From assembly GCF_003330765.1 (NCBI RefSeq), contig NZ_CP024903.1, positions 1,240,001 through 1,304,000 on the forward strand: 64,000 bases of DNA, read 5' to 3'. This document shows, piece by piece, positions 1 to 64,000 of this stretch. The number at the start of each line of letters is the position of its first letter. The first letter of the stretch is position 1. Source of the DNA: Burkholderia pyrrocinia. GTDB taxonomy: Bacteria > Pseudomonadota > Gammaproteobacteria > Burkholderiales > Burkholderiaceae. The notes under the pieces are model-generated. The model was not told the origin of the DNA. It searched no databases and saw nothing but the letters and a program-made list of their open reading frames with translations. Both the position numbers and the translations under genes were made by a program.

Positions 1-183
1 CGCTCCCCAACCGCCCGGTGCGAACCTGAAAGATTCTGTAATATAAATTTCGTATACTCGTAAGTTCTGATCCAGGCGCTGCCTGCCTTTTCCTTCGGCC
101 GACCGCCCACGCAGAACAACCCGATTCGTCGCCGCGTGACCACCTTGCGCCGCGACACGCTATGCACCGCCACTGAATAACCT

Positions 184-2778
184 ATGTCTTCCCGCCACTC
201 TGGTTCGCCCGGCCGTGCCGCGGCGGTGATCGCCCGTGTCCGGGCGCTGATCCGCAACGAGCGCGTGCTGTCGCCGCTGCTTGCGCTCGGCATCGGCCTG
301 CTGCTGATCGTGGTTTTCCAGCACTTGTCGGAATCTGTCGACTACCGGTCGGTGATCCGCCAGTTGCGCCACATGTCGCTCGGCGAGTGGGGCGCGTCGC
401 TGGCCGCGACGGCGCTCAGCTATCTCGCGCTGGTCGCCCGCGATGCGGTCGGCCTGCGCTACGTTGCCGCGAAGGTGCCGCGCGTCGCGTTGTGGATCGG
501 CGCGATCGCGGGCTCGGCCCTCGGCAACGCGACGGGCTTCGGCGCGCTGACGGGCGGGGCGGTCCGCGCGCGCGTCTACGGCGTGTCGGGCGTGACGCCC
601 GCGCAGATCGGCCGGATGACGGTGTTCACGAGCGGCACGCTGGCGCTCGCGATGGTGCTGATGACGGCGGTCGGCATGGTCTGCGTGCCGCAGGCGCTCG
701 CCGCGATGCTGCACGTCGCGCCCGGCGTGCTCACGTGGGCCGGCGCTGCGCTGCTCGCGGTGCTGGCCGTGCTGGTCGCGATGTGCGGCAAGACCGCTCG
801 CCCGGTCGTCACGCGCTTCAAGTGGCTCGCGTTCGATGTGCCCGCGCGGCGCGACCTCGTCGCGCAGGTCGCCTATGCGGTGCTCGATGTGGTCGCCGCG
901 GGCCTGACGCTGTGGGTGCTGCTGCCGGCCGCGCCGGTCGGTTTCCCGACTTTCATCACCATCTACGCGGCCGCGCTGCTGCTCGGGATGATCGGTCATA
1001 CGCCGGGCGGGATCGGCGTGTTCGAAGCCGCGATGGTCTTCACGCTCGGCCGCGAAGTGCCCGCGCACGCGATGGTCGCCGCGCTGATCGCGTATCGCGC
1101 GATCTATTTCGGCGTCCCGCTCGTGCTGTCGGCCGGCCTGCTGGCGGGCTTCGAGGGCCGCGCGCTGCGCCGCCGGCTGGTGTCGCGGCAGGCCGCGCGC
1201 GTGTCGCAGCTCGCGCCGCTGTTCCTGAGTCTCGTGACGTTCCTGGTCGGCGGCATGCTGGTGATCTCGAGCGCGACGCCCGCGTTCTGGCACCGGATCG
1301 CGATCCTGCGCCACATCGTGCCGTTGTGGGTGCTCGAAGGCTCGCAGGTGATCTGCAGCGTGCTCGGCGTCGCGCTGCTGTTCGTCGCGCGCGGGCTGCT
1401 GCGCCGCCTCGACGGCGCCTGGTGGATGACCTTCGCGCTGACGCTCGCGAGCCTCGCGCTGTCGCTGGCGAAGGGCCTCGCGTTCGTCGAGGCCGGCGTG
1501 CTCGGCACGCTGCTCGTGCTGCTGCTCGTCAGCCGCCGCCGCTTCAACCGTCATTCGTCGCTGCTCGCCGAGCGCTTCACGGTGAGCTGGTTCGTGTCGG
1601 TGACGATGGTGCTGATGCTGGCCGTGTGGGTGCTGTTCTTCGCGTTCCGCGACGTGCCGTACACGCGCGACCTGTGGTCGCATTTCTCGTTCGACGCGCG
1701 TGCGCCGCGTGCGCTGCGCGCGACGCTCGCGGCCGGCGTGTTCGTCGCGATGTTCGCGCTGTGGCAACTGCTGCGCCCGGCGCCCGGCCGTTTCGTGAAG
1801 CCCGTGCCGCAGGATCTGTTCGACGCCGAACGGATCATCCGCGCGCAGGAGTGCAGCGATGCGGGCCTCGCGCTGATGGGCGACAAGTCGTTCCTGTTCT
1901 CCGAGTCGCGCCAGGCGTTCCTGATGTACGCGAAGTACGGGCGCACGTGGGCCGCGCTGCACGATCCGGTCGGGCCGCGCGACGAATGGCCGGCGCTGAT
2001 CGGCAAGTTCATCGCGCTCGCGCACGCACACAGCGGCCGCGCGGCGTTCTACCAGGTGCGCGCGAACGCGCTGCCGCTGTATCTCGATGCGGGGCTCACG
2101 CTGATGAAGCTCGGCGAGGAAGCGCATATCGCGCTCGACCAGTTCGACCTGAAGGGTTCGAACCGGTCGCACCTGCGCTACGCGCTGCGGCGCGGCGACA
2201 AAGACGCGCTGACGGTCGAGGTGATCGCGCCGTGCGACGTGCCGGTCGCGCTGCCGGCGCTGCGCGACATCTCCGACGGCTGGCTCGACAGCCGCGATGC
2301 ACGCGAGAAGAGCTTCTCGGTTGCCGCGTTCCACGACGGCTATCTCGCGACGCAGTCGGTGATGCTCGTGCGGCAGGCCGACAAGCCGATCGCGTTCGTC
2401 ACGTTCATGACGACCGATCTCAACACCGAGGCGACGGTCGGCGTGATGCGCCATCTGCCGGAGGCATCGCCGTACGCGATGGAGTATCTGTTCACGCAGC
2501 TCGCGCTGCATCTGAAGGAGGCGGGCTTCCGCAAGCTGAGCCTGGGCATCGCGCCGTTCTCGGGCATGGGGGCGGCGAAAATGCCGTCGCCGTGGCACCG
2601 GCTCGGATTGATGGTCTGGCGCTTCGGCGGCCGCTTCTACAACTTCCGCGGCTTGCGCGCATTCAAGAGCAAGTTCGAACCGCACTGGGAGCCGCGTTAC
2701 CTCGCGGCCTCGGGCTCGGTCGGCGTGTTCGTCACGCTTGCGGATCTGTCATTGCTGGCTGGAGGTCGGCGTTCATGA
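184..2778 (+). CDS. mprF: Bifunctional lysylphosphatidylglycerol flippase/synthetase MprF
   Basis: This 864-aa inner-membrane protein has the MprF architecture. About fourteen hydrophobic segments fill residues 35-540, forming the flippase part. A soluble C-terminal domain follows (about 550-850), of the DUF2156 aminoacyl-transferase fold. The family moves lysine (or alanine) from aminoacyl-tRNA to phosphatidylglycerol and flips the product to the outer leaflet, lowering surface charge and raising resistance to cationic peptides. The length fits full-length two-domain MprF. The stop overlaps the start of the acvB-like gene, so the two are probably translationally coupled. No strong Shine-Dalgarno precedes the ATG. 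Lysine specificity is assumed from the family. Confidence 0.93.
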   Translation: MSSRHSGSPGRAAAVIARVRALIRNERVLSPLLALGIGLLLIVVFQHLSESVDYRSVIRQLRHMSLGEWGASLAATALSYLALVARDAVGLRYVAAKVPRVALWIGAIAGSALGNATGFGALTGGAVRARVYGVSGVTPAQIGRMTVFTSGTLALAMVLMTAVGMVCVPQALAAMLHVAPGVLTWAGAALLAVLAVLVAMCGKTARPVVTRFKWLAFDVPARRDLVAQVAYAVLDVVAAGLTLWVLLPAAPVGFPTFITIYAAALLLGMIGHTPGGIGVFEAAMVFTLGREVPAHAMVAALIAYRAIYFGVPLVLSAGLLAGFEGRALRRRLVSRQAARVSQLAPLFLSLVTFLVGGMLVISSATPAFWHRIAILRHIVPLWVLEGSQVICSVLGVALLFVARGLLRRLDGAWWMTFALTLASLALSLAKGLAFVEAGVLGTLLVLLLVSRRRFNRHSSLLAERFTVSWFVSVTMVLMLAVWVLFFAFRDVPYTRDLWSHFSFDARAPRALRATLAAGVFVAMFALWQLLRPAPGRFVKPVPQDLFDAERIIRAQECSDAGLALMGDKSFLFSESRQAFLMYAKYGRTWAALHDPVGPRDEWPALIGKFIALAHAHSGRAAFYQVRANALPLYLDAGLTLMKLGEEAHIALDQFDLKGSNRSHLRYALRRGDKDALTVEVIAPCDVPVALPALRDISDGWLDSRDAREKSFSVAAFHDGYLATQSVMLVRQADKPIAFVTFMTTDLNTEATVGVMRHLPEASPYAMEYLFTQLALHLKEAGFRKLSLGIAPFSGMGAAKMPSPWHRLGLMVWRFGGRFYNFRGLRAFKSKFEPHWEPRYLAASGSVGVFVTLADLSLLAGGRRS

Positions 2779-4055
2779 TGTCGAAGAAGGGATTCGCGCG
2801 GGCGGCAGCCGCCTGCGCGGGAATGATGCTGGCCGGCGCTGCGTGCGCCGCGCAGCCGGCCGCAGCTAAGGCCGAAACCGTGTCGGGCGGCCGCTATGGG
2901 CCCGTCACCGTGACCAAACCCGGCGGCCCGCTGCGCGGCTTCGTCGTGCTGTTCTCGCGCGGGGCCGGCTGGCATGCCGCCGATCAACAGGCCGCCGATG
3001 CGCTCGCGAAGGCCGGTGCGATGACGGTCGGCGTCGATTCGGAGCGTTATGCGACGAATCTCGCCGCGAAGCAGGAGACCTGCCACCACCTCGACGGCGA
3101 CGCCGAGGCGGTCAGCCACCAGCTCGAACGCCTCGCGCAGTCGTCGCGCTATTTCACGCCGATCGTCGCGGGCGTGGGCCAGGGCGGCGCGATCGCGAAG
3201 CAGATCCTGTCGATGGCGCCGGAGAACACGATCGCCGGCGTCGTCTCGGTCGATCCGGCGCCGAAGCTCGATCCGCGCTTCAAGCCGTGCCCGCCCGACC
3301 CGACGATCGTGCGTCGCGCGATGCCGGGCTTTGTCGAAACGGCTGCCGCGGGCGACTCCACGAAGCTCGTGTCGCTCGTCACGTCGCACCTGCGTGACAC
3401 CACCAGCAGCGACGCGCTCGACGTGTCGGACCTGCCGCTCGTCGAACTGCCGGCCAAGGGCGGCAGCGACCGGCTCGCGATCGTGATCTCGGGCGACGGC
3501 GGCTGGCGCGATCTCGACAAGACGATCGCCGAGGCGCTGCAGCGCGACGGCGTGTCGGTGGTCGGCATCGACAGCCTGCGCTATTTCTGGAGCGAGAAGC
3601 CGCCCGCGCAGGTGAGCCGCGACCTCGCGCGCGTGATGCGCACGTACATGGCGCGCTGGCATGCGAACCGCGTGGCGCTGGTCGGCTACTCGTTCGGCGC
3701 CGACGTGATGCCGTTCGCGTATAACCGGCTGCCGGCCGACCTGCGCGACAAGGTCGCGGTGATGTCGCTGCTCGGCTTCGCGCCGGCCGCCGATTTCCAG
3801 ATCCGCGTGACGGGCTGGCTCGGCATGCCCGCGAGCGACAACGCGATGAAGGTTGCGCCGGAAATGGCGAAGGTGCCGCCGCAGCTCGTGCAGTGCTTCT
3901 ATGGTGCTGAAGAGAAGGACACGATGTGCCCGGCGCTCGTGAACACGGGTGCCGACGTGATCAAGACGCAGGGCGATCATCACTTCGGCCGCGACTACAT
4001 CGCGCTCGAGAAGAAGATTCTCGACGGGTTCGGCAAGCCGGTGGCGGCGCGCTGA
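2775..4055 (+). CDS. acvB: AcvB/VirJ family periplasmic alpha/beta hydrolase
   Basis: The protein has 426 aa with an N-terminal signal peptide ending near an A-C-A-A-Q site, so it should be periplasmic. It has two VirJ-type alpha/beta-hydrolase halves. The second carries a GYSFG lipase box (around residue 310), and the first has a degenerate GVGQG. In Agrobacterium the AcvB partner of the MprF homologue hydrolyses lysyl-phosphatidylglycerol, so this gene probably tunes lipid aminoacylation. The ATG overlaps the mprF stop, and a GGAGG sits at 2761-2765. ATG 2778 is an alternative start. Function is inferred from family and from coupling to mprF. Confidence 0.88.
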   Translation: MMSKKGFARAAAACAGMMLAGAACAAQPAAAKAETVSGGRYGPVTVTKPGGPLRGFVVLFSRGAGWHAADQQAADALAKAGAMTVGVDSERYATNLAAKQETCHHLDGDAEAVSHQLERLAQSSRYFTPIVAGVGQGGAIAKQILSMAPENTIAGVVSVDPAPKLDPRFKPCPPDPTIVRRAMPGFVETAAAGDSTKLVSLVTSHLRDTTSSDALDVSDLPLVELPAKGGSDRLAIVISGDGGWRDLDKTIAEALQRDGVSVVGIDSLRYFWSEKPPAQVSRDLARVMRTYMARWHANRVALVGYSFGADVMPFAYNRLPADLRDKVAVMSLLGFAPAADFQIRVTGWLGMPASDNAMKVAPEMAKVPPQLVQCFYGAEEKDTMCPALVNTGADVIKTQGDHHFGRDYIALEKKILDGFGKPVAAR

Positions 4056-4069
4056 ACGCCGGCGCAGGC

Positions 4070-4089
4070 CGGGCATGCGTGCATGCCCG
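4070..4089. terminator. Hairpin between convergent genes
   Basis: An 8-bp perfect stem (4070-4077 with 4082-4089) with a 4-nt loop lies 15 nt after the acvB stop and 9 nt from the stop of the convergent small gene. Its position suits a bidirectional terminator, but there is no clear U-run. Confidence 0.45.
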
Positions 4090-4097
4090 TGGCGGAT

Positions 4098-4493
4098 TTA
4101 CGCGCTGGCGTCCACGACGAGCGCCGGATCGAGCGCGCGGATGCGCTGATCGACGAAGTAGCCGCCGCCTTCCTGATAGCGCAGGAACAGGCGGCCGCAC
4201 GAGCGGCAGCGGCTGACGTTGCAGCGGTTGTACGGGAAATGGCGCAGCGCGATCGGGGCGTCGTCCGACCAGTAGCGCGTGCCGGCCGGATGATATTCGT
4301 CGTAGGTCGGTTCCGAGTCGCCGGGCGGTGCGAGCGTGGCCACTTCGGTCAGTTGCGCGTCCTGCAGCGACAGCGGCAGGCTCGTCCATCCGGCAAGCGG
4401 CGTCTTCGTGCACGTGCATGGCTGCGTGACGTTCGCTGCTTCGGCCGTCAATTTCAACAGCGCGTCGTGATCGAGATAGGGCAATGGGCTCAT
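4098..4493 (-). CDS. Conserved hypothetical protein, cysteine-rich
   Basis: The protein has 131 aa, no signal peptide and no membrane segment. It contains CTC near residue 27 and a C-x5-C-x2-C group (C-N-V-S-R-C-R-S-C, about residues 91-99) that could bind a metal. Its C-terminal half is aromatic and charged. I do not recognise a named family. It lies convergent with acvB and downstream of the MocR-type gene on the same strand, separated by 80 nt. The start ATG (4491-4493) is the first in the Cys-rich frame. The longer open frame through the neighbouring regulator is a shadow. Confidence 0.72.
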   Translation of the reverse strand: MSPLPYLDHDALLKLTAEAANVTQPCTCTKTPLAGWTSLPLSLQDAQLTEVATLAPPGDSEPTYDEYHPAGTRYWSDDAPIALRHFPYNRCNVSRCRSCGRLFLRYQEGGGYFVDQRIRALDPALVVDASA

Positions 4494-4573
4494 GAGCAAT
4501 CGTGAAGAGGCGACGAGACCCGCAATGTAACCCGCGCACGGATTGCCTGCATGGCCGTGCACACCGGGTTCGA

Positions 4574-6007
4574 TCAACCTGCCTTGCGGACCGGCGGCTG
4601 CGTGACGAGTTCGCCGAGCACGCGAATCGCGTGCTCGATGTCGCGGCTCCACGGATGGCCGAAGTTCACCCGTACGCAGCGCTCGAAGCCGTGCGCGGCC
4701 GAAAACAGCGGCCCCGGCGCGAAACTGATCCCGCGTGCGATCGCCTGGCGATGCAGTTCCATCGCGTCGATCGCATCGGGAAACGCGAGCCACAGGAAAT
4801 ACCCGCCTTCGGGCCGCACCCACTCGACGCCGGCCGGCAGCCAGCGCCGCAGCGCGTCGTCCATCCGGTCGAGCTGCGTGTGCAGCGCGCTGCGCAGCTT
4901 GCGCAGGTGACGGTCGTAGCCGCCGTGCTCGAGATAGTTCGCGATGCCGGCCTGCGCGGGAATGCTGGCCGACAGCGTCGTCATCAGCTTGAGCCGCTGC
5001 ACCTTCTCCGCGAACCGGCCGGCGGCGGCCCAGCCGATCCGGTAGCCGGGCGCGAGCGTCTTCGAAAATGAACTGCAGTGCATCACGAGCCCGTGCCGGT
5101 CGAACGCGCGCGCGGGCAGCGGATAGTCGGGGCCGAAGTGCAGTTCGCCGTAGACGTCGTCCTCGATCAGCGGTACCTCGCGCGCCGCGAGCAAGTCGAC
5201 GAGCGCGTGCTTTTTTTCGGCGGACAGCGTGACGCCGGTCGGATTCTGGAAATTGGTCATGAACCAGCACGCGCGGATATCGTGCCGGTCGAGCGCGTTC
5301 GCGAGCGCATCGAGATCGAGGCCCGTGCGCGGATCGACAGGAATTTCCACCGCGCGCAGGTCGAGCCGCTCGATCGCCTGCAGCGCCGCATAGAAGCCGG
5401 GCGCTTCGACGGCGACGACGTCGCCGGGCCGCGTGACGGCCATCAGGCACAGGTTCAGCGCTTCGAGCGCGCCGTTCGTGACGACGATCTCGTCGATGGG
5501 CTGCGATATGCCCGTCGCGAGATAGCGCCGCGCGATCTGCTGGCGCAGCGCCTCGTTGCCGGGCGGCAGGTCGACGACCGTGCTCCACGGGCTGACGAGC
5601 CGCGTGGCCTGCGCGAGCGACTTCGCGAGGCGCGGCAGCGGAAACAGTTGCGGCGACGGGAACGCGGAACCGAGCGGCACGATGCCGGGCTGCGTGGCCG
5701 CGTCGAGGACGGAGAACACGAGGCTGCTGATGTCGACCTTGCGTGATGCGCCGGCACGGCTCGCGCGGCGCTTCGCGGCCGGGCATGCCTCCGGTTTTGC
5801 GCCCGGTGCGACGTAGTAGCCCGAGCGTTCGCGTGCGCGGATCAGCCCCCACTGTTCGAGCAGGTAATACGCGCGAAACACCGTCGACTGGCTCACGCCG
5901 TGCTGCGCGATGATCTGCCGCAGCGACGGCAGGCGCGTGCCGACCGCGAGGTTGCCGTTGCGGATGTCGGCGGCGATCGTGTTGGCGAGGGTTTCGTAGC
6001 GTTTCAT
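4574..6007 (-). CDS. MocR-type PLP-dependent transcriptional regulator (GntR/aminotransferase fusion)
   Basis: The protein has 477 aa. A GntR winged helix occupies residues 1-75, then a linker, then a fold-type I aminotransferase-like domain (about 100-470). It contains the TNFQNPTG motif (251-258) and the SSFSKTLAPGYRIGW segment, where Lys316 should form the PLP aldimine. MocR regulators sense an amine or vitamin B6 metabolite through PLP and control neighbouring genes. The true target is not evident. The start sits 7 nt downstream of the stop of the FCD-type regulator gene, so the two are likely co-transcribed. Upstream in-frame codons (to 6076) overlap that gene and are unlikely to be used. 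Confidence 0.9.
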   Translation of the reverse strand: MKRYETLANTIAADIRNGNLAVGTRLPSLRQIIAQHGVSQSTVFRAYYLLEQWGLIRARERSGYYVAPGAKPEACPAAKRRASRAGASRKVDISSLVFSVLDAATQPGIVPLGSAFPSPQLFPLPRLAKSLAQATRLVSPWSTVVDLPPGNEALRQQIARRYLATGISQPIDEIVVTNGALEALNLCLMAVTRPGDVVAVEAPGFYAALQAIERLDLRAVEIPVDPRTGLDLDALANALDRHDIRACWFMTNFQNPTGVTLSAEKKHALVDLLAAREVPLIEDDVYGELHFGPDYPLPARAFDRHGLVMHCSSFSKTLAPGYRIGWAAAGRFAEKVQRLKLMTTLSASIPAQAGIANYLEHGGYDRHLRKLRSALHTQLDRMDDALRRWLPAGVEWVRPEGGYFLWLAFPDAIDAMELHRQAIARGISFAPGPLFSAAHGFERCVRVNFGHPWSRDIEHAIRVLGELVTQPPVRKAG

Positions 6008-6014
6008 CCCGTCG

Positions 6015-6746
6015 TCAAAGCCCTTCGAACAACGCGACGTGCTCGTCGTACGCGCGCTGCTGCCGCGCGTACGCATCGTCGAGATGCTCGTGCAGCGCGC
6101 GTTCGGCGGCGTCCGCGTCGTGCCGCTCGAGCGCGTCGAGCACTTTCTGGTGTTGCGCGAGCGTGACCTCGCCGACGATCGGATCGCGCACGGTCACGTG
6201 CCGCACGCGGTCGATCGGCGCACGCACGATCTCGACCAGCTGCTGCACGCGCGGCAGCCGCGCGGCCGCGCTGACGGTCGCATGAAACGCGTTGTCGCAT
6301 GCGATCGCCGCGACCGCGTTGCCGCGCGCGATCGCGCGCCGGTGCGCTTCCTGGATGTCGTGAAGCTGCTCGAGCTCGCGCGGGCTGATGACTTCGGCCG
6401 CGCGCCGGATCGCGGCCGTTTCCAGCACCTTGCGGATCAGCGCGCTTTCGACGAACTGCTCGCGCTTCACGGGCGCGACGAAGGTGCCCGACTGCGCGGC
6501 GATCAGCACGAGTTCCTCGCGCGCGAGTTGCAGCAGCGCCTCGCGCACCGGCGTGCGCGACACGCCGAGCGCGTCCGCGATCGCGCGTTCGTAGATCACG
6601 TCGTTCGGCTGCAGCGTCATCGTCACGATCGCGTCGCGCAGCAGCGCGTGAACCTGCGCGGACAGCGCCTGCGAGCGGTCCAGCGTGAAATCGGCGGGGA
6701 TCAGGCGGGCGATGAAGGTGTCCTGGGCGGTGCGTTCTGACTTCAT
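6015..6746 (-). CDS. GntR family transcriptional regulator, FCD domain
   Basis: This 243-aa regulator has a winged helix-turn-helix at about residues 25-90 (with the typical LGVSRTPVREAL) followed by an all-helical FCD ligand-binding domain. FadR/FCD proteins usually repress catabolic operons and release DNA when they bind a carboxylate. The gene is divergent from the MFS/dehydratase operon, and the shared 240-bp gap contains a perfect 20-bp palindrome and a second related site, so it is the probable repressor of that operon. A MocR-type regulator follows 7 nt downstream. Confidence 0.92.
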   Translation of the reverse strand: MKSERTAQDTFIARLIPADFTLDRSQALSAQVHALLRDAIVTMTLQPNDVIYERAIADALGVSRTPVREALLQLAREELVLIAAQSGTFVAPVKREQFVESALIRKVLETAAIRRAAEVISPRELEQLHDIQEAHRRAIARGNAVAAIACDNAFHATVSAAARLPRVQQLVEIVRAPIDRVRHVTVRDPIVGEVTLAQHQKVLDALERHDADAAERALHEHLDDAYARQQRAYDEHVALFEGL

Positions 6747-6800
6747 AAATCGGGCTGGAGGGGTTGCAGGCTGCCGGCGTCCGCCAGCGGGCGCGGGGCG

Positions 6801-6816
6801 ATCAGTATATTAGTAC
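6801..6816. promoter_or_regulatory. Possible second GntR half-operator
   Basis: The stretch contains TATATTAGTA, nine of ten bases identical to the right half of the 20-bp palindrome about 110 bp away. It sits about 55 bp upstream of the GntR gene start, as expected for autoregulation. Binding is inferred. Confidence 0.35.
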
Positions 6817-6916
6817 GCGTATCGATTCGGCGGATCGGCGGCGGATCCGGCCGGCTTGCGAGCGATCGGCCTCGGGTTTACGCCGGTATCGGCAGCAGGA
6901 AGGATCTCTATAATCA

Positions 6917-6936
6917 CCAACTAATATATTAGTTGG
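6917..6936. promoter_or_regulatory. Perfect 20-bp palindromic operator
   Basis: CCAACTAATATATTAGTTGG is a perfect inverted repeat, AT-rich in a GC-rich background. A TATAAT-like -10 element lies just upstream at 6909-6914. The site is 52 bp before the MFS transporter start and is a likely operator for the divergent FCD-type GntR repressor. Confidence 0.65.
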
Positions 6937-6987
6937 CAAGCGCTCGAAGAAAACGCGGCCGGCGGCTCATCCCCACTGGAGACACGC

Positions 6988-8301
6988 ATGCACCTCGAAG
7001 ACTCAGCCAGGCCCCGCCAGACGGCCCATGCCACGACCGCCGCGCCAACCGCCGTGCGCTGGCGGATTTTCTGGCTGTTGCTGTTGTTGTCGTCGATCAA
7101 TTACATCGACCGCGCGTCGCTGTCCGTCGCGCTGCCGATCATCTCGACCGAATTCAGCCTGTCGCCCGCGATGGAAGGCGTGCTGCTCAGCGCGTTCTTC
7201 TGGACGTACGCACTGATGCAGATCCCGAGCGGGCTGCTGGTCGACCGCTTCAAGGCGCGCACGATCGTCGGCCTCGCGACGATCGGCTGGGGCGCATGCC
7301 AGGCCGTCGCGGCCGCGTGCTTCAGCTGGGTGCCGCTGCTGCTGACGCGGCTCGGGCTCGGCATTGCCGAATCGCCGATCATGCCGGCCGGCGCGAAACT
7401 CGCGGGCACGTGGCTTACGCCGGCCGAGCGCGGCCGTGGTGCCGCGCTGCTCGACGGCGGTGCGCCGCTCGGCTCGGCGTGCGGCGCGATCATCATCACC
7501 GCGCTGATCACGGGCCTCGGCTCGTGGCGGCTCGCGTTTGTCGTCGCGGGCGTGGGCACGATCGTCGTCGGCATCCTGGCGTGGCGCTACATCCGCAACC
7601 ATCCGTCCGAGCATGCGGGCGTGAACGCAGCCGAGCTGGAGCACGTGACCGTGCATGCGGCCGCGGCCCGCGCCGGCGAACCCAAGGCAAGCGTGCCGTT
7701 TCGCGAGCTGCTGCGCGACCGCTCGGTGCTGTGCATGTTCGCAAGCTGGGCCTGCTACAACAGCGTGTTCTACGGGTTGATGACGTGGATGCCGAGCTAC
7801 CTGCACAAGGCGCACGGCTTCGACCTGAAGCAGATGGGCGGCGCGACCTTCATCATCTTCATGTGCGGCTTCGTCGGCGAGCTGTTCGGCGGCTGGCTCG
7901 CCGACAAGTGGCGCGCGGCCGGCGGTGCGCCGAATCTCGTGATGCGCTCGATGTTCTCGGTCGCGGGCCTCGCGTCCGCCGCGGCGATCCTCGCGGTGAG
8001 CTTCGCGACGGGGCTCGTCAGCGTGGTCGTGCTGCTGTCGGTCGCGCTGTTCTTCATCCGCTGGTGCGGCATGTTCTGGGGCGTGCCGGCGACGCTCGGC
8101 GGCCAGTCGCGCGCGGGCCTGCTCGCAGGCTCGATGAACTTCGCCGGCAACATCGTCGGCGTGATCGTGCCGATCCTGATCGGCCTCATCGTGCAGTTCA
8201 CGGGCACCTATTTCCTCGCGCTGATGTTCTTCGTCGTGGCGGCATTCGGCCTGGCGGTCTGCGCGAGCCTCGTCGATTACCGCGACCGGGGCCTCGACTG
8301 A
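6988..8301 (+). CDS. MFS transporter, anion:cation symporter family (sugar-acid permease)
   Basis: The protein has 437 aa with about twelve hydrophobic helices. The first helix carries N-Y-I-D-R-A, and G-L-L-V-D-R-F-K-A-R follows the second helix, both signatures of the ACS family (glucarate, galactonate and hexuronate permeases). It should import the acid processed by the next three genes. A GGAGA lies six bases before the ATG. It is the first gene of the operon behind the palindrome. The exact substrate cannot be read from sequence. Confidence 0.9.
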   Translation: MHLEDSARPRQTAHATTAAPTAVRWRIFWLLLLLSSINYIDRASLSVALPIISTEFSLSPAMEGVLLSAFFWTYALMQIPSGLLVDRFKARTIVGLATIGWGACQAVAAACFSWVPLLLTRLGLGIAESPIMPAGAKLAGTWLTPAERGRGAALLDGGAPLGSACGAIIITALITGLGSWRLAFVVAGVGTIVVGILAWRYIRNHPSEHAGVNAAELEHVTVHAAAARAGEPKASVPFRELLRDRSVLCMFASWACYNSVFYGLMTWMPSYLHKAHGFDLKQMGGATFIIFMCGFVGELFGGWLADKWRAAGGAPNLVMRSMFSVAGLASAAAILAVSFATGLVSVVVLLSVALFFIRWCGMFWGVPATLGGQSRAGLLAGSMNFAGNIVGVIVPILIGLIVQFTGTYFLALMFFVVAAFGLAVCASLVDYRDRGLD

Positions 8302-8333
8302 AGCCCGTCGCCCGATTCAACCGGAACCGAACC

Positions 8334-9908
8334 ATGTCGTCACTTTCCATCGAAAACCCGCAGGCGCCGGCCGGGCCGCGTGCCCGCACGATCCGGCTCA
8401 ATCCCTCCGACGATGTCGTCGTCGCCGTCGAACAGCTCGTCAGCGGCATGCGCCTCGACGACGAAGGCGTGAGCGTCGCGGGGCTGATCCCGCCCGGCCA
8501 CAAGGTCGCGACGCGCGCGATCGACGCCGGCGCGGCCGTGCGCCGCTACGGCCAGATCATCGGCTTCGCGAGCCAGCCGATCCGTCCGGGCCAGCACGTT
8601 CACACGCACAACCTCGACATGGGCGAGTTCGCGCGCGATTACGCGTTCGGCGAAGGCACGCACGACACCGATTTCGTGCCGGATGCGCAGCGCGCGACCT
8701 TCGACGGCATCGTGCGCGAGGACGGCCGCGTCGCGACGCGCAACTACATCGGCATCCTGACGTCGGTGAACTGCTCGGCGACGGTCGCACGCGCGATCGC
8801 CGATCATTTCCGTCGCGACATCCATCCCGACGCGCTCGGCGCGTATCCGAACGTCGACGGTGTGGTCGCGCTGACGCACGGTGTCGGCTGCGCGGTCGAC
8901 CCCGACGGCGACGGGCTCGCGATCCTGCAGCGCACGCTCGGCGGCTATGCGTGCCATCCGAATTTCGCGGCGGTGCTCGTGATCGGGCTCGGCTGCGAAA
9001 CCAACCAGATTCCGCGCCTGCTCGAAACCCAGGGGCTGAAGGAGCACGCGCGGCTGCGCACGTTCACGATCCAGGATAGCGGCGGCACGCGCAAGACGAT
9101 CGAGAAGGGCATTGCGATCGTCGAGTCGATGCTGGCCGCCGCGAACGACGTGCGGCGCGAACCCGTCAGCGCGAGCCACCTGACGGTCGGCCTGCAATGC
9201 GGCGGCTCCGACGGTTATTCGGGCATCACCGCGAACCCCGTGCTCGGCGCGGCGGTCGACCTGCTCGTGAAGCACGGCGGCACGGCGATTCTCTCCGAGA
9301 CGCCCGAGATCTACGGCGCCGAGCACCTGCTCACGCGGCGCGCGGTCTCGCGCGAAGTGGGCGAGAAACTCGTCGCGCGGATCCGTTGGTGGGAGGACTA
9401 TTGCGCACGCCACAACGCGGCGATCAACAACAATCCGTCGGCCGGCAACAAGGCGGGCGGCCTCACGACCGTGCTGGAGAAATCGCTCGGCGGCATTGCG
9501 AAGGCCGGCAGCACGAATCTCGTCGACGTCTACGAATACGCGATGCCGGTTCGCGCGACAGGGCTCGTGTTCATGGACACGCCCGGCTACGATCCGATCT
9601 CCGCGACCGGGCAGGTCGCGGGCGGCGCGAACCTGATCTGCTTTACGACGGGGCGCGGCTCCGCGTATGGCTGCGCGCCGACGCCGTCGCTGAAGCTGGC
9701 GACCAACAGCGCGCTGTGGCGCCGGCAGGCCGACGACATCGACCTGAACTGCGGCGACGTGCTCGACAGCGGCGCGCGCATCGACGCGCTCGGCGCGACG
9801 CTGTTCCGCATGATGCTCGACGCAGCGTCCGGCCATGCGACGCGCAGCGAGCTGCACGGCTACGGGCAGAACGAATTCGTGCCCTGGCAGATCGGCGCGA
9901 TCACCTGA
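8334..9908 (+). CDS. garD: GarD/UxaA family sugar-acid dehydratase (galactarate or altronate type)
   Basis: The protein has 524 aa, close to E. coli galactarate dehydratase (523 aa) and somewhat longer than altronate dehydratase. An N-terminal SAF-like domain (about 15-105) is followed by the UxaA catalytic region with THGVGCA, QCGGSDGYSG and the C-terminal TTGRGSAYG segment. The family uses ferrous iron to remove water from a C2/C3 diol of an aldarate or aldonate, giving a 2-keto-3-deoxy acid. The gene starts 32 nt after the permease stop. Galactarate is the favoured substrate, but the paired L-KDA-dehydratase-like enzyme leaves other sugar acids possible. Confidence 0.82.
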   Translation: MSSLSIENPQAPAGPRARTIRLNPSDDVVVAVEQLVSGMRLDDEGVSVAGLIPPGHKVATRAIDAGAAVRRYGQIIGFASQPIRPGQHVHTHNLDMGEFARDYAFGEGTHDTDFVPDAQRATFDGIVREDGRVATRNYIGILTSVNCSATVARAIADHFRRDIHPDALGAYPNVDGVVALTHGVGCAVDPDGDGLAILQRTLGGYACHPNFAAVLVIGLGCETNQIPRLLETQGLKEHARLRTFTIQDSGGTRKTIEKGIAIVESMLAAANDVRREPVSASHLTVGLQCGGSDGYSGITANPVLGAAVDLLVKHGGTAILSETPEIYGAEHLLTRRAVSREVGEKLVARIRWWEDYCARHNAAINNNPSAGNKAGGLTTVLEKSLGGIAKAGSTNLVDVYEYAMPVRATGLVFMDTPGYDPISATGQVAGGANLICFTTGRGSAYGCAPTPSLKLATNSALWRRQADDIDLNCGDVLDSGARIDALGATLFRMMLDAASGHATRSELHGYGQNEFVPWQIGAIT

Positions 9909-9938
9909 TATTTCTTCAATCGACAAGGAATCCTGCTG

Positions 9939-10871
9939 ATGCAATCGAGCATTTCATCCCCACGCTATCGCGGCGTGTTTCCCGTCGTGCCGACGATTTT
10001 CACCGATGACGGCCGTCTCGACCTCGACGGGCAGCGTCGCTGCGTCGATTTCATGATCGACGCAGGATCGAACGGGCTGTGCGTGCTCGCGAATTTCTCC
10101 GAGCAGTTCTCGCTCGCCGACGACGAGCGCGATGCGGTGATGCATTGCGTGCTCGAGCACGTCGCGGGCCGCGTGCCGGTGATCGTCACGACGTCGCATT
10201 TCGGCACGACCGTATGCGCGCAACGCAGCCGACGCGCGCAGGACGCGGGCGCCTCGATGGTGATGGTGATGCCGCCGTATCACGGCGCGACGTTTCGCGC
10301 GGGCGAGGCGGCGATCGTCGAGTTCTTCCGCACCGTGTCCGACGCGATCGACATCCCGATCATGATCCAGGACGCGCCGGCGAGCGGCACGCACCTGTCC
10401 GCCGTGCTGCTCGCGCGAATGGCGATCGAGATTCCGAACGTGTCGTACTTCAAGATCGAGGTGCCGCAGGCGGCCGCGAAGCTGCGCGAGCTGATCGCGC
10501 TCGGCGGCGATGCGATCGTCGGCCCGTGGGACGGCGAGGAAGCGATCACGCTGATGGCCGATCTCGAAGCGGGCGCGACGGGCGCGATGACGGGCGGCGC
10601 GTATCCGGACGGCATCCGCCGGATCGTCGACGCGTGGGCGGCCGGCCATGCCGGCGAAGCGGAGCGCGAGTATCAGCGCTGGCTGCCGCTCATCAATCAC
10701 GAGAACCGCCAGGGCGGCATCGCGACCGCGAAGGTGCTGATGAAGGCGGGTGGCGTGATCGCATCCGACGCCGTGCGTCATCCGCTGCCGTCGATGCACC
10801 CGGACACGCGGGCGAGCCTGCTGCGGATCGCGCGGCCGCTCGATCCGCTCGTGCTGCGCTGGGGCCGCTGA
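9939..10871 (+). CDS. DHDPS-family 2-keto-3-deoxy acid dehydratase (L-KDA dehydratase-like)
   Basis: This 310-aa class I aldolase-fold enzyme has its Schiff-base lysine in the Y-F-K-I-E segment (Lys172). The middle carries MIQDAPASG, which from memory matches Azospirillum L-2-keto-3-deoxyarabonate dehydratase rather than dihydrodipicolinate synthase. Either that enzyme or 5-keto-4-deoxyglucarate dehydratase would yield 2,5-dioxopentanoate, the substrate of the next gene product. A Shine-Dalgarno AAGGA precedes the ATG, 30 nt after the previous stop. Which keto-deoxy acid is used remains open. Confidence 0.85.
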   Translation: MQSSISSPRYRGVFPVVPTIFTDDGRLDLDGQRRCVDFMIDAGSNGLCVLANFSEQFSLADDERDAVMHCVLEHVAGRVPVIVTTSHFGTTVCAQRSRRAQDAGASMVMVMPPYHGATFRAGEAAIVEFFRTVSDAIDIPIMIQDAPASGTHLSAVLLARMAIEIPNVSYFKIEVPQAAAKLRELIALGGDAIVGPWDGEEAITLMADLEAGATGAMTGGAYPDGIRRIVDAWAAGHAGEAEREYQRWLPLINHENRQGGIATAKVLMKAGGVIASDAVRHPLPSMHPDTRASLLRIARPLDPLVLRWGR

Positions 10872-10890
10872 GCTTCGCACGCTGCGACAC

Positions 10891-10914
10891 GATTCAACGA
10901 TTCAACGATTCGAC
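10891..10914 (+). repeat. Three tandem 8-bp repeats before an RBS
   Basis: GATTCAAC, GATTCAAC and GATTCGAC follow head to tail, just before the Shine-Dalgarno AAGGA of the aldehyde dehydrogenase gene. A further GATTC abuts its ATG. Confidence 0.6.
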
Positions 10915-10925
10915 AAGGACGATTC

Positions 10926-12512
10926 ATGCAGATTTCCGGTGCTTCCCTGATCGGCCAACGCAGCGCTGCCGGCGCCGCGGGATTCCGGGCGATCGATCCG
11001 ACGACCGGCGCGGCGCTCGACCCCGTGTTCGCCCGCGCGTCGGCGCGGGACGTCGACGACGCGTGCGCGCTGGCCGCGCACGCATTCGACGCTTATCGAC
11101 ATGCACCGCTGCACGCGCGTGCAGCGTTTCTCGACACGATTGCCGAGCGGCTGCTCGCACTCGGCGACGTGCTGGTCGAGCGTTGTGTCGCGGAAAGCGG
11201 TTTGCCGCGCGCACGCATCGAAGGCGAGCGCGCGCGTACGGTCGCGCAGCTTCGGATGTTCGCGCAGGTCGTGCGGGACGGCGCGTTCCTCGGTGTGCGC
11301 ATCGATCCCGCGCAGCCGGCGCGCCAGCCGCTGCCGCGCGCCGACCTGCGCCTGCAGCACGTCGCGCTCGGCCCGGTCGCCGTATTCGGCGCGAGCAATT
11401 TCCCGCTGGCGTTTTCTGTCGCGGGCGGCGACACGGCGTCGGCGCTGGCGGCCGGCTGCCCCGTGATCGTGAAGGCGCATCCCGCGCATCCCGGCACGTC
11501 CGCACTCGTCGGCCGCGCGATTCAGGAGGCCGTGCACGCATGCGGGATGCCGGACGGCACATTCTCGCTGCTATTCGACGACGGTCATGACGTGGGCGCC
11601 GCGCTCGTGCGCGATCCGCGCATCCAGGCGGCCGGATTCACGGGGTCGCGCAGCGGCGGCGTCGCGTTGATGGCGCTTGCGGCCGCGCGGCCGCAGCCGA
11701 TTCCCGTCTACGCGGAAATGAGCAGCGTGAATCCCGTGCTGCTGTTTCCGCATGCGCTCGACGCACGGGCGGAAGCGATCGGTCGCGCGTTCGCGGCGTC
11801 GCTGACGCTCGGCGTCGGCCAGTTCTGCACGAATCCGGGCCTGATACTCGGTGTCGACGGCCCTGCGCTGCGGCGCTTCGAGGCCGCGGCGGCGGCCGCG
11901 CTGGCCGATCTGCCGGCGGCCGCGATGCTGACGCCCGGCATTCACCACGCGTACGACGCGGCGCTCGCGCGGCTCGGCGGGCAGGGTGGCGTCGAACGGC
12001 TCGCGCGCGGCGCGGCGCCCGGTGACGAGATTCGTCACGCGGGCCGGGCGGCGTTGTTCGCGACGCACGCCGACACGTTCGCGCGACAGGCCGAACTGCA
12101 CGACGAAGTGTTCGGCCCCGCGGCGCTCGTCGTGCGCTGCCCAGATCTCGACGCGATGCATGCGCTCGTCGAGCGGCTCGACGGACAGTTGACGACGGCG
12201 CTGCATGTCGACGACGGCGATCACGGCGCGGCGCGCGCGTTCATGCCGCTGCTCGAGCGGCGCGCGGGACGCATTCTCGTGAACGGTTTCGGCACGGGTG
12301 TCGAGGTCGCGCATGCGATGGTGCACGGCGGCCCGTATCCGGCGACGTCGGACGGCCGCTCGACGTCGGTGGGCAGTCTCGCGATCGGCCGTTTCCTGCG
12401 CCCGGTTTGTTATCAGGACCTGCCCGACGCGCTGCTGCCCGATGCGTTGCGCGACGCGAATCCGCTGAACGTGCCGCGCAGCATCGACGGGCAGCGCGAC
12501 GCGCGTGTGTGA
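10926..12512 (+). CDS. 2,5-dioxopentanoate (alpha-ketoglutarate semialdehyde) dehydrogenase
   Basis: This 528-aa aldehyde dehydrogenase carries the catalytic Cys301 in GQFCTNPG and the general base Glu264 in YAEMSSVNP. Its length and the early FGASNFP motif match the KGSA dehydrogenases that accompany glucarate, galactarate and pentonate operons rather than the shorter generic family. It would oxidise 2,5-dioxopentanoate to 2-oxoglutarate with NAD(P)+, finishing the pathway. It is the last gene of the operon, 54 nt after the dehydratase gene, with an AAGGA site. Confidence 0.88.
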
Positions 12513-12738
12513 CAGTCGCAGGCGTTGCATGGGCGGCGGCGGGGCGGCTTGCGTCATCCCGCCGGTTCGTCGCGATGCGGCGCGGTAAAGCGGCAACGAC
12601 ACGCTTTCGACTGAACATAGGCGGGCCGCCCGCCGGCACGTCGTGCGTGCGGCCGAGTGCGGCTTCTTCTGATTGCGCGACCGTACGTTTTATGGTCTCG
12701 TTGCGGGATATCGCATCGACTCGAAAAAGGAAAGTCGA

Positions 12739-13869
12739 ATGCAGCCGGGCGATTCATACGGGGTCCGATTGATCGGAAGAATCGGCGCACGTGCGCGCGC
12801 ACGCGGCGCCGTGCGTCGGCTGTTCATCATATTGACACTGGGCTTGCTTGCGCCCGGTCTGGCGGCTTTCGCCGCCGCTCCCGAAACCGTCAACGACAAC
12901 GTGCTGCGCGTGCTCGCATGGCCCGGCTATGCGGATCGCGATGTCGTCAGCGCGTTCGAAGCGCGATTCCATGCCCGTGTCGAAGTGACGTTCGTCGATT
13001 CCGACGAAGCGCTGTGGACGCGCATGCACAGCGCGGCGCCGCCGCCGTTCGACATACTGGCCGCGAACACGGCCGAGATCCAGCGCTATGTGCACGAACG
13101 TTTGCTCGCGCCGATCGACCTGTCGCGCATCCCGAACCGGCGACGGCAGTTGCCGAACTTCCAGCAGCTCGCGACGATCGGCGGGCTCGTGCAGGACGGC
13201 GCGACCTACGCGATTCCGTTCACGTATTCGTCGATGGGGCTGATCTACGACCGCAAGCAGGTTCCGGCCGCGCCGCGCTCGATGCGGGAGCTGTGGAACC
13301 CGCGCTACCGCGGCAAGGTGCTCGACTTCAACAGCGCGCAGCACAATTTCTCGTTCACGGCGCTGGCGCTCGGCTACCCCGATCCGTTTCGCCTGTCGCC
13401 CGCGCAGACGCTCGCCGTCGCGCACAAGCTGGTCGAGCTGCGCCGCAATCTTCTGACGTATTACACGCTGCCCGAGGAAGCGACCGCGCTGTTCGTCCAG
13501 CATCGCGCGGCGCTGATGTTCGGCAACTACGGCACGCAGCAGGTCGAGCTGTTGCGTCGCGCCGGCGCGGACGTCGGCTACGTGATCCCGGACGAAGGCG
13601 CGCTCGCGTGGCTCGACTGCTGGGCCGTCACGCGCGGCACGCAACATCCCGAACTCGCATTCGCGTGGATCAACTACATGCTCGAACCGGCGATTGGCGC
13701 GCTGCTGACCGAGCGCCAGGGGCTCGCGAACACGCTCGAGCCGCCGCCGGGCCTCGACACCGGGCACCAGCACCTCGTGTGGCTCCAGCCCGTCGAGGAC
13801 ATCGCGCGGCGTGAATCGCTGTGGAGCCGCATCGTGTCGGGCGACCGGCCGGAGCGGTTCGGAAAATGA
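12739..13869 (+). CDS. PotD-like periplasmic substrate-binding protein
   Basis: The protein has 376 aa. A signal peptide with an arginine-rich start and a hydrophobic core ends near residue 50. The rest is a type II periplasmic binding fold of the spermidine/putrescine family: RVLAWPGY at the N-terminus, and the C-terminal segment with VIPDEGALAWLDCWAV is characteristic of PotD. No permease or ATPase gene is nearby. The ATG follows an AAGGAAAG site; an upstream in-frame start (12673) is less likely. The stop overlaps the start of a diguanylate cyclase gene, so the protein probably acts as its ligand sensor, as NspS does for MbaA in Vibrio. Confidence 0.87.
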   Translation: MQPGDSYGVRLIGRIGARARARGAVRRLFIILTLGLLAPGLAAFAAAPETVNDNVLRVLAWPGYADRDVVSAFEARFHARVEVTFVDSDEALWTRMHSAAPPPFDILAANTAEIQRYVHERLLAPIDLSRIPNRRRQLPNFQQLATIGGLVQDGATYAIPFTYSSMGLIYDRKQVPAAPRSMRELWNPRYRGKVLDFNSAQHNFSFTALALGYPDPFRLSPAQTLAVAHKLVELRRNLLTYYTLPEEATALFVQHRAALMFGNYGTQQVELLRRAGADVGYVIPDEGALAWLDCWAVTRGTQHPELAFAWINYMLEPAIGALLTERQGLANTLEPPPGLDTGHQHLVWLQPVEDIARRESLWSRIVSGDRPERFGK

Positions 13870-15641
13870 TCCGGCTCGGGCTTACGTCGAAGCTGTCCGT
13901 GCTGTTCGCGTGCATCGGCGTGATCGCGTCCGGCACGACCGGCTACTACACGTATCGCGCGAACCGCGAGATGCTCGTGCAGGAAGCGCAGCACAGCCTG
14001 CTGATGTCGACGCAACTGCTCGGGCAGCGCTTCACGACCGTGCTGTCCGACGTCGCCGACGATGCACTCGTGCTCGCGCAGTTGCCGTCGTCCGCGCTCG
14101 TCGCGGGCAGCGACAACCCCGACCGCGAGCGACGCACGCGGCTCGAGCAGGTGTATTACAGCTTCATGAAAAATCATCCGGAATACCTGCAGGTCCGCCT
14201 GATCGCGAGCGGGCATTTCGGGCTCGAGCACATCCGGGTCGATCGCGATGCGAGCGGCATCGTCGTGCTGCCGGAAAGCGCGTTTCAGGAGAAAGGACAG
14301 TTTTCCTACGTATTCGATACGCTTGCGACGGCGCCCGGTCATATCTACCTGTCGCCGATCGTGATCAATCACGAGACGGGCTCGAACGCGGCGGAAGGGC
14401 TGCCGATCCTGCGCGTGGGCACGCCGGTCGTCGACACGTCGGGCCGGACGGTCGGTGCGCTCGTCGTCGACGTCGAGCTGTCGCGCGTATTCGACCGGCT
14501 CGAACGCGATCTGCCGGAAGACTATGCGGTGTATCTCGCGAACGAGTGGGGCGATTTCCTCGTGCATCCCGATCCGGCGCAGACGTTCGGCTTCGATCGT
14601 GGCCGGCGCGTGCTGATGCAGGACCGCTTTGCCGTCACACGGGAATTGTTCGACAGCGCGCGCACGAACGTGACGCTCAATGGCCTTGCGCAGCCCGGCG
14701 CGGCGCCGGGGCAGATGTTCGCGTTCGTGCGTACGCCGTTCGGGCACGACGAGGGCAACCGCTTTGTCGTGCTCGGGATGGGGCGTCCGCTCGCGGACGT
14801 GCTGGCGCCGGCCGCCATGCTCGGCGAACGGATCGTCAGGATGGTGCTCGTGTCGAGCTTGATGGCGGTGATCCTCGCGATCCTGTTCGCGCGCGCGATC
14901 ACGCGGCCGCTGCAGACGCTCGCGCGCGCCGCGACGCACGTGTTCGACGATCCGGCTGCCGAACGGCTGCCGATCGGGCGCGCCGACGAGATCGGCGTGC
15001 TCGCGCGCTGTTTCGATAGCATGCGCGTCGAGATCCGCACGCAGGTCGCGATGCTGCGCGCAAAGCAGCAGGAGCTGACGCACCTCGCCGGCCACGATCC
15101 GCTGACCGCGCTGCCGAACCGCCTGCTGTTCATGGAGCATCTCGATGCCGCGATCCGGCATGCGGCCGCGGTGCGCGAAGGGCTGGCCGTGATGTTCGTC
15201 GATCTCGACCGCTTCAAGCAGATCAACGACCAGCACGGGCACTCGGCCGGCGACCGCACGCTGGTCGCGGTCGCGAAGCGCCTGAGCCTCGTGCTGCGCA
15301 ACGGCGACATGGTCGCGCGGCTCGGCGGCGACGAATTCATCGTGCTGATTGCGGACGTACGTTCATCGACGGTGATCGACGATGTCGCGTCGCGCATCCA
15401 GATCGTGATGGCCGAGGAGCTGGAATTCGGCGACCGGCGCGCGGCCGTTGGTGCGAGCATCGGCGTCAGCGAGTTTCCGGCCGACGGCGCGTCGGCCGAG
15501 GAACTGCTCGTCAAGGCCGACGCGGCGATGTACGCGGCGAAGGCGTCCGCGCAGTGCGTGTGCGTCCGCTATCAGGAACTGGTCGGCGGCGGTACCGGGA
15601 CGGACGAGGCCGGCCGTGTCGCATCGGGCGGCCGCCGGTGA
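13866..15641 (+). CDS. Membrane diguanylate cyclase with periplasmic Cache sensor, HAMP and GGDEF
   Basis: The protein has 591 aa. One membrane helix (about residues 8-28) leads into a periplasmic domain of about 290 residues, read as double Cache. A second helix (about 325-345), a HAMP-like linker and a GGDEF domain (about 420-575) follow. The GGDEF motif is intact at 487-491, and an RNGD inhibitory site lies at 478-481, five residues before it, so it should be an active, feedback-inhibited cyclase. The start ATG overlaps the stop of the PotD-like gene, implying coupled synthesis and a shared role. Confidence 0.9.
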   Translation: MIRLGLTSKLSVLFACIGVIASGTTGYYTYRANREMLVQEAQHSLLMSTQLLGQRFTTVLSDVADDALVLAQLPSSALVAGSDNPDRERRTRLEQVYYSFMKNHPEYLQVRLIASGHFGLEHIRVDRDASGIVVLPESAFQEKGQFSYVFDTLATAPGHIYLSPIVINHETGSNAAEGLPILRVGTPVVDTSGRTVGALVVDVELSRVFDRLERDLPEDYAVYLANEWGDFLVHPDPAQTFGFDRGRRVLMQDRFAVTRELFDSARTNVTLNGLAQPGAAPGQMFAFVRTPFGHDEGNRFVVLGMGRPLADVLAPAAMLGERIVRMVLVSSLMAVILAILFARAITRPLQTLARAATHVFDDPAAERLPIGRADEIGVLARCFDSMRVEIRTQVAMLRAKQQELTHLAGHDPLTALPNRLLFMEHLDAAIRHAAAVREGLAVMFVDLDRFKQINDQHGHSAGDRTLVAVAKRLSLVLRNGDMVARLGGDEFIVLIADVRSSTVIDDVASRIQIVMAEELEFGDRRAAVGASIGVSEFPADGASAEELLVKADAAMYAAKASAQCVCVRYQELVGGGTGTDEAGRVASGGRR

Positions 15642-15669
15642 CGGCCGGTAAGCGCGCGATGCAAACACG

Positions 15670-15694
15670 ACGAACCCGTCACGGACGGGCTCGT
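15670..15694. terminator. Hairpin between convergent genes
   Basis: An 11-bp stem with one mismatch (15670-15680 with 15684-15694) and a 3-nt loop sits between the cyclase stop and the stop of the convergent DUF4148 gene. It is likely a bidirectional terminator. Confidence 0.6.
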
Positions 15695-15735
15695 TGCATG
15701 TGCGGACTGCGCGCGCGGGGCGCGCCGCGGCAGGC

Positions 15736-16035
15736 TTAGTGGCCGAAGTAAACCGAGTCGCGCGGGCTCTGCGCCTTGGCGGCGGGTGCGCCACCCTGGA
15801 CGGTCGCGGCCGGTTGCGCACCGTAGCCGCTGTTGTCGGCGCCGTGCACGCGGGCTTGAGCGGCCTGGATGTCGGCCGGGTAGTACGGGCTCGACAGGCC
15901 CGGCTTGTAGCCGGCGTTTTCGAGCTGGACCAGTTCGTTGCGCACTTGGGCGCGGGTTACGGTGCTTTGTGCGAATGCGCTGAACGAGGCGGACAGGGCG
16001 ACAGCGGCAACGACTGCGGAAACGAGCGACTTCAT
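15736..16035 (-). CDS. DUF4148 domain-containing secreted protein
   Basis: This 99-aa protein has a clear signal peptide (cleaved near A-F-A-Q, residue 23). The short domain contains TRAQVRNELVQLENAGY and PYYPADIQAAQARV, which identify DUF4148, a family abundant in Burkholderia and of unknown function. It is presumably periplasmic. The chosen ATG (16033-16035) begins the signal peptide and follows a GGAGG-like site; the longer open frame upstream is untranslated leader. It is monocistronic. Confidence 0.9.
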   Translation of the reverse strand: MKSLVSAVVAAVALSASFSAFAQSTVTRAQVRNELVQLENAGYKPGLSSPYYPADIQAAQARVHGADNSGYGAQPAATVQGGAPAAKAQSPRDSVYFGH

Positions 16036-16317
16036 GATGACCTCCGATGTTTGATTTGGCTTTCCGCGTTCGACACCATGTCGTAAGCGGTTGATTACAT
16101 CGTAGGCTTCGGTCGACCTAGGGTAAACGTGGATTTTGGCGAAAGATCGTTGCGACCAAGGCAATAATTTCGCGATAAATGTCGTCCGTCCCCATTCGGT
16201 GTTGCGGGGATTGCAAGGGAACGGCGAGGCGGGTGACGGCGGATGTCGCGCACGGGCGGGCGCCCGGCGGCGAAGGGGCCGGCAGAGATGACGCGGATGG
16301 GTGGCGGTGCTGCCGGA

Positions 16318-16575
16318 TCAGACGCCGTCGTCGTCGATTTCCTTGCGTTCGCGGCGTTCCTCGTTGCCGCGCCGCGCGCGCAGGCGCTGGCGCGACAGGA
16401 CGGCGATCACCTGCTGGGTCGGCGCGTCGGACGGCAGCTCGTTGCGGATGCGATCGGGCACCATCGGCAGGCCCGCGCGCTGCCGGCGCAGCGCCTTTGC
16501 GATTGCCCGGCGGCATTCGTCCCCGTGGCAATCCCATTCATCGCGGATTCTCTGGCAATAACGGCATTGTTCCAT
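16318..16575 (-). CDS. Small cysteine-rich hypothetical protein
   Basis: The 85-aa product is very polar and basic in its second half (RARRGNEERRERKE). Four cysteines near the N-terminus (C4, C7, C16 and C21, spaced C-x2-C-x8-C-x4-C) could form a small metal site. I do not recognise a family. It fills the gap after dsdA on the same strand, 53 nt downstream, with no strong Shine-Dalgarno. It is probably real because the overlapping frames contain no recognisable domain. Confidence 0.5.
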   Translation of the reverse strand: MEQCRYCQRIRDEWDCHGDECRRAIAKALRRQRAGLPMVPDRIRNELPSDAPTQQVIAVLSRQRLRARRGNEERRERKEIDDDGV

Positions 16576-16628
16576 CCGGACAGTCTAACGCGTCTTCGGG
16601 AACGGGGCAGGCCGCGGGGCCGAACGCA

Positions 16629-17954
16629 TCACGAGCCGGGCGCGGCACCGGCGAGCGCTTGCGCATGCGACTGGAAGCGGCGGTGTTCTTCCGGCGGGAC
16701 CAGCGAGCCGCCCGTCGCCCAGATGACGTGCGTCGACCGGCGCATGTCGAGTGCGTGGCGACGCACGTAATCCCGGCCCGCCGCCGACCGTATCAGCCAG
16801 CCAGGCCCGCCGACGGCAGCGGCGGCCGACGGCTCCAGTTCCACCCCCGTGGCGTGCTGAACCGCGAGCAACTGCGCGTAGAGCTGCTCGTCGCTGACGG
16901 TGAAGACGCCCGACAGCAGCGACGCCATCAGCGGGCTGACAAGATGCGACGCCTGCGCGACCGCCAGGCCGTCGGCCTCGGTCCGGTTGTCGAGCCCCAC
17001 GTCGTAGACGGACACCGGCTGGCGGTGACCGGCGGCAAGCTGGACCAGCATGCATGGCGAAGCGACGGGCTCGGCAAAAAAGCAATGCACGTGCTCGCCG
17101 AAAAGCGCCTTGAGGCCATACGTGATGCCGCCGGGCGCGCCGCCGACCCCGCAGGGAATATGGACGAAGAGCGGATGTGCCGCGTCCACGCTGCGGCCCG
17201 ATTCGGCGAGTTGCGCGGCGAGATGTCGGGCGCTTGCGGCGTAGCCCAGGAACAGCATCAGCGAGCCTTCGTCGTCGACGAAATGGCAGCGCGGTTGATT
17301 GCGCGCCTGCGATCGTCCGGCCGCGACGGCCTGCGCATAGTCGCCGTCGTGCTCGACCACGCGAACGCCGCGTTTTCTCAGGCGTGCCTTCTTCCAGGGC
17401 TTCGCGTCGGTCGACATGTGAACGACCGACTCGAAGCCCAGCGCGGCGGCCATCACACCGACGCTCAGGCCGAGATTGCCGGTGCTGCCCACGATGACGG
17501 TGTGCCCGGCAAACAGCGCACGTGCGGCGGTCGACGCGAGAATCCGCCGGTCTCCCGCAGGGTCGAGCAACCCGTGTTCGATCGCGATCGACTCCGCGAG
17601 CGCCAGCACTTCATGAAAGCCGCCGCGCGCCTTGATCGAACCGGCGACCGGCAATGCGTCGTCGCGCTTGATGAACCAGGCGCCGTGCGCGTCGGCCGGG
17701 TGCGACAGCGCGCGCTGCAGGTTATCCGCCGGCATCAGCGGCGACTCGATTTTTCCCGCACTGGCCGCGAGCTCGGGAAACAGCTCGGCCATCAGCGGCT
17801 CGCATCGCGCCAGCCTCGCTTCCGCCATCGCAATGGCGTCGAACGATGGCGCGTCCTGCGGCAACGGGCTGCCGGCATGGGGATTCAGCCACAGCAGCGG
17901 ATCGCGGGATTGCAGTTTGGCTAATAGATCGGCAGGTTGGAGCGTGGTGGTCAC
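16629..17954 (-). CDS. dsdA: D-serine dehydratase
   Basis: The 441-aa length matches E. coli DsdA (442 aa). PLP-binding Lys108 sits in GSIKARGG, and the phosphate-binding loop GSTGNLGLS is at about 156-164. The enzyme converts D-serine to pyruvate and ammonia in the cytoplasm. I chose GTG 17952-17954 because it gives the family's N-terminus; the open frame extends further upstream without homology. The divergent LysR gene 109 bp away is the expected DsdC-type activator. Confidence 0.92.
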   Translation of the reverse strand: MTTTLQPADLLAKLQSRDPLLWLNPHAGSPLPQDAPSFDAIAMAEARLARCEPLMAELFPELAASAGKIESPLMPADNLQRALSHPADAHGAWFIKRDDALPVAGSIKARGGFHEVLALAESIAIEHGLLDPAGDRRILASTAARALFAGHTVIVGSTGNLGLSVGVMAAALGFESVVHMSTDAKPWKKARLRKRGVRVVEHDGDYAQAVAAGRSQARNQPRCHFVDDEGSLMLFLGYAASARHLAAQLAESGRSVDAAHPLFVHIPCGVGGAPGGITYGLKALFGEHVHCFFAEPVASPCMLVQLAAGHRQPVSVYDVGLDNRTEADGLAVAQASHLVSPLMASLLSGVFTVSDEQLYAQLLAVQHATGVELEPSAAAAVGGPGWLIRSAAGRDYVRRHALDMRRSTHVIWATGGSLVPPEEHRRFQSHAQALAGAAPGS

Positions 17955-18033
17955 GGATCGGCCTTGTGTTCGTTGAGCAGGGTACTGGATGGAAATGCTA
18001 CGATTCCCGACGACTGCGCAAAAGCGCCGATTT

Positions 18034-18049
18034 CTAATGAATGCATTAG
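18034..18049. promoter_or_regulatory. Inverted repeat in the dsdA/LysR intergenic region
   Basis: CTAATG-N4-CATTAG is a 6-bp inverted repeat, 14 bp before the LysR start and within the 109-bp divergent promoter region. It is an AT-rich dyad typical of LysR-type sites. Confidence 0.45.
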
Positions 18050-18063
18050 CTTGATTTATATCT

Positions 18064-19014
18064 ATGCGACTGGACGGTTCGATCCTTGGTGCGTTGCTCT
18101 GCTTTGAAACCGCCGGCCGGTTGCTGAGCTTCACGAAAACGGCCCACGCGTTCAACCTGACGCAAAGCGCAGTGAGCCAGCAGATTCGGCACCTGGAGGA
18201 CCGGCTGGGTTATCCGCTGTTCGTGCGTCAGGCGCGCGGGCTGAAGTTGACCGGGAAGGGCGGGATCCTGCTCGGGACGATGTCGGGCGCGTTCGGCGAC
18301 ATCAATCGCACGCTTCAGGCGCTCGGCATGTCGGATGCGCCGCTGCAGGTCAGTTGTCTGCCGTCGCTTGCGCTGCAATGGCTGATGCCGCGCCTGTCCG
18401 AATTTCACCGGCAACTGCCGAGCGTGTCGGTCCGCGTGAAAGCCGAGTTTCAGGTGCTGGACCGCCAGGCCATGGATACCGACGACATCGACGTGGCGGT
18501 GCGCTACGACCCGGGGCAATACAGTCGGCTGCATGCCGATGTCATCCTCGACGAAACCCTGTTTCCGGTCGCCACGCCTGCATATCTGGCGCAGCATCCG
18601 TCCTTCGCCAGCGGGGAATCGCTGGACGGCGTCGTGTTGTTGCACGATGCCGCGCCGTGGGTCGGCGCGCCCGAGTTCGTGGAGTGGCGCACGTGGCTGG
18701 AAGAAGTTAGTCCGGCGTGGATCACGCATCTGGACGGGCCCCAGTTCAATTTCTCCAGCCTTGCGATCACGGCGGCGTTGAACCATCAGGGTGTCGCGAT
18801 GGGGCGCGCGGCGCTGGTGCATGACGAGATTGCGAGCGGACGGCTTGTCGACGTCTTCGGAACGCACGTGCGTGCGCCGGCACGCTACATGCTGCTTTCC
18901 CGCAACCCGGACGATCCTCGTACCGCGGCCTTTTCGGGCTGGCTCAAGGCGGAGTGCGCGCGCTTCGATGAAGCTCGGTCGCGCTTGCTTTCGAACGTGG
19001 GCCGGCACAAGTGA
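18064..19014 (+). CDS. dsdC: LysR family regulator, DsdC-like
   Basis: This 316-aa regulator has an N-terminal winged helix (residues 5-65, with FNLTQSAVSQQIRHLE) and a periplasmic-binding-like effector domain. Its sequence is of the GcvA/DsdC branch. The gene is divergent from dsdA, and the shared gap carries a small dyad, so it probably activates dsdA in response to D-serine. The symbol rests on gene position and branch, not on a direct comparison. Confidence 0.85.
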   Translation: MRLDGSILGALLCFETAGRLLSFTKTAHAFNLTQSAVSQQIRHLEDRLGYPLFVRQARGLKLTGKGGILLGTMSGAFGDINRTLQALGMSDAPLQVSCLPSLALQWLMPRLSEFHRQLPSVSVRVKAEFQVLDRQAMDTDDIDVAVRYDPGQYSRLHADVILDETLFPVATPAYLAQHPSFASGESLDGVVLLHDAAPWVGAPEFVEWRTWLEEVSPAWITHLDGPQFNFSSLAITAALNHQGVAMGRAALVHDEIASGRLVDVFGTHVRAPARYMLLSRNPDDPRTAAFSGWLKAECARFDEARSRLLSNVGRHK

Positions 19015-19178
19015 CCGATGTTGCCTGCCGGATTCGCCCGGTATTTTCTTCGTGGAAGTATCGTTTCTACCCGGCTGAATCGGAGTGCGAAGCAATGGGG
19101 TGGAAGGTGTCGCCGAAAACTACAACTGCCCGTCCGTCGCCATACGGATTGCTTGCGCATGGACGGAGCTTGCGCGGC

Positions 19179-19259
19179 TTACCTGAGCGACCAGATACCC
19201 CACATGGCGATCAACAGGCCAAGGCCGAATCCGCAGCCCAGCAACACATAGGTTTCCAT
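19179..19259 (-). CDS. Putative 26-aa single-pass membrane peptide
   Basis: A short frame starts with ATG (19257-19259) after an AGAGG site seven bases upstream and encodes a mostly hydrophobic 26-residue peptide (METYVLLGCGFGLGLLIAM, then WGIWSLR). It would span the membrane once with a basic C-terminus. It lies 188 nt downstream of the TauE-like gene on the same strand, possibly on the same transcript. I know no family for it. The ribosome-binding site and composition are the only support. Confidence 0.4.
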   Translation of the reverse strand: METYVLLGCGFGLGLLIAMWGIWSLR

Positions 19260-19447
19260 TTCGTGCCTCTGAAAACGTGGCAGCGCTGACGTCGGCGTCA
19301 GCGTGCGAACAGCAAAGTCGGCAACGTATCGTCCGCGCCGTTTCACGATGTGCCGTGCCGGCGGGCCGGGCGATACGCCGGGTTCGCGAATACTACGCTT
19401 GGCAGCTTTCAGAACGCATGCGCGATCGATGGCGACGCGGCCGACCG

Positions 19448-20296
19448 TTACTTCGTGGCTGCGTGCCCGATGTCCGTCCGGGGCACGTGCGATTCGCCGT
19501 GCCTGAACACGCCCGATTTCCAGATCATCTGCGATGCCGCGACGAGCACGAACAGCAGGACGACCATCCTGAAGATCCTGGGCGACATCTTGTCGCGCAG
19601 CGGGCGAACGAGCCACATGCCGGCAATGGCCGGCAGGCTGGCTGCCGCCGAGATCGCCAGGTCGGCGGCGCTGGCGTGTGCGGTGCCGCTGAACGTCGTG
19701 ATCAGCGTGACGATCGACACCACCAGGATGATCGCGATCTGCTTCGTGAATACGCGTCCGGTCGCGCCCGACGAAATCAGGTAGGTGGCAAGCAGCGGGC
19801 CCGGAACCGACGCGATGCTTTCCATCAGCGCCGCGCCGAATCCGAGCGCGAAACCGACGGGCTTCTGCCATGCGTGCGGCAGGTTGAGCTTCGGCGCGGC
19901 GAGCATCAGCGTCGCGGCAACGATCAGCAGTGCGCCGGATGCCGCCTGTGCATGACCCGGATTGAGGGAGAGCAGGATCGCCACACCGACGATATTGCCG
20001 ATCACGGTGCCCGCGATCGGCGCGGCGATCTTCCGTGCCGTCGCCAGCACCTGGCCGCCTTCCAGCGCCTGCGGAATATTGCCGAGGATGATCGGCATCG
20101 ACAGCAGGAGCACCGCGTGCCGGATCGGCAGGAACTGGCTGAGTATCGGCATCGCGATCAGCGGTACGCCAATGCCCGTGATCCCCTTGGCCATGCCGCC
20201 CAGCAGCAGCGCGACGGCGATGCCGGCCAGATCGAACGGGGTGAGCCCCTGCAGGCTGGAGACCAGCACACCTTCAGTCAGATTGAAATGCATCAT
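19448..20296 (-). CDS. TauE/SafE family permease
   Basis: The 282-aa protein has about eight hydrophobic helices. The first third carries LLLGGMAKGITGIGVPLIAMP, the glycine-rich TauE/SafE signature, and a related half repeats later (GFALGFGAALMESI). The family exports or imports sulfite, sulfoacetate or other small organic anions. ATG 20294-20296 begins a plausible N-terminus; the upstream in-frame extension is arginine-rich and unlikely. A LysR gene is divergent, 333 bp away. The substrate is unknown. Confidence 0.85.
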   Translation of the reverse strand: MMHFNLTEGVLVSSLQGLTPFDLAGIAVALLLGGMAKGITGIGVPLIAMPILSQFLPIRHAVLLLSMPIILGNIPQALEGGQVLATARKIAAPIAGTVIGNIVGVAILLSLNPGHAQAASGALLIVAATLMLAAPKLNLPHAWQKPVGFALGFGAALMESIASVPGPLLATYLISSGATGRVFTKQIAIILVVSIVTLITTFSGTAHASAADLAISAAASLPAIAGMWLVRPLRDKMSPRIFRMVVLLFVLVAASQMIWKSGVFRHGESHVPRTDIGHAATK

Positions 20297-20629
20297 GGAG
20301 TGGCATGTCGCGGCATAGCCGGCAGCGAGTGCTGTCGACGGAGCCTGTTGCGGTCGCGTGCGTTTTGCACGCATTCGTTCTGGATCGGCTGGAATCGGTC
20401 TTTCGATCGCATGGCACCGCACTGTTGAGCGGTCGGGTGCGCATGCAATCGACGCGGCGGTTCCGGGATGCATCTTACCTGAGCGTTGCCGAGGCCATTG
20501 GGCCCGACCGCCGCGCAGCGCGGGTGCCGGGTGCGGTGCCGTTTGCCGTACCGTCGCTTCGGTTCAATATAATTCACGATCACCGGCCGTCTCATGCGCG
20601 GCATACATACCCATGAACAAGGAGACCCG

Positions 20630-21526
20630 ATGACGCTTGCCCAGTTGCAGGCACTGGCTGCCGTAGTCGAACTCGGCTCGCTCACGGCCGCGGCCGACCG
20701 GCTCAGCCGCAGTCAATCCGCGATCAGTCATGCGTTGACCGAACTGGAGGACATCACCCAGGTCAAGCTGCTCTGGCGTGACCGGCAACCGGTCGTCTTG
20801 ACGGCGGCGGGCGAACGCCTGTGGCCGTATGTCCAGAACGTGGTCCGGGAAGCGCAGATGCTGCGCCAGCAGTTCAGCCTGTCGCGCGGCAAGCTCGAAG
20901 GGAAACTGGTGGTCGCGTCGCTGCCGAGCGTATCGCTGGCGTTCGTCGTCCCCGCGCTCGAGGCGTTGAAGGAGCGCCACCAGGGCGTGTCGGCAGTGCT
21001 GCTCGAAGGCACGGACAGCGAAGTCGAAGGGTGGATCGACGATGGTACCGCCGACGTCGGCGTGGTGGCGGGCACGAAGACGTTCGCGAACAATCTGCCG
21101 CTGCTCGACGAGGATTTTGTCGCGGTGGCGGCGGACGGCATGTTCGACGGCCGCAAGCGCGTGTCGGCAAAGCAATTGTCCGCTGCTCCGTTCATTTTTT
21201 CGAAGGCAGGGTGCGGGCCGGTGATCGCGGATTACTTCGCGCGTGGCGGCGCGCCGCTTCGGGCCGCGTTCAACGTGGTCGAGATGCGCACCATTCTTTC
21301 GATGGCGGAGGCCGGCATGGGCGTATCGATCGTTCCGCGCATCACGCTCACGTACACGCCGTTCGGCGGCCGCGTGCTGGAACTGTCGCCCAGGCTGCAT
21401 CGTTCGGTGCGTTTGTCGTGGAACGCGGCCGGCAACGCGATCACCGACGAGTTTGTGAGGCTCGTCGACGCACAACGCGCCAAGGCAGCGAAGGCGATTC
21501 AGGCGCGCGCGAAAAAGGGCAGGTAA
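20630..21526 (+). CDS. LysR family transcriptional regulator
   Basis: The 298-aa protein has an N-terminal helix-turn-helix (LTAAADRLSRSQSAISHALTELE, residues 18-40) and a substrate-binding C-terminal domain. ATG 20630 follows a strong AAGGAGA. It lies between a divergent TauE/SafE permease and a downstream LysE-type exporter, so it may control either. No effector can be named. Confidence 0.9.
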   Translation: MTLAQLQALAAVVELGSLTAAADRLSRSQSAISHALTELEDITQVKLLWRDRQPVVLTAAGERLWPYVQNVVREAQMLRQQFSLSRGKLEGKLVVASLPSVSLAFVVPALEALKERHQGVSAVLLEGTDSEVEGWIDDGTADVGVVAGTKTFANNLPLLDEDFVAVAADGMFDGRKRVSAKQLSAAPFIFSKAGCGPVIADYFARGGAPLRAAFNVVEMRTILSMAEAGMGVSIVPRITLTYTPFGGRVLELSPRLHRSVRLSWNAAGNAITDEFVRLVDAQRAKAAKAIQARAKKGR

Positions 21527-21651
21527 CGAGCGGCAGGTGCGATGAAAAGCGCTCATGGCCGGCTTGCAGTTTATTCATGATGGTGACGACCGGGATGCAA
21601 TACATTGTTCGGACCTCGTCCCACTGATTTGTCTGCCCGAAGGAGACCGCC

Positions 21652-22284
21652 GTGCCGGCCATGCCTACCCTGTTTGCTTTCGGACTCGTGTCGCTCGGCA
21701 TGGTGCTGACGCCCGGACCGAACATGATCTACCTGGTTTCGCGTTCGATCTGCCAGGGCCTCGGTGCCGGGCTGGTGTCGCTCGGCGGCGTCGCGCTGGG
21801 GTTCGTTTTCTACATGGTCTGCGCGGCGCTGGGCATCACCGCGCTATTGTTGACCGTGCCATATGCGTACGACGCGTTGCGCTTTTCCGGTGCGCTGTAT
21901 CTGTCGTACCTTGCGTGGCAGGCGCTCAAGCCGGGCGGTCGCTCGGCATTTCAGGTCCGGCAGTTGCCGCACGACAGCCGCGTCAGGCTCTTCACGATGG
22001 GTTTCGTCACGAACCTCGCGAATCCGAAGATCGCGGTGATGTATCTGTCGCTGCTGCCGCAGTTCATTTCGCCGGGACACGGCAGCGTGCTCGCGCAATC
22101 GCTGGCGCTCGGCTGCGTGCAGATCGCGGTGAGCGTCAGCGTCAACGCGCTGATTGCCTGCATGGCCGGTTCCATCGCGGGTTTTCTCGCGGGCCGGCCG
22201 GTCTGGGCGTCGGTCCAGCGCTGGTTGATGGGGACGGTGCTGGCCGGACTGGCCGTGCGTATCGCGCTGGAATCGCGCAGCTAG
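21652..22284 (+). CDS. LysE/RhtB family amino-acid exporter
   Basis: The 210-aa inner-membrane protein has about six hydrophobic helices and the family's GLVSLGMVLTPGPNMIYLVSRS start. These proteins export amino acids or analogues such as homoserine. A GTG start at 21652 follows AAGGAGA; ATG 21661 is also possible. It lies 125 nt after a LysR gene in the same orientation, which may regulate it. Confidence 0.88.
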   Translation: MPAMPTLFAFGLVSLGMVLTPGPNMIYLVSRSICQGLGAGLVSLGGVALGFVFYMVCAALGITALLLTVPYAYDALRFSGALYLSYLAWQALKPGGRSAFQVRQLPHDSRVRLFTMGFVTNLANPKIAVMYLSLLPQFISPGHGSVLAQSLALGCVQIAVSVSVNALIACMAGSIAGFLAGRPVWASVQRWLMGTVLAGLAVRIALESRS

Positions 22285-22592
22285 AGCGGGTGGTTGACGG
22301 TTTGCAGTACGGCCGGCAGCGCCCCCGCATCCCGTCGAAAGCACCCGGCATCGTCACCCGGGGCAATTGCCCCGCGCATCCTTGCCGATCCGGACGGGCG
22401 TCGCCTTGGCACTGCGTCGGCTTCGTGCGCGAGTTCCGCCACCCGCAGCGCAGTGAGCGTGGTTTCCTTCGCCGGCTTCACGACGATGGAGCCGCCCGCC
22501 GCGAGCGACGGGCCGATCGATACTTCGCGAACCGCGGCATCCTGATCGCCCCGTAACGTAGTGCACGCAACGAGCCGTGCGGACGAAGCAAC
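22285..22592 (-). pseudogene. Aldehyde dehydrogenase remnant
   Basis: The minus-strand translation of about 22420-22530 reads IGPSLAAGGSIVVKPAKETT followed by LTALRVAELAHEA, the conserved cofactor-binding stretch of NAD-dependent aldehyde dehydrogenases (usually W-K-I-x-P-A-L-A-A-G-N...K-P-A-E-x-T). Recognisable sequence ends within a few dozen codons on each side. A further piece (PGAFDG, compare PGVFNVVTG) lies in another frame, suggesting frameshifts. Only about 300 bp of a gene normally near 1.5 kb remain, wedged between the LysE gene and the phosphatase terminator. Confidence 0.6.
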
Positions 22593-22616
22593 AGGCGCCC
22601 GCCGCAGCGGGCGCCT
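22593..22616 (-). terminator. Rho-independent-type terminator after the phosphatase gene
   Basis: A perfect 10-bp stem (22593-22602 with 22607-22616) with a 4-nt loop lies 6 nt downstream of the minus-strand phosphatase stop. A weak T-rich stretch follows on that strand. Confidence 0.65.
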
Positions 22617-22622
22617 ACCCAA

Positions 22623-24308
22623 TCAGCGCGCGTGCCGCTGCTTGCTCAGCTCAATCGTCTCGAACAGTTCGTACTCTGCGGTCGGGTGCTGGTCGGCGCC
22701 CGGCGCGTGGTAGTACCGCATCGTGATCGTCGTGTGACCGCCCGGCTTGCCCGGGTCGTGGTCGAACACGGCAATCCCGTACCCGGTGCCCGTATCGCGG
22801 CGCGCGGACCAGATCGCATCCTCGAGCGCATCGGCCGGCTGGCGCACGAACGTGTTCGGCGCCGTGCCCGGCACCGGCCGGTTCGGCTTCGTGAACACCT
22901 TCGCCCGCGCATAGCCGGTCGCCGGATTCTCGCCGTACACGTCGAGCGGCGCGCTGGTGCCGCCGCCGCCGAGGATCAGGTGGATCGTGCCGTGGCTCGT
23001 GTCGAACTTCATGCGGTCCGGGTCGTTCGATCCGACCGGACGCGGCTGCAGCGTCTCGACGGTTTCGCCGGTCGACGCGTCGACGCCCGCGCGGTGATTG
23101 CAGCCGCGCACCGGGTAGCTGCGCTCGTAGTCGTGATCGTGGCCGCACAGCACGAGGTCGACACCGTACCGGTCGAACAGCGGCAGCCATGCCTCGCGGA
23201 TGCCTTTATCGGAACCGTTGCCCGTCTTCGACGAACTGAGCGCGTCCTGGTGCATCTGCACGACGATCCAGTCGATGTCGTCGTCATGTGCGGCGTGACG
23301 CAGCGTGTGTTCGAGCCAGCGCGTCTGCTCGCCGTTGCTGTAGCCGCGCACGTAGAACGACGTGCCGGGTTCGATCGGCGGGCGGCCGGTGCTCGCGGCC
23401 GGCACGAGCGGAGCGGGGCCGCCGACGAACGCGGCGGCGTCCTGGTACACGACGTCGTCGGCGTCGAGCGACACGAACAGCACCGAGCTCACGCGGAAGC
23501 TGTACCAGCGGCCCGGGAAATGCGTGCCGTTCTCCGGCAGCGTATAGCGCGCGAGATACGAGTCGAGCCCCTGCGGGCCGTTGTTGAACTCGATCTCGTG
23601 ATTGCCGGGGCATGGCATCCACGGACGATTCGCGGCCGACGTCTGGTTGTTGTTGCCGAAGTCGCGCCACACCTCGGGCTGGTGCGCGGGGTTCAGGTTC
23701 GCGTAGCAGAGGTCGCCGTTCAGCAGGTGGAACAGCGGCTGGAACTGCTCGACGGCCTGCACCGCAAAGCGGCTCTGCGGCGACGACAGCACCCATGCGC
23801 CGTTCGGCGTCGCGAGATCGCCGTAGCTGGTGAAGCGGAACGGCGCACGGCCGCGCGGCGCGGTCGAGAAATTCGCGGAGAACGGTTGCGCGGCGTTGCT
23901 GTCGTTGTCGGCCGTGAGTTCGTAGCGATAGTGCGTATTCGGCTTCAGCCCGTGCACGTGCGCGTGGTAGGCGAACACGGTCTCGCCGTTCAGGCCGTCC
24001 GTGTACAGGCGCTGTACGCCGTGCACGGTGCGCGGCGGCTCGCCGTCGGCGACGATGCGTGCGCGCGGATTGACGGCCGGCGCGAGCGATGCCCACGAGA
24101 TCACGACCTCGGACGTCGGGTCGTTGCCCCACGTCAGGTGGACCTGTTCGGGCGTGCCGTCCGGATTCGACGCGGCGGCCCGGGCGGCCGCGAGGCCGCC
24201 GGCGGCGGTGGCGAGGCCGGACACGCCGGCGAGTTTCAGGAAGCCGCGACGCGATACGGACGCGGCGGGCTCGTTCGGCAGGTCAGGGAGATTGTCCTGG
24301 TTCGACAT
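22623..24308 (-). CDS. Tat-exported purple acid phosphatase-type metallophosphoesterase
   Basis: The 561-aa protein has a twin-arginine signal (SRRGFLKLAG, about residues 20-29), so it is folded before export. A fibronectin-like purple acid phosphatase N-domain (about 50-150) is followed by a calcineurin-like domain with the metal ligands in order: YGDLA, NGDLCY, PGNHE, QMH and GHDHDYERSYP. It should release phosphate from periplasmic organophosphates. ATG 24306-24308 starts a normal Tat leader; the earlier in-frame start is rejected. A degenerate Pho-box-like element lies upstream. A strong hairpin terminates it. Confidence 0.88.
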   Translation of the reverse strand: MSNQDNLPDLPNEPAASVSRRGFLKLAGVSGLATAAGGLAAARAAASNPDGTPEQVHLTWGNDPTSEVVISWASLAPAVNPRARIVADGEPPRTVHGVQRLYTDGLNGETVFAYHAHVHGLKPNTHYRYELTADNDSNAAQPFSANFSTAPRGRAPFRFTSYGDLATPNGAWVLSSPQSRFAVQAVEQFQPLFHLLNGDLCYANLNPAHQPEVWRDFGNNNQTSAANRPWMPCPGNHEIEFNNGPQGLDSYLARYTLPENGTHFPGRWYSFRVSSVLFVSLDADDVVYQDAAAFVGGPAPLVPAASTGRPPIEPGTSFYVRGYSNGEQTRWLEHTLRHAAHDDDIDWIVVQMHQDALSSSKTGNGSDKGIREAWLPLFDRYGVDLVLCGHDHDYERSYPVRGCNHRAGVDASTGETVETLQPRPVGSNDPDRMKFDTSHGTIHLILGGGGTSAPLDVYGENPATGYARAKVFTKPNRPVPGTAPNTFVRQPADALEDAIWSARRDTGTGYGIAVFDHDPGKPGGHTTITMRYYHAPGADQHPTAEYELFETIELSKQRHAR

Positions 24309-24631
24309 GGTCGTGGTTTTCGTTGATGGAGACGCGAGATGTGGAACCGCCAGGCCTTGCGCGAGCGCGGCCGGGGCGTGGGCCGGAAACGAGCGGGATC
24401 CCGGTGACACGCATTGTCGAAGGGCAGTTTTGCCGGGTTGTGACAGCACGGCAACCCTGCGTGAGCGGCGGGACATGCGCGGGCTTGCGCATCGCGGCAT
24501 CCAGCCCGCTCCGAAGCGCGTTCGGCCCGACCGAAATTTATTTGCCGGTACTGCGACGGATTTTTTACGCCCGCGCCGTTTAACGCATGAACGGCCACTT
24601 CCGGTCGATGCCCGTTACCTCGGAGTCTTTC
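24309..24631. other. Divergent intergenic region, phosphatase and small exported protein
   Basis: These 323 bp separate the minus-strand phosphatase from a plus-strand exported protein. The region holds no convincing gene, one possible Pho box and a T-rich tract near 24570. Confidence 0.5.
24429..24446 (-). promoter_or_regulatory. Possible Pho box upstream of the phosphatase gene
   Basis: On the minus strand the sequence reads CTGTCAC-AACC-CGGCAAA. The first 7-mer matches six of seven bases of the PhoB half-site CTGTCAT, the spacing of 4 nt is correct, and the second 7-mer is poor (four of seven). It lies about 120 bp before the start codon. Confidence 0.3.
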
Positions 24632-24931
24632 ATGAAACTTTCTGTTCTATTGCGGTTTGCCGCCGGATGCGTGGCCGCGCTGGCGGCGTCCGCCGCATTC
24701 GCGCAGGCCGTCATCGTCGCGCCTTACGCGCCGCCGGCGCCGCGCGTCGAAGTGATGCCGGCGCCGCGCGCGGGCTATGTGTGGGACCAGGGCCACTGGC
24801 ACTGGCGGCAGGGCCGCTACGTATGGATCCCGGGGCACTGGCAAGTGGTTCGCGTCGGTTACCACTGGGTGCCCGGGCACTGGGCCGCGCGCGGCCCGGC
24901 CTGGCGCTGGGTGCCGGGCCACTGGGCCTGA
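24632..24931 (+). CDS. YXWGXW/Y-x-W-x-x-G-H-W repeat exported protein
   Basis: The 99-aa protein has a signal peptide cleaved near A-F-A-Q (residue 24). The mature part has a proline-rich stretch and then four imperfect copies of a W-x-x-G-H-W unit (YVWDQGHWHW, YVWIPGHWQV, YHWVPGHWAA and a final WVPGHW). This is the YXWGXW repeat family, found in envelope proteins of unknown role. ATG 24632 begins the signal peptide; the upstream in-frame Met is too far. A tiny lipoprotein gene follows. Confidence 0.82.
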   Translation: MKLSVLLRFAAGCVAALAASAAFAQAVIVAPYAPPAPRVEVMPAPRAGYVWDQGHWHWRQGRYVWIPGHWQVVRVGYHWVPGHWAARGPAWRWVPGHWA

Positions 24932-24940
24932 CGCGCACGC

Positions 24941-24970
24941 CGCCGCGCGGCACGCGGTGCCGGCGCGGCG
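24941..24970 (+). terminator. GC-rich hairpin after the YXWGXW gene
   Basis: A stem of 13 bp with one bulged base (24941-24953 with 24957-24970) starts 10 nt after the stop codon. No U-run follows, so it may attenuate rather than terminate. Confidence 0.4.
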
Positions 24971-25001
24971 GACCCTTCACGCAACGTCATGAGTCGAAGC
25001 C

Positions 25002-25115
25002 ATGCCTTTTCGAACCATCGTGATACTGGCGGCGGCCGCCATCGTGCTGGCCGGCTGCGTCGTGGTGCCGGCGCGTCCGGCGTATTACCGGCCGGCGCCG
25101 GTCGTCGTATATTGA
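25002..25115 (+). CDS. Small lipoprotein (37 aa)
   Basis: The gene encodes MPFRTIVILA...VLAGC and then a short tail rich in Pro, Val and Tyr ending in VVVY. The LAGC lipobox places the lipidated cysteine at residue 19, leaving a mature peptide of only 19 residues. The tail resembles other short proline/tyrosine-rich envelope peptides. It follows the YXWGXW-repeat gene by 70 nt. The function is unknown. Confidence 0.6.
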   Translation: MPFRTIVILAAAAIVLAGCVVVPARPAYYRPAPVVVY

Positions 25116-25277
25116 GCGCGCCGGCCGACGGTCGCGCGTCCGGCCGACAGGATCGATATGTCGCGCGAACCGGATGTCGTTGATACGGACCTGGCCGACG
25201 CCGTATGCGACGCCGGGCGCGTTGCGCACGGCGCCGTCGAACGGTCGGCGTGGCGCCGTCCGGTGATGACCCGACGC

Positions 25278-25943
25278 ATGCAAGGAGAGCACGACGATGA
25301 GCTTCAGCCGGGCGGCGGGCACACCTGCCGACACACCGCGGCGCACACGCGCCTCGCTGCGGAGCAGGCGGCGTTGAGCGATCGCGGCGACCGCGATCCG
25401 GACGCGGAACTCGTTGCGCGCGTCGGCGCGCGCGACTCGTCGGCGGTGCGCGTGCTCGTCGCGCGCAAGCTGCCGCGGCTGCTCGCATTGGCGACGCGCA
25501 TGCTCGGCGACCGGAACGAAGCCGAGGACGTCGCGCAGGAGACGTTCTTGCGAATCTGGAACCAGGCGCCGCGCTGGCGCGAAGGCGAGGCGCGCTTCGA
25601 CACGTGGCTGCATCGCGTCGTGCTGAACCTGTGCTACGACCGGCTGCGCGGCCGGCGCGAGGAGCCCGTCGATACGTTGCCCGACGTGCCGGACACGCAG
25701 CCGGAGCCGGCCGCGCAAGCGGAACTGCGCTCGCGCGATGCGCGCGTGCGGCAGGCGCTTGCCGCGTTGCCGCCCCGGCAGCGGGAAGCGCTCGTGCTCC
25801 AGTACTATCAGGACATGTCGAATGTGGAAGCGGCCAACCTGATGGGCATCACCGTCGATGCGCTGGAAAGCCTGCTCGCGCGGGCGCGGCGCAACCTGCG
25901 CGCGCAACTGGCCGGCGACCCACCTAGCGAGGACAAGCGATGA
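25278..25943 (+). CDS. ECF-type RNA polymerase sigma factor
   Basis: The sigma-70 region 2 contains LATRMLGDRNEAEDVAQETFLRIW, and region 4 contains ALPPRQREALVLQYYQDMSNVEAANLMGI, so it is an extracytoplasmic-function sigma factor. The start is uncertain. The open frame reaches back to 25158, but residues before DRGDRDPDAELV look non-coding. ATG 25278 has no good ribosome site. TTG 25374 would give 189 aa, the usual ECF size, and overlaps the stop of a 26-aa frame that does have AAGGAGAG. The stop overlaps the next gene, a putative anti-sigma factor. Confidence 0.87.
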   Translation: MQGEHDDELQPGGGHTCRHTAAHTRLAAEQAALSDRGDRDPDAELVARVGARDSSAVRVLVARKLPRLLALATRMLGDRNEAEDVAQETFLRIWNQAPRWREGEARFDTWLHRVVLNLCYDRLRGRREEPVDTLPDVPDTQPEPAAQAELRSRDARVRQALAALPPRQREALVLQYYQDMSNVEAANLMGITVDALESLLARARRNLRAQLAGDPPSEDKR

Positions 25944-26365
25944 CACCCGAACGATTTCGTACCATCGTCGCCGCGTACGGCTCGGACGCGCGGCGCTGGC
26001 CGGACGGCGAGCGCGCGGCCGCCGAGGCGTGGGCGCGCGCGAACCCGCGCGACGCGCTGCTGGCACTGGACGATGCCGCTGACCTCGATGCATGGCTCGC
26101 GTACGACATGGTCGCGCCGCCCGCACCGGCGCTCGTCGAGCGCATCGTCGCGACGGCGCCCGCGCCGGCGCCGCAACGCGCGCGCCGGCGCGGTACCGTG
26201 TGGTGGTCGGGCGCGGCGTTCGCGGGCGTTGGCCTCGCCGGCGCGCTCGCGGGCGCGGTGGCCGTGTCGATACTGATGCTCGGCAGCGCGCCGCCGTCGC
26301 AGTACGAACCGGGCTATCTGACGACGACGTTCGGTGGCCCGAGCGTCGACTGGAGTGAGCAATGA
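25940..26365 (+). CDS. Putative anti-sigma factor, single-pass membrane protein
   Basis: The 141-aa protein has a cytoplasmic N-terminal part of about 85 residues, one membrane helix (about 92-118, VWWSGAAFAGVGLAGALAGAVAV) and a short periplasmic tail. It has no recognised zinc motif. It overlaps the sigma gene by four bases and the next gene by four, so the three are one coupled operon. The topology and position are those of an anti-sigma factor that holds the sigma protein at the membrane. The family assignment is by context. Confidence 0.72.
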   Translation: MTPERFRTIVAAYGSDARRWPDGERAAAEAWARANPRDALLALDDAADLDAWLAYDMVAPPAPALVERIVATAPAPAPQRARRRGTVWWSGAAFAGVGLAGALAGAVAVSILMLGSAPPSQYEPGYLTTTFGGPSVDWSEQ

Positions 26366-26865
26366 GTGAACGCGGCTGGAAATTCATCCTCGTTGGCTCG
26401 GTCGTGCTGAACGTGTTCATGCTCGGCGCGATCGGCGGCGGCGCGTATCAGTGGTTCTCGACGCATGGCGACCTGCACGCGGCGGGCGCGCCCGCGCAGC
26501 GCACCGCGTTGCGTTTCGCGGCGGACGAATTGCCCGATGCGCGCCAGCGCGAGTTTGCCGCCGCGCTGAAGGCGGCGCGCAAGGACGGCCGCGATTTTGC
26601 GCGGGAAGGGCGTGACGGCCGGATCACCGTGCTGGACCTGCTTGCCGCGCCGCAACTCGATCGCGCGGCGATCGACGCCGCGCTCGACCGTACGCGCGCG
26701 GCCGACACGGCGATGCGTGCGCAGGTCGAGCGCAGCGTCGTCGATTTCGCGGCGACGCTGACGCCCGAAGAGCGCGCGAAGTTCGTCGACGGATTGCAGC
26801 ACAGCGGCAACTGGCGTTTGCCGCCGAAGCTGCAGAAGAAGCCGGACGCGCCGGCGAGCCAGTAA
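26362..26865 (+). CDS. Periplasmic heavy-metal sensor-like protein (CnrX/CpxP superfamily)
   Basis: The 167-aa protein is anchored by an N-terminal helix (residues 8-28) and is otherwise periplasmic and helical. Features include ADELPDARQREFAAALKAAR and, near the end, LTPEERAKFVDGLQHSG, the pattern of CnrX-like resistance sensors that sense metals or envelope stress. Overlap with the anti-sigma gene makes a sigma/anti-sigma/sensor trio. No His-rich metal cluster is visible, so the signal is unknown. Confidence 0.78.
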   Translation: MSERGWKFILVGSVVLNVFMLGAIGGGAYQWFSTHGDLHAAGAPAQRTALRFAADELPDARQREFAAALKAARKDGRDFAREGRDGRITVLDLLAAPQLDRAAIDAALDRTRAADTAMRAQVERSVVDFAATLTPEERAKFVDGLQHSGNWRLPPKLQKKPDAPASQ

Positions 26866-26876
26866 GCATCGGGCGG

Positions 26877-26901
26877 GGCGACACGCGGTACGCGTGTCGC
26901 C
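26877..26901 (+). terminator. Terminator of the sigma operon
   Basis: A perfect 11-bp stem (26877-26887 with 26891-26901) and 3-nt loop begin 11 nt after the sensor gene stop. There is no U-run, but the position fits operon end. Confidence 0.6.
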
Positions 26902-27549
26902 GACACTCGCCTTCGGTCACGCGCAATGCGTGCGCCGGACCAATCGCGGGGCCGTTGCGTGTCGATGACGTGCGTCGTCGCCGTGCTTGACCCTCGCCGA
27001 TCGTCCTGCCCCGCGTTTCCCCGATCAAAAAAATATTGGATCTTCGCGGATTTCCGGGGAGACCACTTGCGGACAGGCCGTAGTCGGCCATGAACGGACT
27101 GTCGAACAAAAGATCAAGATCGTCGGGGCGGGCCGGGCGAGTCAACCGGAACAGTCCTCCTTGATAACGCCACCCTTGCTTTCAAGACGCTGCGTAGCCC
27201 CGTCAGGTGGCTTTCACCAGTGATACCCTATGAGCGCCCTCAAATTGGGTGGAAAGGGCGATTTATCGGCTCACGGATTCTCAGGACGGGCAAGTTCGAG
27301 TGTCCCTCTTGGGCAACGAAGTTCCCAAGCACCTCGTCCTGATCGCTGTGCTGAACGAAACGGTGTACGTCGTATGTTTATGTAGGCTGAAGGGGTGTTC
27401 ATTTTCGTTCTTCAAAGTATTATCCATCTGACTCTGTGGAGAGTCTCTTGTCTTGTGAGGAAGTGAAGGGCCGAATTTCCGCGGGTGTCGTGATCTGAGG
27501 CTTATTTTGAAGCGAACGGAAAACGTCATTTCGTCAATAAAAGAAAAGG
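26902..27549. other. Gene-free left flank of the AT-richer insert
   Basis: Base composition falls from GC-rich to distinctly AT-richer within this stretch, around 27020-27240. It contains the left copy of an imperfect repeat. A 60-codon GTG-started frame at 27249-27431 has no recognisable features and is not called. No tRNA or integrase was found here. Confidence 0.6.
27022..27057 (+). repeat. Imperfect direct repeat, left copy
   Basis: The stretch CGATC-A7-TATT, followed by ATCTTCGCG and GATTTCC, resembles that at 31350-31388 (about four fifths identical with small gaps by eye). The two copies bracket the AT-richer segment. Confidence 0.5.
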
Positions 27550-28329
27550 ATGGAGCGAATGGCGGAAGAAATTATTGGTTGGATTCTCGACGAAAAGGTC
27601 AAGCCGGGGCAAAATCTTAATCAGGGCGACTTGATAGTGTTCGCGGCGGAAGAGAATCCTCTCCGGAAAGCAGGCTTGGTTGTTACTGCGGATTGTGATC
27701 TCGAAAAGCGCAAGCATGGTCTTCTCATTACACTGGTACCAGTGGTTCCTGTAAGAGTGATTTTGGAGCGCTACCTGCTTATTGAGGCGTGTGAGAAGCA
27801 GCGTGCAAACATATTCCGCTATGTATGCGATGAATTTTCGATCGAATTTCGTGACGACGAGAATTTTGCGGCGGCGGAGTTGCGCGACAAAGTCGAGACC
27901 CAAGAGAAGGTCGGCCCCGACGAAATAAAAAAGATAGCGGCGGATTTTATTTTGAATCAGCTTGAGGTTCTAACGTGGTCGAATTATAAGGCTTTGATGA
28001 TTGCCATAAAAGGTGGTGAAAAGGGTGCTTCGGCTCTCGAATCCCAGCTAAAAGGTAAGGGCGATATTATGATTTTACCTAGCCCCAGTAGGCTCGGTGT
28101 CGAGGGTGATATCGCCTGGGTCAGGCATATTTGGCAGATTCCCTTGGGTAAAATTGCAATTAAGACGTCGGATGTGAAAAATAATCCGGGCGAGCGTGTT
28201 GCGAGGCTGGATTCACCTTTTCGCTATCGACTTACTCAAATCATGGCGCAGGTATTCTCGGATATCGGTCTGCCGGATATTCAGAGAAACTTCAAAGAAG
28301 ACATTGATGGGGTGATTGGCAATGAATAA
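27550..28329 (+). CDS. Unknown protein, partner of the SF1 helicase
   Basis: The 259-aa soluble protein begins with acidic helices. A short motif, VVTADCDLEKRKHGLLITLVP (from about residue 44; 21 residues in the genome, cited here as VVTADCD...LLITLVP), resembles a cysteine-aspartate motif I have seen in unannotated defence-neighbourhood proteins, but I can name no family. The body is charged, with no membrane segment. It overlaps the helicase gene by 8 nt, so they are translationally coupled. ATG 27559 is an alternative start with GGAG before it. Composition is AT-richer than the flanks, consistent with recent acquisition. Confidence 0.75.
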   Translation: MERMAEEIIGWILDEKVKPGQNLNQGDLIVFAAEENPLRKAGLVVTADCDLEKRKHGLLITLVPVVPVRVILERYLLIEACEKQRANIFRYVCDEFSIEFRDDENFAAAELRDKVETQEKVGPDEIKKIAADFILNQLEVLTWSNYKALMIAIKGGEKGASALESQLKGKGDIMILPSPSRLGVEGDIAWVRHIWQIPLGKIAIKTSDVKNNPGERVARLDSPFRYRLTQIMAQVFSDIGLPDIQRNFKEDIDGVIGNE

Positions 28330-30454
28330 TTTTTCCCAAATTTTGATTACCGAGGCCGCGCTGGACTTGATGCTAATACATAACGTCAAGGACGAAGACG
28401 GTATGCCAAAGGTCGACGTGACCGTAGGGATCGCTTCCGCTGCGCTCGGAGATACTATTTGCGGCTTTTTCACTGCGTCCGACACTGAGAATTCATATTC
28501 GGCGCTGATCGATATAGTCGCCCTGCATACGCTTTTGGGCGAAGCGACTGGCGACCGCATGGACGCTTACAGACGAATCGCGCGTGTTGTTAAGGGGTTG
28601 AAGAATCCGCCCATTCATTTGCCGCGCCAATGGTCCGAGTATCATCACAAGAACCTCATTGCATTTTTTGCGCTGCCCAAAAGCGCGTCTGACTACCGAT
28701 GGATCGCGGAAGCGGACGGAGAAAACCGCTGCATCAGATTCGAAGATCTGAGTTCTCGATCTTCGCAGGTGGACTTAGTGGATTTTCGCCCGAAACCATG
28801 GCCTGCTGAATTTACCACTGCCATCGAGAAACTTGCTGCCATCGAAGTGCCCTCCTCCAACGAAAGCACGAGGCGGAGCGTTCTGGCGGAGGAAGTGGAC
28901 CTTCAAGCGATCGGAAGCGGATCCGTAGTGAGGAACCGTACGTATGAAGAATGGACGACGTTCCTCTCAGAATCACAGAAAAAGGTTCTCGATCAGCAGC
29001 TTAATGCGTCGGTTCGAATTGTTGGACCGGCAGGGTCAGGTAAAACGCTCGCGCTCTGCCTGCGTGCTGTACAAATTGCACGTAACGTGGATGTGCAGTC
29101 GACGGGAAAGCGAGTCCTCATCGCGACTCACAGTTGGGCGATGGCCGAACGCATCGATGGTGTGCTCGCCATTCTCAACGGTGGAGTCGCAGTCGAAGGG
29201 ATAACGGTATTTCCGCTGCTCTCGTTGCTACAGATGCATGCAGGAAATATCGGTCAACAGCGAATTGAGGTAATCGGAGATGACTCGACAAGCGGGCGAA
29301 TAAAGGCAATAGACATTATAAAGGACATCGTTTCTGCGGGGCGTATCGAGGCAAAGAATGTCTCAAAGTGGATTGAGGATGGATTGGCTGCGCCGGAAAA
29401 CAGTAAGGCAAGATTGGAGTTGTTGTTTAATATCTACGAAGAGATCTCTGGCGTGCTGACTGCCTCGGCGGTTGCTCTCGACGACCCGGAATCGGTTCGT
29501 AGCTACTTGAAGGGCGTACGCGAAGATTGGATGCCGCCGTTTGTTGCTTTCGCAGATAGAGTTTTTGTAATTGGAGTATATAGAGAGTTTATTCGTGCCC
29601 TTGTAGATCGCTCTTCCATAACGACAGATCAGTTCGTTTTGGATTCGATCAGAGTTCTTGAGACCTTCACGTGGAGGATGCGAAAGGAAACGGATGGGTA
29701 CGACTACATCTTGGTGGATGAGCTTCAATTATTCGATTCGCAAGAGCGCGCGGCATTGGAGCTTTTGGGGCGATCACGAAAAGGCGTTCCATTTGTAACG
29801 GCGGAAGATCCGTCGCAGGGGGTTTTCTCCAGCCTCCATTCCAGTCGCGGTTTGCTAGGAGGTCAAACTTCTGTTTATCTGGAGACTGTGCATCGATTCG
29901 ATAAAAAGATATTTGATTTAATAAGATTTATTTATCAAAAATTTCCACTCAATTCATTGCCGTTAAAGATTGACACAGCAAAATCGAACGACTCTGATGC
30001 CCCGCGGTTGCATCTATGTGAGGGTGACCATAAATCAGTGGATTTGGCAGTCAAGCTGATTGAACAACTGTCGAGTGCCGGTTCCTCAAACAATCGAATT
30101 TGTGTGGCAACGCTTGGTGATGTGGACGAAGAGATTTGCGGTCGCCTAGACGCTAAAAAGATAGCGGCCACGCGTTTGGCAAGTTTTGATGACGTCGAGC
30201 AACTTGCCTATCGCAAGCGCTCTGTGATTGTTGCACCATGGCAGTTCATCGGAGGGACGCAATTTAGTCACGTCATCGTCGTTGCGACGGGCCTTCAGTC
30301 CGCACAGACGGCTTTCGGAAGGCTGAGGGAGCTAACGGCGGTCTATCTCGCGTGTAGCCGCGCAACAAAGTCCCTTAACGTCGTGTGCGCAGGCTATGTG
30401 CCTCAAGTCCTCCGAGACGCGAAGGAGAACGCCTTGATCCAGCAAATTGACTAG
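28322..30454 (+). CDS. UvrD-like superfamily 1 helicase/ATPase
   Basis: The 710-aa protein has about 200 unassigned N-terminal residues and then a two-lobed SF1 helicase core. Motif I GPAGSGKT is at 235-242, preceded by a Q-motif-like SESQKKVLDQQ. Motif II is VDELQ at 465-469, motif III is in EDPSQGVFSS (about 495-504), motif IV includes ETVHRF at 521-526, and motif VI includes LACSRATKSL near the C-terminus. No nuclease motif is evident. ATG 28322 lies inside the end of the partner gene. The family unwinds or tracks nucleic acid. A helicase plus small partner in an AT-richer island suggests a defence or mobile-element role, but this is inference. Confidence 0.85.
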   Translation: MNNFSQILITEAALDLMLIHNVKDEDGMPKVDVTVGIASAALGDTICGFFTASDTENSYSALIDIVALHTLLGEATGDRMDAYRRIARVVKGLKNPPIHLPRQWSEYHHKNLIAFFALPKSASDYRWIAEADGENRCIRFEDLSSRSSQVDLVDFRPKPWPAEFTTAIEKLAAIEVPSSNESTRRSVLAEEVDLQAIGSGSVVRNRTYEEWTTFLSESQKKVLDQQLNASVRIVGPAGSGKTLALCLRAVQIARNVDVQSTGKRVLIATHSWAMAERIDGVLAILNGGVAVEGITVFPLLSLLQMHAGNIGQQRIEVIGDDSTSGRIKAIDIIKDIVSAGRIEAKNVSKWIEDGLAAPENSKARLELLFNIYEEISGVLTASAVALDDPESVRSYLKGVREDWMPPFVAFADRVFVIGVYREFIRALVDRSSITTDQFVLDSIRVLETFTWRMRKETDGYDYILVDELQLFDSQERAALELLGRSRKGVPFVTAEDPSQGVFSSLHSSRGLLGGQTSVYLETVHRFDKKIFDLIRFIYQKFPLNSLPLKIDTAKSNDSDAPRLHLCEGDHKSVDLAVKLIEQLSSAGSSNNRICVATLGDVDEEICGRLDAKKIAATRLASFDDVEQLAYRKRSVIVAPWQFIGGTQFSHVIVVATGLQSAQTAFGRLRELTAVYLACSRATKSLNVVCAGYVPQVLRDAKENALIQQID

Positions 30455-30934
30455 GGTGCGTAACGCCTGCGAGGCAGATCGACGCCGCAGGTTTGACACT
30501 CCTCCAAGCAGCGCGCCGGTCTCAGCAAGCGCCTCATCATGCTGAGACCGGCCCTCAACCATCGGTTAGGCCGTTATACCTGATTGCTGATTGGCTTTGT
30601 CATTCTCGTCGCGCTGACCAGTGGCTTGTGTCGCTTCACGCGCCGAACCGTTGCCCAGATCGCGTGGCATATGACCGCTTCTTGGAGAATTGAGTGTCGC
30701 TTGTCGGAAATCGCGACTGTCGCCTCAGGGTCGACTTCTGCCGGATGCAGAACGATCAACGGCGGCTACATAGGCGATTCGGTGTCGGACTGGGTCGGCC
30801 ATCTCCTGCCATTCGCTCGCGCGCCGTGATGGGCATTTGACCGGTTGAATCCGCACCAGACATCGGACCATCGCTGCGCCTAGTCCGCCACTTTTGCCCC
30901 ACTCGGTGGTGCTGAGGCGCGCTCCGTACTTGGG
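30455..30934. other. Gene-free segment after the helicase operon
   Basis: The segment holds the strong hairpin at 30515-30552 and nothing else I can support. Its short frames lack ribosome sites and recognisable motifs. Confidence 0.55.
30515..30552 (+). terminator. Large hairpin downstream of the helicase gene
   Basis: Two perfect 13-base arms (30515-30527 and 30540-30552) enclose a 12-nt loop, 60 nt after the helicase stop. It probably ends the two-gene transcript; it might also be a folded RNA or site element. Confidence 0.6.
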
Positions 30935-31093
30935 TTAGGGCGGATTGCCGCCACTGTCCTGCGGATACCCACGGCCACCGCACGGCTCAGCATGAGCCGA
31001 CGGTGCGGAGAGGATCGCATAGGTGCCGACGGTGCCGCCAACCACTGTCAGTAGGGCAACGGCAAGCAGGAAACCCTTCATCACGTGTTTCAT
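30935..31093 (-). CDS. Small exported peptide (52 aa)
   Basis: The peptide has 52 residues: an N-terminal Met-Lys stretch and hydrophobic core (FLLAVALLTVVGGTVGTYAIL), then A-H-A-E, a plausible signal peptidase site near residue 36. The mature part is just sixteen residues rich in glycine, proline and one cysteine. A GGGGAGA site precedes the ATG at 31091-31093. No family is recognised. It lies inside the repeat-flanked segment. Confidence 0.55.
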   Translation of the reverse strand: MKHVMKGFLLAVALLTVVGGTVGTYAILSAPSAHAEPCGGRGYPQDSGGNPP

Positions 31094-31435
31094 GGTTTCT
31101 CCCCGGGGAGGCAGCCATACTCGCCCTAAGTCTAGTTCGCCTGATGACCGGGACAAGTACCCCCTGCGACCGGCTGGTCTGAGGCGAAGAGCCGGCATAC
31201 CGACGTTGAAGTGTGCATGACCACTCAGGCCAATAGCTTGTCCGTGGACTTCACCCGCCGATGGTCCGCTTCGCTTTGTGAAGAGCCGTTCACGCTTCGA
31301 GATGCTAAAAGACCGCTCCGGGTCGGCAAGCGCCTTCCCAGGAAATCCGCGATCCAAAAAATATTTGCCATCCTCGCGACGGATTTCCCGGTGCGCTCGC
31401 GTTAAACGTGGGTACGCATCGCAAGAGAGCCTGTC
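31094..31435. other. Gene-free right flank of the insert
   Basis: It carries the right copy of the imperfect repeat (31350-31388), itself flanked by an inverted GGAAATCCG...CGGATTTCC. The region should also contain the promoter of the DUF1800 gene, but no clear -35/-10 pair was found. Confidence 0.5.
31350..31388 (+). repeat. Imperfect direct repeat, right copy
   Basis: It reads CGATCC-A6-TATT, then ATCCTCGCG and GGATTTCC, and resembles the left copy at 27022-27057. Its ends also form an inverted repeat with the GGAAATCCG just before it. Confidence 0.5.
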
Positions 31436-32830
31436 ATGGACCACCCGAACGACGCCACGCCGGCCGCCATCGCGCTGAACCGCTTCGGTCTCGGCGCGCG
31501 CGCCGACGAAGCGGTGCCTGCCGACCCGAAGGCGGCGCTCGTCGCGCAATTCGACCGTTACGACGCGCGGCCTGCCGCGTGGGCCGGCGAACCGGACGCG
31601 GTGGCGCTTGCGACGCGCTTCGCGAACGCGCGCAACGCGATGACCGGCGACGACGCGGCCGCGAAACGCGCGACCGCGCAGTCGATCCGGCGCGACGGCT
31701 ACGACGCGTATCGCAGCGCCGTCGCCGCACGGCTGAACAGCGCGCTGAACACGCCCGCGCCGTTCGTCGAGCGTCTCGTGCATTTCTGGGCGAACCATTT
31801 CGCGGTATCGGTCGACAAGGGGCAGGTGGCCGCATACGCGGGCGCGTTCGAACGCGATGCGATCCGCCCGCACGTGCTCGGCCGCTTCGAGGACATGCTC
31901 GTCGCCGTCGAACAGCATCCGGCGATGCAGGTCTTTCTCGACCAGGCGCGCTCGGTCGGCCCCGACAGCCCGGCCGCGCTGCGCGCTGAAGCGCGCAACC
32001 CGTCAGCGAAGCGCGGGCTCAACGAGAACCTCGCGCGCGAAATCATGGAGCTGCACACGCTCGGCGTGCGCACGGGCTACACGCAAGCCGACGTGACGGA
32101 ATTCGCACGCGCGCTGACCGGCTGGAGCATCGCCGGCGGACGCGGGCCGCAGCCGGGCGACGCCGCGCCCGGTGCATTCGTGTTCCGCCCGAAGCTGCAC
32201 GAGCCGGGCACGCGCAGGGTGATGGGGCGCACCTACGATCAGCCGGGCGAAGTGCAGGCGCGCGCGATCCTGCACGACCTCGCGCATTCGGATGCGACCG
32301 GTCGGCACATCGCGTTTCAGCTCGCCCGACATTTCGTCGCCGACAATCCGCCGCCCGCGCTGACCGACCGGCTGGCCCGCGCGTTCGACGACAGCGGCGG
32401 CGACCTGCCGACCGTCTATCGCGCGCTCGTCGATGCGCCCGATGCGTGGTCGCCGGTCAACCGCAAGTTCAAGACGCCATGGGAGTGGGCCGTGTCGTCG
32501 CTGCGCGGGCTCGGTTGGCGCGACACCGGCGACCTGAAGGCCGCGCCGCTGCTCGCGCAGCTCGGCCAGCCGGTGTGGCGGCCGGGCTCGCCGGCCGGCT
32601 ATGACGACGTCGCCGCGAGCTGGGCCGCGCCCGACGCGCTCGTGCGCCGCGTCGAGATCGCGCAGCGCCTGGCCGCGCGCACGGGCGACCGGCTCGACCC
32701 GCGCACGCTCGGCAACACGCTGCTCGCCGGTTCGATGAGCGCGCCGACCGCGATCGCGCTGTCGCGCGCCGAAAGCGCGACCACGTCGCTCGCGCTGCTG
32801 CTCGTATCGCCCGATTTCCAACGGAGATGA
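31436..32830 (+). CDS. DUF1800 family protein
   Basis: The 464-aa protein contains NRFGLGARADE at the start, LVHFWANHFAVSVDKGQV in the first third, and NENLAREIMELHTLGV, a hallmark of DUF1800. No signal peptide is seen. In many bacteria DUF1800 is paired with DUF1501, as here. The pair is linked to envelope processes, but its biochemical role is unknown. ATG 31436 follows AGAGAG. The stop overlaps the DUF1501 start. Confidence 0.88.
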   Translation: MDHPNDATPAAIALNRFGLGARADEAVPADPKAALVAQFDRYDARPAAWAGEPDAVALATRFANARNAMTGDDAAAKRATAQSIRRDGYDAYRSAVAARLNSALNTPAPFVERLVHFWANHFAVSVDKGQVAAYAGAFERDAIRPHVLGRFEDMLVAVEQHPAMQVFLDQARSVGPDSPAALRAEARNPSAKRGLNENLAREIMELHTLGVRTGYTQADVTEFARALTGWSIAGGRGPQPGDAAPGAFVFRPKLHEPGTRRVMGRTYDQPGEVQARAILHDLAHSDATGRHIAFQLARHFVADNPPPALTDRLARAFDDSGGDLPTVYRALVDAPDAWSPVNRKFKTPWEWAVSSLRGLGWRDTGDLKAAPLLAQLGQPVWRPGSPAGYDDVAASWAAPDALVRRVEIAQRLAARTGDRLDPRTLGNTLLAGSMSAPTAIALSRAESATTSLALLLVSPDFQRR

Positions 32831-33990
32831 CCATGGCACTGTCCCGCCGACAATTCCTGAGCGTTGCCGCTGCCGGCGCAGGCGCGATCCTTGTCGCGCC
32901 GCGGATCGTGTTCGCGAATGTCGAGACCGACCGGCGCTTCGTGTTCGTGATCCAGCGCGGTGCGGCCGACGGCCTGAACATCGTCGTCCCGTATGCGGAA
33001 CCCGCGTATGCGTCGCTGCGCGGCGCGCTCGCGATCGACACGGCGGCCTCGACGCGGCTCGACGGCACGTTCGCGCTGCATCCGTCGCTCGCGCAGACCG
33101 CGCAGCTGTACCGCGACGGGCAGGCGCTGTTCGTTCATGCGATCGCGTCGCCGTATCGCGACCGCTCGCATTTCGACGGCCAGAACGTGCTCGAGACCGG
33201 CGGCCGCGCGCCGTACCAGGTGAAGGACGGGTGGCTGAACCGGCTCGCCGCGCTGCTGCCGGCGACGCGCGAAAGCGCGATCGCGTTCGCGCCGACCGTG
33301 CCGCTCGCGTTGCGCGGTACCGTGCAGGCCGCGTCGTATGCGCCGTCCGGTTTGCCGGCCGCGCCGGACGACCTGCTCGCGCGCGTGTCGGCGCTCTACG
33401 AGGCCGACGCGCAGCTCGGCCCGTTGTGGCAGTCGGCGATGGCCGCGCGCGGCCTCGCCGGCGATGCGCATGCGCGGCAGGATCCGGCGGGCGTCGGCAA
33501 ACTCGCCGCGACGTTCCTCGCACGCGACGACGGCCCGCGGATCGCGATGATCGAGACGGGCGGCTGGGACACGCACAGCGCGCAGAACGCACGGCTCGCG
33601 AATCAGCTGAAAGCGCTCGACACGATGCTCGCCGCGCTGCGCGACGGCCTCGGGCCCGCGTGGCAGCAGACCACGGTGCTGGTTGCGACCGAGTTCGGCC
33701 GCACGGCCGCCGTGAACGGCACGGGCGGCACCGATCACGGACAGGCGTCGGTCGCGATGCTCGCGGGCGGCGCGGTCGCCGGTGGTCGCGTGATCGCCGA
33801 CTGGCCGGGGCTGCGGCCGGGCGACCTGTACGAAGGGCGCGACCTGAAGCCGACCGCGTCGCTGGACGCGCTGATCTCGGGCGCGGCTGCCGAAAGTCTG
33901 CGGCTCGATCCCCGCCGCACCGCATCCGCACTGTTCGCGGAAAGCGGTGTGACGCGGCCGATGACCGGCCTGATTCGCGGGGCCGCGTGA
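32827..33990 (+). CDS. DUF1501 family Tat-exported protein
   Basis: The 387-aa protein has a twin-arginine leader (SRRQFLSVAAAGAGAIL). The domain belongs to the alkaline phosphatase-like DUF1501 superfamily, with RFVFVIQRGAADGLN near the mature start, HFDGQNVLETG in the middle and ATEFGRTAAVNGTGGTDHG near the end, where ligands of this fold cluster. It is translationally coupled to the DUF1800 gene (ATG 32827; ATG 32833 is also possible). It is probably periplasmic; the substrate is unknown. Confidence 0.88.
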   Translation: MTMALSRRQFLSVAAAGAGAILVAPRIVFANVETDRRFVFVIQRGAADGLNIVVPYAEPAYASLRGALAIDTAASTRLDGTFALHPSLAQTAQLYRDGQALFVHAIASPYRDRSHFDGQNVLETGGRAPYQVKDGWLNRLAALLPATRESAIAFAPTVPLALRGTVQAASYAPSGLPAAPDDLLARVSALYEADAQLGPLWQSAMAARGLAGDAHARQDPAGVGKLAATFLARDDGPRIAMIETGGWDTHSAQNARLANQLKALDTMLAALRDGLGPAWQQTTVLVATEFGRTAAVNGTGGTDHGQASVAMLAGGAVAGGRVIADWPGLRPGDLYEGRDLKPTASLDALISGAAAESLRLDPRRTASALFAESGVTRPMTGLIRGAA

Positions 33991-34048
33991 CGCGGCGCGT
34001 TGCCGCGTTCGCCCCCGCCAACCGATTACACAACAGGGAGAATCGACA

Positions 34049-34267
34049 ATGAAGATCCGATCCGTTTCGCTTGCCGTGCTGGTGTGCGCGAGTGCCGTGC
34101 TGATGTCCGCCTGCGTGGTCGAACCCGTGCGACCGCCGCAGCCGGCGCCGGTCGCCGAAGTGGCGCCGCCGCCGCCGGCGCCCGGCTATCGCTGGGCGAA
34201 GGGGCACTACCGGTGGGCCGGCAATCACTGGGCGTGGGTGCCCGGGCACTGGGTGGCCGTGTATTGA
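34049..34267 (+). CDS. Small YXWGXW-repeat lipoprotein
   Basis: The 72-aa product has a lipoprotein signal with lipobox S-A-C at residues 20-22. The mature part is proline-rich and then carries YRWAKGHYRW, NHWAWVPGHW, short copies of the same aromatic repeat as the exported protein at 24632. A strong GGGAGA precedes the ATG. It is probably anchored in the outer membrane. The function is unknown. Confidence 0.75.
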   Translation: MKIRSVSLAVLVCASAVLMSACVVEPVRPPQPAPVAEVAPPPPAPGYRWAKGHYRWAGNHWAWVPGHWVAVY

Positions 34268-34479
34268 TCGGGCGAGACGTGCCGTGTGGTTCGACTGCGC
34301 GAAGGTGTCCACGTTCGTGGAGCGCGAAATCTGCGGCAATCCGGCGTTGTCGCGTCAGCGCGACCGCGCGAAGTGCCGCAGCAACGGTGGCCTCGGCGGG
34401 CTCGAACTCGATCACTGAGCGCCGGTGCGACGCGCAAGCCGATGTCGACACCGGCGGCACGCCGCGGCGCGCTGAGCGT

Positions 34480-35673
34480 CTACCACCCGATCCGGTGCTT
34501 CTCCTCCGTCTCGCGATGCCGCCAGTCGTCGTCCGCGTGCAGATACTGGCTCGTCGTCGTGAGCGACGCGTGGCCGAGGTTGTCGCGCACGAGCCGCAGG
34601 TCGACGCGACCGTCGGCCATGTGCGAGCCCGCGCTGTGGCGCAACCAGTGCGCGGACGCCTGTTCGAGCACGTGCGCCTGTTCGTCGCCGGCCGCGCCGT
34701 TCGCGCGCAGCCGGTCGGCCGCGTGCCGGAACACCTGCTTCACGATCCGGTGCAGCGCCGCGCGCGTGAGCGGCCTGCGTGCCTGGCCGACCGGCAGCAC
34801 GAGCGGCGTGGGCTCGCGGTCGGACGGCAGCGCGGGCAGGCCGTGTGCGCGCCGGTAGCGCGACAGTTCGGCCATCATCTCGTCGGTGGCCGGCACGAGC
34901 CGCTGCCGGCCGCCTTTGCCCGTCACGTCGAGCCACCAGCGGTCGTGTCCGTTCGCATCGCGCCGGCTGAAGAACTGGCCCATCGTCGTGTCGGCCGCCT
35001 CGGTGATGCGCAGCCCGCCGAGATACAGCAGCGTGAACAGCCAGCGCGCGCGATCCGCATGGAAGCACGCACGCGCGTCGTCGCGCGGCATCGCCGCGAT
35101 GGCGTCCTTGACCGACTGCCACAGCGGTTGCCCGAGATGGCGCGTGACGCGCGGTGCGGGCCGGCGCTGCCGCTGCCGCGACAACGCGAGCGGATTGCCG
35201 GCCAGATAGCCGGCCTGCACGAGCCACGAGAACATCACGTTCAGGATCACCAGCGCCTGCCGCTGGCTGGCCACCGACAGCGGCCCGTAGAACGGCCGCC
35301 AGCGCGGATCGTCGCGCGGATGCTTGCGGCCGCCGTTCGCGCACCACAGGTCGGCCGGCGCGGGCGCGAGCAGGAACTGCCGGTAGACGACGAGATCCTC
35401 GTGCGTGAGCGACGACAGCGGCTTGCCGCATGCGATCACGGCCCACAGCAGCAGGCGCTCGGCTTCCTTGCGGTAGTTCTGGAACGTGGTCGGCGTATCG
35501 ACGAAGCGCGCGAGCCATGCGCGCACGGCGTCGAGATCGTTGGTCGCGGCGATCTGCGGATGCGCGCTGCCCGAGCGGTTGGTGCCCGCGCGTCCGTCGA
35601 GCGAGGCCGGCACGGTCAGCGCATCGATCGGCAGCGGGCGCAGCGCGGTGTCGGACGGAACGGGTGAGGTCAT
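34480..35673 (-). CDS. Tyrosine recombinase/phage-type integrase
   Basis: The 397-aa enzyme has a SAM-like core-binding domain (about residues 40-150) and a catalytic domain with all key residues: Arg222 (LGGLRITEA), Lys253 (TGKGGRQR), His342 and Arg345 (HWLRHSAGSH), His368 (LGHAS) and nucleophile Tyr377 (TSQY). Its codon use and GC content match the host. No phage genes, att site or tRNA adjoin it. It could be a chromosomal resident rather than a mobile-element integrase. ATG 35671-35673 is preferred; an in-frame start 63 nt upstream is weaker. Confidence 0.85.
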   Translation of the reverse strand: MTSPVPSDTALRPLPIDALTVPASLDGRAGTNRSGSAHPQIAATNDLDAVRAWLARFVDTPTTFQNYRKEAERLLLWAVIACGKPLSSLTHEDLVVYRQFLLAPAPADLWCANGGRKHPRDDPRWRPFYGPLSVASQRQALVILNVMFSWLVQAGYLAGNPLALSRQRQRRPAPRVTRHLGQPLWQSVKDAIAAMPRDDARACFHADRARWLFTLLYLGGLRITEAADTTMGQFFSRRDANGHDRWWLDVTGKGGRQRLVPATDEMMAELSRYRRAHGLPALPSDREPTPLVLPVGQARRPLTRAALHRIVKQVFRHAADRLRANGAAGDEQAHVLEQASAHWLRHSAGSHMADGRVDLRLVRDNLGHASLTTTSQYLHADDDWRHRETEEKHRIGW

Positions 35674-35944
35674 GCGAAGCGGGGCGCGCAGCGCGACAAA
35701 GCGTATCGGGAAGCGGCGATGGTACACGATCGTCACGCGGCGTACGCCGGCGCTTCGACGTTGAAACGGGACCAGGGTCCGTTGACGCTGGTTGTCGATC
35801 CTTACTAAATACGTGTATTCTCCCTACAAATTCATAAATTCAAATCCGAGACACAGTCAGGGTTCCGGCGCCGGAATGGCAATGAGAGAACTCGTTTCGT
35901 AATTGACGCACGCTACCCATAACCTTAAAAAAAGGACGGTTCCC

Positions 35945-36445
35945 GTGACACCAATTAGAAACGCAGCAACCATTTGCACCGTCGTAGGTGCGCTCCTGGC
36001 AACCGCGGCACTTGCCGATACCGCGTCGGCACAGACGCCCGCGGGGGCTTCCTCCGTTACTCCGCTCGCTGTCGGGCTCGTTTCGAGCGGCGTAGCTGAA
36101 GCGCAGGCAATCGAGGCGATCCGCGAAGGCGATATCCTGACGATCAAGCTGCGGTTCAAGCCGCTTGTCGCAAACAAGGTGGAAGTGCTCTATAGCTCGA
36201 TCAGCAAGAGCGACTACGAGAACGGCATCTACGTGCTCGCAGGCAACAAGAAGCACTTGCTGCTGACCGACAGCAACAATCAGCCGCTGGCCAGTCCCCG
36301 CGTCGTTCTTAGCACATCGAAGGATTCGCCGAGCGCGGGCACATGGTACGGAAGATTCCCTGCCCCGCCGAAGAACGTCACCAAGGTGTCGTTGGCGATT
36401 CCGGGTGTGGAGGCGCTCGACGGCATCAAGATTACCGATCGCTGA
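35945..36445 (+). CDS. Exported protein of unknown function, upstream of OmpA-like gene
   Basis: The 166-aa product starts at GTG 35945 with AAGGA nine bases upstream. The signal peptide is cleaved near A-S-A-Q (residue 30). The mature protein is about 135 residues, predicted beta-rich (LRFKPLVANKVEVLYSSI), with no cysteine pair or lipobox. I do not recognise a domain. The OmpA-like gene starts 3 nt after its stop, so they form a two-gene unit and may act together at the cell wall. Confidence 0.75.
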   Translation: MTPIRNAATICTVVGALLATAALADTASAQTPAGASSVTPLAVGLVSSGVAEAQAIEAIREGDILTIKLRFKPLVANKVEVLYSSISKSDYENGIYVLAGNKKHLLLTDSNNQPLASPRVVLSTSKDSPSAGTWYGRFPAPPKNVTKVSLAIPGVEALDGIKITDR

Positions 36446-36447
36446 CC

Positions 36448-37059
36448 ATGGCCGGAGCGATCACATCGATTCTGGCGCTGATCCTGTCGGCGACCACCGT
36501 CGGCAGCGCCTTCGCGCAAGCACCGCCGGCGCATCGCGAGATTCGGGATCTCAAGGCGACCGTGCTGGACGTGAAGGGCTTCTCGTCCGACCTGAACAGC
36601 ACCGTATCGGATCTGTCGGCCAAGGCATCGGGGCTCGCGGCACGGCACGACGGCCTGTCCGTGCGCGAGGACAAGGCAACGGTGCGGGTGGCGATGCTGG
36701 GCGACATCCTGTTCGACTTCGACAAGGCCAGCATCCGGCCGTCTGCCGAGCCGACACTCGACGACATTTTGCGGCTCGCCGCGTCCGTTCCATCCGGGAC
36801 GATCGTGATCGAGGGGCATACCGATTCGAAAGGATCTGCCGCATATAACAAGACGCTGTCTTTCCGTCGTGCGAATGCCGTGGCCGACTGGCTCACGTCG
36901 CACGGCATGAAGAAGGCGCGTCTGTCGGTCAAGGGGCTGGGGGATAGCCGGCCGGTCGCGTCCAATACGCTCAAGAATGGTGCGGACAATCCGGACGGCC
37001 GTGCGCTGAACCGCCGTGTCGAGTTTGTGTTGCCGAACGACGCGAAACGCGCGAAGTAG
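36448..37059 (+). CDS. OmpA family peptidoglycan-binding protein
   Basis: The 203-aa protein has a signal peptide (cleavage near A-F-A-Q, residue 22), a short helical linker and a C-terminal OmpA-like domain (about 85-198). The domain includes ILFDFDKASIRP, IEGHTDSKGSAAYN and LNRRVEFVL, where the conserved Asp and Arg that bind diaminopimelate should lie. There is no membrane barrel, so it is a periplasmic cell-wall-binding protein. It is coupled to the unknown exported protein upstream. Confidence 0.88.
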   Translation: MAGAITSILALILSATTVGSAFAQAPPAHREIRDLKATVLDVKGFSSDLNSTVSDLSAKASGLAARHDGLSVREDKATVRVAMLGDILFDFDKASIRPSAEPTLDDILRLAASVPSGTIVIEGHTDSKGSAAYNKTLSFRRANAVADWLTSHGMKKARLSVKGLGDSRPVASNTLKNGADNPDGRALNRRVEFVLPNDAKRAK

Positions 37060-37146
37060 TCGTGCAAGGCGAGCCCGATGCCGAAGCGTGTCCTGTATCG
37101 CGACACGTCCAAAGGTATCGGGCGTGATGCGCACGCAACGAACGCA

Positions 37147-38322
37147 TCACCCCAGCGACAGCACGCTGTTCAGCAGCGTGCGCACCAGCGTTGCCTGCCG
37201 CGTGACGCCGGTCTTCGAAAAGATCGCGCGCAGGTGCGAGCGCGCGGTGTTCTTGCTGATCGCGAGTTCGTCGGCCGCTTCCTCGAGCGTTTGCCCGTTG
37301 ACGAGCGCGAGCGCCAGCGCGGTTTCCGCTGGCGTGAGGTCGAACAGCTTGCGCACGATGTCGTGCGACGCCTGCGACTTGCGTTCGGCATCGCGGATGA
37401 ACACCGCGCACGCCGGCCGGCGCGGATTGTCCTCCGACCATTCGCTGAGCGGGACCGCGCGGATCAGCACGCCGAGCCGCGGCTTGCCGGACGGGCGCGG
37501 CACCGCGATCGCCTGCACGACCGATGGCACGCCGCCCGCGCGTTCCGCGAGCACCTGGCGGATCAGCTTCTGCAGCTTGCGGTCCTCCAGCGGATACGAC
37601 GCTTCGAGCGTGCCGCCGCGCACGCGCAGGCCGTCGCATTCGGCGAAGATCTCATCCGCGACGGAATTGGTCTTCATGATCGTGCCGCGCTCGTCGAGAA
37701 TCGCGGTGCCGACAAGCATGCGGTCGATCGTGCTCGCATACAGCGTGCGCTCGGATTCGACCATCCCGAACTTCGCGTGCAGCCGCACCGCGCGCTTCAG
37801 GTGCGGCAGCAGCGCGTTGCAGACGGCCTTGTCGGTCGCCGAGAACGCATCGCCGCGATGCGAACGGCACACGCGGAAACGGCACTCGATGCCGTCGTGC
37901 GTGCGCAGGTCGGCACCCATCAGATAGCCGACGTCGAGCGGTTTCAGGAATTCCGCATACATCGCGCTGTTGCGCCAGACGCCGACGCCGAGCAGCTCGT
38001 CGACGGTGACGACGCGATCGGTCGGCAGGTTTACGAACGGATCGAGCGCGTAGTAGTAGTTGTTGTACGACGCGACACCCGGCAGCGGCGCACTGTGGTC
38101 GGACGCATTGATCATCAGCCCCGCATGGCCGCTGGCGGGCCAGCGCAGGATCATCGTCGCGTAGTTGGCGTGCAGGTGCGCGCGAATCTGCTCCAGCGCG
38201 CCGCCCCACGGCACGTCTTCCAGCGGGCCTTCGTAGATCTTCGTAAGCAGCGCGTCGAACTGCTCGAGCGTCAGTTTCGATTGGGCAAGGTGCGGCGGAA
38301 GGACCGCGGGCGCCGTGGTCAT
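37147..38322 (-). CDS. LuxR-family transcriptional regulator
   Basis: The 391-aa protein has a long N-terminal sensory region that looks PAS-like around residues 185-310. A C-terminal LuxR helix-turn-helix (about 325-385) contains LTPAETALALALVNGQTLEEAA and KNTARSHLRAIFSKTG. No acyl-homoserine lactone pocket signature is evident, so the signal is unknown. ATG 38320-38322 is preferred to the upstream extension. Flanking genes give no clue to targets. Confidence 0.85.
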   Translation of the reverse strand: MTTAPAVLPPHLAQSKLTLEQFDALLTKIYEGPLEDVPWGGALEQIRAHLHANYATMILRWPASGHAGLMINASDHSAPLPGVASYNNYYYALDPFVNLPTDRVVTVDELLGVGVWRNSAMYAEFLKPLDVGYLMGADLRTHDGIECRFRVCRSHRGDAFSATDKAVCNALLPHLKRAVRLHAKFGMVESERTLYASTIDRMLVGTAILDERGTIMKTNSVADEIFAECDGLRVRGGTLEASYPLEDRKLQKLIRQVLAERAGGVPSVVQAIAVPRPSGKPRLGVLIRAVPLSEWSEDNPRRPACAVFIRDAERKSQASHDIVRKLFDLTPAETALALALVNGQTLEEAADELAISKNTARSHLRAIFSKTGVTRQATLVRTLLNSVLSLG

Positions 38323-38546
38323 TGGGGTTGTCTCCTGTTGCGGCCGGCGGGTCGCAAGGCGCCCGGCGTGCACGTGCGGACCGCCGGCGGCGAGGCGCGC
38401 GGCTGAACCGGAACACGGTAACGTGTCGGCGTGCGTGCCACATCGCCCGAATGAGGGTGGCGGATCGCCTTCTGTAAGCTATTTGTGAACTTTCTCGCCG
38501 TACCGGTCGTCTAACTGGCCCTCCAACGCTCCCAGAGGCACCCCAG

Positions 38547-38927
38547 ATGATTCGCCAATCCAGAACGCTGCTCGGCGCGGCCATCATTGCCGGCAGCGCG
38601 CTCCTCGCCGGATGCCAGGCCGACGCGGCCGCCACGGCGCCGAACGCAGCGCGCCCGGCCGAGGGCCGGCCGATGACCAGGACCGTCTATGTCGCGCCGC
38701 AATCCGCGCGCTGCACGGGCGTCGCGCCGATGGAATGCCTGCAGGTGCGCAGCAGCCCCAGCGAGCCGTGGAGCCTGTGGTACGCGGGCATCGAGGGTTT
38801 CGCGTACCAGCCCGGTTATCTGTATACGCTCGAAGTCGACGAATACCACGTCGCGCAGCCGCCGGCCGACGGTTCGTCGATCCGCTGGGTGCTCAAGCGT
38901 GTCGTCGAGCGCCGCCAGGCGAACTGA
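38547..38927 (+). CDS. DUF4377 domain lipoprotein
   Basis: The 126-aa product has a lipoprotein signal with lipobox LLAGC (Cys23). The mature domain carries VYVAPQSARCTGVAPMECLQ, W-x-L-W-Y-x-G-I-E-G-F and GSSIRWVLKRVV, the DUF4377 pattern found in small lipoproteins and META-related stress proteins. It is probably in the outer membrane, and it is monocistronic. Confidence 0.82.
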   Translation: MIRQSRTLLGAAIIAGSALLAGCQADAAATAPNAARPAEGRPMTRTVYVAPQSARCTGVAPMECLQVRSSPSEPWSLWYAGIEGFAYQPGYLYTLEVDEYHVAQPPADGSSIRWVLKRVVERRQAN

Positions 38928-38936
38928 CGGCCGCGC

Positions 38937-40325
38937 TTACGCGGTCGGCCGCGACGCCACCGCACGCGGCGGCGCAGCCGCATCGATCCGCCGGAACACG
39001 ACGGACGACATCAGCGTGACCGCGCCCATGCACGCGAACGACAGCATGAAACCGTGCGCCATCGAGCCCTGATAGGCGGCGAACACGTTGACGAGGCCGC
39101 CGCCGATCGACACGCCGAGCCCCATCGCCAGCATCTGCATCATCGTGAACAGGCTGTTGCCGCTGCCGGCGTCGGCATGCGACAGCCCCTTGAGCGTCAC
39201 GCCGTTCATCGCGGCGAACTGCATCGAGTTCGCGGTGCCGAACACGATCAGCAGCACGATCTCCAGCACCGGCGCGGGTCGCACCGACACCAGCGCGAAC
39301 CCCGCGATCGCGCAACCGACGATCGCCGTATTCACGACGAGAAACGCCGCATAGCCGAAGCGCTTCACGAGCGGCGCGATCCAGCGTTTCGCGATCACGC
39401 CCGCGATCGCGGCCGGCAGCATCATCAGCCCCGATTGCAGCGGCGTATAGCCGAGCTGCACCTGCATCAGCAGCGGCAGCATGAACGGCACCGAACTTGT
39501 GCCGATCCGGCACAGCAGGTTGCCGAGCAGCCCCGAACCGAAGTTGGGCTCGCGGAACAGCCCGAGCCGGAACAGCGGCTGCGCGCGCCGCCGCGCATGC
39601 GGCAGGTACGCGAGCGCGCTCGCCAGCCCGAGCGCGGCGAGCCCGGCCGCCCAGGCGGCGCGATGCGCGGGCATCGGCGGGTCGATCGCGAGCGACAGCG
39701 CGATCATCGCGACCGACAGCAGCGCACAGCCGACGAAGTCGAACGGCGGCGGCTGCGTCGCCTGGTCGTGCGGCAGGTAGCGCTGCACGGCGACGAAGCC
39801 GACCACGCCGACCGGCACGTTGACGATGAACACCCAGTGCCAGGAAATCGCCTGCGTGAGCCAGCCGCCGAGCGTCGGCCCGACGATCGGGCCGAGTTGG
39901 CCGGCGATCGACACGAATGCGATCGCGGCCACGTACTGTTCGCCCGGCACGCGGCGCAGCACGGCGAGCCGCCCGATCGGCAGCAGCATCGAGCCGCCGA
40001 TACCCTGCACGGCGCGCGCGACGACGAGCTGGCCGAGCGTATGCGACGCCGCGCAGCCGATCGACGCGAGCACGAACACGAGGATCGCGACCGAGAACAC
40101 GCGGCGCGTGCCGAACCGGTCGGCGAGCCAGCCGGACGCCGGCGTGAGCATCGCCATCGTCAGCGTATAGACGACCACGACGGGTTGCATCGCGAGCGGC
40201 GACGCGTGCAGGCTTTGCGCGATCGAAGGCAGCGCGGTGTTGACGATCGTCGTGTCGAGCGACTGCATGAAGAACGCAGCGGCGACGATCCAGAGCAGCG
40301 CGGAGTGTGTGGGTTCCCGGGACAT
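38937..40325 (-). CDS. DHA2-type MFS multidrug efflux transporter
   Basis: The 462-aa protein has about fourteen hydrophobic helices. FMQSLDTTIVNTALPSIAQSL in the first helix is motif D1 of the DHA2 family, and the motif C region around GPIVGPTLGGWLT is clear. It should export drugs, bile acids or other amphiphiles by proton antiport. The start ATG (40323-40325) gives a standard N-terminus. A divergent LysR gene, 133 bp away, is the likely regulator. It has no membrane-fusion or outer-membrane partner here. Confidence 0.88.
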   Translation of the reverse strand: MSREPTHSALLWIVAAAFFMQSLDTTIVNTALPSIAQSLHASPLAMQPVVVVYTLTMAMLTPASGWLADRFGTRRVFSVAILVFVLASIGCAASHTLGQLVVARAVQGIGGSMLLPIGRLAVLRRVPGEQYVAAIAFVSIAGQLGPIVGPTLGGWLTQAISWHWVFIVNVPVGVVGFVAVQRYLPHDQATQPPPFDFVGCALLSVAMIALSLAIDPPMPAHRAAWAAGLAALGLASALAYLPHARRRAQPLFRLGLFREPNFGSGLLGNLLCRIGTSSVPFMLPLLMQVQLGYTPLQSGLMMLPAAIAGVIAKRWIAPLVKRFGYAAFLVVNTAIVGCAIAGFALVSVRPAPVLEIVLLIVFGTANSMQFAAMNGVTLKGLSHADAGSGNSLFTMMQMLAMGLGVSIGGGLVNVFAAYQGSMAHGFMLSFACMGAVTLMSSVVFRRIDAAAPPRAVASRPTA

Positions 40326-40458
40326 GACGAAATACGTGGTGCGACAGCCGGACCGGCACCTGCCGGTCTTCAAGCGCTCGATGGTACCGATTCCGGTGGT
40401 CATCGGGAAGCTGCCTCAAGACGTTGACTGCCATCGGTATTGCCGATGACAATGCGCC

Positions 40459-41319
40459 ATGCTCAATCCCGTCTGGCTCAAGACGTTCGCGACCGTCACG
40501 AACTGCCGCAGCTTCACCGAAGCGGGGCGGCAGCTCGGGCTCAACCAGTCGAGCGTCAGCGAACACATCCGTCGTCTCGAGGAGAGCGTCGGCCGGCGGC
40601 TGTTCGTCCGCGACACGCATTCGATCGCGATGACGGCCGACGGCGAGGCGCTGCTCGTGCATGCCAACGTGATCCTGCAGGCGCTGAACCGCGCGGAATC
40701 GCAGTTCCGCAAGCCGCGGCTGCAAGGCCGCGTGCGGCTCGGCGCGCCCGACGACCTCGCGCTCGTCGCGTTGCCGGACGTGCTGGCCGGGTTCCGCGCC
40801 GCGCACCCCGACGTCGCGCTGGAGATCACGACCGGCATGACGAGCCAGCTTTACGAACTGCTGGATGCGGGCGCGCTCGACCTGATGATCGGCAAGCGGC
40901 GGCTCGGCGAGCGGCGCGGCACGCCGCTGCTGCGCGCGCGGCTCGAATGGGTTGCGCGACCCGGCACGGTCGTCGACCTGGAACGGCCGCTACCGCTGGT
41001 GCTGGTCGCGGAGCCGAGCGTCACGCGCGCGGTGGTGCTGAACGCGCTTGCGGAGAAGGGGATCGGCTGGGAAGTCGTGTGTTCGAGCAGCAGCCAGCCA
41101 GGTTGCATCGCGGCCGCCCGCGCGGGGCTCGGCCTCACCGCGACGTCGCACTACCTGTCCACGCGCGGGCTCGCGCCGCTCGTCAACGGCGCTGCGCTGC
41201 CTGCGCTGCCGGATATCGAATTCATCGCGCTGGCCGCGAAGCGGCTCAGCCAGCCGGCCGGCACGCTGCTCGAACTGCTGGAAACCAGCGACCTGCGCGC
41301 ATCGGGCACGGACGCGTAG
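40459..41319 (+). CDS. LysR family transcriptional regulator
   Basis: The 286-aa protein has the LysR helix-turn-helix (RSFTEAGRQLGLNQSSVSEHIRRLEE, about residues 17-42) and an effector domain. It is divergent from the DHA2 efflux gene and likely regulates it. No dyad was identified with confidence in the 133-bp gap. Confidence 0.9.
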   Translation: MLNPVWLKTFATVTNCRSFTEAGRQLGLNQSSVSEHIRRLEESVGRRLFVRDTHSIAMTADGEALLVHANVILQALNRAESQFRKPRLQGRVRLGAPDDLALVALPDVLAGFRAAHPDVALEITTGMTSQLYELLDAGALDLMIGKRRLGERRGTPLLRARLEWVARPGTVVDLERPLPLVLVAEPSVTRAVVLNALAEKGIGWEVVCSSSSQPGCIAAARAGLGLTATSHYLSTRGLAPLVNGAALPALPDIEFIALAAKRLSQPAGTLLELLETSDLRASGTDA

Positions 41320-41370
41320 CGCACGCGATACGCGTGATGCGCCCGCATCCGGCGCCCGCGCCGCGCATCG

Positions 41371-41721
41371 TCATGCAGACCGCTTCTGCGAAATCACGAG
41401 CAGCGCGCCGTTCTTGTCCTCCAGCACCGCGCGGTATTCGTGCGGCCCGGCCTGCACGGGCACGCGCACCGACGCGCCGGCCTTCACGACCCGCGCCATC
41501 GCCGCATACAGGTCGTCGTCCTCGTCGATGCGCAGCGTGAGCGCCGCGCGCTCGACGATCTGCTCGTCGCCCGCGACCAGCGCGATCGTCAGTGGGCCGC
41601 CGTCGAGCGCGCAATAACGGTCGCCATCGCGGAATTTCACGTTCAGGCCCAGTCCGTCGACGAACAGCGGCAACGCCGTGTCGATGTTGTCGACCGGATA
41701 CAGCAGCATCGATACCTTCAT
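41371..41721 (-). CDS. VOC superfamily (glyoxalase-like) protein
   Basis: The 116-aa protein is one beta-alpha-beta-beta-beta pair typical of vicinal-oxygen-chelate proteins, with LLYPVDNIDTALPLFVDGLGL at the start and EYRAVLEDKNGALLVISQK at the end. An AAGGAAGAG site precedes the ATG. It may bind a small molecule; metal ligands are not obvious and the function is unknown. It sits convergent to the LysR gene, before the steroid cluster. Confidence 0.78.
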   Translation of the reverse strand: MKVSMLLYPVDNIDTALPLFVDGLGLNVKFRDGDRYCALDGGPLTIALVAGDEQIVERAALTLRIDEDDDLYAAMARVVKAGASVRVPVQAGPHEYRAVLEDKNGALLVISQKRSA

Positions 41722-41981
41722 CCCGGCTCTTCCTTGTCTTGATGTGGGCGGCGTGCAACGCGCCGCCGTTCGATGCTAGCGCGCCGTTCGCGCCGTCACG
41801 CAGTCCGATCGGATGACCGTGAAACCCCTCTGTCCCCGTGTGCGTGCCGTTACTCCAAACAGACGATGCCCGCGCCCGCCCGCGCGCCGACACTCCCATT
41901 CGTGGACCGTCGCTATTCGTCCGTATCGTGCGGGCGGGCCGCACGACCCCGACTCGTCCAACATACATGGAGACGCACGCA

Positions 41982-43121
41982 ATGAAGTTTTCCCTTATCT
42001 ATGAAGCCCAGACCACCGACGCGACGCGCGAGGGCGACCACCGGGTGTTCAAGGAGACGGTCGAACAGGCGCTGCTCGCCGAGCAGGTCGGCTTCGACAC
42101 GATCTGGTGTGTGGAGCACACGTCGCTGACCAACTATGCGCACATGAGCGCGCCGGAAACCTTCCTTGCGTACCTGGCCGGCCGCACGACGCGCATCGGC
42201 CTCGGCCACGGCGTCGTGTGCCTGCCGCCGGCGATGAACCACCCGATCAAGGTCGCCGAGCGCGTCGCGCTGCTCGACATCCTGTCGGGCGGCCGCGTGC
42301 ATTTCGGCGTCGGCAAGGGCGGCAGCCAGCAGGAAGCGGGCGCGTTCGGCTACGACCTCAACGAACTGCAGCCGATGATCGACGAATCGATGTACCTCGT
42401 ACCGAAGATGTTCGTGCAGGACGAGATCGAGCACGACGGCACGTACATCAAGATCCCGAAGCGCCCGATCCACCCGAAGCCGTTCCAGGATCCGCACCCG
42501 CCGATGTACCTCGCGTGCACGAACACCGACGCGCTGCTGCGCGCCGGCCAGCGCGGGATGGGCGCGCTGGTGCTCGGCTTCGGCGGCCCGGACGAAGTCG
42601 CGAAGAAGAACGCGGTGTACCGCGAAGCGTGGGCGAACCGCAAGCCGGAAGACCAGGTCGGCTTCCGTCCGACCCAGCACCTCGCGGCGCTGTGCCCGAC
42701 GGTCGTGATGGCCGACGGCCAGGCCGCCCGCAAGATCGGCATCCGCGGCCAGCGCTATTTCATGGAATCGCTCGCGTACTGGTACACGGGCGGCGAGCGT
42801 CCGGATCCGGCGAAGTGGGGCGACGATCTCGTGCAGGCCGACACGGGCGAGATGGTGATCCGCTCGCGCTTCGCGTCGGAGGAAGTCGTCGTGAACTTCG
42901 CCGATCCGGCGCTCGCGATGATGAACCCGAACCACGCGTACGGCACGGTGGACGACTGCATCGGCTATGTCGGCCGCCTGCAGGAAGCCGGCGTCGACGA
43001 AGTGCTGTTCCTGTGCCAGATGGGCACGGTGCCGCATGAAGCGCAGATGGAGACGATCCGCAACATCGGCGAGCACGTGATCCCGTTCTTCAACAAGGAG
43101 CAGGAGCGCGCCTGCGCGTAA
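41982..43121 (+). CDS. LLM-class flavin-dependent oxidoreductase (luciferase-like)
   Basis: The 379-aa protein is a bacterial-luciferase-like TIM barrel (FDTIWCVEHT near residue 40, GLGHGVVCLP near 80, LDILSGGRVHFGVGKGG around 100). These enzymes use reduced FMN with oxygen or F420. A GGAGA at 41969-41973 supports ATG 41982. It precedes the HsaA-like gene by 167 bp containing a large hairpin, so it may be a separate transcript. A role in steroid breakdown is plausible only by position. Confidence 0.85.
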   Translation: MKFSLIYEAQTTDATREGDHRVFKETVEQALLAEQVGFDTIWCVEHTSLTNYAHMSAPETFLAYLAGRTTRIGLGHGVVCLPPAMNHPIKVAERVALLDILSGGRVHFGVGKGGSQQEAGAFGYDLNELQPMIDESMYLVPKMFVQDEIEHDGTYIKIPKRPIHPKPFQDPHPPMYLACTNTDALLRAGQRGMGALVLGFGGPDEVAKKNAVYREAWANRKPEDQVGFRPTQHLAALCPTVVMADGQAARKIGIRGQRYFMESLAYWYTGGERPDPAKWGDDLVQADTGEMVIRSRFASEEVVVNFADPALAMMNPNHAYGTVDDCIGYVGRLQEAGVDEVLFLCQMGTVPHEAQMETIRNIGEHVIPFFNKEQERACA

Positions 43122-43130
43122 TGCGGGCCG

Positions 43131-43169
43131 GGCCGCGCCCGTCGTCCCTTCGGACGATGCGGCGCGGCC
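43131..43169 (+). terminator. Large two-part hairpin between the LLM and HsaA-like genes
   Basis: A 9-bp outer stem (43131-43139 with 43161-43169), a small internal loop, a 6-bp inner stem (43142-43147 with 43152-43157) and a CTTC tetraloop begin 9 nt after the LLM stop. It may end that transcript or attenuate the steroid operon. Confidence 0.5.
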
Positions 43170-43287
43170 GTGCGACGCCGACCATCGGCAGCAGGACCCA
43201 TCGCTCGCGGCGCGCGCCGCGACGAACCACTTTGAGAGAGACGGGAGCAGGCGCCGCCGCGCGCGCTCCGTTCCACAGGAGACATTC

Positions 43288-44481
43288 GTGCATCGCGACA
43301 ACGATTCGAACGCACTGGCCGCCACGCTGATCGCCCGGGCCGAGGCGCTTGCGCAGACGCTCGCCGGCCGCGCCGCGCAGGCGGAAGCGCAGGGCCGCAT
43401 CCCGGCCGAGACGATCGCCGACATGCAGGCCGCCGGCTTCTTCAAGGTGCTGCAGCCGAAGCGCTACGGCGGCTACGAGCTCGATCCGCAGGCCTTCTTC
43501 GACATCCAGATGGCGCTCGCGCGCGGCTGCATGTCGACCGCGTGGGTGTACGGCGTCGTCGGCGTGCACAACTGGCAGCTCGCGCTGTTCGACGAACGTG
43601 CGCAGCAGGACGTGTGGGGCAACGACCCGGCGACCCTGATCGCGTCGACCTACATGCCGGTCGGCCGCGTGACGCCGGTCGACGGCGGCTTCCGCCTGTC
43701 GGGCCACTGGAAATTCTCGAGCGGCAGCGAACTGTGCGAATGGGTGTTCCTCGGCGCGCTGGTGCCGCCGGCCGAAGCCGGCCAGCCGCCCGAATACCGG
43801 ACCTTCCTGCTGCCGAAATCCGACTACCGGATCCAGCAGGACTGGGACGTGCTCGGCCTGCGCGCGACGGGCAGCCACGACATCGTCGTCGATGACGTGT
43901 TCGTGCCGGCGTACCGCACGCACAAGGCGATCGACGGGATGATGGGCACGAGTCCCGGCCTCGCCGTGAACGATGCGCCGCTGTTCAAGCTGCCGTTCGC
44001 GCAGATCTTCGTGCGCGCGGTGTGCACGTCGTGCATCGGCGCGCTGCAGGGCGCGCTCGACGATTTCACCGGCTATGCGACGACGCGGGTGTCCGCGAAC
44101 AGCGGCGCGAAGACGACCGACGATCCGGGCGCGCAGAACGCATGCGCGAACGCGGCCGTCGCGATCGACGAGATGAAGGTGCTGCTCAAGCGCAATTTCG
44201 CGGAACTGATGGCGTCGGTCACCGGCGGCCCGGCCGTGTCGATCGAGCGCCGCGTGCATTTCCGCTACCAGTCCGCGCAGGTCGCCGAGCGCTGCGCGCA
44301 GGCCGCGAACGCGCTGCTGCGCTACGCGGGCGGCAACGGCATCTATCACCGCAATCCGCTGGTGCGCCGTTTCCTCGACCTGCACGCGGCCCGCGCGCAC
44401 TACGCGAACAACGTGGACCGTTTCGGCCAGAACCTCGGCGCCGTGATGCTCGGCCGCGAGAACACCGACTTCTTCATCTGA
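43288..44481 (+). CDS. hsaA: Group D flavin monooxygenase, 3-HSA hydroxylase oxygenase component (HsaA-like)
   Basis: The 397-aa protein has the acyl-CoA dehydrogenase fold used by two-component flavin monooxygenases (GFFKVLQPKRYGGYELDPQ, then SGHWKFSSGSE, DWDVLGLRATGSHD). HsaA is about 394 aa and hydroxylates the aromatised steroid ring (3-HSA) to the catechol, using FMNH2 from HsaB. A matching flavin reductase is encoded two genes downstream. GTG 43288 follows CAGGAGA. It opens the main steroid block. HpaB- or acyl-CoA-type roles are less likely given the neighbours. Confidence 0.85.
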   Translation: MHRDNDSNALAATLIARAEALAQTLAGRAAQAEAQGRIPAETIADMQAAGFFKVLQPKRYGGYELDPQAFFDIQMALARGCMSTAWVYGVVGVHNWQLALFDERAQQDVWGNDPATLIASTYMPVGRVTPVDGGFRLSGHWKFSSGSELCEWVFLGALVPPAEAGQPPEYRTFLLPKSDYRIQQDWDVLGLRATGSHDIVVDDVFVPAYRTHKAIDGMMGTSPGLAVNDAPLFKLPFAQIFVRAVCTSCIGALQGALDDFTGYATTRVSANSGAKTTDDPGAQNACANAAVAIDEMKVLLKRNFAELMASVTGGPAVSIERRVHFRYQSAQVAERCAQAANALLRYAGGNGIYHRNPLVRRFLDLHAARAHYANNVDRFGQNLGAVMLGRENTDFFI

Positions 44482-44491
44482 CGAGGCCGCG

Positions 44492-46252
44492 ATGAACGAC
44501 CCGCAAGCGCAGCAATACGTGTTCGACGTGGTGGTCGTGGGTTCGGGCGCGGGCGCGCTGCTCGCCGCGTGCCGCGCGGCCGACCGCGGCCTGTCCGTCG
44601 TCGTGATCGAGAAGACGGCGCTATACGGCGGTACGTCGGCCGTGTCGGGCGGCGGCATCTGGGTGCCGTGCAACCACCATATCGCGGAGCTGGGCGCGAC
44701 CGATTCGCGCGAGGCCGCGCGCCGCTATATCGACGTGTGCGTGGCCGGTGCGTCGACGCCCGACAAGATCGACGCGTATCTCGACCGCGCACCGGAGATG
44801 CTGCGCTACCTGGAATCGAAGACGCCCGTGCGTTACCAGTCGCTGCCGAAGTACGCGGACTATTTCCAGAAAGTGCCGGGCGCGATGCCGGGCTATCGCG
44901 CGCTCGATCCGCTGCCGTTCGACGGCGGGCTGCTCGGCGACGAATTCGACCGGCTGCGGCCACCGTCGCCCGGCACGCTGATCGGCGGACGCGTCGCGGT
45001 GACGTCGAAGGAAGCGCATACGCTGTTCTCGCGCGGGCCCGGCTTCATGAAGCTCGCGATCGCGCAGTTCGGCCGCTACTGGCTCGACATCGGGATGCGC
45101 CGCCGCACGCGGCGCGACCGGCGCCTGACGCTCGGCAACGCGCTGATCGGCGGGCTGCGCCGCGCGCTGCTCGACCGCAACGTGCCCGTGTGGCTCGACA
45201 CGCCGATGCGCGACCTGCTCGAGGCGGACGGCCGCGTGACGGGCGTGCGCGCGCAGCGCTTCGGGCAGCCCGTGACGATCGCCGCACGGTGCGGCGTGAT
45301 CCTCGGCGCGGGCGGCTTCGAGCGCAACCAGCCGATGCGCGAGCGCTACCTGCCGCAGCCGACACAGGCGCAGTGGAGCGCGACGCCGCCGTCCAACACC
45401 GGCGACGCGATCGCCGAAGGCCACCGGCTCGGCGGCGCGCTCGCGCTGATGGAGCACGTGTGGGGCGCGCCGACGGTTAGTGTGGCGGGCGAGGAGAAGC
45501 AGCGCGCGCTGTTCGTCGAACGCAACCTGCCGGGCTGCGTGATCGTCAACCGTCTCGGCAAGCGTTTCGTCAACGAGGCCGCGCCGTATTCCGAATTCGT
45601 GCCGGCGATGTACCGCGACCATGCGCGCACCGGCGCGAGCGTGCCCGCGTGGATGGTGTTCGACGCGCGCTTTCGCCGCAAGTATCCGTGCGGGCCGATC
45701 ATGCCGGCGTCGATGATGCCCGATTCGCGGATTCCGGCAGCGTTTCGCGACGTGCTCGTGAAGGCCGACACGATCGACGCGCTCGCCGCGCGGATCGGCG
45801 TCGACGCGGCCGGCCTGCGCGACACGCTGCGCGACATGGCGCGCTACGCGGTCACCGGCATCGACGAAGCGTTCGGCAAGGGCGACAACGCGTTCGATAC
45901 GTACTACGGCGATCCGCAGAACACGCCGAACCCGTGCCTCGGGCCGGTCGACCAGGCGCCGTTCTACGCGGTGCGGATCGACGCGGGCGACATCGGCACG
46001 AAGGGCGGGCTCGTCACCGACGCGCTGGCCCGCGTGCTGCGCGCCGACGGCGAGCCGATCGACGGCCTCTACGCGATCGGCAACACCAGCGCATCGATGA
46101 TGGGCGCGAGCTACCCCGGCGCGGGCTCGACGCTCGGTCCGGCGATGACCTTCGGGTATATCGCCGCCGACCACCTGGCCGCGCAGGCGGCCGACGCCGG
46201 CGACCGGCCAGCCCGGCCATCCACGACTGAACTTGACGGAGTCCGACCATGA
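44492..46252 (+). CDS. 3-ketosteroid dehydrogenase-like FAD flavoprotein (KstD/TesH or TesI type)
   Basis: The 586-aa protein has a Rossmann FAD site at the N-terminus (VVVGSGAGALLAA) and the C-terminal FAD-dependent flavoprotein signature YPGAGSTLGPAMTFGYIAADH. In Rhodococcus KstD the first Tyr of that block and the Gly four residues on are catalytic, and both are present. The enzyme would introduce a double bond into ring A (delta-1, or delta-4 with a 5-alpha substrate). It begins 10 nt after hsaA. Which reaction it does is not decided by sequence alone; its length is above that of characterised KstD (about 510 aa). Confidence 0.82.
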   Translation: MNDPQAQQYVFDVVVVGSGAGALLAACRAADRGLSVVVIEKTALYGGTSAVSGGGIWVPCNHHIAELGATDSREAARRYIDVCVAGASTPDKIDAYLDRAPEMLRYLESKTPVRYQSLPKYADYFQKVPGAMPGYRALDPLPFDGGLLGDEFDRLRPPSPGTLIGGRVAVTSKEAHTLFSRGPGFMKLAIAQFGRYWLDIGMRRRTRRDRRLTLGNALIGGLRRALLDRNVPVWLDTPMRDLLEADGRVTGVRAQRFGQPVTIAARCGVILGAGGFERNQPMRERYLPQPTQAQWSATPPSNTGDAIAEGHRLGGALALMEHVWGAPTVSVAGEEKQRALFVERNLPGCVIVNRLGKRFVNEAAPYSEFVPAMYRDHARTGASVPAWMVFDARFRRKYPCGPIMPASMMPDSRIPAAFRDVLVKADTIDALAARIGVDAAGLRDTLRDMARYAVTGIDEAFGKGDNAFDTYYGDPQNTPNPCLGPVDQAPFYAVRIDAGDIGTKGGLVTDALARVLRADGEPIDGLYAIGNTSASMMGASYPGAGSTLGPAMTFGYIAADHLAAQAADAGDRPARPSTTELDGVRP

Positions 46253-46767
46253 GCGATCTCACCACCCATCCGCTGCGCACCGACATGCTGCTCGCGATGC
46301 GCCGCCTCGCGCGCTCCGTCACGGTCATCAGCAGCGCGCACGACGGCCGGCGCTACTCGATGTCCGCGACCGCGGTCGATTCGCTGTCGACCGATCCGCC
46401 TTCGCTGCTGATCTGCATCAACCGCACATCGTCGCTGTATCCGCCGCTCGATGCGGGCGCGCCGTTCTGCGTGAACGTGCTGTCGGCGCGCCACGAAGGC
46501 ATCGCTATCGACTGCAGCGGCCGCCTGAAGGGCGAAGCGCGCTTCACGACCGGCGACTGGCATACGTCGCCGCACGGCGTGCCGTATCTGCGCGACTCGC
46601 AGGCGAGCCTCGTGTGCGAGCAGGACGGCCGCTTCGAATACGGCACGCATACGGTGTTCATCGGGCGTATCCACGAGGTGCTGATGAGCGGCGATGTCGA
46701 TCCGCTCGTCTATCTCGACGGCGCCTATACGACGCCCGGCGCGCCCGTGAGCCGCGTGGCCGCGTGA
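46249..46767 (+). CDS. hsaB: Flavin reductase, HsaB-like
   Basis: The 172-aa protein has the flavin reductase-like fold (TVISSAHDGRRYSMSATAVDS, later FCVNVLSARHEGIA). It would supply reduced flavin to the HsaA-like oxygenase. It overlaps the upstream flavoprotein stop by four bases, with GGAG eleven bases before the ATG. It could serve another monooxygenase, but position supports HsaB. Confidence 0.85.
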   Translation: MSDLTTHPLRTDMLLAMRRLARSVTVISSAHDGRRYSMSATAVDSLSTDPPSLLICINRTSSLYPPLDAGAPFCVNVLSARHEGIAIDCSGRLKGEARFTTGDWHTSPHGVPYLRDSQASLVCEQDGRFEYGTHTVFIGRIHEVLMSGDVDPLVYLDGAYTTPGAPVSRVAA

Positions 46768-46806
46768 CGGCCGCACGGGTTTTCCAGCATCCGCAAGAGA
46801 CGATTC

Positions 46807-47034
46807 ATGACACGCAGACTGAACGGCAACACCGCGAACGTTGACGATGCCCGGCCCGGTGCCGGCGCGTCGGCCGCGCGCGAGTTCGTGCGCACGCTCG
46901 GCGGTGCGGCAGCGCATGTGCTGAACGCGTTCGCGTGCGTCGCGCCGGCGCTTGCGTCGAACGCAGCGCTGGTCGTCGCCGGCCGTGAAGCCGGCCGCGG
47001 CGAGGGTGCCCGGCACATCGCCGGCACAGCGTGA
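46807..47034 (+). CDS. Small hypothetical protein in the steroid operon
   Basis: A 75-aa frame with AAGAGA upstream lies in the 277-bp space between the flavin reductase and the KshB-like gene. It is alanine- and arginine-rich with a weakly hydrophobic middle. I recognise no family. It may be spurious. Confidence 0.4.
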   Translation: MTRRLNGNTANVDDARPGAGASAAREFVRTLGGAAAHVLNAFACVAPALASNAALVVAGREAGRGEGARHIAGTA

Positions 47035-47044
47035 GGAACCGGCC

Positions 47045-48088
47045 ATGAGCGATTCGCGCTTCCACCGGCTGACCGTTGCGGAAGTGATTTTCGAAAGCGA
47101 CGACGCGTTCTCGTTCGTGTTCGACGTGCCCGCCGCGTTGCGTGACGCATTCGCGTACCGGCCCGGGCAGTTCCTGACGCTGAACGTACCGTGCGCGGAC
47201 GCGACCGTCGCGCGCTGCTATTCGCTGTCGAGCGCCCCCGGCATCGACGCCGCACCGAAGATCACCGTCAAGCGCGTGCGCGACGGCCGCGCGTCGAACT
47301 GGCTGTGCGACCGCGTGCAGGCAGGCGACGCGCTCGACGTGCTGCCGCCGGCAGGCGTGTTTACGCCGCGCACGCTCGACGGCGACCTGCTGCTGTTCGC
47401 GGGCGGCAGCGGCATCACGCCCGTGCTGTCGATCCTGAAATCGGCGCTCGTGCACGGGCGCGGAATGCTGACGCTGATCTATGCGAACCGCGACGAGCGC
47501 TCGGTGATTTTTCGCGACGAGCTGCAGCAGCTCGCGCAGCGCCATCCGGGCCGCATGCGCGTGATCCACTGGCTCGACAGCGTGCAGGGCATACCGCACC
47601 AGCGCCATCTCGAGGAGCTCGCGCGGCCGTTCAGCCAGCAGGAGACATTCATCTGCGGGCCTGCGCTGTTCATGGAGAACGCGCTGGCCGCGATGCTCGG
47701 CCTCGGGCTGCCGCGTGCGCGCGTGCATGTCGAGCGGTTCGCGTCGCTGCCCGATGCACCGGCGCAGGCCGATGCTTCGGCGTCAGCCGCGGCAACGGCG
47801 GCGCCCGGCGACGGCGCGGCGATCGAGACGGTGCTCGACGGCGACGCGTTCGCGTTCGACAGCGCGCCCGGCGAAACGCTGCTCGACGCGATGCTGCGCG
47901 CGGGCGTGCCCGCACCGAATTCCTGCCGGATGGGGCAATGCGGCGCGTGCATGTGCCGGATCGAACGCGGCGAGGTCGCGCTCGACAGCAACCATGTGCT
48001 CGACGACGACGAGATCGCGGCCGGCTGGACGCTCGCCTGTTGCGCGCGGCCCGCGAGCGATGCGCTGCGCGTGGTGTTTCCCGATTGA
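47045..48088 (+). CDS. kshB: Ferredoxin reductase-type oxidoreductase, KshB-like
   Basis: The 347-aa protein is FNR-like with the FAD motif RCYSLS and NAD(P)-binding GGSGITP. A plant-type [2Fe-2S] domain at the C-terminus has C-x4-C-x2-C (CRMGQCGAC) plus a final Cys (LACC). This is the layout of KshB, reductase of 3-ketosteroid 9-alpha-hydroxylase. The oxygenase KshA is not in this window. GAGG precedes ATG 47045. Other Rieske systems could use it. Confidence 0.83.
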   Translation: MSDSRFHRLTVAEVIFESDDAFSFVFDVPAALRDAFAYRPGQFLTLNVPCADATVARCYSLSSAPGIDAAPKITVKRVRDGRASNWLCDRVQAGDALDVLPPAGVFTPRTLDGDLLLFAGGSGITPVLSILKSALVHGRGMLTLIYANRDERSVIFRDELQQLAQRHPGRMRVIHWLDSVQGIPHQRHLEELARPFSQQETFICGPALFMENALAAMLGLGLPRARVHVERFASLPDAPAQADASASAAATAAPGDGAAIETVLDGDAFAFDSAPGETLLDAMLRAGVPAPNSCRMGQCGACMCRIERGEVALDSNHVLDDDEIAAGWTLACCARPASDALRVVFPD

Positions 48089-48137
48089 GCCGTGCCGCGC
48101 CGCCGGCGCGCACGGCAACCCTGATGCCTATACGACG

Positions 48138-49718
48138 ATGGACAATGAAATCCTGACCACGCCCGCGCTGATCGCGCGGGCTGCTGCGCGCCACGGCGCG
48201 CATCCGGCGATCGAGTCGGAGCATGGCCGGCTGACCTACGCGGAACTCGACGCGGCGCGTCTCGACGCGGCCCGCGCGCTGCTGGCAAGCGGCATCGATG
48301 CCGGCGACCGCATCGCGGTCTGGGCGCCGAACCTGCCGCAATGGATCGTCGCGGCGCTTGCGATCCACACCGTCGGCGCGATCCTCGTGCCGGTCAATAC
48401 ACGGATGAAGGGGATGGAGGTCGGCGGCATCCTGCACGACGGCGGCGCGCGGCTGCTGTTCTGCTCCGGCACGTTCCTCGGCGAATCCTATCCGGCGATG
48501 CTCGCGCCGCACCGGCCCGCGACGCTCGAGCGCGTCGTCGTGTTCGACGGCGAACCGCCGCCCGGCGCGCGCGACGAGACCTGGAACGCGTTCCTCGCGC
48601 GCGGCGCGGCGGTGCCGCTGTCCGCGGTGCGCGAGCGCGAGGCGCGGGTGACGCCCGACACCGTGATGGACCTGATGTTCACGTCCGGCACGACGGGCCG
48701 CCCGAAGGGCGTGATGACCGCGCACGGCCAGAACCTGCGCGCCGCGCAGGCGTGGGCGACGATCGCGGGCGTGCGCCACGACGACCGCTACCTGATCGTC
48801 AATCCGTTCTTCCATACGTTCGGCTACAAGGCCGGCTGGCTTGCCGCGCTGTCGAGCGGCGCGACCGTGCTGCCGCAGCTCGTGTTCCAGCCGGCCGACG
48901 TGCTGCGGCGTGTCGCCGACGAGTGCGTGTCGGTGCTGCCCGGCCCGCCGACGCTGTACTACGCGCTGCTCGACGCGCCCGATCGCGCGACGCGCGACCT
49001 GTCGTCGCTGCGGATCGCGGTGACGGGCGCGGCGGCGATCGCGCCGAGCCTGATCGAGCGGATGCGCGCGGAGCTCGGCTTCGAGACGGTGCTGACCGGC
49101 TACGGGCTGACCGAATCGTGCGGCTTCGCGACGCTGTGCCGGCACGGCGACGATGCCGAGACCGTCGCCTATACGTCGGGCCGGCCGATGCCGGATGTCG
49201 AGCTGCGCATCGCGGGGCCGGGCGGCGAGCCGCTCGGGCCGGACGAGACCGGCGAGATCTGGGTGCGCGGCTACAACGTGATGCGCGGCTACTTCAACCA
49301 GCCGGACGCGACGCGCGATACCGTCGATGCGGAGGGCTGGTTGCATACGGGCGATCTCGGCTGCGTCGATGAAAACGGCAACCTGAAGATCACCGATCGC
49401 ATCAAGGACATGTTCATCGTCGGCGGCTTCAACTGCTATCCGGCGGAGATCGAGCGGCTGCTTGCGGCGCATCCTGCGATCGCGCAGGTCGCGCTGGTCG
49501 GCGTGCCCGATACGCGGCTGGGCGAGGTCGGGCACGCGTATGTCGTGCTGCGTCCGGGCGCGCATGCCGACGCCGATGAACTGAACGACTGGGCGCGCCG
49601 CAACATGGCGAACTACAAGGTGCCGCGGCATTTCACGTTCGTCGAGCAACTGCCGACGAGCGCGGCGGGGAAGGTGCTGAAGTACCGGCTGCGCGCGGGG
49701 ACCGAGGCGGCGGCTTGA
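48138..49718 (+). CDS. fadD3: Acyl-CoA synthetase, FadD3-like
   Basis: The 526-aa protein is an ANL-family ligase with the AMP-binding FTSGTTGRPKGVM and the end motif GWLHTGDLGCVDENGNLKITDRIKD. FadD3 activates 3a-alpha-H-4-alpha-(3'-propanoate)-7a-beta-methylhexahydro-1,5-indanedione (HIP) as its CoA ester, starting C/D ring degradation. The FadD3 assignment rests on the neighbouring Ipd, Ech and FadE genes. It starts 49 nt after kshB. Confidence 0.82.
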   Translation: MDNEILTTPALIARAAARHGAHPAIESEHGRLTYAELDAARLDAARALLASGIDAGDRIAVWAPNLPQWIVAALAIHTVGAILVPVNTRMKGMEVGGILHDGGARLLFCSGTFLGESYPAMLAPHRPATLERVVVFDGEPPPGARDETWNAFLARGAAVPLSAVREREARVTPDTVMDLMFTSGTTGRPKGVMTAHGQNLRAAQAWATIAGVRHDDRYLIVNPFFHTFGYKAGWLAALSSGATVLPQLVFQPADVLRRVADECVSVLPGPPTLYYALLDAPDRATRDLSSLRIAVTGAAAIAPSLIERMRAELGFETVLTGYGLTESCGFATLCRHGDDAETVAYTSGRPMPDVELRIAGPGGEPLGPDETGEIWVRGYNVMRGYFNQPDATRDTVDAEGWLHTGDLGCVDENGNLKITDRIKDMFIVGGFNCYPAEIERLLAAHPAIAQVALVGVPDTRLGEVGHAYVVLRPGAHADADELNDWARRNMANYKVPRHFTFVEQLPTSAAGKVLKYRLRAGTEAAA

Positions 49719-49750
49719 TTGCCGCCGCGACACACGAACAGGATGGATGC

Positions 49751-50524
49751 ATGAACGACAACGGATTTCCGCAGGGCGCGGTGCTGGTGTTCGGCGGCAG
49801 CGGCGGGATCGGGCAGGGCGTCGCGCTCGAGTTTGCGCGTGCCGGCGTGCCGGTCGCGGTGGGCTACCGCAGCAAAGCCGACGTGGCCGGGCGGGTCGCG
49901 CGCGACATTCGTGTCGAAGGCGTCGCGGCCACCACGCACTGCGTGGACGTGACCGATCCCGCGCAGGTCGACGCCGCGCTCGCGGCCGCGATCGACGCGC
50001 ATGGCCGCGTGCACACGGTCGTCTGGGCGGCCGGGCCGTTCGTGAACCAGCGCCATATCGGCGACATGACGCACGACGACTGGCGCCGTGCGATCGAGGT
50101 CGAGACGATCGGGTTCTTCGTGGCGGCGAAAGCCGCGCTGCCGCATTTCCGCGCATCGGGCGGCGGGTCGTTCGTGACGCTCGGCTCGGCCGGACACCTG
50201 CGCTGGCCCGATCGCGACGGGCTGTCGGTCGCGCCGAAGGCGGCGAACGAGGCGCTGGTCAAGGGGCTCGCGCGCGAAGAGGGGCGTTACAACATTCGCG
50301 CGAATTCGATCCTGGTCGGCGTGATCGAGGCCGGGATGTTTCCGGTGCTGCTCGAACAGGGGCAGTTCGACCAGGCGTGGATCGACGAGACGCAGAAGAT
50401 GCTCGCGCTCAAGCGCTGGGGGAAGGCGCACGACGTGGGGCGGGCGGCGGTGTTTCTGGCGTCGGACCGCGCTGACTACGTGACGGGGCAGCAGTTGAAT
50501 GTTTCCGGCGGGTACGGGTTGTAG
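49751..50524 (+). CDS. SDR-family oxidoreductase with substituted catalytic Tyr
   Basis: The 257-aa protein has the Rossmann start VLVFGGSGGIGQGVA (residues 11-25). The catalytic Ser is at about 146 and the Lys at 163. The position of the Tyr in Y-x-x-x-K is Ser159 (S-V-A-P-K), and the usual NNAG is WAAG (92-95). A classic SDR dehydrogenase may therefore be inactive or altered. It follows fadD3 by 32 nt and ends the first steroid transcript with a terminator. A dehydrogenase role in the pathway is only suggested by context. Confidence 0.8.
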   Translation: MNDNGFPQGAVLVFGGSGGIGQGVALEFARAGVPVAVGYRSKADVAGRVARDIRVEGVAATTHCVDVTDPAQVDAALAAAIDAHGRVHTVVWAAGPFVNQRHIGDMTHDDWRRAIEVETIGFFVAAKAALPHFRASGGGSFVTLGSAGHLRWPDRDGLSVAPKAANEALVKGLAREEGRYNIRANSILVGVIEAGMFPVLLEQGQFDQAWIDETQKMLALKRWGKAHDVGRAAVFLASDRADYVTGQQLNVSGGYGL

Positions 50525-50534
50525 CGGGTGTGAA

Positions 50535-50560
50535 GAAGCCCGCTTGGACGAGCGGGCTTC
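50535..50560 (+). terminator. Terminator after the SDR gene
   Basis: A perfect 10-bp stem (50535-50544 with 50551-50560) and 6-nt loop start 10 nt after the stop codon. It also lies beyond the stop of the convergent lipoprotein gene. Confidence 0.65.
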
Positions 50561-50579
50561 GGAGTCGCTTGAGGCGCTA

Positions 50580-51488
50580 TCAGTTGTCTTGGGCAGTGAC
50601 ATCACCCGTTTGTGCAATCTTTGTCAGTATGCGCTTTTGGTATGCGTACCACGATGTCAGGCATTCCTTGTCGCGACAATTTTTCTCTCGGAAATTCCAC
50701 TGTTTGCGTGTCCGCTCAACAAACGCGGTTTTGTCGATGACGGCATCTTTCGCTTGTTGGTATGTCGCGGCGAGATCCCGGTCGGCGGCTGCAAGATCCG
50801 CATCGTGACAGATCAGAAATTCAGGAATGGACTTGGCTTTAGCACAGTCGAAGCTCGTTTGTTGCAAAGGGGAAGCCATCGCATCGCTTGCGGGTTGGTT
50901 GGCAATCGGTTGAGCGACAGGTAAGTTCGATTGTGTCGAGGGCGGGATGTTCACTGACGGCTGCGATTGATTCAGCGCTGCCGTGCGTTGACCATAGGGA
51001 GTCAGTTGCCCGGACATCGCGTCTTCGATCATCGCGCCGATTAGTGAATTAGGTACAACCCGGATTGTTTCGGTTTTTAGAATCGAGTCGCCGGCCATGG
51101 TTTGAGACTTGGCAAAATTGCACGGAGCCTGGCAAGTGATGCGATTTGAAATATTCGGATTGTCCTCGTCGACCAATAGCAGAATATAGCTACCATCCCT
51201 CAAGCCAACGTAGCGCATCATGACAAGCGCCTTCGTTGCCTTTCCTGCTCTCACGTCGTCTTCACTGAGCGCTGGCTCGTAACCATACGTGCCATCCTGG
51301 CTCATCGCGTAACTGTGTGAAGGGGGCGGGGGCGCAGTAACTACCGGCGGTGGCGGTTGTTGTGGCGTGGTGGTATCGCTGGACGCACTGGAGCTCGTCG
51401 CCGATGATTGAGTACCGTTGTCGGATTGTTTTGAATTACAACCCGCCATCACGGCTGCAGCCAATAAAAGAAGTGCGATGCGATTCAC
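50580..51488 (-). CDS. Lipoprotein with C-terminal LprI/DUF1311 lysozyme inhibitor-like domain
   Basis: The 302-aa product has a lipoprotein signal with lipobox MAGC (Cys17). A Ser/Thr/Pro-rich linker, a middle domain of unknown type (about 60-130) and a C-terminal domain of about 85 residues follow, the last with FDCAKAKSIPEFLICHDADLAAADRDLAATY, a cysteine pattern of the LprI/DUF1311 family. The family inhibits lysozyme in some species. The gene is the only minus-strand gene within 41.8-64 kb and is AT-richer than its neighbours, so it looks inserted. Confidence 0.82.
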   Translation of the reverse strand: MNRIALLLLAAAVMAGCNSKQSDNGTQSSATSSSASSDTTTPQQPPPPVVTAPPPPSHSYAMSQDGTYGYEPALSEDDVRAGKATKALVMMRYVGLRDGSYILLLVDEDNPNISNRITCQAPCNFAKSQTMAGDSILKTETIRVVPNSLIGAMIEDAMSGQLTPYGQRTAALNQSQPSVNIPPSTQSNLPVAQPIANQPASDAMASPLQQTSFDCAKAKSIPEFLICHDADLAAADRDLAATYQQAKDAVIDKTAFVERTRKQWNFREKNCRDKECLTSWYAYQKRILTKIAQTGDVTAQDN

Positions 51489-52480
51489 AATTCCCCCGCT
51501 AGTCGATTGGTCTTATTAATTGCCGATGGCTAGCCCGGATTATTAGAGACGCGCTGCCCCACCAGTGATTTTCTGGTGGCCGGGTCGATTGCCAAATCGG
51601 CTTGCTCTTGGTCGACGGATTGTACCAAGACGTCTGGCTCGGGTGTCGTTATAGCAAGCCAATAAATCAGCATATCGTGAATGTGTTCACTTCACGGACA
51701 GGCGCGTCGGTATGCACGATATTGACGGTGGGGCGCGTTGTGGAACATGAAATTGTCATTCACCTTCTTCCGACCGCCACGCAGTGCGGAGTACCGATCA
51801 GCTCGCTGCCGTCGTTTCGACTCGTGTATTGATCCTTTAACGGACGAGATGCTTGCGTCCGCATCGGTATTCACCCTGCGTCGCCATGCGCGATCGCGCG
51901 TCCGCATCGCTTGCCCCCGGTGCGAGGTCACATCTTTGCAACGCTTCTTCGATGCATTCCGCCGCACGCGATTGACGGCAGTGACGACTCGCGTGCGCTG
52001 ACGGCCGTCCGGCCTTGTTCAGCACGCATTGCGGCATCGACGCGCGATACGGCAAATCCCGTGTTCCGGCATGGCCGCCGAATATCGATACGTTCCTGAA
52101 ACATTTCCCCCGATTTCGCCCTGCGTGACCGCCCGTGTCCGGCGGTGACGCTTGTCCCGCTTTGGTTTGCGCCGCATGGCACGCGCTTTGCGATTGACCC
52201 GGTGCCGCTGGTGCAAACGAAATTGGCCAGAACGATGAGCGCATCGGCGGCATGCAACGACATCGAAACAAACGGGGAATCGGATCGGGTCGCGGGTGCC
52301 GCCTGTTGCAGCGTCCGCGCCGCGCATGTCGTATCGGCCATGCGCACGGGGCAGCGCGTTCCCGGTCCGTCGAACAGCAAGCGTGCTTGCAAGGTGTCGT
52401 GCCGGGGTTCGCACCACGCGTGGCGACGGAGGCCACATGCGGCGGGGCGGTGCGCCCGGCACATGTCGGGGGAGGCGCCC
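51489..52480. other. About 1-kb segment without a supported gene
   Basis: It separates a lipoprotein gene from a divergent outer-membrane protein gene. A 7-bp inverted repeat with 7-nt loop lies at 51559-51579, about 70 bp upstream of the lipoprotein start. The remaining frames have no motifs or ribosome sites. Confidence 0.55.
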
Positions 52481-53140
52481 GTGAAAACGACAGTGAACCA
52501 ATGGGCTGCGGTTGCGGTGATGTTCGCCGCGAGCGCGCACGCGCAGGAGATCTACCTGCAGGGCGGCACGCAGGGCGTCGGCATCGGTGCCGCCGTGAGC
52601 TTCAATTCGATGCTGGGTGCGCACGCGGATTTCAATGCGATCGATCTTTCGCATGACTTCACGGTGGCCGGCAATCGCTATCAGGACGACCTGAAGCTGC
52701 GCCAGGGCGGCTTGTACGCGGACATCTTTCCGTGGCGAGGCAGCGGATTCCGGGCGACGATCGGGCTGCGCTTCAACGACGACGAACTCCGCGGCGTATC
52801 GGTGCCGACCAACGGCACCTATGTATTCGGCGGCAAGCGCTTTCCGGCGATGCCGGGGATGTACGCGGTGGCGGACGCGCGCTATCCGACCGTGATGCCG
52901 TATGTCGGGATCGGCTACGGGCACCGCCCGGCGTCGAAAGGGCTGGGATTCGTCGCTGACATCGGCGTCGCGTACGGGATACCGAAATGTTCGTACACGC
53001 TGTCGCCGGAACTGGCGGCCGCGGCCGGACCGGCGAAGAGCCAGGTTCTGGTGGCCAGCGGGCTGGACGAATTGCGGCAGGTGATGTCGCGCTATCGGTG
53101 GTACCCGGTTTTGCAGATCGGGATTTCGTATCGGTTCTGA
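52481..53140 (+). CDS. Putative outer-membrane beta-barrel protein
   Basis: The 219-aa product has a signal peptide (cleavage near A-H-A-Q, residue 21), alternating amphipathic strands (EIYLQGGTQGVGIGAAVSFN, YVGIGYGHRP) and a C-terminal Phe (ISYRF) as recognised by the BAM machinery. GTG 52481 follows GGGGGAGG and gives a good leader; ATG 52463 is another option. Longer in-frame starts are rejected. The family is not recognised. Confidence 0.72.
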   Translation: MKTTVNQWAAVAVMFAASAHAQEIYLQGGTQGVGIGAAVSFNSMLGAHADFNAIDLSHDFTVAGNRYQDDLKLRQGGLYADIFPWRGSGFRATIGLRFNDDELRGVSVPTNGTYVFGGKRFPAMPGMYAVADARYPTVMPYVGIGYGHRPASKGLGFVADIGVAYGIPKCSYTLSPELAAAAGPAKSQVLVASGLDELRQVMSRYRWYPVLQIGISYRF

Positions 53141-53332
53141 CGGATGCGCTGTCGTTGTGCGCGCCGCACATCAGCGAATAGCCGGTCAGCCGACTTTTCC
53201 GTCGTTCCGATCCGGCTTACCTTGCGGACAGCAGTTCGACGTGTCGGGCGAGCGGCGGAAGCCGGATGGATTCATGCCGGCCGTTGCCGTTCGCCGACGC
53301 CAACCACACCGTCTTCTGTCCATTCATGACGA

Positions 53333-53380
53333 TGATAGCAATGCTTGCATTTCACGCTCATGGCGCTATCATTGATAGCA
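53333..53380. promoter_or_regulatory. FitAB-type operator: direct and inverted TGATAGCA sites
   Basis: TGATAGCAAT occurs at 53333-53342 and again 40 bp on at 53373-53382. Immediately before the second copy is GCTATCA (53365-53371), which makes the dyad GCTATCA-T-TGATAGC. The site precedes the antitoxin start by 17-66 bp and is the probable autoregulatory operator. TGATAGCA resembles the half-site I recall for gonococcal FitAB. Confidence 0.65.
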
Positions 53381-53398
53381 ATCTGGATGGAGGGACCT

Positions 53399-53635
53399 AT
53401 GGCAAATCTACTGGTGCGTAACGTGGATGACAGTATCGTTCAGAGCCTGCGCGAGCAGGCTGCGGCAAACGGCAGGAGTGCCGAGGCCGAACATCGGGCC
53501 ATTCTGGCCGATGCGCTCGGCCGGCCGAAGCGAAGGACATTTGCGCAAGTGCTGATGAGCATGCCCGATGTTGGCGAAGACACGGATTTCCAACGTGTTC
53601 AGGATTCCGGCGAGGTCAGGCGTGTTTTTGATTGA
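53399..53635 (+). CDS. fitA: FitA-like antitoxin, ribbon-helix-helix
   Basis: The 78-aa protein opens with an Arc/MetJ-like ribbon-helix-helix (ANLLVRNVDDSIVQSLREQ), and its C-terminal half (EDTDFQRVQDSG) would wrap the toxin. It binds DNA as antitoxin and repressor. Its start follows GGAGGGACCT. It overlaps the toxin gene by 14 nt, a usual toxin-antitoxin arrangement. Confidence 0.85.
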   Translation: MANLLVRNVDDSIVQSLREQAAANGRSAEAEHRAILADALGRPKRRTFAQVLMSMPDVGEDTDFQRVQDSGEVRRVFD

Positions 53636-54038
53636 TACGAACGTCATCAGCGAAATCAGGAAGGGCAAGCGAACCAACCGCGGCGTGCGGGCGTTCTTCA
53701 GGCAGGCAGAGGCCGACGCAAGCCCGCTTTATCTGTCCGTCGTGACGGTGGCAGAACTTCGGCGCGGCGTCGATCTGATCCGTCATCGCGGCGATCACCC
53801 GCAGGCATCGGCGCTCGAAGCATGGATGGCGACGATCCTGTCCGGCTATGCGCCGAACATCCTGCCGGTCGATATCGAGATCAGCCAGATGTGGGGGCAT
53901 TTGCGCGTGCCCGATCCGGCGAACGAACTCGACAAACTGATCGCGGCCACCGCGCTGATCAACGATCTCACGGTCGTCACGCGCAACGTCGACGATTTCG
54001 CTCGCACCGGCGCCCGGCTTCTGAACCCGTTCGATTGA
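53622..54038 (+). CDS. fitB: VapC/FitB-type PIN-domain toxin
   Basis: The 138-aa PIN-domain ribonuclease has acidic residues Asp5 (FLIDTNV), Glu45 (TVAELRRG), Asp104 (NELDKLIAA) and Asp124 (NVDDF) that bind metal ions at its active site. Such toxins cleave tRNA or rRNA. GTG 53622 places the IDTNV motif at residue 4; longer in-frame starts overlap the antitoxin. Confidence 0.87.
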   Translation: MFLIDTNVISEIRKGKRTNRGVRAFFRQAEADASPLYLSVVTVAELRRGVDLIRHRGDHPQASALEAWMATILSGYAPNILPVDIEISQMWGHLRVPDPANELDKLIAATALINDLTVVTRNVDDFARTGARLLNPFD

Positions 54039-54237
54039 TTCGGGTTGCCGCACCGCGGCAACCTGCTCCCGCTTCCCGTCTTTCCCGGCACACGTAGCCC
54101 GTTCCGCCGGGCTTCCGTGCTTCCCCGCGCCGTCACGATTCCCCGCCGCCTCTCGTCCCAACAGACGATGTAACACCACCCCCGACCGGCCAGAATCCTT
54201 TCACGAACAACGGATTCTGAACCAGGAGGAGGCCGAC

Positions 54238-55134
54238 ATGATCGATGTCCGTGCGCTTGGCTATCTCGTCGTCGAGGCGACGCGCGTCGATGCGTGGCGC
54301 CGCTACGCGGAAGACGTGCTGGGCATGCAGGCGCTCGACGCGCCCGACGGCGCGTTGTACCTGAAGATGGACGAGCGCGATTTCCGTTACGTGATCGTCC
54401 CCGGTGCGACCGACCGCTATTTCGCGTCGGGCTGGGAACTGCCCGACGGCGCCGCGTTCGACGCCGCGCTTGCGGCGCTGCAACGCGCAGGCGTCGAGCC
54501 GGTACGTGCAAGCCGCGACGAAGCCGGGCTGCGTCGCGTGCAGGCGATGGCGTGGTGCACCGACCCGTCCGGCAACCGCCACGAGCTGTATTGGGGCGCG
54601 CGCTGCGATTTCCGCCGCTTCGTGTCGCCGCTCGGCGTGCCGCGCTTTGTCACGGGCGACATGGGCCTCGGCCACGCGGTGCTGCCCGCGCCGCAGTTCG
54701 ATGCCACCGACGCGTTCGTGCGCGACGTGCTCGGCTTCGAGCTGTCCGACATCTTCCGCGTGAAGTTCACGCCCGATCCGGCCGAACCCGAGAAGCGCAT
54801 CCATTTCATGCACTGCCGCAACGCGCGCCATCACAGCCTCGCGCTGTTCGAGATGGCCGTGCCGTCGGGCTGCGTGCACGTGATGGCCGAAGTCGACTCG
54901 ATGGACGAGGTCGGCCGCGCGCTGGATCGCGTGGCCGCGCACGACGTGAAGATGTCCGCGACGCTCGGCCGGCACTGCAACGACCAGATGATCTCGTTCT
55001 ACATGAAGACCCCCGGCGGCTTCGATCTCGAATACGGCTTCGGCGGCCTCACGGTCGACTGGTCGAAGCATGCGGTGTTCGAGGCCACCAAGGTGAGCCA
55101 GTGGGGCCACGATTTCAGCATCGGATACCGGTAA
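54238..55134 (+). CDS. hsaC: Extradiol dioxygenase of steroid degradation (HsaC/TesB-like)
   Basis: The 298-aa protein is a two-domain type I extradiol dioxygenase. Iron ligands align with those of M. tuberculosis HsaC: His146 (GLGHAVL), His214 (VHVMAEVD) and Glu265 (FDLEYG). The C-terminal segment of HsaC ([20 protein letters not shown]) is closely matched here ([20 protein letters not shown]). It would cleave the 3,4-catechol of DHSA. An AGGAGG site precedes the ATG. It opens a second steroid transcript after the inserted block. Confidence 0.92.
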   Translation: [298 protein letters not shown]

Positions 55135-55144
55135 GCAAGCAACG

Positions 55145-56038
55145 ATGACGATGAAACCTCTCGATAAAACGATGTCCGCGCGCGACGTGGTCGCGCAACT
55201 CGCCGACGGCATGACGATCGGCGTCGGCGGATGGGGGCCGCGGCGCAAGCCGATGGCGCTGGTGCGCGAGATCGCGCGCTCGAACCTGAAGGACCTGACG
55301 GTCGTTGCGTATGGCGGCGCCGATGTCGGCCTGCTGTGCGCGGCGGGCAAGGTGCGCAAGGTGGTGTTCGGCTTCGTGTCGCTCGACGTGATTCCGCTCG
55401 AACCGCATTTCCGCCGGGCGCGCGAGCAGGGTCGCATCGACGTGCTCGAACTCGACGAAGGGATGCTGCAGCTCGGCCTGCGCGCGGCCGCCGCGCGCCT
55501 GCCGTTCCTGCCGACGCGCGCCGGGCTCGGCACCGCGCTGCTCGATCACGCGCCGGAACTGCGCACGGTGCGCTCGCCGTACGACGACGGCGAGACGCTG
55601 CTGGCGATGCCGGCGATCGAGCTCGACGTCGCGCTGCTGCACGTGAACGCGGCCGACCGGATGGGCAACACACGCATCGACGGCCCCGATCCGTTCTTCG
55701 ACGCCTGGATGGCGCGCGCCGCGCAGCGCTGCTACGTGTCGGCGGAAACGGTCGACGCGTCACTCGCGAGCGAAGACCTCGACGCCGCGCGACGCAACCC
55801 GTTCGAGCGTTCGCTCGTCACCGGCGTCGTGCACGTGCCGGGCGGTGCGCATCCGACGTCGTGCGGGCCAGCCTACGGCTGGGACCTGCCGCACCTGCGC
55901 GCGTATTGCGCAAGCGCGGAAGACGACGCGAAGACGGCGGCGTACCTGCGCGACGTGGTCGGCCAGGACGAACGCCAGTATCTAGAAAGCGTCGGCGGCC
56001 TGTCGCATGTGTCGACGCTGCCGTTGCCGATTCTGTAA
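55145..56038 (+). CDS. ipdA: IpdA-like subunit of COCHEA-CoA hydrolase
   Basis: The 297-aa CoA-transferase family alpha subunit contains MTIGVGGWGPRRKPMALVRE, similar to M. tuberculosis IpdA (MTIGIAGWGSRRKPMAFVRA). Its LELDEGML puts Glu105 where IpdA has its catalytic Glu105. IpdAB opens the last steroid ring (COCHEA-CoA) rather than transferring CoA. The gene starts 10 nt after hsaC, and ipdB follows 10 nt after it. Confidence 0.9.
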   Translation: MTMKPLDKTMSARDVVAQLADGMTIGVGGWGPRRKPMALVREIARSNLKDLTVVAYGGADVGLLCAAGKVRKVVFGFVSLDVIPLEPHFRRAREQGRIDVLELDEGMLQLGLRAAAARLPFLPTRAGLGTALLDHAPELRTVRSPYDDGETLLAMPAIELDVALLHVNAADRMGNTRIDGPDPFFDAWMARAAQRCYVSAETVDASLASEDLDAARRNPFERSLVTGVVHVPGGAHPTSCGPAYGWDLPHLRAYCASAEDDAKTAAYLRDVVGQDERQYLESVGGLSHVSTLPLPIL

Positions 56039-56048
56039 AGGAGCGCCT

Positions 56049-56846
56049 GTGAGCGAATCTCTCGACCATTCCCTCGCGGAACTGATGATCGTCGCGTCCG
56101 CGCGACTCTGGCGCGACGACGGCGAAGTGCTGGCGACCGGCATCGGCACGGGCCCGCGGCTCGCGGCCGGCCTCGCGCGGCTCGCGTACAACAACGGGCT
56201 GATGCTGACCGACGGCGAAGCGTATCTCGTCGAGGAGCCGGTGCCGCTCGGCCCGCGTCCCGACGGCTATCGCGTGAAGGCGAGCGGCTGGATGACCTAC
56301 GAACGCGTGTTCGACTGTCTGTGGCACGGCCGCCGCCACGCGCTCGTGATGCCGACGCAGATCGACCGCTTCGGTCAGGCCAACATCTCGTGGCTCGGCG
56401 ACGACTACGCGCGCCCGAAAACTCAACTGCTTGGCGCGCGCGGCTTCCCCGGCAACTCGACGAACCACGCGAACTCGTTCTTCGTCAGCGGCCACGGCAA
56501 GCGCACGTTCGTTGCCGGCGAGGTCGACATGGTGTGCACGGTCGGCTACAACCCGGCGCGCCGGCTGCCCGGGATGAAGACCTTCGTCGACCTGCGCAGC
56601 ATCGTCACCGACCTGTGCGTGATGGATTTCGGCGGGCCCGACCACGCGATCCGCGTGCGCTCGCTGCATCCCGGCGTGAGCTTCGACGAGGTGCAGGACG
56701 CGACGGGCTTCCCGCTGATCGCGCATCCGGAACTCGGCACGACGGCCGCGCCGAATGCGGAAGACTTGCGCATCGTGCGCGCGCTCGATCCGCACAACCT
56801 GCGCGCGACGATCGTGCGCAACAATCCGGCGCCGCGCCGGGGATGA
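56049..56846 (+). CDS. ipdB: IpdB-like subunit of COCHEA-CoA hydrolase
   Basis: The 265-aa beta subunit of the CoA-transferase fold pairs with IpdA. GTG 56049 follows AAAGGAG. Recognisable segments are TGIGTGPRLAAGLARL near the start and GFPGNSTNHANSFFV in the middle. It overlaps the enoyl-CoA hydratase gene by four bases. Confidence 0.9.
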   Translation: MSESLDHSLAELMIVASARLWRDDGEVLATGIGTGPRLAAGLARLAYNNGLMLTDGEAYLVEEPVPLGPRPDGYRVKASGWMTYERVFDCLWHGRRHALVMPTQIDRFGQANISWLGDDYARPKTQLLGARGFPGNSTNHANSFFVSGHGKRTFVAGEVDMVCTVGYNPARRLPGMKTFVDLRSIVTDLCVMDFGGPDHAIRVRSLHPGVSFDEVQDATGFPLIAHPELGTTAAPNAEDLRIVRALDPHNLRATIVRNNPAPRRG

Positions 56847-57775
56847 GGTCCGACATGGAAGCGACCCAGGTGACGTTCGGCGACGGTGTCGTCGACTACG
56901 CGGTCGAGGACGGCATCGCGACGATCACGATGAACCGCCCCGAGTATCACAACGCGCAGAACTCGAAGATGACCTATGCGCTCGACGCGGCGTTCCGGCG
57001 CGCGGCGCACGACGACACGGTGAAGGCGATCGTGCTCGCGGGCGCCGGCAAGCATTTCTCGGCGGGCCACGACATCGGCACGCCGGGCCGCGACATCCAC
57101 GAGTCGTTCGATCGCGCGTCGCTGTGGTACGACCACGTCGACAAGGAAGGCGGTGAATTCCTCTATGCCCGCGAGCAGGAGGTGTACCTGGGGATGTGCC
57201 GGCGCTGGCGCGACTTGCCGAAGCCGACGATCGCGATGGTGCAGGGCGCCTGCATCGCGGGCGGGCTGATGCTCGCGTGGGTGTGCGACCTGATCGTCGC
57301 GTCGGAGGATGCGTTCTTTGCCGATCCGGTCGTGCGGATGGGGATTCCGGGCGTCGAGTATTTCGCGCATGCGTACGAGCTGAACCCGCGCATCGCGAAG
57401 GAATTCCTGTTCCTCGGCGAGCGGATGCCGGCCGAGCGCGCGTACCAGATGGGGATGGTCAACCGCGTGGTGCCGCGCGAGCGGCTGCGCGACGCGACCT
57501 ACGCGATCGCCGCAAAGATCGCGACGATGCCGCGCCTCGGGCTCACACTGACCAAGCAGGCGCTGAACCACGTCGAGGAGCTGCAGGGCAAGCGCGCGGC
57601 GATGGACGCGGCGTTCGCATGGCATCACTTCGCGCATGCGCACAACGAGCTCGTCAGCGGCGACCGCCTCGGCGGTTACGACGCGCGCAGCATGGCCAGC
57701 TCGCAGCGCCAGCCGAACGGCGCGGAGCGCGGCGACGCGGCGGCGCCGGCCGCCGTCAACGGAGCCGCCGCATGA
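56843..57775 (+). CDS. Enoyl-CoA hydratase/isomerase family protein
   Basis: The 310-aa crotonase-fold protein includes GAGKHFSAGHDIG and the later ACIAGGLMLAWVCDLIVAS, the crotonase signatures. Its length exceeds the usual 260 because of a C-terminal extension. It would hydrate or isomerise an unsaturated CoA thioester during ring C/D breakdown. ATG 56843 overlaps the ipdB stop; ATG 56855 is an alternative start. Confidence 0.85.
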   Translation: MRSDMEATQVTFGDGVVDYAVEDGIATITMNRPEYHNAQNSKMTYALDAAFRRAAHDDTVKAIVLAGAGKHFSAGHDIGTPGRDIHESFDRASLWYDHVDKEGGEFLYAREQEVYLGMCRRWRDLPKPTIAMVQGACIAGGLMLAWVCDLIVASEDAFFADPVVRMGIPGVEYFAHAYELNPRIAKEFLFLGERMPAERAYQMGMVNRVVPRERLRDATYAIAAKIATMPRLGLTLTKQALNHVEELQGKRAAMDAAFAWHHFAHAHNELVSGDRLGGYDARSMASSQRQPNGAERGDAAAPAAVNGAAA

Positions 57776-58872
57776 GCACGACGCTGCAAAGCCCGCTGCA
57801 TACGCCGCTGTGCGACCTGCTCGGCTGCCGCTACCCGATCGTGCAGACCGCGATGGGCTGGGTGGCCGACGCGCGGCTCGTCGCGGCGACCGCGAACGCG
57901 GGCGGTTTCGGCTTCCTGGCCGGCGCGACGCTCGAGCCCGAGCAGGTCGAGGCCGAGATCCTGAAGGTGAAGTCGCTGACGGACAAGCCGTTCGGCATCA
58001 ACTTCCACATGTTCCAGAAGAACGCCGCGCAGGTGGTCGATCTCGCGATCGAGCACCGGCTGCGCGCGGTGAGCTACGGCCGCGGGCCCGACGCGAAGAC
58101 GATCCGCCGCTTCAAGGATGCCGGCATCGTCTGCATGCCGACCGTCGGCGCGCCGAAGCATGCGGCGAAGGCCGTCGAGCTCGGCGCGGACATCGTGACG
58201 GTGCAGGGCGCGGAAGGCGGCGGCCACACGGGCTCGGTGCCGACCACGCTGCTGCTGCCGAAGGTGCTCGACGCGGTGCGGGTGCCGGTCGTCGCGGCCG
58301 GCGGGTTCTTCGACGGGCGCGGGCTGGCTGCCGCGCTGGCCTATGGCGCGGCCGGCATCGCGATGGGCACGCGCTTCCTGATGAGCGCCGAATCGCCGGT
58401 GCCGCGGGAGACGCTCGATCGCTACGTCGCGGTCGGCGACCCGGCGCGCATCCGCGTGTCGGACGCACTCGACGGGCTGCCGCAACGGATGATCGACAAC
58501 CCATATCTGCTGAAGCTCGAACGCTTCGGCCCGCTGCGCCGCACGCTGTTCGCGCTGAAGACGGCCGAGGCATGGCGGCGCCAGAACGGGCTGCGCGCGG
58601 GCCAGATGCTCGGCCTCGCGTTCAAGGCGCTGCGCGAGCACGACTACACGGCTAGCCAGACGCTGATGGCCGCGAACGCGCCGTTCCTGATCCAGCGCGC
58701 GATCGTCGAGGGCCGTCCCGACGAAGGCGTGCTGCCGAGCGGCCAGGCGGCGGCGATGATCGGCGCGATCGAATCGTGCGACGCGCTGATCGCGCGGATC
58801 GTCGCGGAAGCCGGCGAGCGGCTCGACGCGCTGGCCGCACTGCGCGGCGCGGCAGCGGCGCAGGCCGCGTGA
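57772..58872 (+). CDS. ipdC: Nitronate monooxygenase-like flavoprotein, IpdC-like
   Basis: The 366-aa FMN-binding TIM-barrel protein contains YPIVQTAMGWVADARL, VQGAEGGGHTG and GAAGIAMGTRFL, as in 2-nitropropane dioxygenase-type proteins. In M. tuberculosis IpdC (Rv3553) this family acts as a hydroxylated-CoA reductase in the HIP pathway. Context gives the assignment. It overlaps the preceding gene by four bases. Confidence 0.86.
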   Translation: MSTTLQSPLHTPLCDLLGCRYPIVQTAMGWVADARLVAATANAGGFGFLAGATLEPEQVEAEILKVKSLTDKPFGINFHMFQKNAAQVVDLAIEHRLRAVSYGRGPDAKTIRRFKDAGIVCMPTVGAPKHAAKAVELGADIVTVQGAEGGGHTGSVPTTLLLPKVLDAVRVPVVAAGGFFDGRGLAAALAYGAAGIAMGTRFLMSAESPVPRETLDRYVAVGDPARIRVSDALDGLPQRMIDNPYLLKLERFGPLRRTLFALKTAEAWRRQNGLRAGQMLGLAFKALREHDYTASQTLMAANAPFLIQRAIVEGRPDEGVLPSGQAAAMIGAIESCDALIARIVAEAGERLDALAALRGAAAAQAA

Positions 58873-58897
58873 ACAACATCACAGGGAGGCAATCGAG

Positions 58898-59701
58898 ATG
58901 ACAGCATCCAATCAACCGGCCGGCGCGATGCCGTTCCGGATCGACCGCGCCGACGGCATCGCCGAACTGGTGATCGCCCAGCCGCCCGTGAACGCGCTCG
59001 ACGCGCAGGGCTGGCATGCGCTCGCCCGCGCGCTCGACGCGCTCGGCGAGGACGACGACGTGCGCGTGATCGTCGTGCGCGGCGAGGGTCGCGGCTTCTG
59101 CGCGGGGGTCGACATCAAGGAACTGGCCGCGCATCCGGAGCGGATCGTGTCCGTCAACGCGGGCAACTACGAGACGTTCCGCGCGGTGCACCGCAACCCG
59201 AAGCCGGTGATCGCGGCCGTGCACGGTTTCGTGCTCGGCGGCGGGATCGGCATCTGCGGCGCGGCGGACATCGTCGTCGCGGCCGACTGCGCGCGCTTCG
59301 GCGTGCCCGAGATCGACCGCGGCGCGATGGGCGGCGGCGCTCACCTGCAGCGGCTGTTCGGCGTGCAGAAGGTGCGCACGATGTACTTCACGGGCGACAT
59401 GATCGACGCGGTCGAGGCGTACCGGCTCGGCGCGGTCGAGCAGGTCGTCGCGCGCGACGCGCTGCGTGACGCGGCGCTCGCGATCGCCCGCAAGATCGCG
59501 GCGAAGAGCCCGGCGATGGTGCGGCTCGCGAAGGAGGCGCTGAACGGCGTCGAGGACGGCGATCTCGAGGACAAGTACCGCTGGGAGCAGGGCTTCACGC
59601 TGCAGGCGTACATGACGAACGACTCGACGGAAGCGCGCGCCGCATTCGTCGAGAAGCGCGACGCACGCTTCGACGCACCGGACGAGGAGGCGCGCGCATG
59701 A
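58898..59701 (+). CDS. echA20: EchA20-like enoyl-CoA hydratase (steroid ring hydrolase)
   Basis: The 267-aa crotonase-fold protein contains GRGFCAGVDIKELA and FVLGGGIGICGAADIVVA, which resemble M. tuberculosis EchA20 (GRGFNAGVDIKE, FCVGGGIGLVGNSDVIVA). EchA20 hydrolyses ring D of the CoA intermediate. A GGGAGG site precedes the ATG, 25 nt after ipdC, and its stop overlaps the next gene. Confidence 0.86.
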   Translation: MTASNQPAGAMPFRIDRADGIAELVIAQPPVNALDAQGWHALARALDALGEDDDVRVIVVRGEGRGFCAGVDIKELAAHPERIVSVNAGNYETFRAVHRNPKPVIAAVHGFVLGGGIGICGAADIVVAADCARFGVPEIDRGAMGGGAHLQRLFGVQKVRTMYFTGDMIDAVEAYRLGAVEQVVARDALRDAALAIARKIAAKSPAMVRLAKEALNGVEDGDLEDKYRWEQGFTLQAYMTNDSTEARAAFVEKRDARFDAPDEEARA

Positions 59702-60867
59702 AACTGACCTATACGCCGCAGCAGCAGGCGTTCCGCGCGGAAATCCGCGAATGGCTCGCCGCGCACGTGCCGCGCGAGCGGCTGCCGAGCTTCGACACCG
59801 AGGAAGGCTTCGCCGCGCACCGCGAATGGGAGCGCACGCTGCACTCGGGCCGCTGGAGCATGGTCACGTGGCCGCGCGAACTGGGCGGGCGCGGGTGCGA
59901 CCTGATCGAGTGGCTGATCTTCGAGGAAGAGTACTGGCGTGCCGACGCGCCGATGCGCGTGAACCAGAACGGCATCTTCCTGCTCGGCCCGACGCTGATG
60001 GATTTCGGCACCGATGCGCAGAAGGCGCGCTTCCTGCCCGCGATGGCGGCCGGCGAGCACGTGTGGGCGCAAGGCTGGTCGGAGCCGAACGCGGGCTCGG
60101 ACATGGCCGCGATCCGCACGACGGCGATCCGCATCGGCGACGAGTACGTGCTGAACGGGCAGAAGATCTGGTCGACCCGCGCGGTGTGGGCCGACTGGCT
60201 GTTCGGGCTGTTCCGCAGCGATCCCGAATCGTCGCGCCACCACGGGCTCACGTTCCTGATGGTGCCGCTGTCCGCGCCGGGCATCACGGTCCGGCCGATC
60301 CGGCAACTGAACGGGCAGACCGGCTTCGCGGAAATCTTCTTCGACGACGTGCGCGTGCCGGTCGAGAACCGGCTCGCGGCCGAAGGCGCGGGCTGGCAGG
60401 TCGCGATGGCGACGGCCGGCTTCGAGCGCGGGCTGATGCTGCGCTCGCCCGCGCGGTTCCAGCGCACCGCGCAGGCGCTGCGCGACCTGTATCTCGCGCA
60501 CCGCGACAGCGCGGACCGCGACCCGACGCTGCGCGAGCGCGTGGTGTCGGCGTGGATGGATGCGCAGGCCTATGCACTGTCGACCTACGCGACCGCGAGC
60601 CGACTGCTGAAGGGCGGCCACATCGGCGCGGAGTCGAGCACCAACAAGGTGTTCTGGTCGGAGCTCGACCTGCGCATGCACCAGACGGCGCTCGACATCC
60701 TCGGCGCGCATGGCGAGGTCGTCCCGCAGACGGCTGCGCAGCACGCGACGCTCGGCCACTGGCTCGACGGCTTCCTGTTCGCACAGGCCGGCACGATCTA
60801 CGCGGGCACCAACGAGATCCAGCGCAACATCGTCGCCGAACGGATGCTCGGCATGCCGCGCGCGTAA
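59698..60867 (+). CDS. Acyl-CoA dehydrogenase (FadE-type, steroid pathway)
   Basis: The 389-aa protein has the FAD-binding AQGWSEPNAGSDMAAIRT and the C-terminal YAGTNEIQRNIVAERMLGMPRA. A different residue replaces the Glu of Y-E-G-T. It lies beside a shorter acyl-CoA dehydrogenase, so the two probably form an alpha2-beta2 heterotetramer, as known for several steroid dehydrogenases. It overlaps echA20 by four bases. Confidence 0.87.
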   Translation: MKLTYTPQQQAFRAEIREWLAAHVPRERLPSFDTEEGFAAHREWERTLHSGRWSMVTWPRELGGRGCDLIEWLIFEEEYWRADAPMRVNQNGIFLLGPTLMDFGTDAQKARFLPAMAAGEHVWAQGWSEPNAGSDMAAIRTTAIRIGDEYVLNGQKIWSTRAVWADWLFGLFRSDPESSRHHGLTFLMVPLSAPGITVRPIRQLNGQTGFAEIFFDDVRVPVENRLAAEGAGWQVAMATAGFERGLMLRSPARFQRTAQALRDLYLAHRDSADRDPTLRERVVSAWMDAQAYALSTYATASRLLKGGHIGAESSTNKVFWSELDLRMHQTALDILGAHGEVVPQTAAQHATLGHWLDGFLFAQAGTIYAGTNEIQRNIVAERMLGMPRA

Positions 60868-60902
60868 CGGCGCCGGCGACCCCCTCACTGAACGGACATC
60901 GT

Positions 60903-61970
60903 ATGGATTTCGTATTCGATGAAGACCAGGAAGCGCTCGCGGACAGCGTGAAGCGCCTGCTGATGACCGAGATGACGCCCGAGCTGATCCGCGAGCTCTG
61001 GGCCACGCCGACCGGGCGCTCGGATGCGCTGTGGGCGCTGTTCGCGTCGCAGGGGCTGACCGCCGTGTCGGTGCCCGAGGCGCACGGCGGCCTCGGCCTG
61101 ACCGAAGCGGAATGGGCGCTGCTCGCGCAGACCTACGGCTACTTCGGCAGCCCCGAGCCGCTGCTCGACACGGCGCTCGTGTCGGCCGGCGTATTGGCGC
61201 GGCTGCCCGCGAGCGACTGGCGCGACGCGCTGTTGCGCGACATCGCCGAAGGGCGCGCGCGCGTCGCGCTCATGCATCCGGTGAACCCGTATGCGGCCGA
61301 CGTGCACGTCGCGCAGACGCTCCTGTGCGAACACCACGGCGAGCTGCACCGCGTCGATCCCGCGCAGTGCGCGTGGCGCGCGGTCGACAGCGTCGACCCG
61401 TCGCGGCGCCTGTTCACGCTCGACTGGGAGCCGTCGCCGGCCACGCGCATCGCGGGCGCCGCCGAGGCCGCGCCGCTGCTGGATCGCGCGCTCGACCACG
61501 GCGCGTTCGCGGTCGCCGCGCAGTTGCTCGGCCTCACGCAGCGCGTGCTCGACGTCGCGCTCGACTACAGCGCTCAGCGCAAGCAGTTCGGCAAGGCGAT
61601 CGGCTCGTACCAGGCGCTCAAGCATCTGCTCGCGGATGTCGCGATCCGCTACGAGTTCGCGCGGCCGGTCGTCGCGCGCGCCGCGCAGGCGATCGCCGAC
61701 GATCATCCGCAGCGCGCGGTGTTCGTGTCGCACGCGAAGCTCGCGGCGACGGCCGCCGCACAGCTTGCCGCGCGCCACACGATGCAGGTGCACGGCGCGA
61801 TCGGCTACACGTGGGAGCTCGATCTGCAGATCTTCATGAAGCGCATCTGGGCGCTCTCCGGCAGTTGGGGCGACAGCGCGTTCCACAAGGCCCGCGTGGC
61901 CGACGCGATCCTCGGCGACGCATTGCCGATCGGCCCCGCGCAGACTTTCGATTTCACCGAGGAATGCTGA
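60903..61970 (+). CDS. Acyl-CoA dehydrogenase, second subunit
   Basis: The 355-aa acyl-CoA dehydrogenase-fold protein contains LGLTQRVLDVALDYSAQRKQFGKAIGSYQALK and AARHTMQVHGAIGYTWELDL. It begins 35 nt after the first acyl-CoA dehydrogenase and is its likely heteromeric partner. Its stop overlaps the thiolase start (TGATG). Which subunit holds the catalytic base cannot be settled by eye. Confidence 0.87.
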   Translation: MDFVFDEDQEALADSVKRLLMTEMTPELIRELWATPTGRSDALWALFASQGLTAVSVPEAHGGLGLTEAEWALLAQTYGYFGSPEPLLDTALVSAGVLARLPASDWRDALLRDIAEGRARVALMHPVNPYAADVHVAQTLLCEHHGELHRVDPAQCAWRAVDSVDPSRRLFTLDWEPSPATRIAGAAEAAPLLDRALDHGAFAVAAQLLGLTQRVLDVALDYSAQRKQFGKAIGSYQALKHLLADVAIRYEFARPVVARAAQAIADDHPQRAVFVSHAKLAATAAAQLAARHTMQVHGAIGYTWELDLQIFMKRIWALSGSWGDSAFHKARVADAILGDALPIGPAQTFDFTEEC

Positions 61971-63121
61971 TGAAACAAGCCTATATCGTCGACGCGCTGC
62001 GCACGCCGACCGGCCGCCGCAAGGGCGGGCTCGCGCACGTGCATGCGGCGGACCTCGGCGGCTTCGTGCTGAAGACGCTCGTCGAACGCAATGCGATCCC
62101 GGCCGACGAATACGACGACGTGGTGTTCGGCTGCGTCGACACGATCGGCCCGCTCGCGGGCAACATCGCGCGCACCTGCTGGCTCGCGGCCGGGCTGCCG
62201 CTGCAGGTGCCGGGCGTGACGGTCGACCGCCAGTGCGGCTCGTCGCAGCAGGCCGTGCACTTCGCCGCGCAGGCCGTGATGAGCGGCGTGCAGGATGTCG
62301 TCGTCGCCGGCGGCGTGCAGACGATGACGCAGATTCCGATCTCGTCCGCGATGACCTGCGCGACGCCGCTCGGCTTCACCGATCCGTTCTCGGGCAGCAC
62401 CGGCTGGCGCGCGCGCTTCGGCGATGCGCCGGTGTCGCAATTCGTCGCCGCGCAGCGGATCGCCGATCACTGGAACCTGTCGCGCGATGCGATGGAGCGT
62501 TATGCGCTCGAAAGCCACCGCCGCGCGGTCGCGGCGATCGAGGCCGGCCATTTCAAGCGGGAAATCGTGCCGCTCGAAGGCGTGATGCACGACGAGACGC
62601 CGCGCCCCGACACGTCGCTGGAAAAGATGGCGACGCTCGAACCGCTCGCGCCGGGCGGCTCGCTGACGGCCGCCGTCGCGAGCCAGACCTGCGACGCGGC
62701 AGCCGCGTTGCTGATCGTGTCGGAGGACGCGCTGAAGCGCTACGGCCTCACGCCGCGCGCGCGCATTCACCACCTGAGCGTGCTCGGCGACGATCCGCTG
62801 TGGATGCTGACCGCGCCGATTCCGGCGACGAAGGCTGCGCTCGCGAAGAGCGGGCTCGACGGGTCGCAGATCGACGTCGTCGAAATGAACGAGGCGTTCG
62901 CGTCGGTCGCGCTCGCGTGGCTTGCCGACACGCGCTTCCCGCACGAAAAGACCAATCCGAACGGCGGCGGCATCGCGCTCGGCCATCCGCTCGGCGCGAC
63001 CGGCGCGCGGCTGATGACGACGCTGCTGCACGAGCTGGAACGCACGGGCGGCCGTTACGGGCTGCAGACGATGTGCGAAGGCGGCGGCCTCGCGAACGTC
63101 ACGATCATCGAGCGCCTGTGA
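61970..63121 (+). CDS. fadA6: Thiolase, FadA6-like
   Basis: The 383-aa protein contains the thiolase nucleophile Cys89 (VDRQCGSS), His339 (ALGHPLGATG) and the second catalytic Cys369 (MCEGGG). It should carry out the CoA-dependent cleavage that ends the steroid ring breakdown. The start overlaps the preceding stop. Acetoacetyl-CoA thiolase function is an alternative, but the context favours FadA6. Confidence 0.88.
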   Translation: MKQAYIVDALRTPTGRRKGGLAHVHAADLGGFVLKTLVERNAIPADEYDDVVFGCVDTIGPLAGNIARTCWLAAGLPLQVPGVTVDRQCGSSQQAVHFAAQAVMSGVQDVVVAGGVQTMTQIPISSAMTCATPLGFTDPFSGSTGWRARFGDAPVSQFVAAQRIADHWNLSRDAMERYALESHRRAVAAIEAGHFKREIVPLEGVMHDETPRPDTSLEKMATLEPLAPGGSLTAAVASQTCDAAAALLIVSEDALKRYGLTPRARIHHLSVLGDDPLWMLTAPIPATKAALAKSGLDGSQIDVVEMNEAFASVALAWLADTRFPHEKTNPNGGGIALGHPLGATGARLMTTLLHELERTGGRYGLQTMCEGGGLANVTIIERL

Positions 63122-63155
63122 GCGCGTCATCTTTCACGATCCACGAGGCATGAGC

Positions 63156-64000
63156 ATGGGAATCTGTAACGGACGCACCGTCATCATCACTGGCGCGGGC
63201 GGCGGGCTCGGGCGCGAATACGCGCTCGCGTTCGCGGCCGAAGGCGCGGCGGTCGTCGTCAACGACATCCGGCACGAAGCGGCACAGGCCGTGTGCGACG
63301 AGATCGCCAAACGAGGTGGAAGCGGCGGCGGCCGCGCGCTCGCGAATTCGGACGACATCACGCAGAGCGACACCGCACAGCGGATCGTCGATGCGGCGCG
63401 CGAAGCGTTCGGCGACGTGCACGTGCTCGTCAACAACGCGGGCATCTGCCGCGACAAGATGTTCACCAGCATGACCGAAGCCGACTGGGACGACGTGATG
63501 CGCGTGCACCTGCGCGGCCACTTCTGCCTGTCGAGCGTGCTGGCGCGCGTGTGGCGCGATGCGGCAAAGGCCGGCCAGCCGGTGGACGCGCGGATCGTCA
63601 ACACGAGTTCGGGGGCCGGGCTGCAAGGCTCGATCGGCCAGTCGAACTACGGCGCGGCGAAGGCCGGGATTGCCGCGCTCACGCTGATGCAGTCGGCCGA
63701 GCTGCAGCGCTACGGCGTGCGCGTGAACGCGCTCGCGCCGGCCGCGCGCACGTCGATGACCGAAGGCGTGTTCGCCGACATGATGAAGAAGCCCGAGGAC
63801 GGCGGCTTCGACTATTTCGATCCGGCCAACGTCGCGCCGCTGGTCGTGTGGCTCGGCAGCGCGCTGTCGGCCGACGTGACGGGCCAGGTGTTCGAGGTCG
63901 CGGGCGGGATGATCGCGGTCGCGGAAGGCTGGCGCACGGGCCCGCGCGTCGATCGCGGCGCGCGCTGGGCGGCGGCCGAGGTCGGCCCGGCAGTCGCGCA
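63156..64000 (+). CDS. SDR-family oxidoreductase, truncated by the window end (IpdF-like)
   Basis: The frame has no stop before 64000 (at least 281 codons). It has the Rossmann TGAGGGLGREYALAF, NNAG, a catalytic Ser in NTSSGAGLQG and Tyr-Lys in SNYGAAKAG, so the catalytic site is complete. In M. tuberculosis, IpdF (Rv3559c) is an SDR of the same pathway, which fits. ATG 63156 has GAGG seven bases upstream; ATG 63150 is possible. The 3-prime end is outside the window. Confidence 0.83.
   Translation, partial: MGICNGRTVIITGAGGGLGREYALAFAAEGAAVVVNDIRHEAAQAVCDEIAKRGGSGGGRALANSDDITQSDTAQRIVDAAREAFGDVHVLVNNAGICRDKMFTSMTEADWDDVMRVHLRGHFCLSSVLARVWRDAAKAGQPVDARIVNTSSGAGLQGSIGQSNYGAAKAGIAALTLMQSAELQRYGVRVNALAPAARTSMTEGVFADMMKKPEDGGFDYFDPANVAPLVVWLGSALSADVTGQVFEVAGGMIAVAEGWRTGPRVDRGARWAAAEVGPAVA

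Follow-up and report, generated by a model that had tools for sequence, protein, structure and literature searches.

A stretch of the Burkholderia pyrrocinia chromosome (64,000 nucleotides, hereafter the window) carries, as predicted from its sequence, the larger part of a complete steroid-utilization gene set of the tes/scd type, headed by a luciferase-like monooxygenase (LLM) that is probably the entry step for progesterone. The core pathway would almost certainly be aerobic 9,10-seco steroid ring degradation, and this core together with a front LLM predicted to act on progesterone is very probably the best explanation of the locus as a whole. The core is of a kind already known, since the available text of PMC4810484 and PMC5062160 reports Burkholderia clusters, and it adds little new; the LLM is the most informative gene of the locus.

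Genes of the core pathway

The first-pass annotation had described a gene cluster for steroid catabolism in a Burkholderia-like genome, and profile and PDB comparisons recovered all enzyme classes that it had named between 43288 and 64000, with A/B-ring and HIP-stage genes both present (Table 1). None of HsaA, HsaB, HsaC, HsaD and KstD reaches its curated NCBIfam cut-off (KstD at 587 versus 788 bits, with a best PDB match described as '3-oxosteroid 1-dehydrogenase'). With these cut-offs unreached, HsaA and HsaC are placed in the steroid clade by their best PDB matches, which for HsaA is a '3-HSA hydroxylase, oxygenase' (276 bits), and by the HsaC tree. The NCBIfam score of HsaC is 311.6 bits (cut-off 450), and its best PDB match, 2zi8 (253 bits), is followed by the BphC 1han (183 bits). 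In the tree of 30 rows, HsaC groups with the HsaC of M. tuberculosis and Tsukamurella, and 7 BphC/NahC rows separate on a 99/96 branch that recurs in all 200 bootstrap trees. This tree leaves out the long RHA1 pRHL1 sequence, which an earlier version had placed with HsaC. H146, H214 and E265 of HsaC, which we take to be the iron ligands, occupy the iron-ligand places in the alignment, and these residues as well as Glu105 of IpdA are intact, as had been proposed. The ORF at 52145-53140, also considered for HsaC, is porin-like instead (CarO model 40 bits, far below cut-off).

The flavin reductase is named HsaB by position, since it reaches only 71 bits with the HsaB model (cut-off 230) and scores higher with RutF (101 bits). 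The name KshB is likewise given by position, as no KshB is among the 60 PDB matches listed for the reductase at 47045-48088 and its PaaE score is below cut-off. IpdA and IpdB are closer to the solved IpdAB than to other CoA-transferases by a wide bit-score margin, IpdA with 254 bits to 6co6 versus 95 to glutaconate CoA-transferase, and IpdB with 179 bits to 6con chain B versus 43; Pfam and NCBIfam gave no family match for IpdB. Glu105 of IpdA shares its column with the residue changed (Asp-Ala) in 6coj. IpdC is named by class (NMO) and place. Taken as a set, the HIP-stage genes for FadD3, IpdAB, IpdC, EchA20 and FadA6 belong to the tes/scd-type pathway.

Table 1. Features in the window; gene places (scd) refer to strain TA441.
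Feature	Position	Strand	Evidence and remarks
LuxR-type regulator, candidate cluster regulator	37147..38373	-	408 aa; Pfam GerE 25.8 bits
Small VOC/glyoxalase-fold protein between LuxR-type regulator and LLM	41371..41721	-	Pfam Glyoxalase 24.6 bits
LLM, predicted type II Baeyer-Villiger enzyme for progesterone	41982..43121	+	379 aa; ORF opens 41838; Pfam Bac_luciferase
HsaA-type oxygenase	43288..44481	+	NCBIfam HsaA 393.5 bits, below cut-off 450; best PDB chain 2rfq
3-Ketosteroid delta-1-dehydrogenase KstD	44492..46252	+	PDB 7p18 651 bits
Flavin reductase, HsaB by position	46249..46767	+	Pfam Flavin_Reduct
KshB-type ferredoxin reductase, PaaE family	47045..48088	+	PaaE type 247 bits, cut-off 421; name by position
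FadD3-type HIP-CoA ligase	48138..49718	+	825 bits, cut-off 657 (scored from 48156)
SDR oxidoreductase	49715..50524	+	Profile search
HsaC/TesB extradiol dioxygenase	54238..55134	+	NCBIfam, PDB, ligand residues, tree
IpdA, scdL1 place	55145..56038	+	PDB 6co6
IpdB, scdL2 place	56007..56846	+	Start uncertain, 56007 or 56049; PDB 6con chain B
EchA20-type crotonase, scdN place	56843..57775	+	PRK08290 469.8 bits, cut-off 280 (scored from 56840)
IpdC-type flavoprotein, scdK place	57772..58872	+	Pfam NMO; FabK model 235 vs 453 bits
Second crotonase, scdY place	58898..59701	+	PRK07938 388 bits, cut-off 260
Acyl-CoA dehydrogenase, scdM1/M2 place	59698..60867	+	Profile search
Acyl-CoA dehydrogenase, IpdE2-like, scdM1/M2 place	60903..61970	+	IpdE2 138 vs 450 bits (scored from 60885)
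FadA6-type thiolase, scdF place	61964..63121	+	PRK07801 700 bits, cut-off 591 (scored from 61979)
SDR, scdE place	63150..64000	+	PRK07791 449 bits, cut-off 373 (scored to 63998); extends 46 bases beyond window

KshA and HsaD-G had been reported to lie outside the window, and a check of the adjoining sequence located KshA, an HsaD-type gene, HsaE, HsaF and HsaG, all within 31 kb downstream. With these steps in the genome and with HsaC and IpdAB matching the steroid types, neither of the sequence-based refutations offered with the first-pass annotation applies. KshA is found 8.7 kb past the window (PDB 4qdc 393 bits, Pfam KshA_C 243 bits), so that KstD and KshA, the pair expected of an aerobic 9,10-seco pathway, are both present. 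HsaF, HsaG and HsaE follow at 24-26 kb, with the HsaE, HsaF and HsaG families above their cut-offs (TIGR03220 450/408.8, TIGR03217 554/286 and TIGR03215 481/282 bits, respectively). These three families serve other meta pathways too. A HsaD/BphD-type hydrolase, 30.5 kb past the window, is of the class and in the place expected for HsaD; among PDB chains it scores 179 bits with BphD versus 149 with HsaD, and the NCBIfam models tie (197 versus 194.5 bits). The cluster reaches as far as roughly 1337.9 kb on contig C2, and no TetR-type gene was found among the cluster genes scanned. The order from IpdA to the SDR is kept in 22/22 loci (L009-L030, all Burkholderia), which makes this arrangement more than chance.

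Comparison with known steroid clusters

The enzyme classes are the same as in the tes/scd mega-cluster of Comamonas testosteroni TA441 (PMC13101464), and the 14 genes from IpdA to the last thiolase follow the TA441 list scdL1L2, N, K, Y, M1M2, F, E, C1C2, G, D, J, if the scd legend in the available text is taken as map order, which is our own reading. However, B. pyrrocinia has the LLM beside HsaA, whereas TA441 is without LLM according to the available text of PMC12239570; furthermore, KshA lies downstream of the scd set, and HsaA-KstD-HsaB-KshB-FadD3 are on the HsaC side. With the KstR2/HIP regulon of M. tuberculosis (PMC5380842, available text), the cluster has FadD3, IpdA, IpdB, IpdC, EchA20-type and FadA6-type enzymes and acyl-CoA dehydrogenases in common, but its gene order and accompanying genes are those of a tes/scd cluster. 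The earlier description as the KstR2 HIP regulon plus parts of tes/scd is better replaced by that of a tes/scd-type cluster. Its suggestion of a possibly undescribed organization is not supported, since Burkholderia is already named with the gene set in the text available of PMC4810484 and PMC5062160, and the class order from IpdA onward is that of the TA441 list. Steroid clusters have been predicted in Burkholderia, Ralstonia and Cupriavidus, with B. cepacia GG4 and B. cenocepacia J2315 among the named carriers (PMC4810484, PMC5790920, PMC5062160) and TesB of the latter strain listed in PMC5062160; these predictions concern the same pathway and genus, but the accessible portions of the three papers do not mention the LLM. 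The available text of PMC11446756 and PMC12195390 contains no Burkholderia steroid-growth data.

An LLM at the front of the cluster

The LLM shares 64.6% identity with its counterpart on N. aromaticivorans pNL2 (reciprocal best match, 558 versus 111 bits), which in turn is 88% identical to the enzyme shown to convert progesterone to testosterone acetate (PMC12239570, available text). In the LLM tree, a 100/99 branch sets 22 rows with at least 62% identity apart from 5 outgroups at 29-35%, and the orthology to the LLM encoded in the pdc progesterone cluster is drawn through the pNL2 LLM (reciprocal best match at 65% and tree) rather than the Caenibius tardaugens sequence. The nearest model in NCBIfam, that of an F420 subfamily, stays below its cut-off. 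It appears fairly likely that the substrate of the LLM is a C21 steroid ketone. The first-pass annotation omitted both the LLM and the LuxR-type gene, which lie upstream of its start at 43288.

The LLM adjoins HsaA in 20/20 loci of Burkholderiaceae and Pseudomonas, and HsaB is within the stretch in 18 of these; the loci were chosen around LLM matches and comprise 19 of 20 regions, the other being from a sphingomonad, plus L102. In the 4 Sphingomonadales loci, the LLM is not beside HsaA. The VOC/glyoxalase-fold gene stands beside the LLM in all 13 Burkholderiaceae loci and in none of the 7 Pseudomonas loci. The pdc cluster of C. tardaugens (PMC12239570, available text) shares the LLM orthologue, and a LuxR-type gene stands directly beside the LLM in 10 of the 20 non-sphingomonad loci. 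However, the LuxR types are only about 31% alike, the B. pyrrocinia LLM lies inside the ring-degradation cluster, adjoining HsaA and a flavin reductase, and the genome holds no type I BVMO close to that of pNL2. As the best match to the latter is only 35%, a type I BVMO partner for the LLM was rejected and we do not term the cluster a pdc cluster, of which a type I BVMO with a TetR regulator would be expected. A steroid isomerase (KSI) resembling the pNL2 one had no match in the genome, in a comparison run without a positive control.

In two strains described in the available text of PMC12239570, no flavin reductase is found near the LLM. The HsaB-position flavin reductase of B. pyrrocinia is a possible FMNH2 supplier for both HsaA and the LLM, and we tentatively predict, at slightly less than even confidence, that HsaB is the flavin reductase of the LLM. 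More tentative still is the proposal that the ring-degradation clusters of Burkholderiaceae and Pseudomonas include the LLM as a standard component, namely as a two-component Baeyer-Villiger enzyme sharing HsaB with HsaA. Our literature search found no published report of an LLM in these clusters.

LuxR-type regulators

Copies of the window LuxR (88-100%) were found in at least 20 of the 65 Burkholderia genomes, and in 20/20 they lie 3.9-11.3 kb away from the LLM; as at most 28 candidates were scored per genome, absences in the genus carry less weight. This tally leaves aside partial matches in G027 and G037, and G057 holds only a 46% copy. The window LuxR, 3.6 kb upstream of the LLM, appears in the tree as a paralogue, with the LLM-side counterpart at C2:1519169. 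It was hence rejected as the pdc/LLM-side regulator, the tree grouping the C2:1519169 copy there and the window copy apart (85/78 fork only). None of a panel of steroid genes surrounds the C2:1519169 copy or the third copy on C1. For the TesR-type regulator expected of a tes/scd pathway, the candidates are the LuxR-type genes that lie near the cluster or are co-inherited with it. Regulation of the cluster by a LuxR-type protein may be the case, and we judge it an even call.

Distribution

Full-length LLM, KshA and HsaD-type genes occur in the same 36 of the 65 Burkholderia species genomes, and full-length HsaC in 35 of those 36, being absent from a 480-contig draft (G025); the steroid core is thus present in 35-36/65, in contrast to the minority trait that PMC4810484, in its available text, describes for proteobacterial genera. 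The spacing between HsaC and KshA is 18.4-18.9 kb in 35/35 genomes. Partial matches are uncounted in these tallies (LLM in G027; HsaC in G027 and G059). Beyond the main Burkholderia set, 30 named genomes with HsaC, which represent 30 of 71 loci, were compared, and 21 of them have the LLM: Paraburkholderia-like 7/7, Cupriavidus-like 5/5, Pseudomonas 8/8, Sphingomonadales 1/1 and others 0/9. The Pseudomonas LLM in G085 has an in-frame stop.

Proposed pathway and alternatives

In the pathway that we propose, gene family and place are taken from the sequence and the order of reactions is borrowed from work on TA441 and M. tuberculosis. The LLM would insert oxygen beside C20 of progesterone to yield testosterone acetate, which would enter the core pathway via an esterase, for which we identified no candidate, and a 17-hydroxysteroid dehydrogenase. 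KstD and KshAB would then open ring B and make ring A aromatic; hydroxylation would fall to HsaA and the flavin reductase, cleavage to HsaC, and the splitting of ring A/B to the HsaD-type hydrolase. HsaE, HsaF and HsaG would turn the small fragment into acetyl- or propionyl-CoA and pyruvate, and FadD3 with the scd-like set, including IpdC, the EchA20-type enzyme and IpdAB, would dismantle HIP by beta-oxidation.

That the LLM is tied to the core pathway rather than to side-chain genes would be explained if it were a steroid enzyme acting on another pathway ketone (ring D C17 or a seco intermediate) instead of the progesterone side chain. Its strict co-occurrence with KshA (36/65) and its adjacency to HsaA (20/20) suit such a core role, and C. 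testosteroni grows on progesterone without an LLM (PMC12239570, available text). However, TA441 has a complete core pathway that includes no LLM (PMC13101464, available text), 9 of the 30 HsaC-bearing genomes have none, and the relative tested in PMC12239570 yields testosterone acetate, so that we regard this alternative as unlikely, if worth serious consideration, and probably retain the LLM as the progesterone entry step. It is improbable that the cluster is decaying or silent in this strain: G027 and G059 hold only a truncated HsaC, which indicates that cluster loss does happen in the genus, and in B. pyrrocinia a lower-GC3 stretch interrupts the cluster and the LLM-side LuxR is relocated, but none of the cluster frames used contains an internal stop. 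A biphenyl/aromatic-type or general beta-oxidation cluster merely resembling steroid catabolism, as the hydrolase nearer BphD in the PDB and the several scores under the HsaA/C/D cut-offs might suggest, is largely ruled out, with only the slightest probability left to it, by KstD, KshA with its KshA_C domain, the HsaC tree place, IpdA and IpdB occurring together and being co-inherited.

Implications

The steps missing from the window are present in the genome, and the trait occurs in roughly half of the searched genomes of Burkholderia species, rather than in a few. With a candidate flavin reductase next to the LLM, a question would be answered that PMC12239570, the sole paper on the LLM that we found, leaves open in its available text. 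If HsaB is indeed shared, one FMNH2 source would drive both C21 steroid entry and ring A hydroxylation, the reductase left unassigned in PMC12239570 would be named, and over half of the examined Burkholderia species could use progesterone, a common hormone pollutant. Burkholderia as well as Paraburkholderia, Cupriavidus and Pseudomonas with the LLM-HsaA pair should, on this prediction, use progesterone via a flavin-dependent Baeyer-Villiger step.

Gene content of the steroid degradation cluster

The window covers C2:1240001-1304000 (C2 being the contig that holds it) of an 8.0-Mb genome with 3 contigs. Every enzyme class named by the first-pass annotation was found, encoded in a single direction with short gaps or overlapping genes. 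KstD matched PDB entry 7p18 with 651 bits, while FadD3 and the FadA6-type thiolase scored 825 and 700 bits against cut-offs of 657 and 591, respectively. IpdA and IpdB matched solved IpdAB with 254 and 179 bits, compared to 95 and 43 bits for other transferases. Furthermore, HsaA matched PDB entry 2rfq (276 bits) and HsaC its Mycobacterium tuberculosis namesake (253 bits; next match, 183); matches of HsaB and KshB were weak, and both names rest on position. HsaA, HsaB, HsaC, HsaD, and KstD scored below the curated NCBIfam cut-offs. The HsaC encoded here shares 98% identity with its B. metallica counterpart and 95-98% with those of other named Burkholderia species (e.g., B. cenocepacia, B. lata, and B. 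cepacia).

From IpdA onward, the genes encode 2 CoA-transferases, a crotonase, IpdC, a second crotonase, 2 acyl-CoA dehydrogenases, and a thiolase, followed by an SDR, 2 acyl-CoA dehydrogenases, another SDR, a MaoC protein, and the last thiolase. For Comamonas testosteroni TA441, the legend in the available part of PMC13101464 lists scdL1L2, N, K, Y, M1M2, F, E, C1C2, G, D, and J, with ScdF as thiolase, ScdD as hydratase, and ScdE, ScdG, ScdC1C2, and ScdK as dehydrogenases. Read as map order, this list parallels the enzyme classes from the CoA-transferase pair to the last thiolase, and the Burkholderia run was taken as the same set (scd block).

The 40 kb downstream were added to the analysis, and the proposed search of the adjoining sequence yielded KshA, HsaE/F/G-type genes, and an HsaD/BphD-type hydrolase, the latter scoring higher against BphD (179 bits) than HsaD (149 bits) in the PDB. 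The same 40 kb encode the final members of the scd block (2 acyl-CoA dehydrogenases, SDR, MaoC hydratase, and thiolase), along with YCF48-type, MMPL-type, DUF1329, and DUF1302 proteins, a pair of electron-transfer flavoproteins, and further SDRs. Third-position GC drops in the stretch that separates KshA from the HsaEFGD genes (L007:15224 to L008:3429; both loci lie past the window end), and the genes, encoding ATP-pyrophosphatase-like, alpha/beta hydrolase, HlyD-type, ABC-transporter-like, and outer-membrane efflux proteins, look like a small acquired biosynthesis-export set. Outside the cluster, a tandem pair of KshA-like oxygenases (C2:2928841-2930934) is 45% and 38% identical to the cluster KshA.

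Features in and around the cluster (L007 and L008, sequence of the same genome past the window end; bare coordinates, window positions)
Feature	Position	Strand	Remark
UvrD-like helicase ORF	28316-30454		in low-GC island
DUF1800 and DUF1501 gene pair	31436-33990		
Tyrosine recombinase/integrase gene	34480-35736	-	few kb upstream of cluster
Luciferase-like monooxygenase (LLM)	41982-43121		64.6% identity to LLM of N. aromaticivorans plasmid pNL2
Porin-like ORF	52145-53140		in SDR-HsaC interval
VapC/PIN gene	53568-54038		in SDR-HsaC interval
KshA	L007:8714-9793		
4-hydroxy-2-oxovalerate aldolase, acetaldehyde dehydrogenase, 2-oxopent-4-enoate hydratase	L008:3554-6297		
HsaD/BphD-type hydrolase	L008:10459-11295		

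Distribution and architecture of the locus

With HsaC as the query, a single scan across named genomes recovered 71 loci, distributed over Burkholderia, Paraburkholderia, Cupriavidus, Pandoraea, Pseudomonas, Solimonas, and others. Of 65 genomes from the genus, an identical set of 36 carries KshA and the HsaD-type gene; HsaC is full-length in 35 of them. HsaC and KshA are separated by 18.4-18.9 kb in all 35, whereas the HsaC-LLM distance ranges between 9.0 and 67 kb and the KshA-HsaD distance between 8.2 and 24.8 kb (33 of 36 genomes with both genes on one contig). The scd block is thus rigid, with insertions accommodated at its two flanking joints. The SDR-HsaC interval (50524-54238) is an insertion hotspot of lower GC (about 58-63% at 50-54 kb); its VapC gene is present in 19 of 22 Burkholderia loci (L009-L030) and in no Paraburkholderia locus among those listed. 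Upstream of the cluster, a low-GC island (26000-31500; 50% at 28-30 kb) is possibly a defence or mobile island.

Two genomes retain HsaC only in truncated form, one titled B. paludis (L078) and the other B. stagnalis (L061). In L078, a portion of the LLM and a thiolase scrap persist as well, so that the cluster has been lost there.

A luciferase-like monooxygenase at the front of the cluster

The LLM was not listed in the first-pass annotation. The Burkholderia and pNL2 LLMs are reciprocal best matches (558 bits; next, 111), the latter being the single match on the plasmid, where its neighbors are a steroid isomerase and a LuxR-type gene. According to the available text of PMC12239570, the N. 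aromaticivorans LLM, labelled both Saro_3594 and Saro_3595 in different places, is 88% identical to Caenibius tardaugens EGO55_13860, which converts progesterone to testosterone acetate, as established by knock-outs, complementation, and assay, in a role redundant with a type I BVMO. The same text describes the LLM as found in Sphingomonadales and absent from C. testosteroni, and leaves the flavin reductase unassigned; in that portion, Burkholderia, Cupriavidus, and Paraburkholderia go unmentioned.

Full-length LLM occurs in exactly the 36 of 65 genus genomes with KshA, and one genome lacking KshA (G027) has a partial copy. Outside this set, 21 of 30 HsaC-bearing genomes tried encode it: 7/7 Paraburkholderia-like, 5/5 Cupriavidus-like, 8/8 Pseudomonas (1 with an in-frame stop), and 1 from Sphingomonadales, compared to 0/9 others. 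The LLM adjoins HsaA in all 20 Burkholderiaceae and Pseudomonas loci, with HsaB within the stretch in 18, but not in the 4 sphingomonad loci. HsaB, encoded in the same gene run, is a candidate flavin reductase for the LLM. In the LLM tree, 22 sequences share one side of a 100/99 branch, a split that is expected because the outgroups are just 29-35% identical. A 116-residue VOC-fold protein, encoded in the window at 41371-41721 on the minus strand, is kept next to the LLM in 13/13 Burkholderiaceae and 0/7 Pseudomonas loci.

Of 20 loci, 10 have a LuxR-type gene adjoining the LLM. The counterpart of these genes in this genome lies at C2:1519169, with a paralogue at 37147-38373; genes of the counterpart type are 56-60% identical to the window's LuxR and, with up to 28 candidates scored per genome, share their distribution with KshA (36 of 65 genomes). 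The available text of PMC6895838 describes tesR-like genes as known only from C. testosteroni.

Relation to reported clusters

The suggestion that this organisation may be undescribed was not borne out, as steroid clusters of this type in Burkholderia appear in the accessible portions of PMC4810484, PMC5790920, and PMC5062160. No report of the LLM in Burkholderia or related genera was among the papers that literature searches listed. The core cluster is ordinary and has been recognised in the genus before; the LLM, predicted to act as a type II Baeyer-Villiger enzyme on progesterone, is a putative but well-supported addition at its front.
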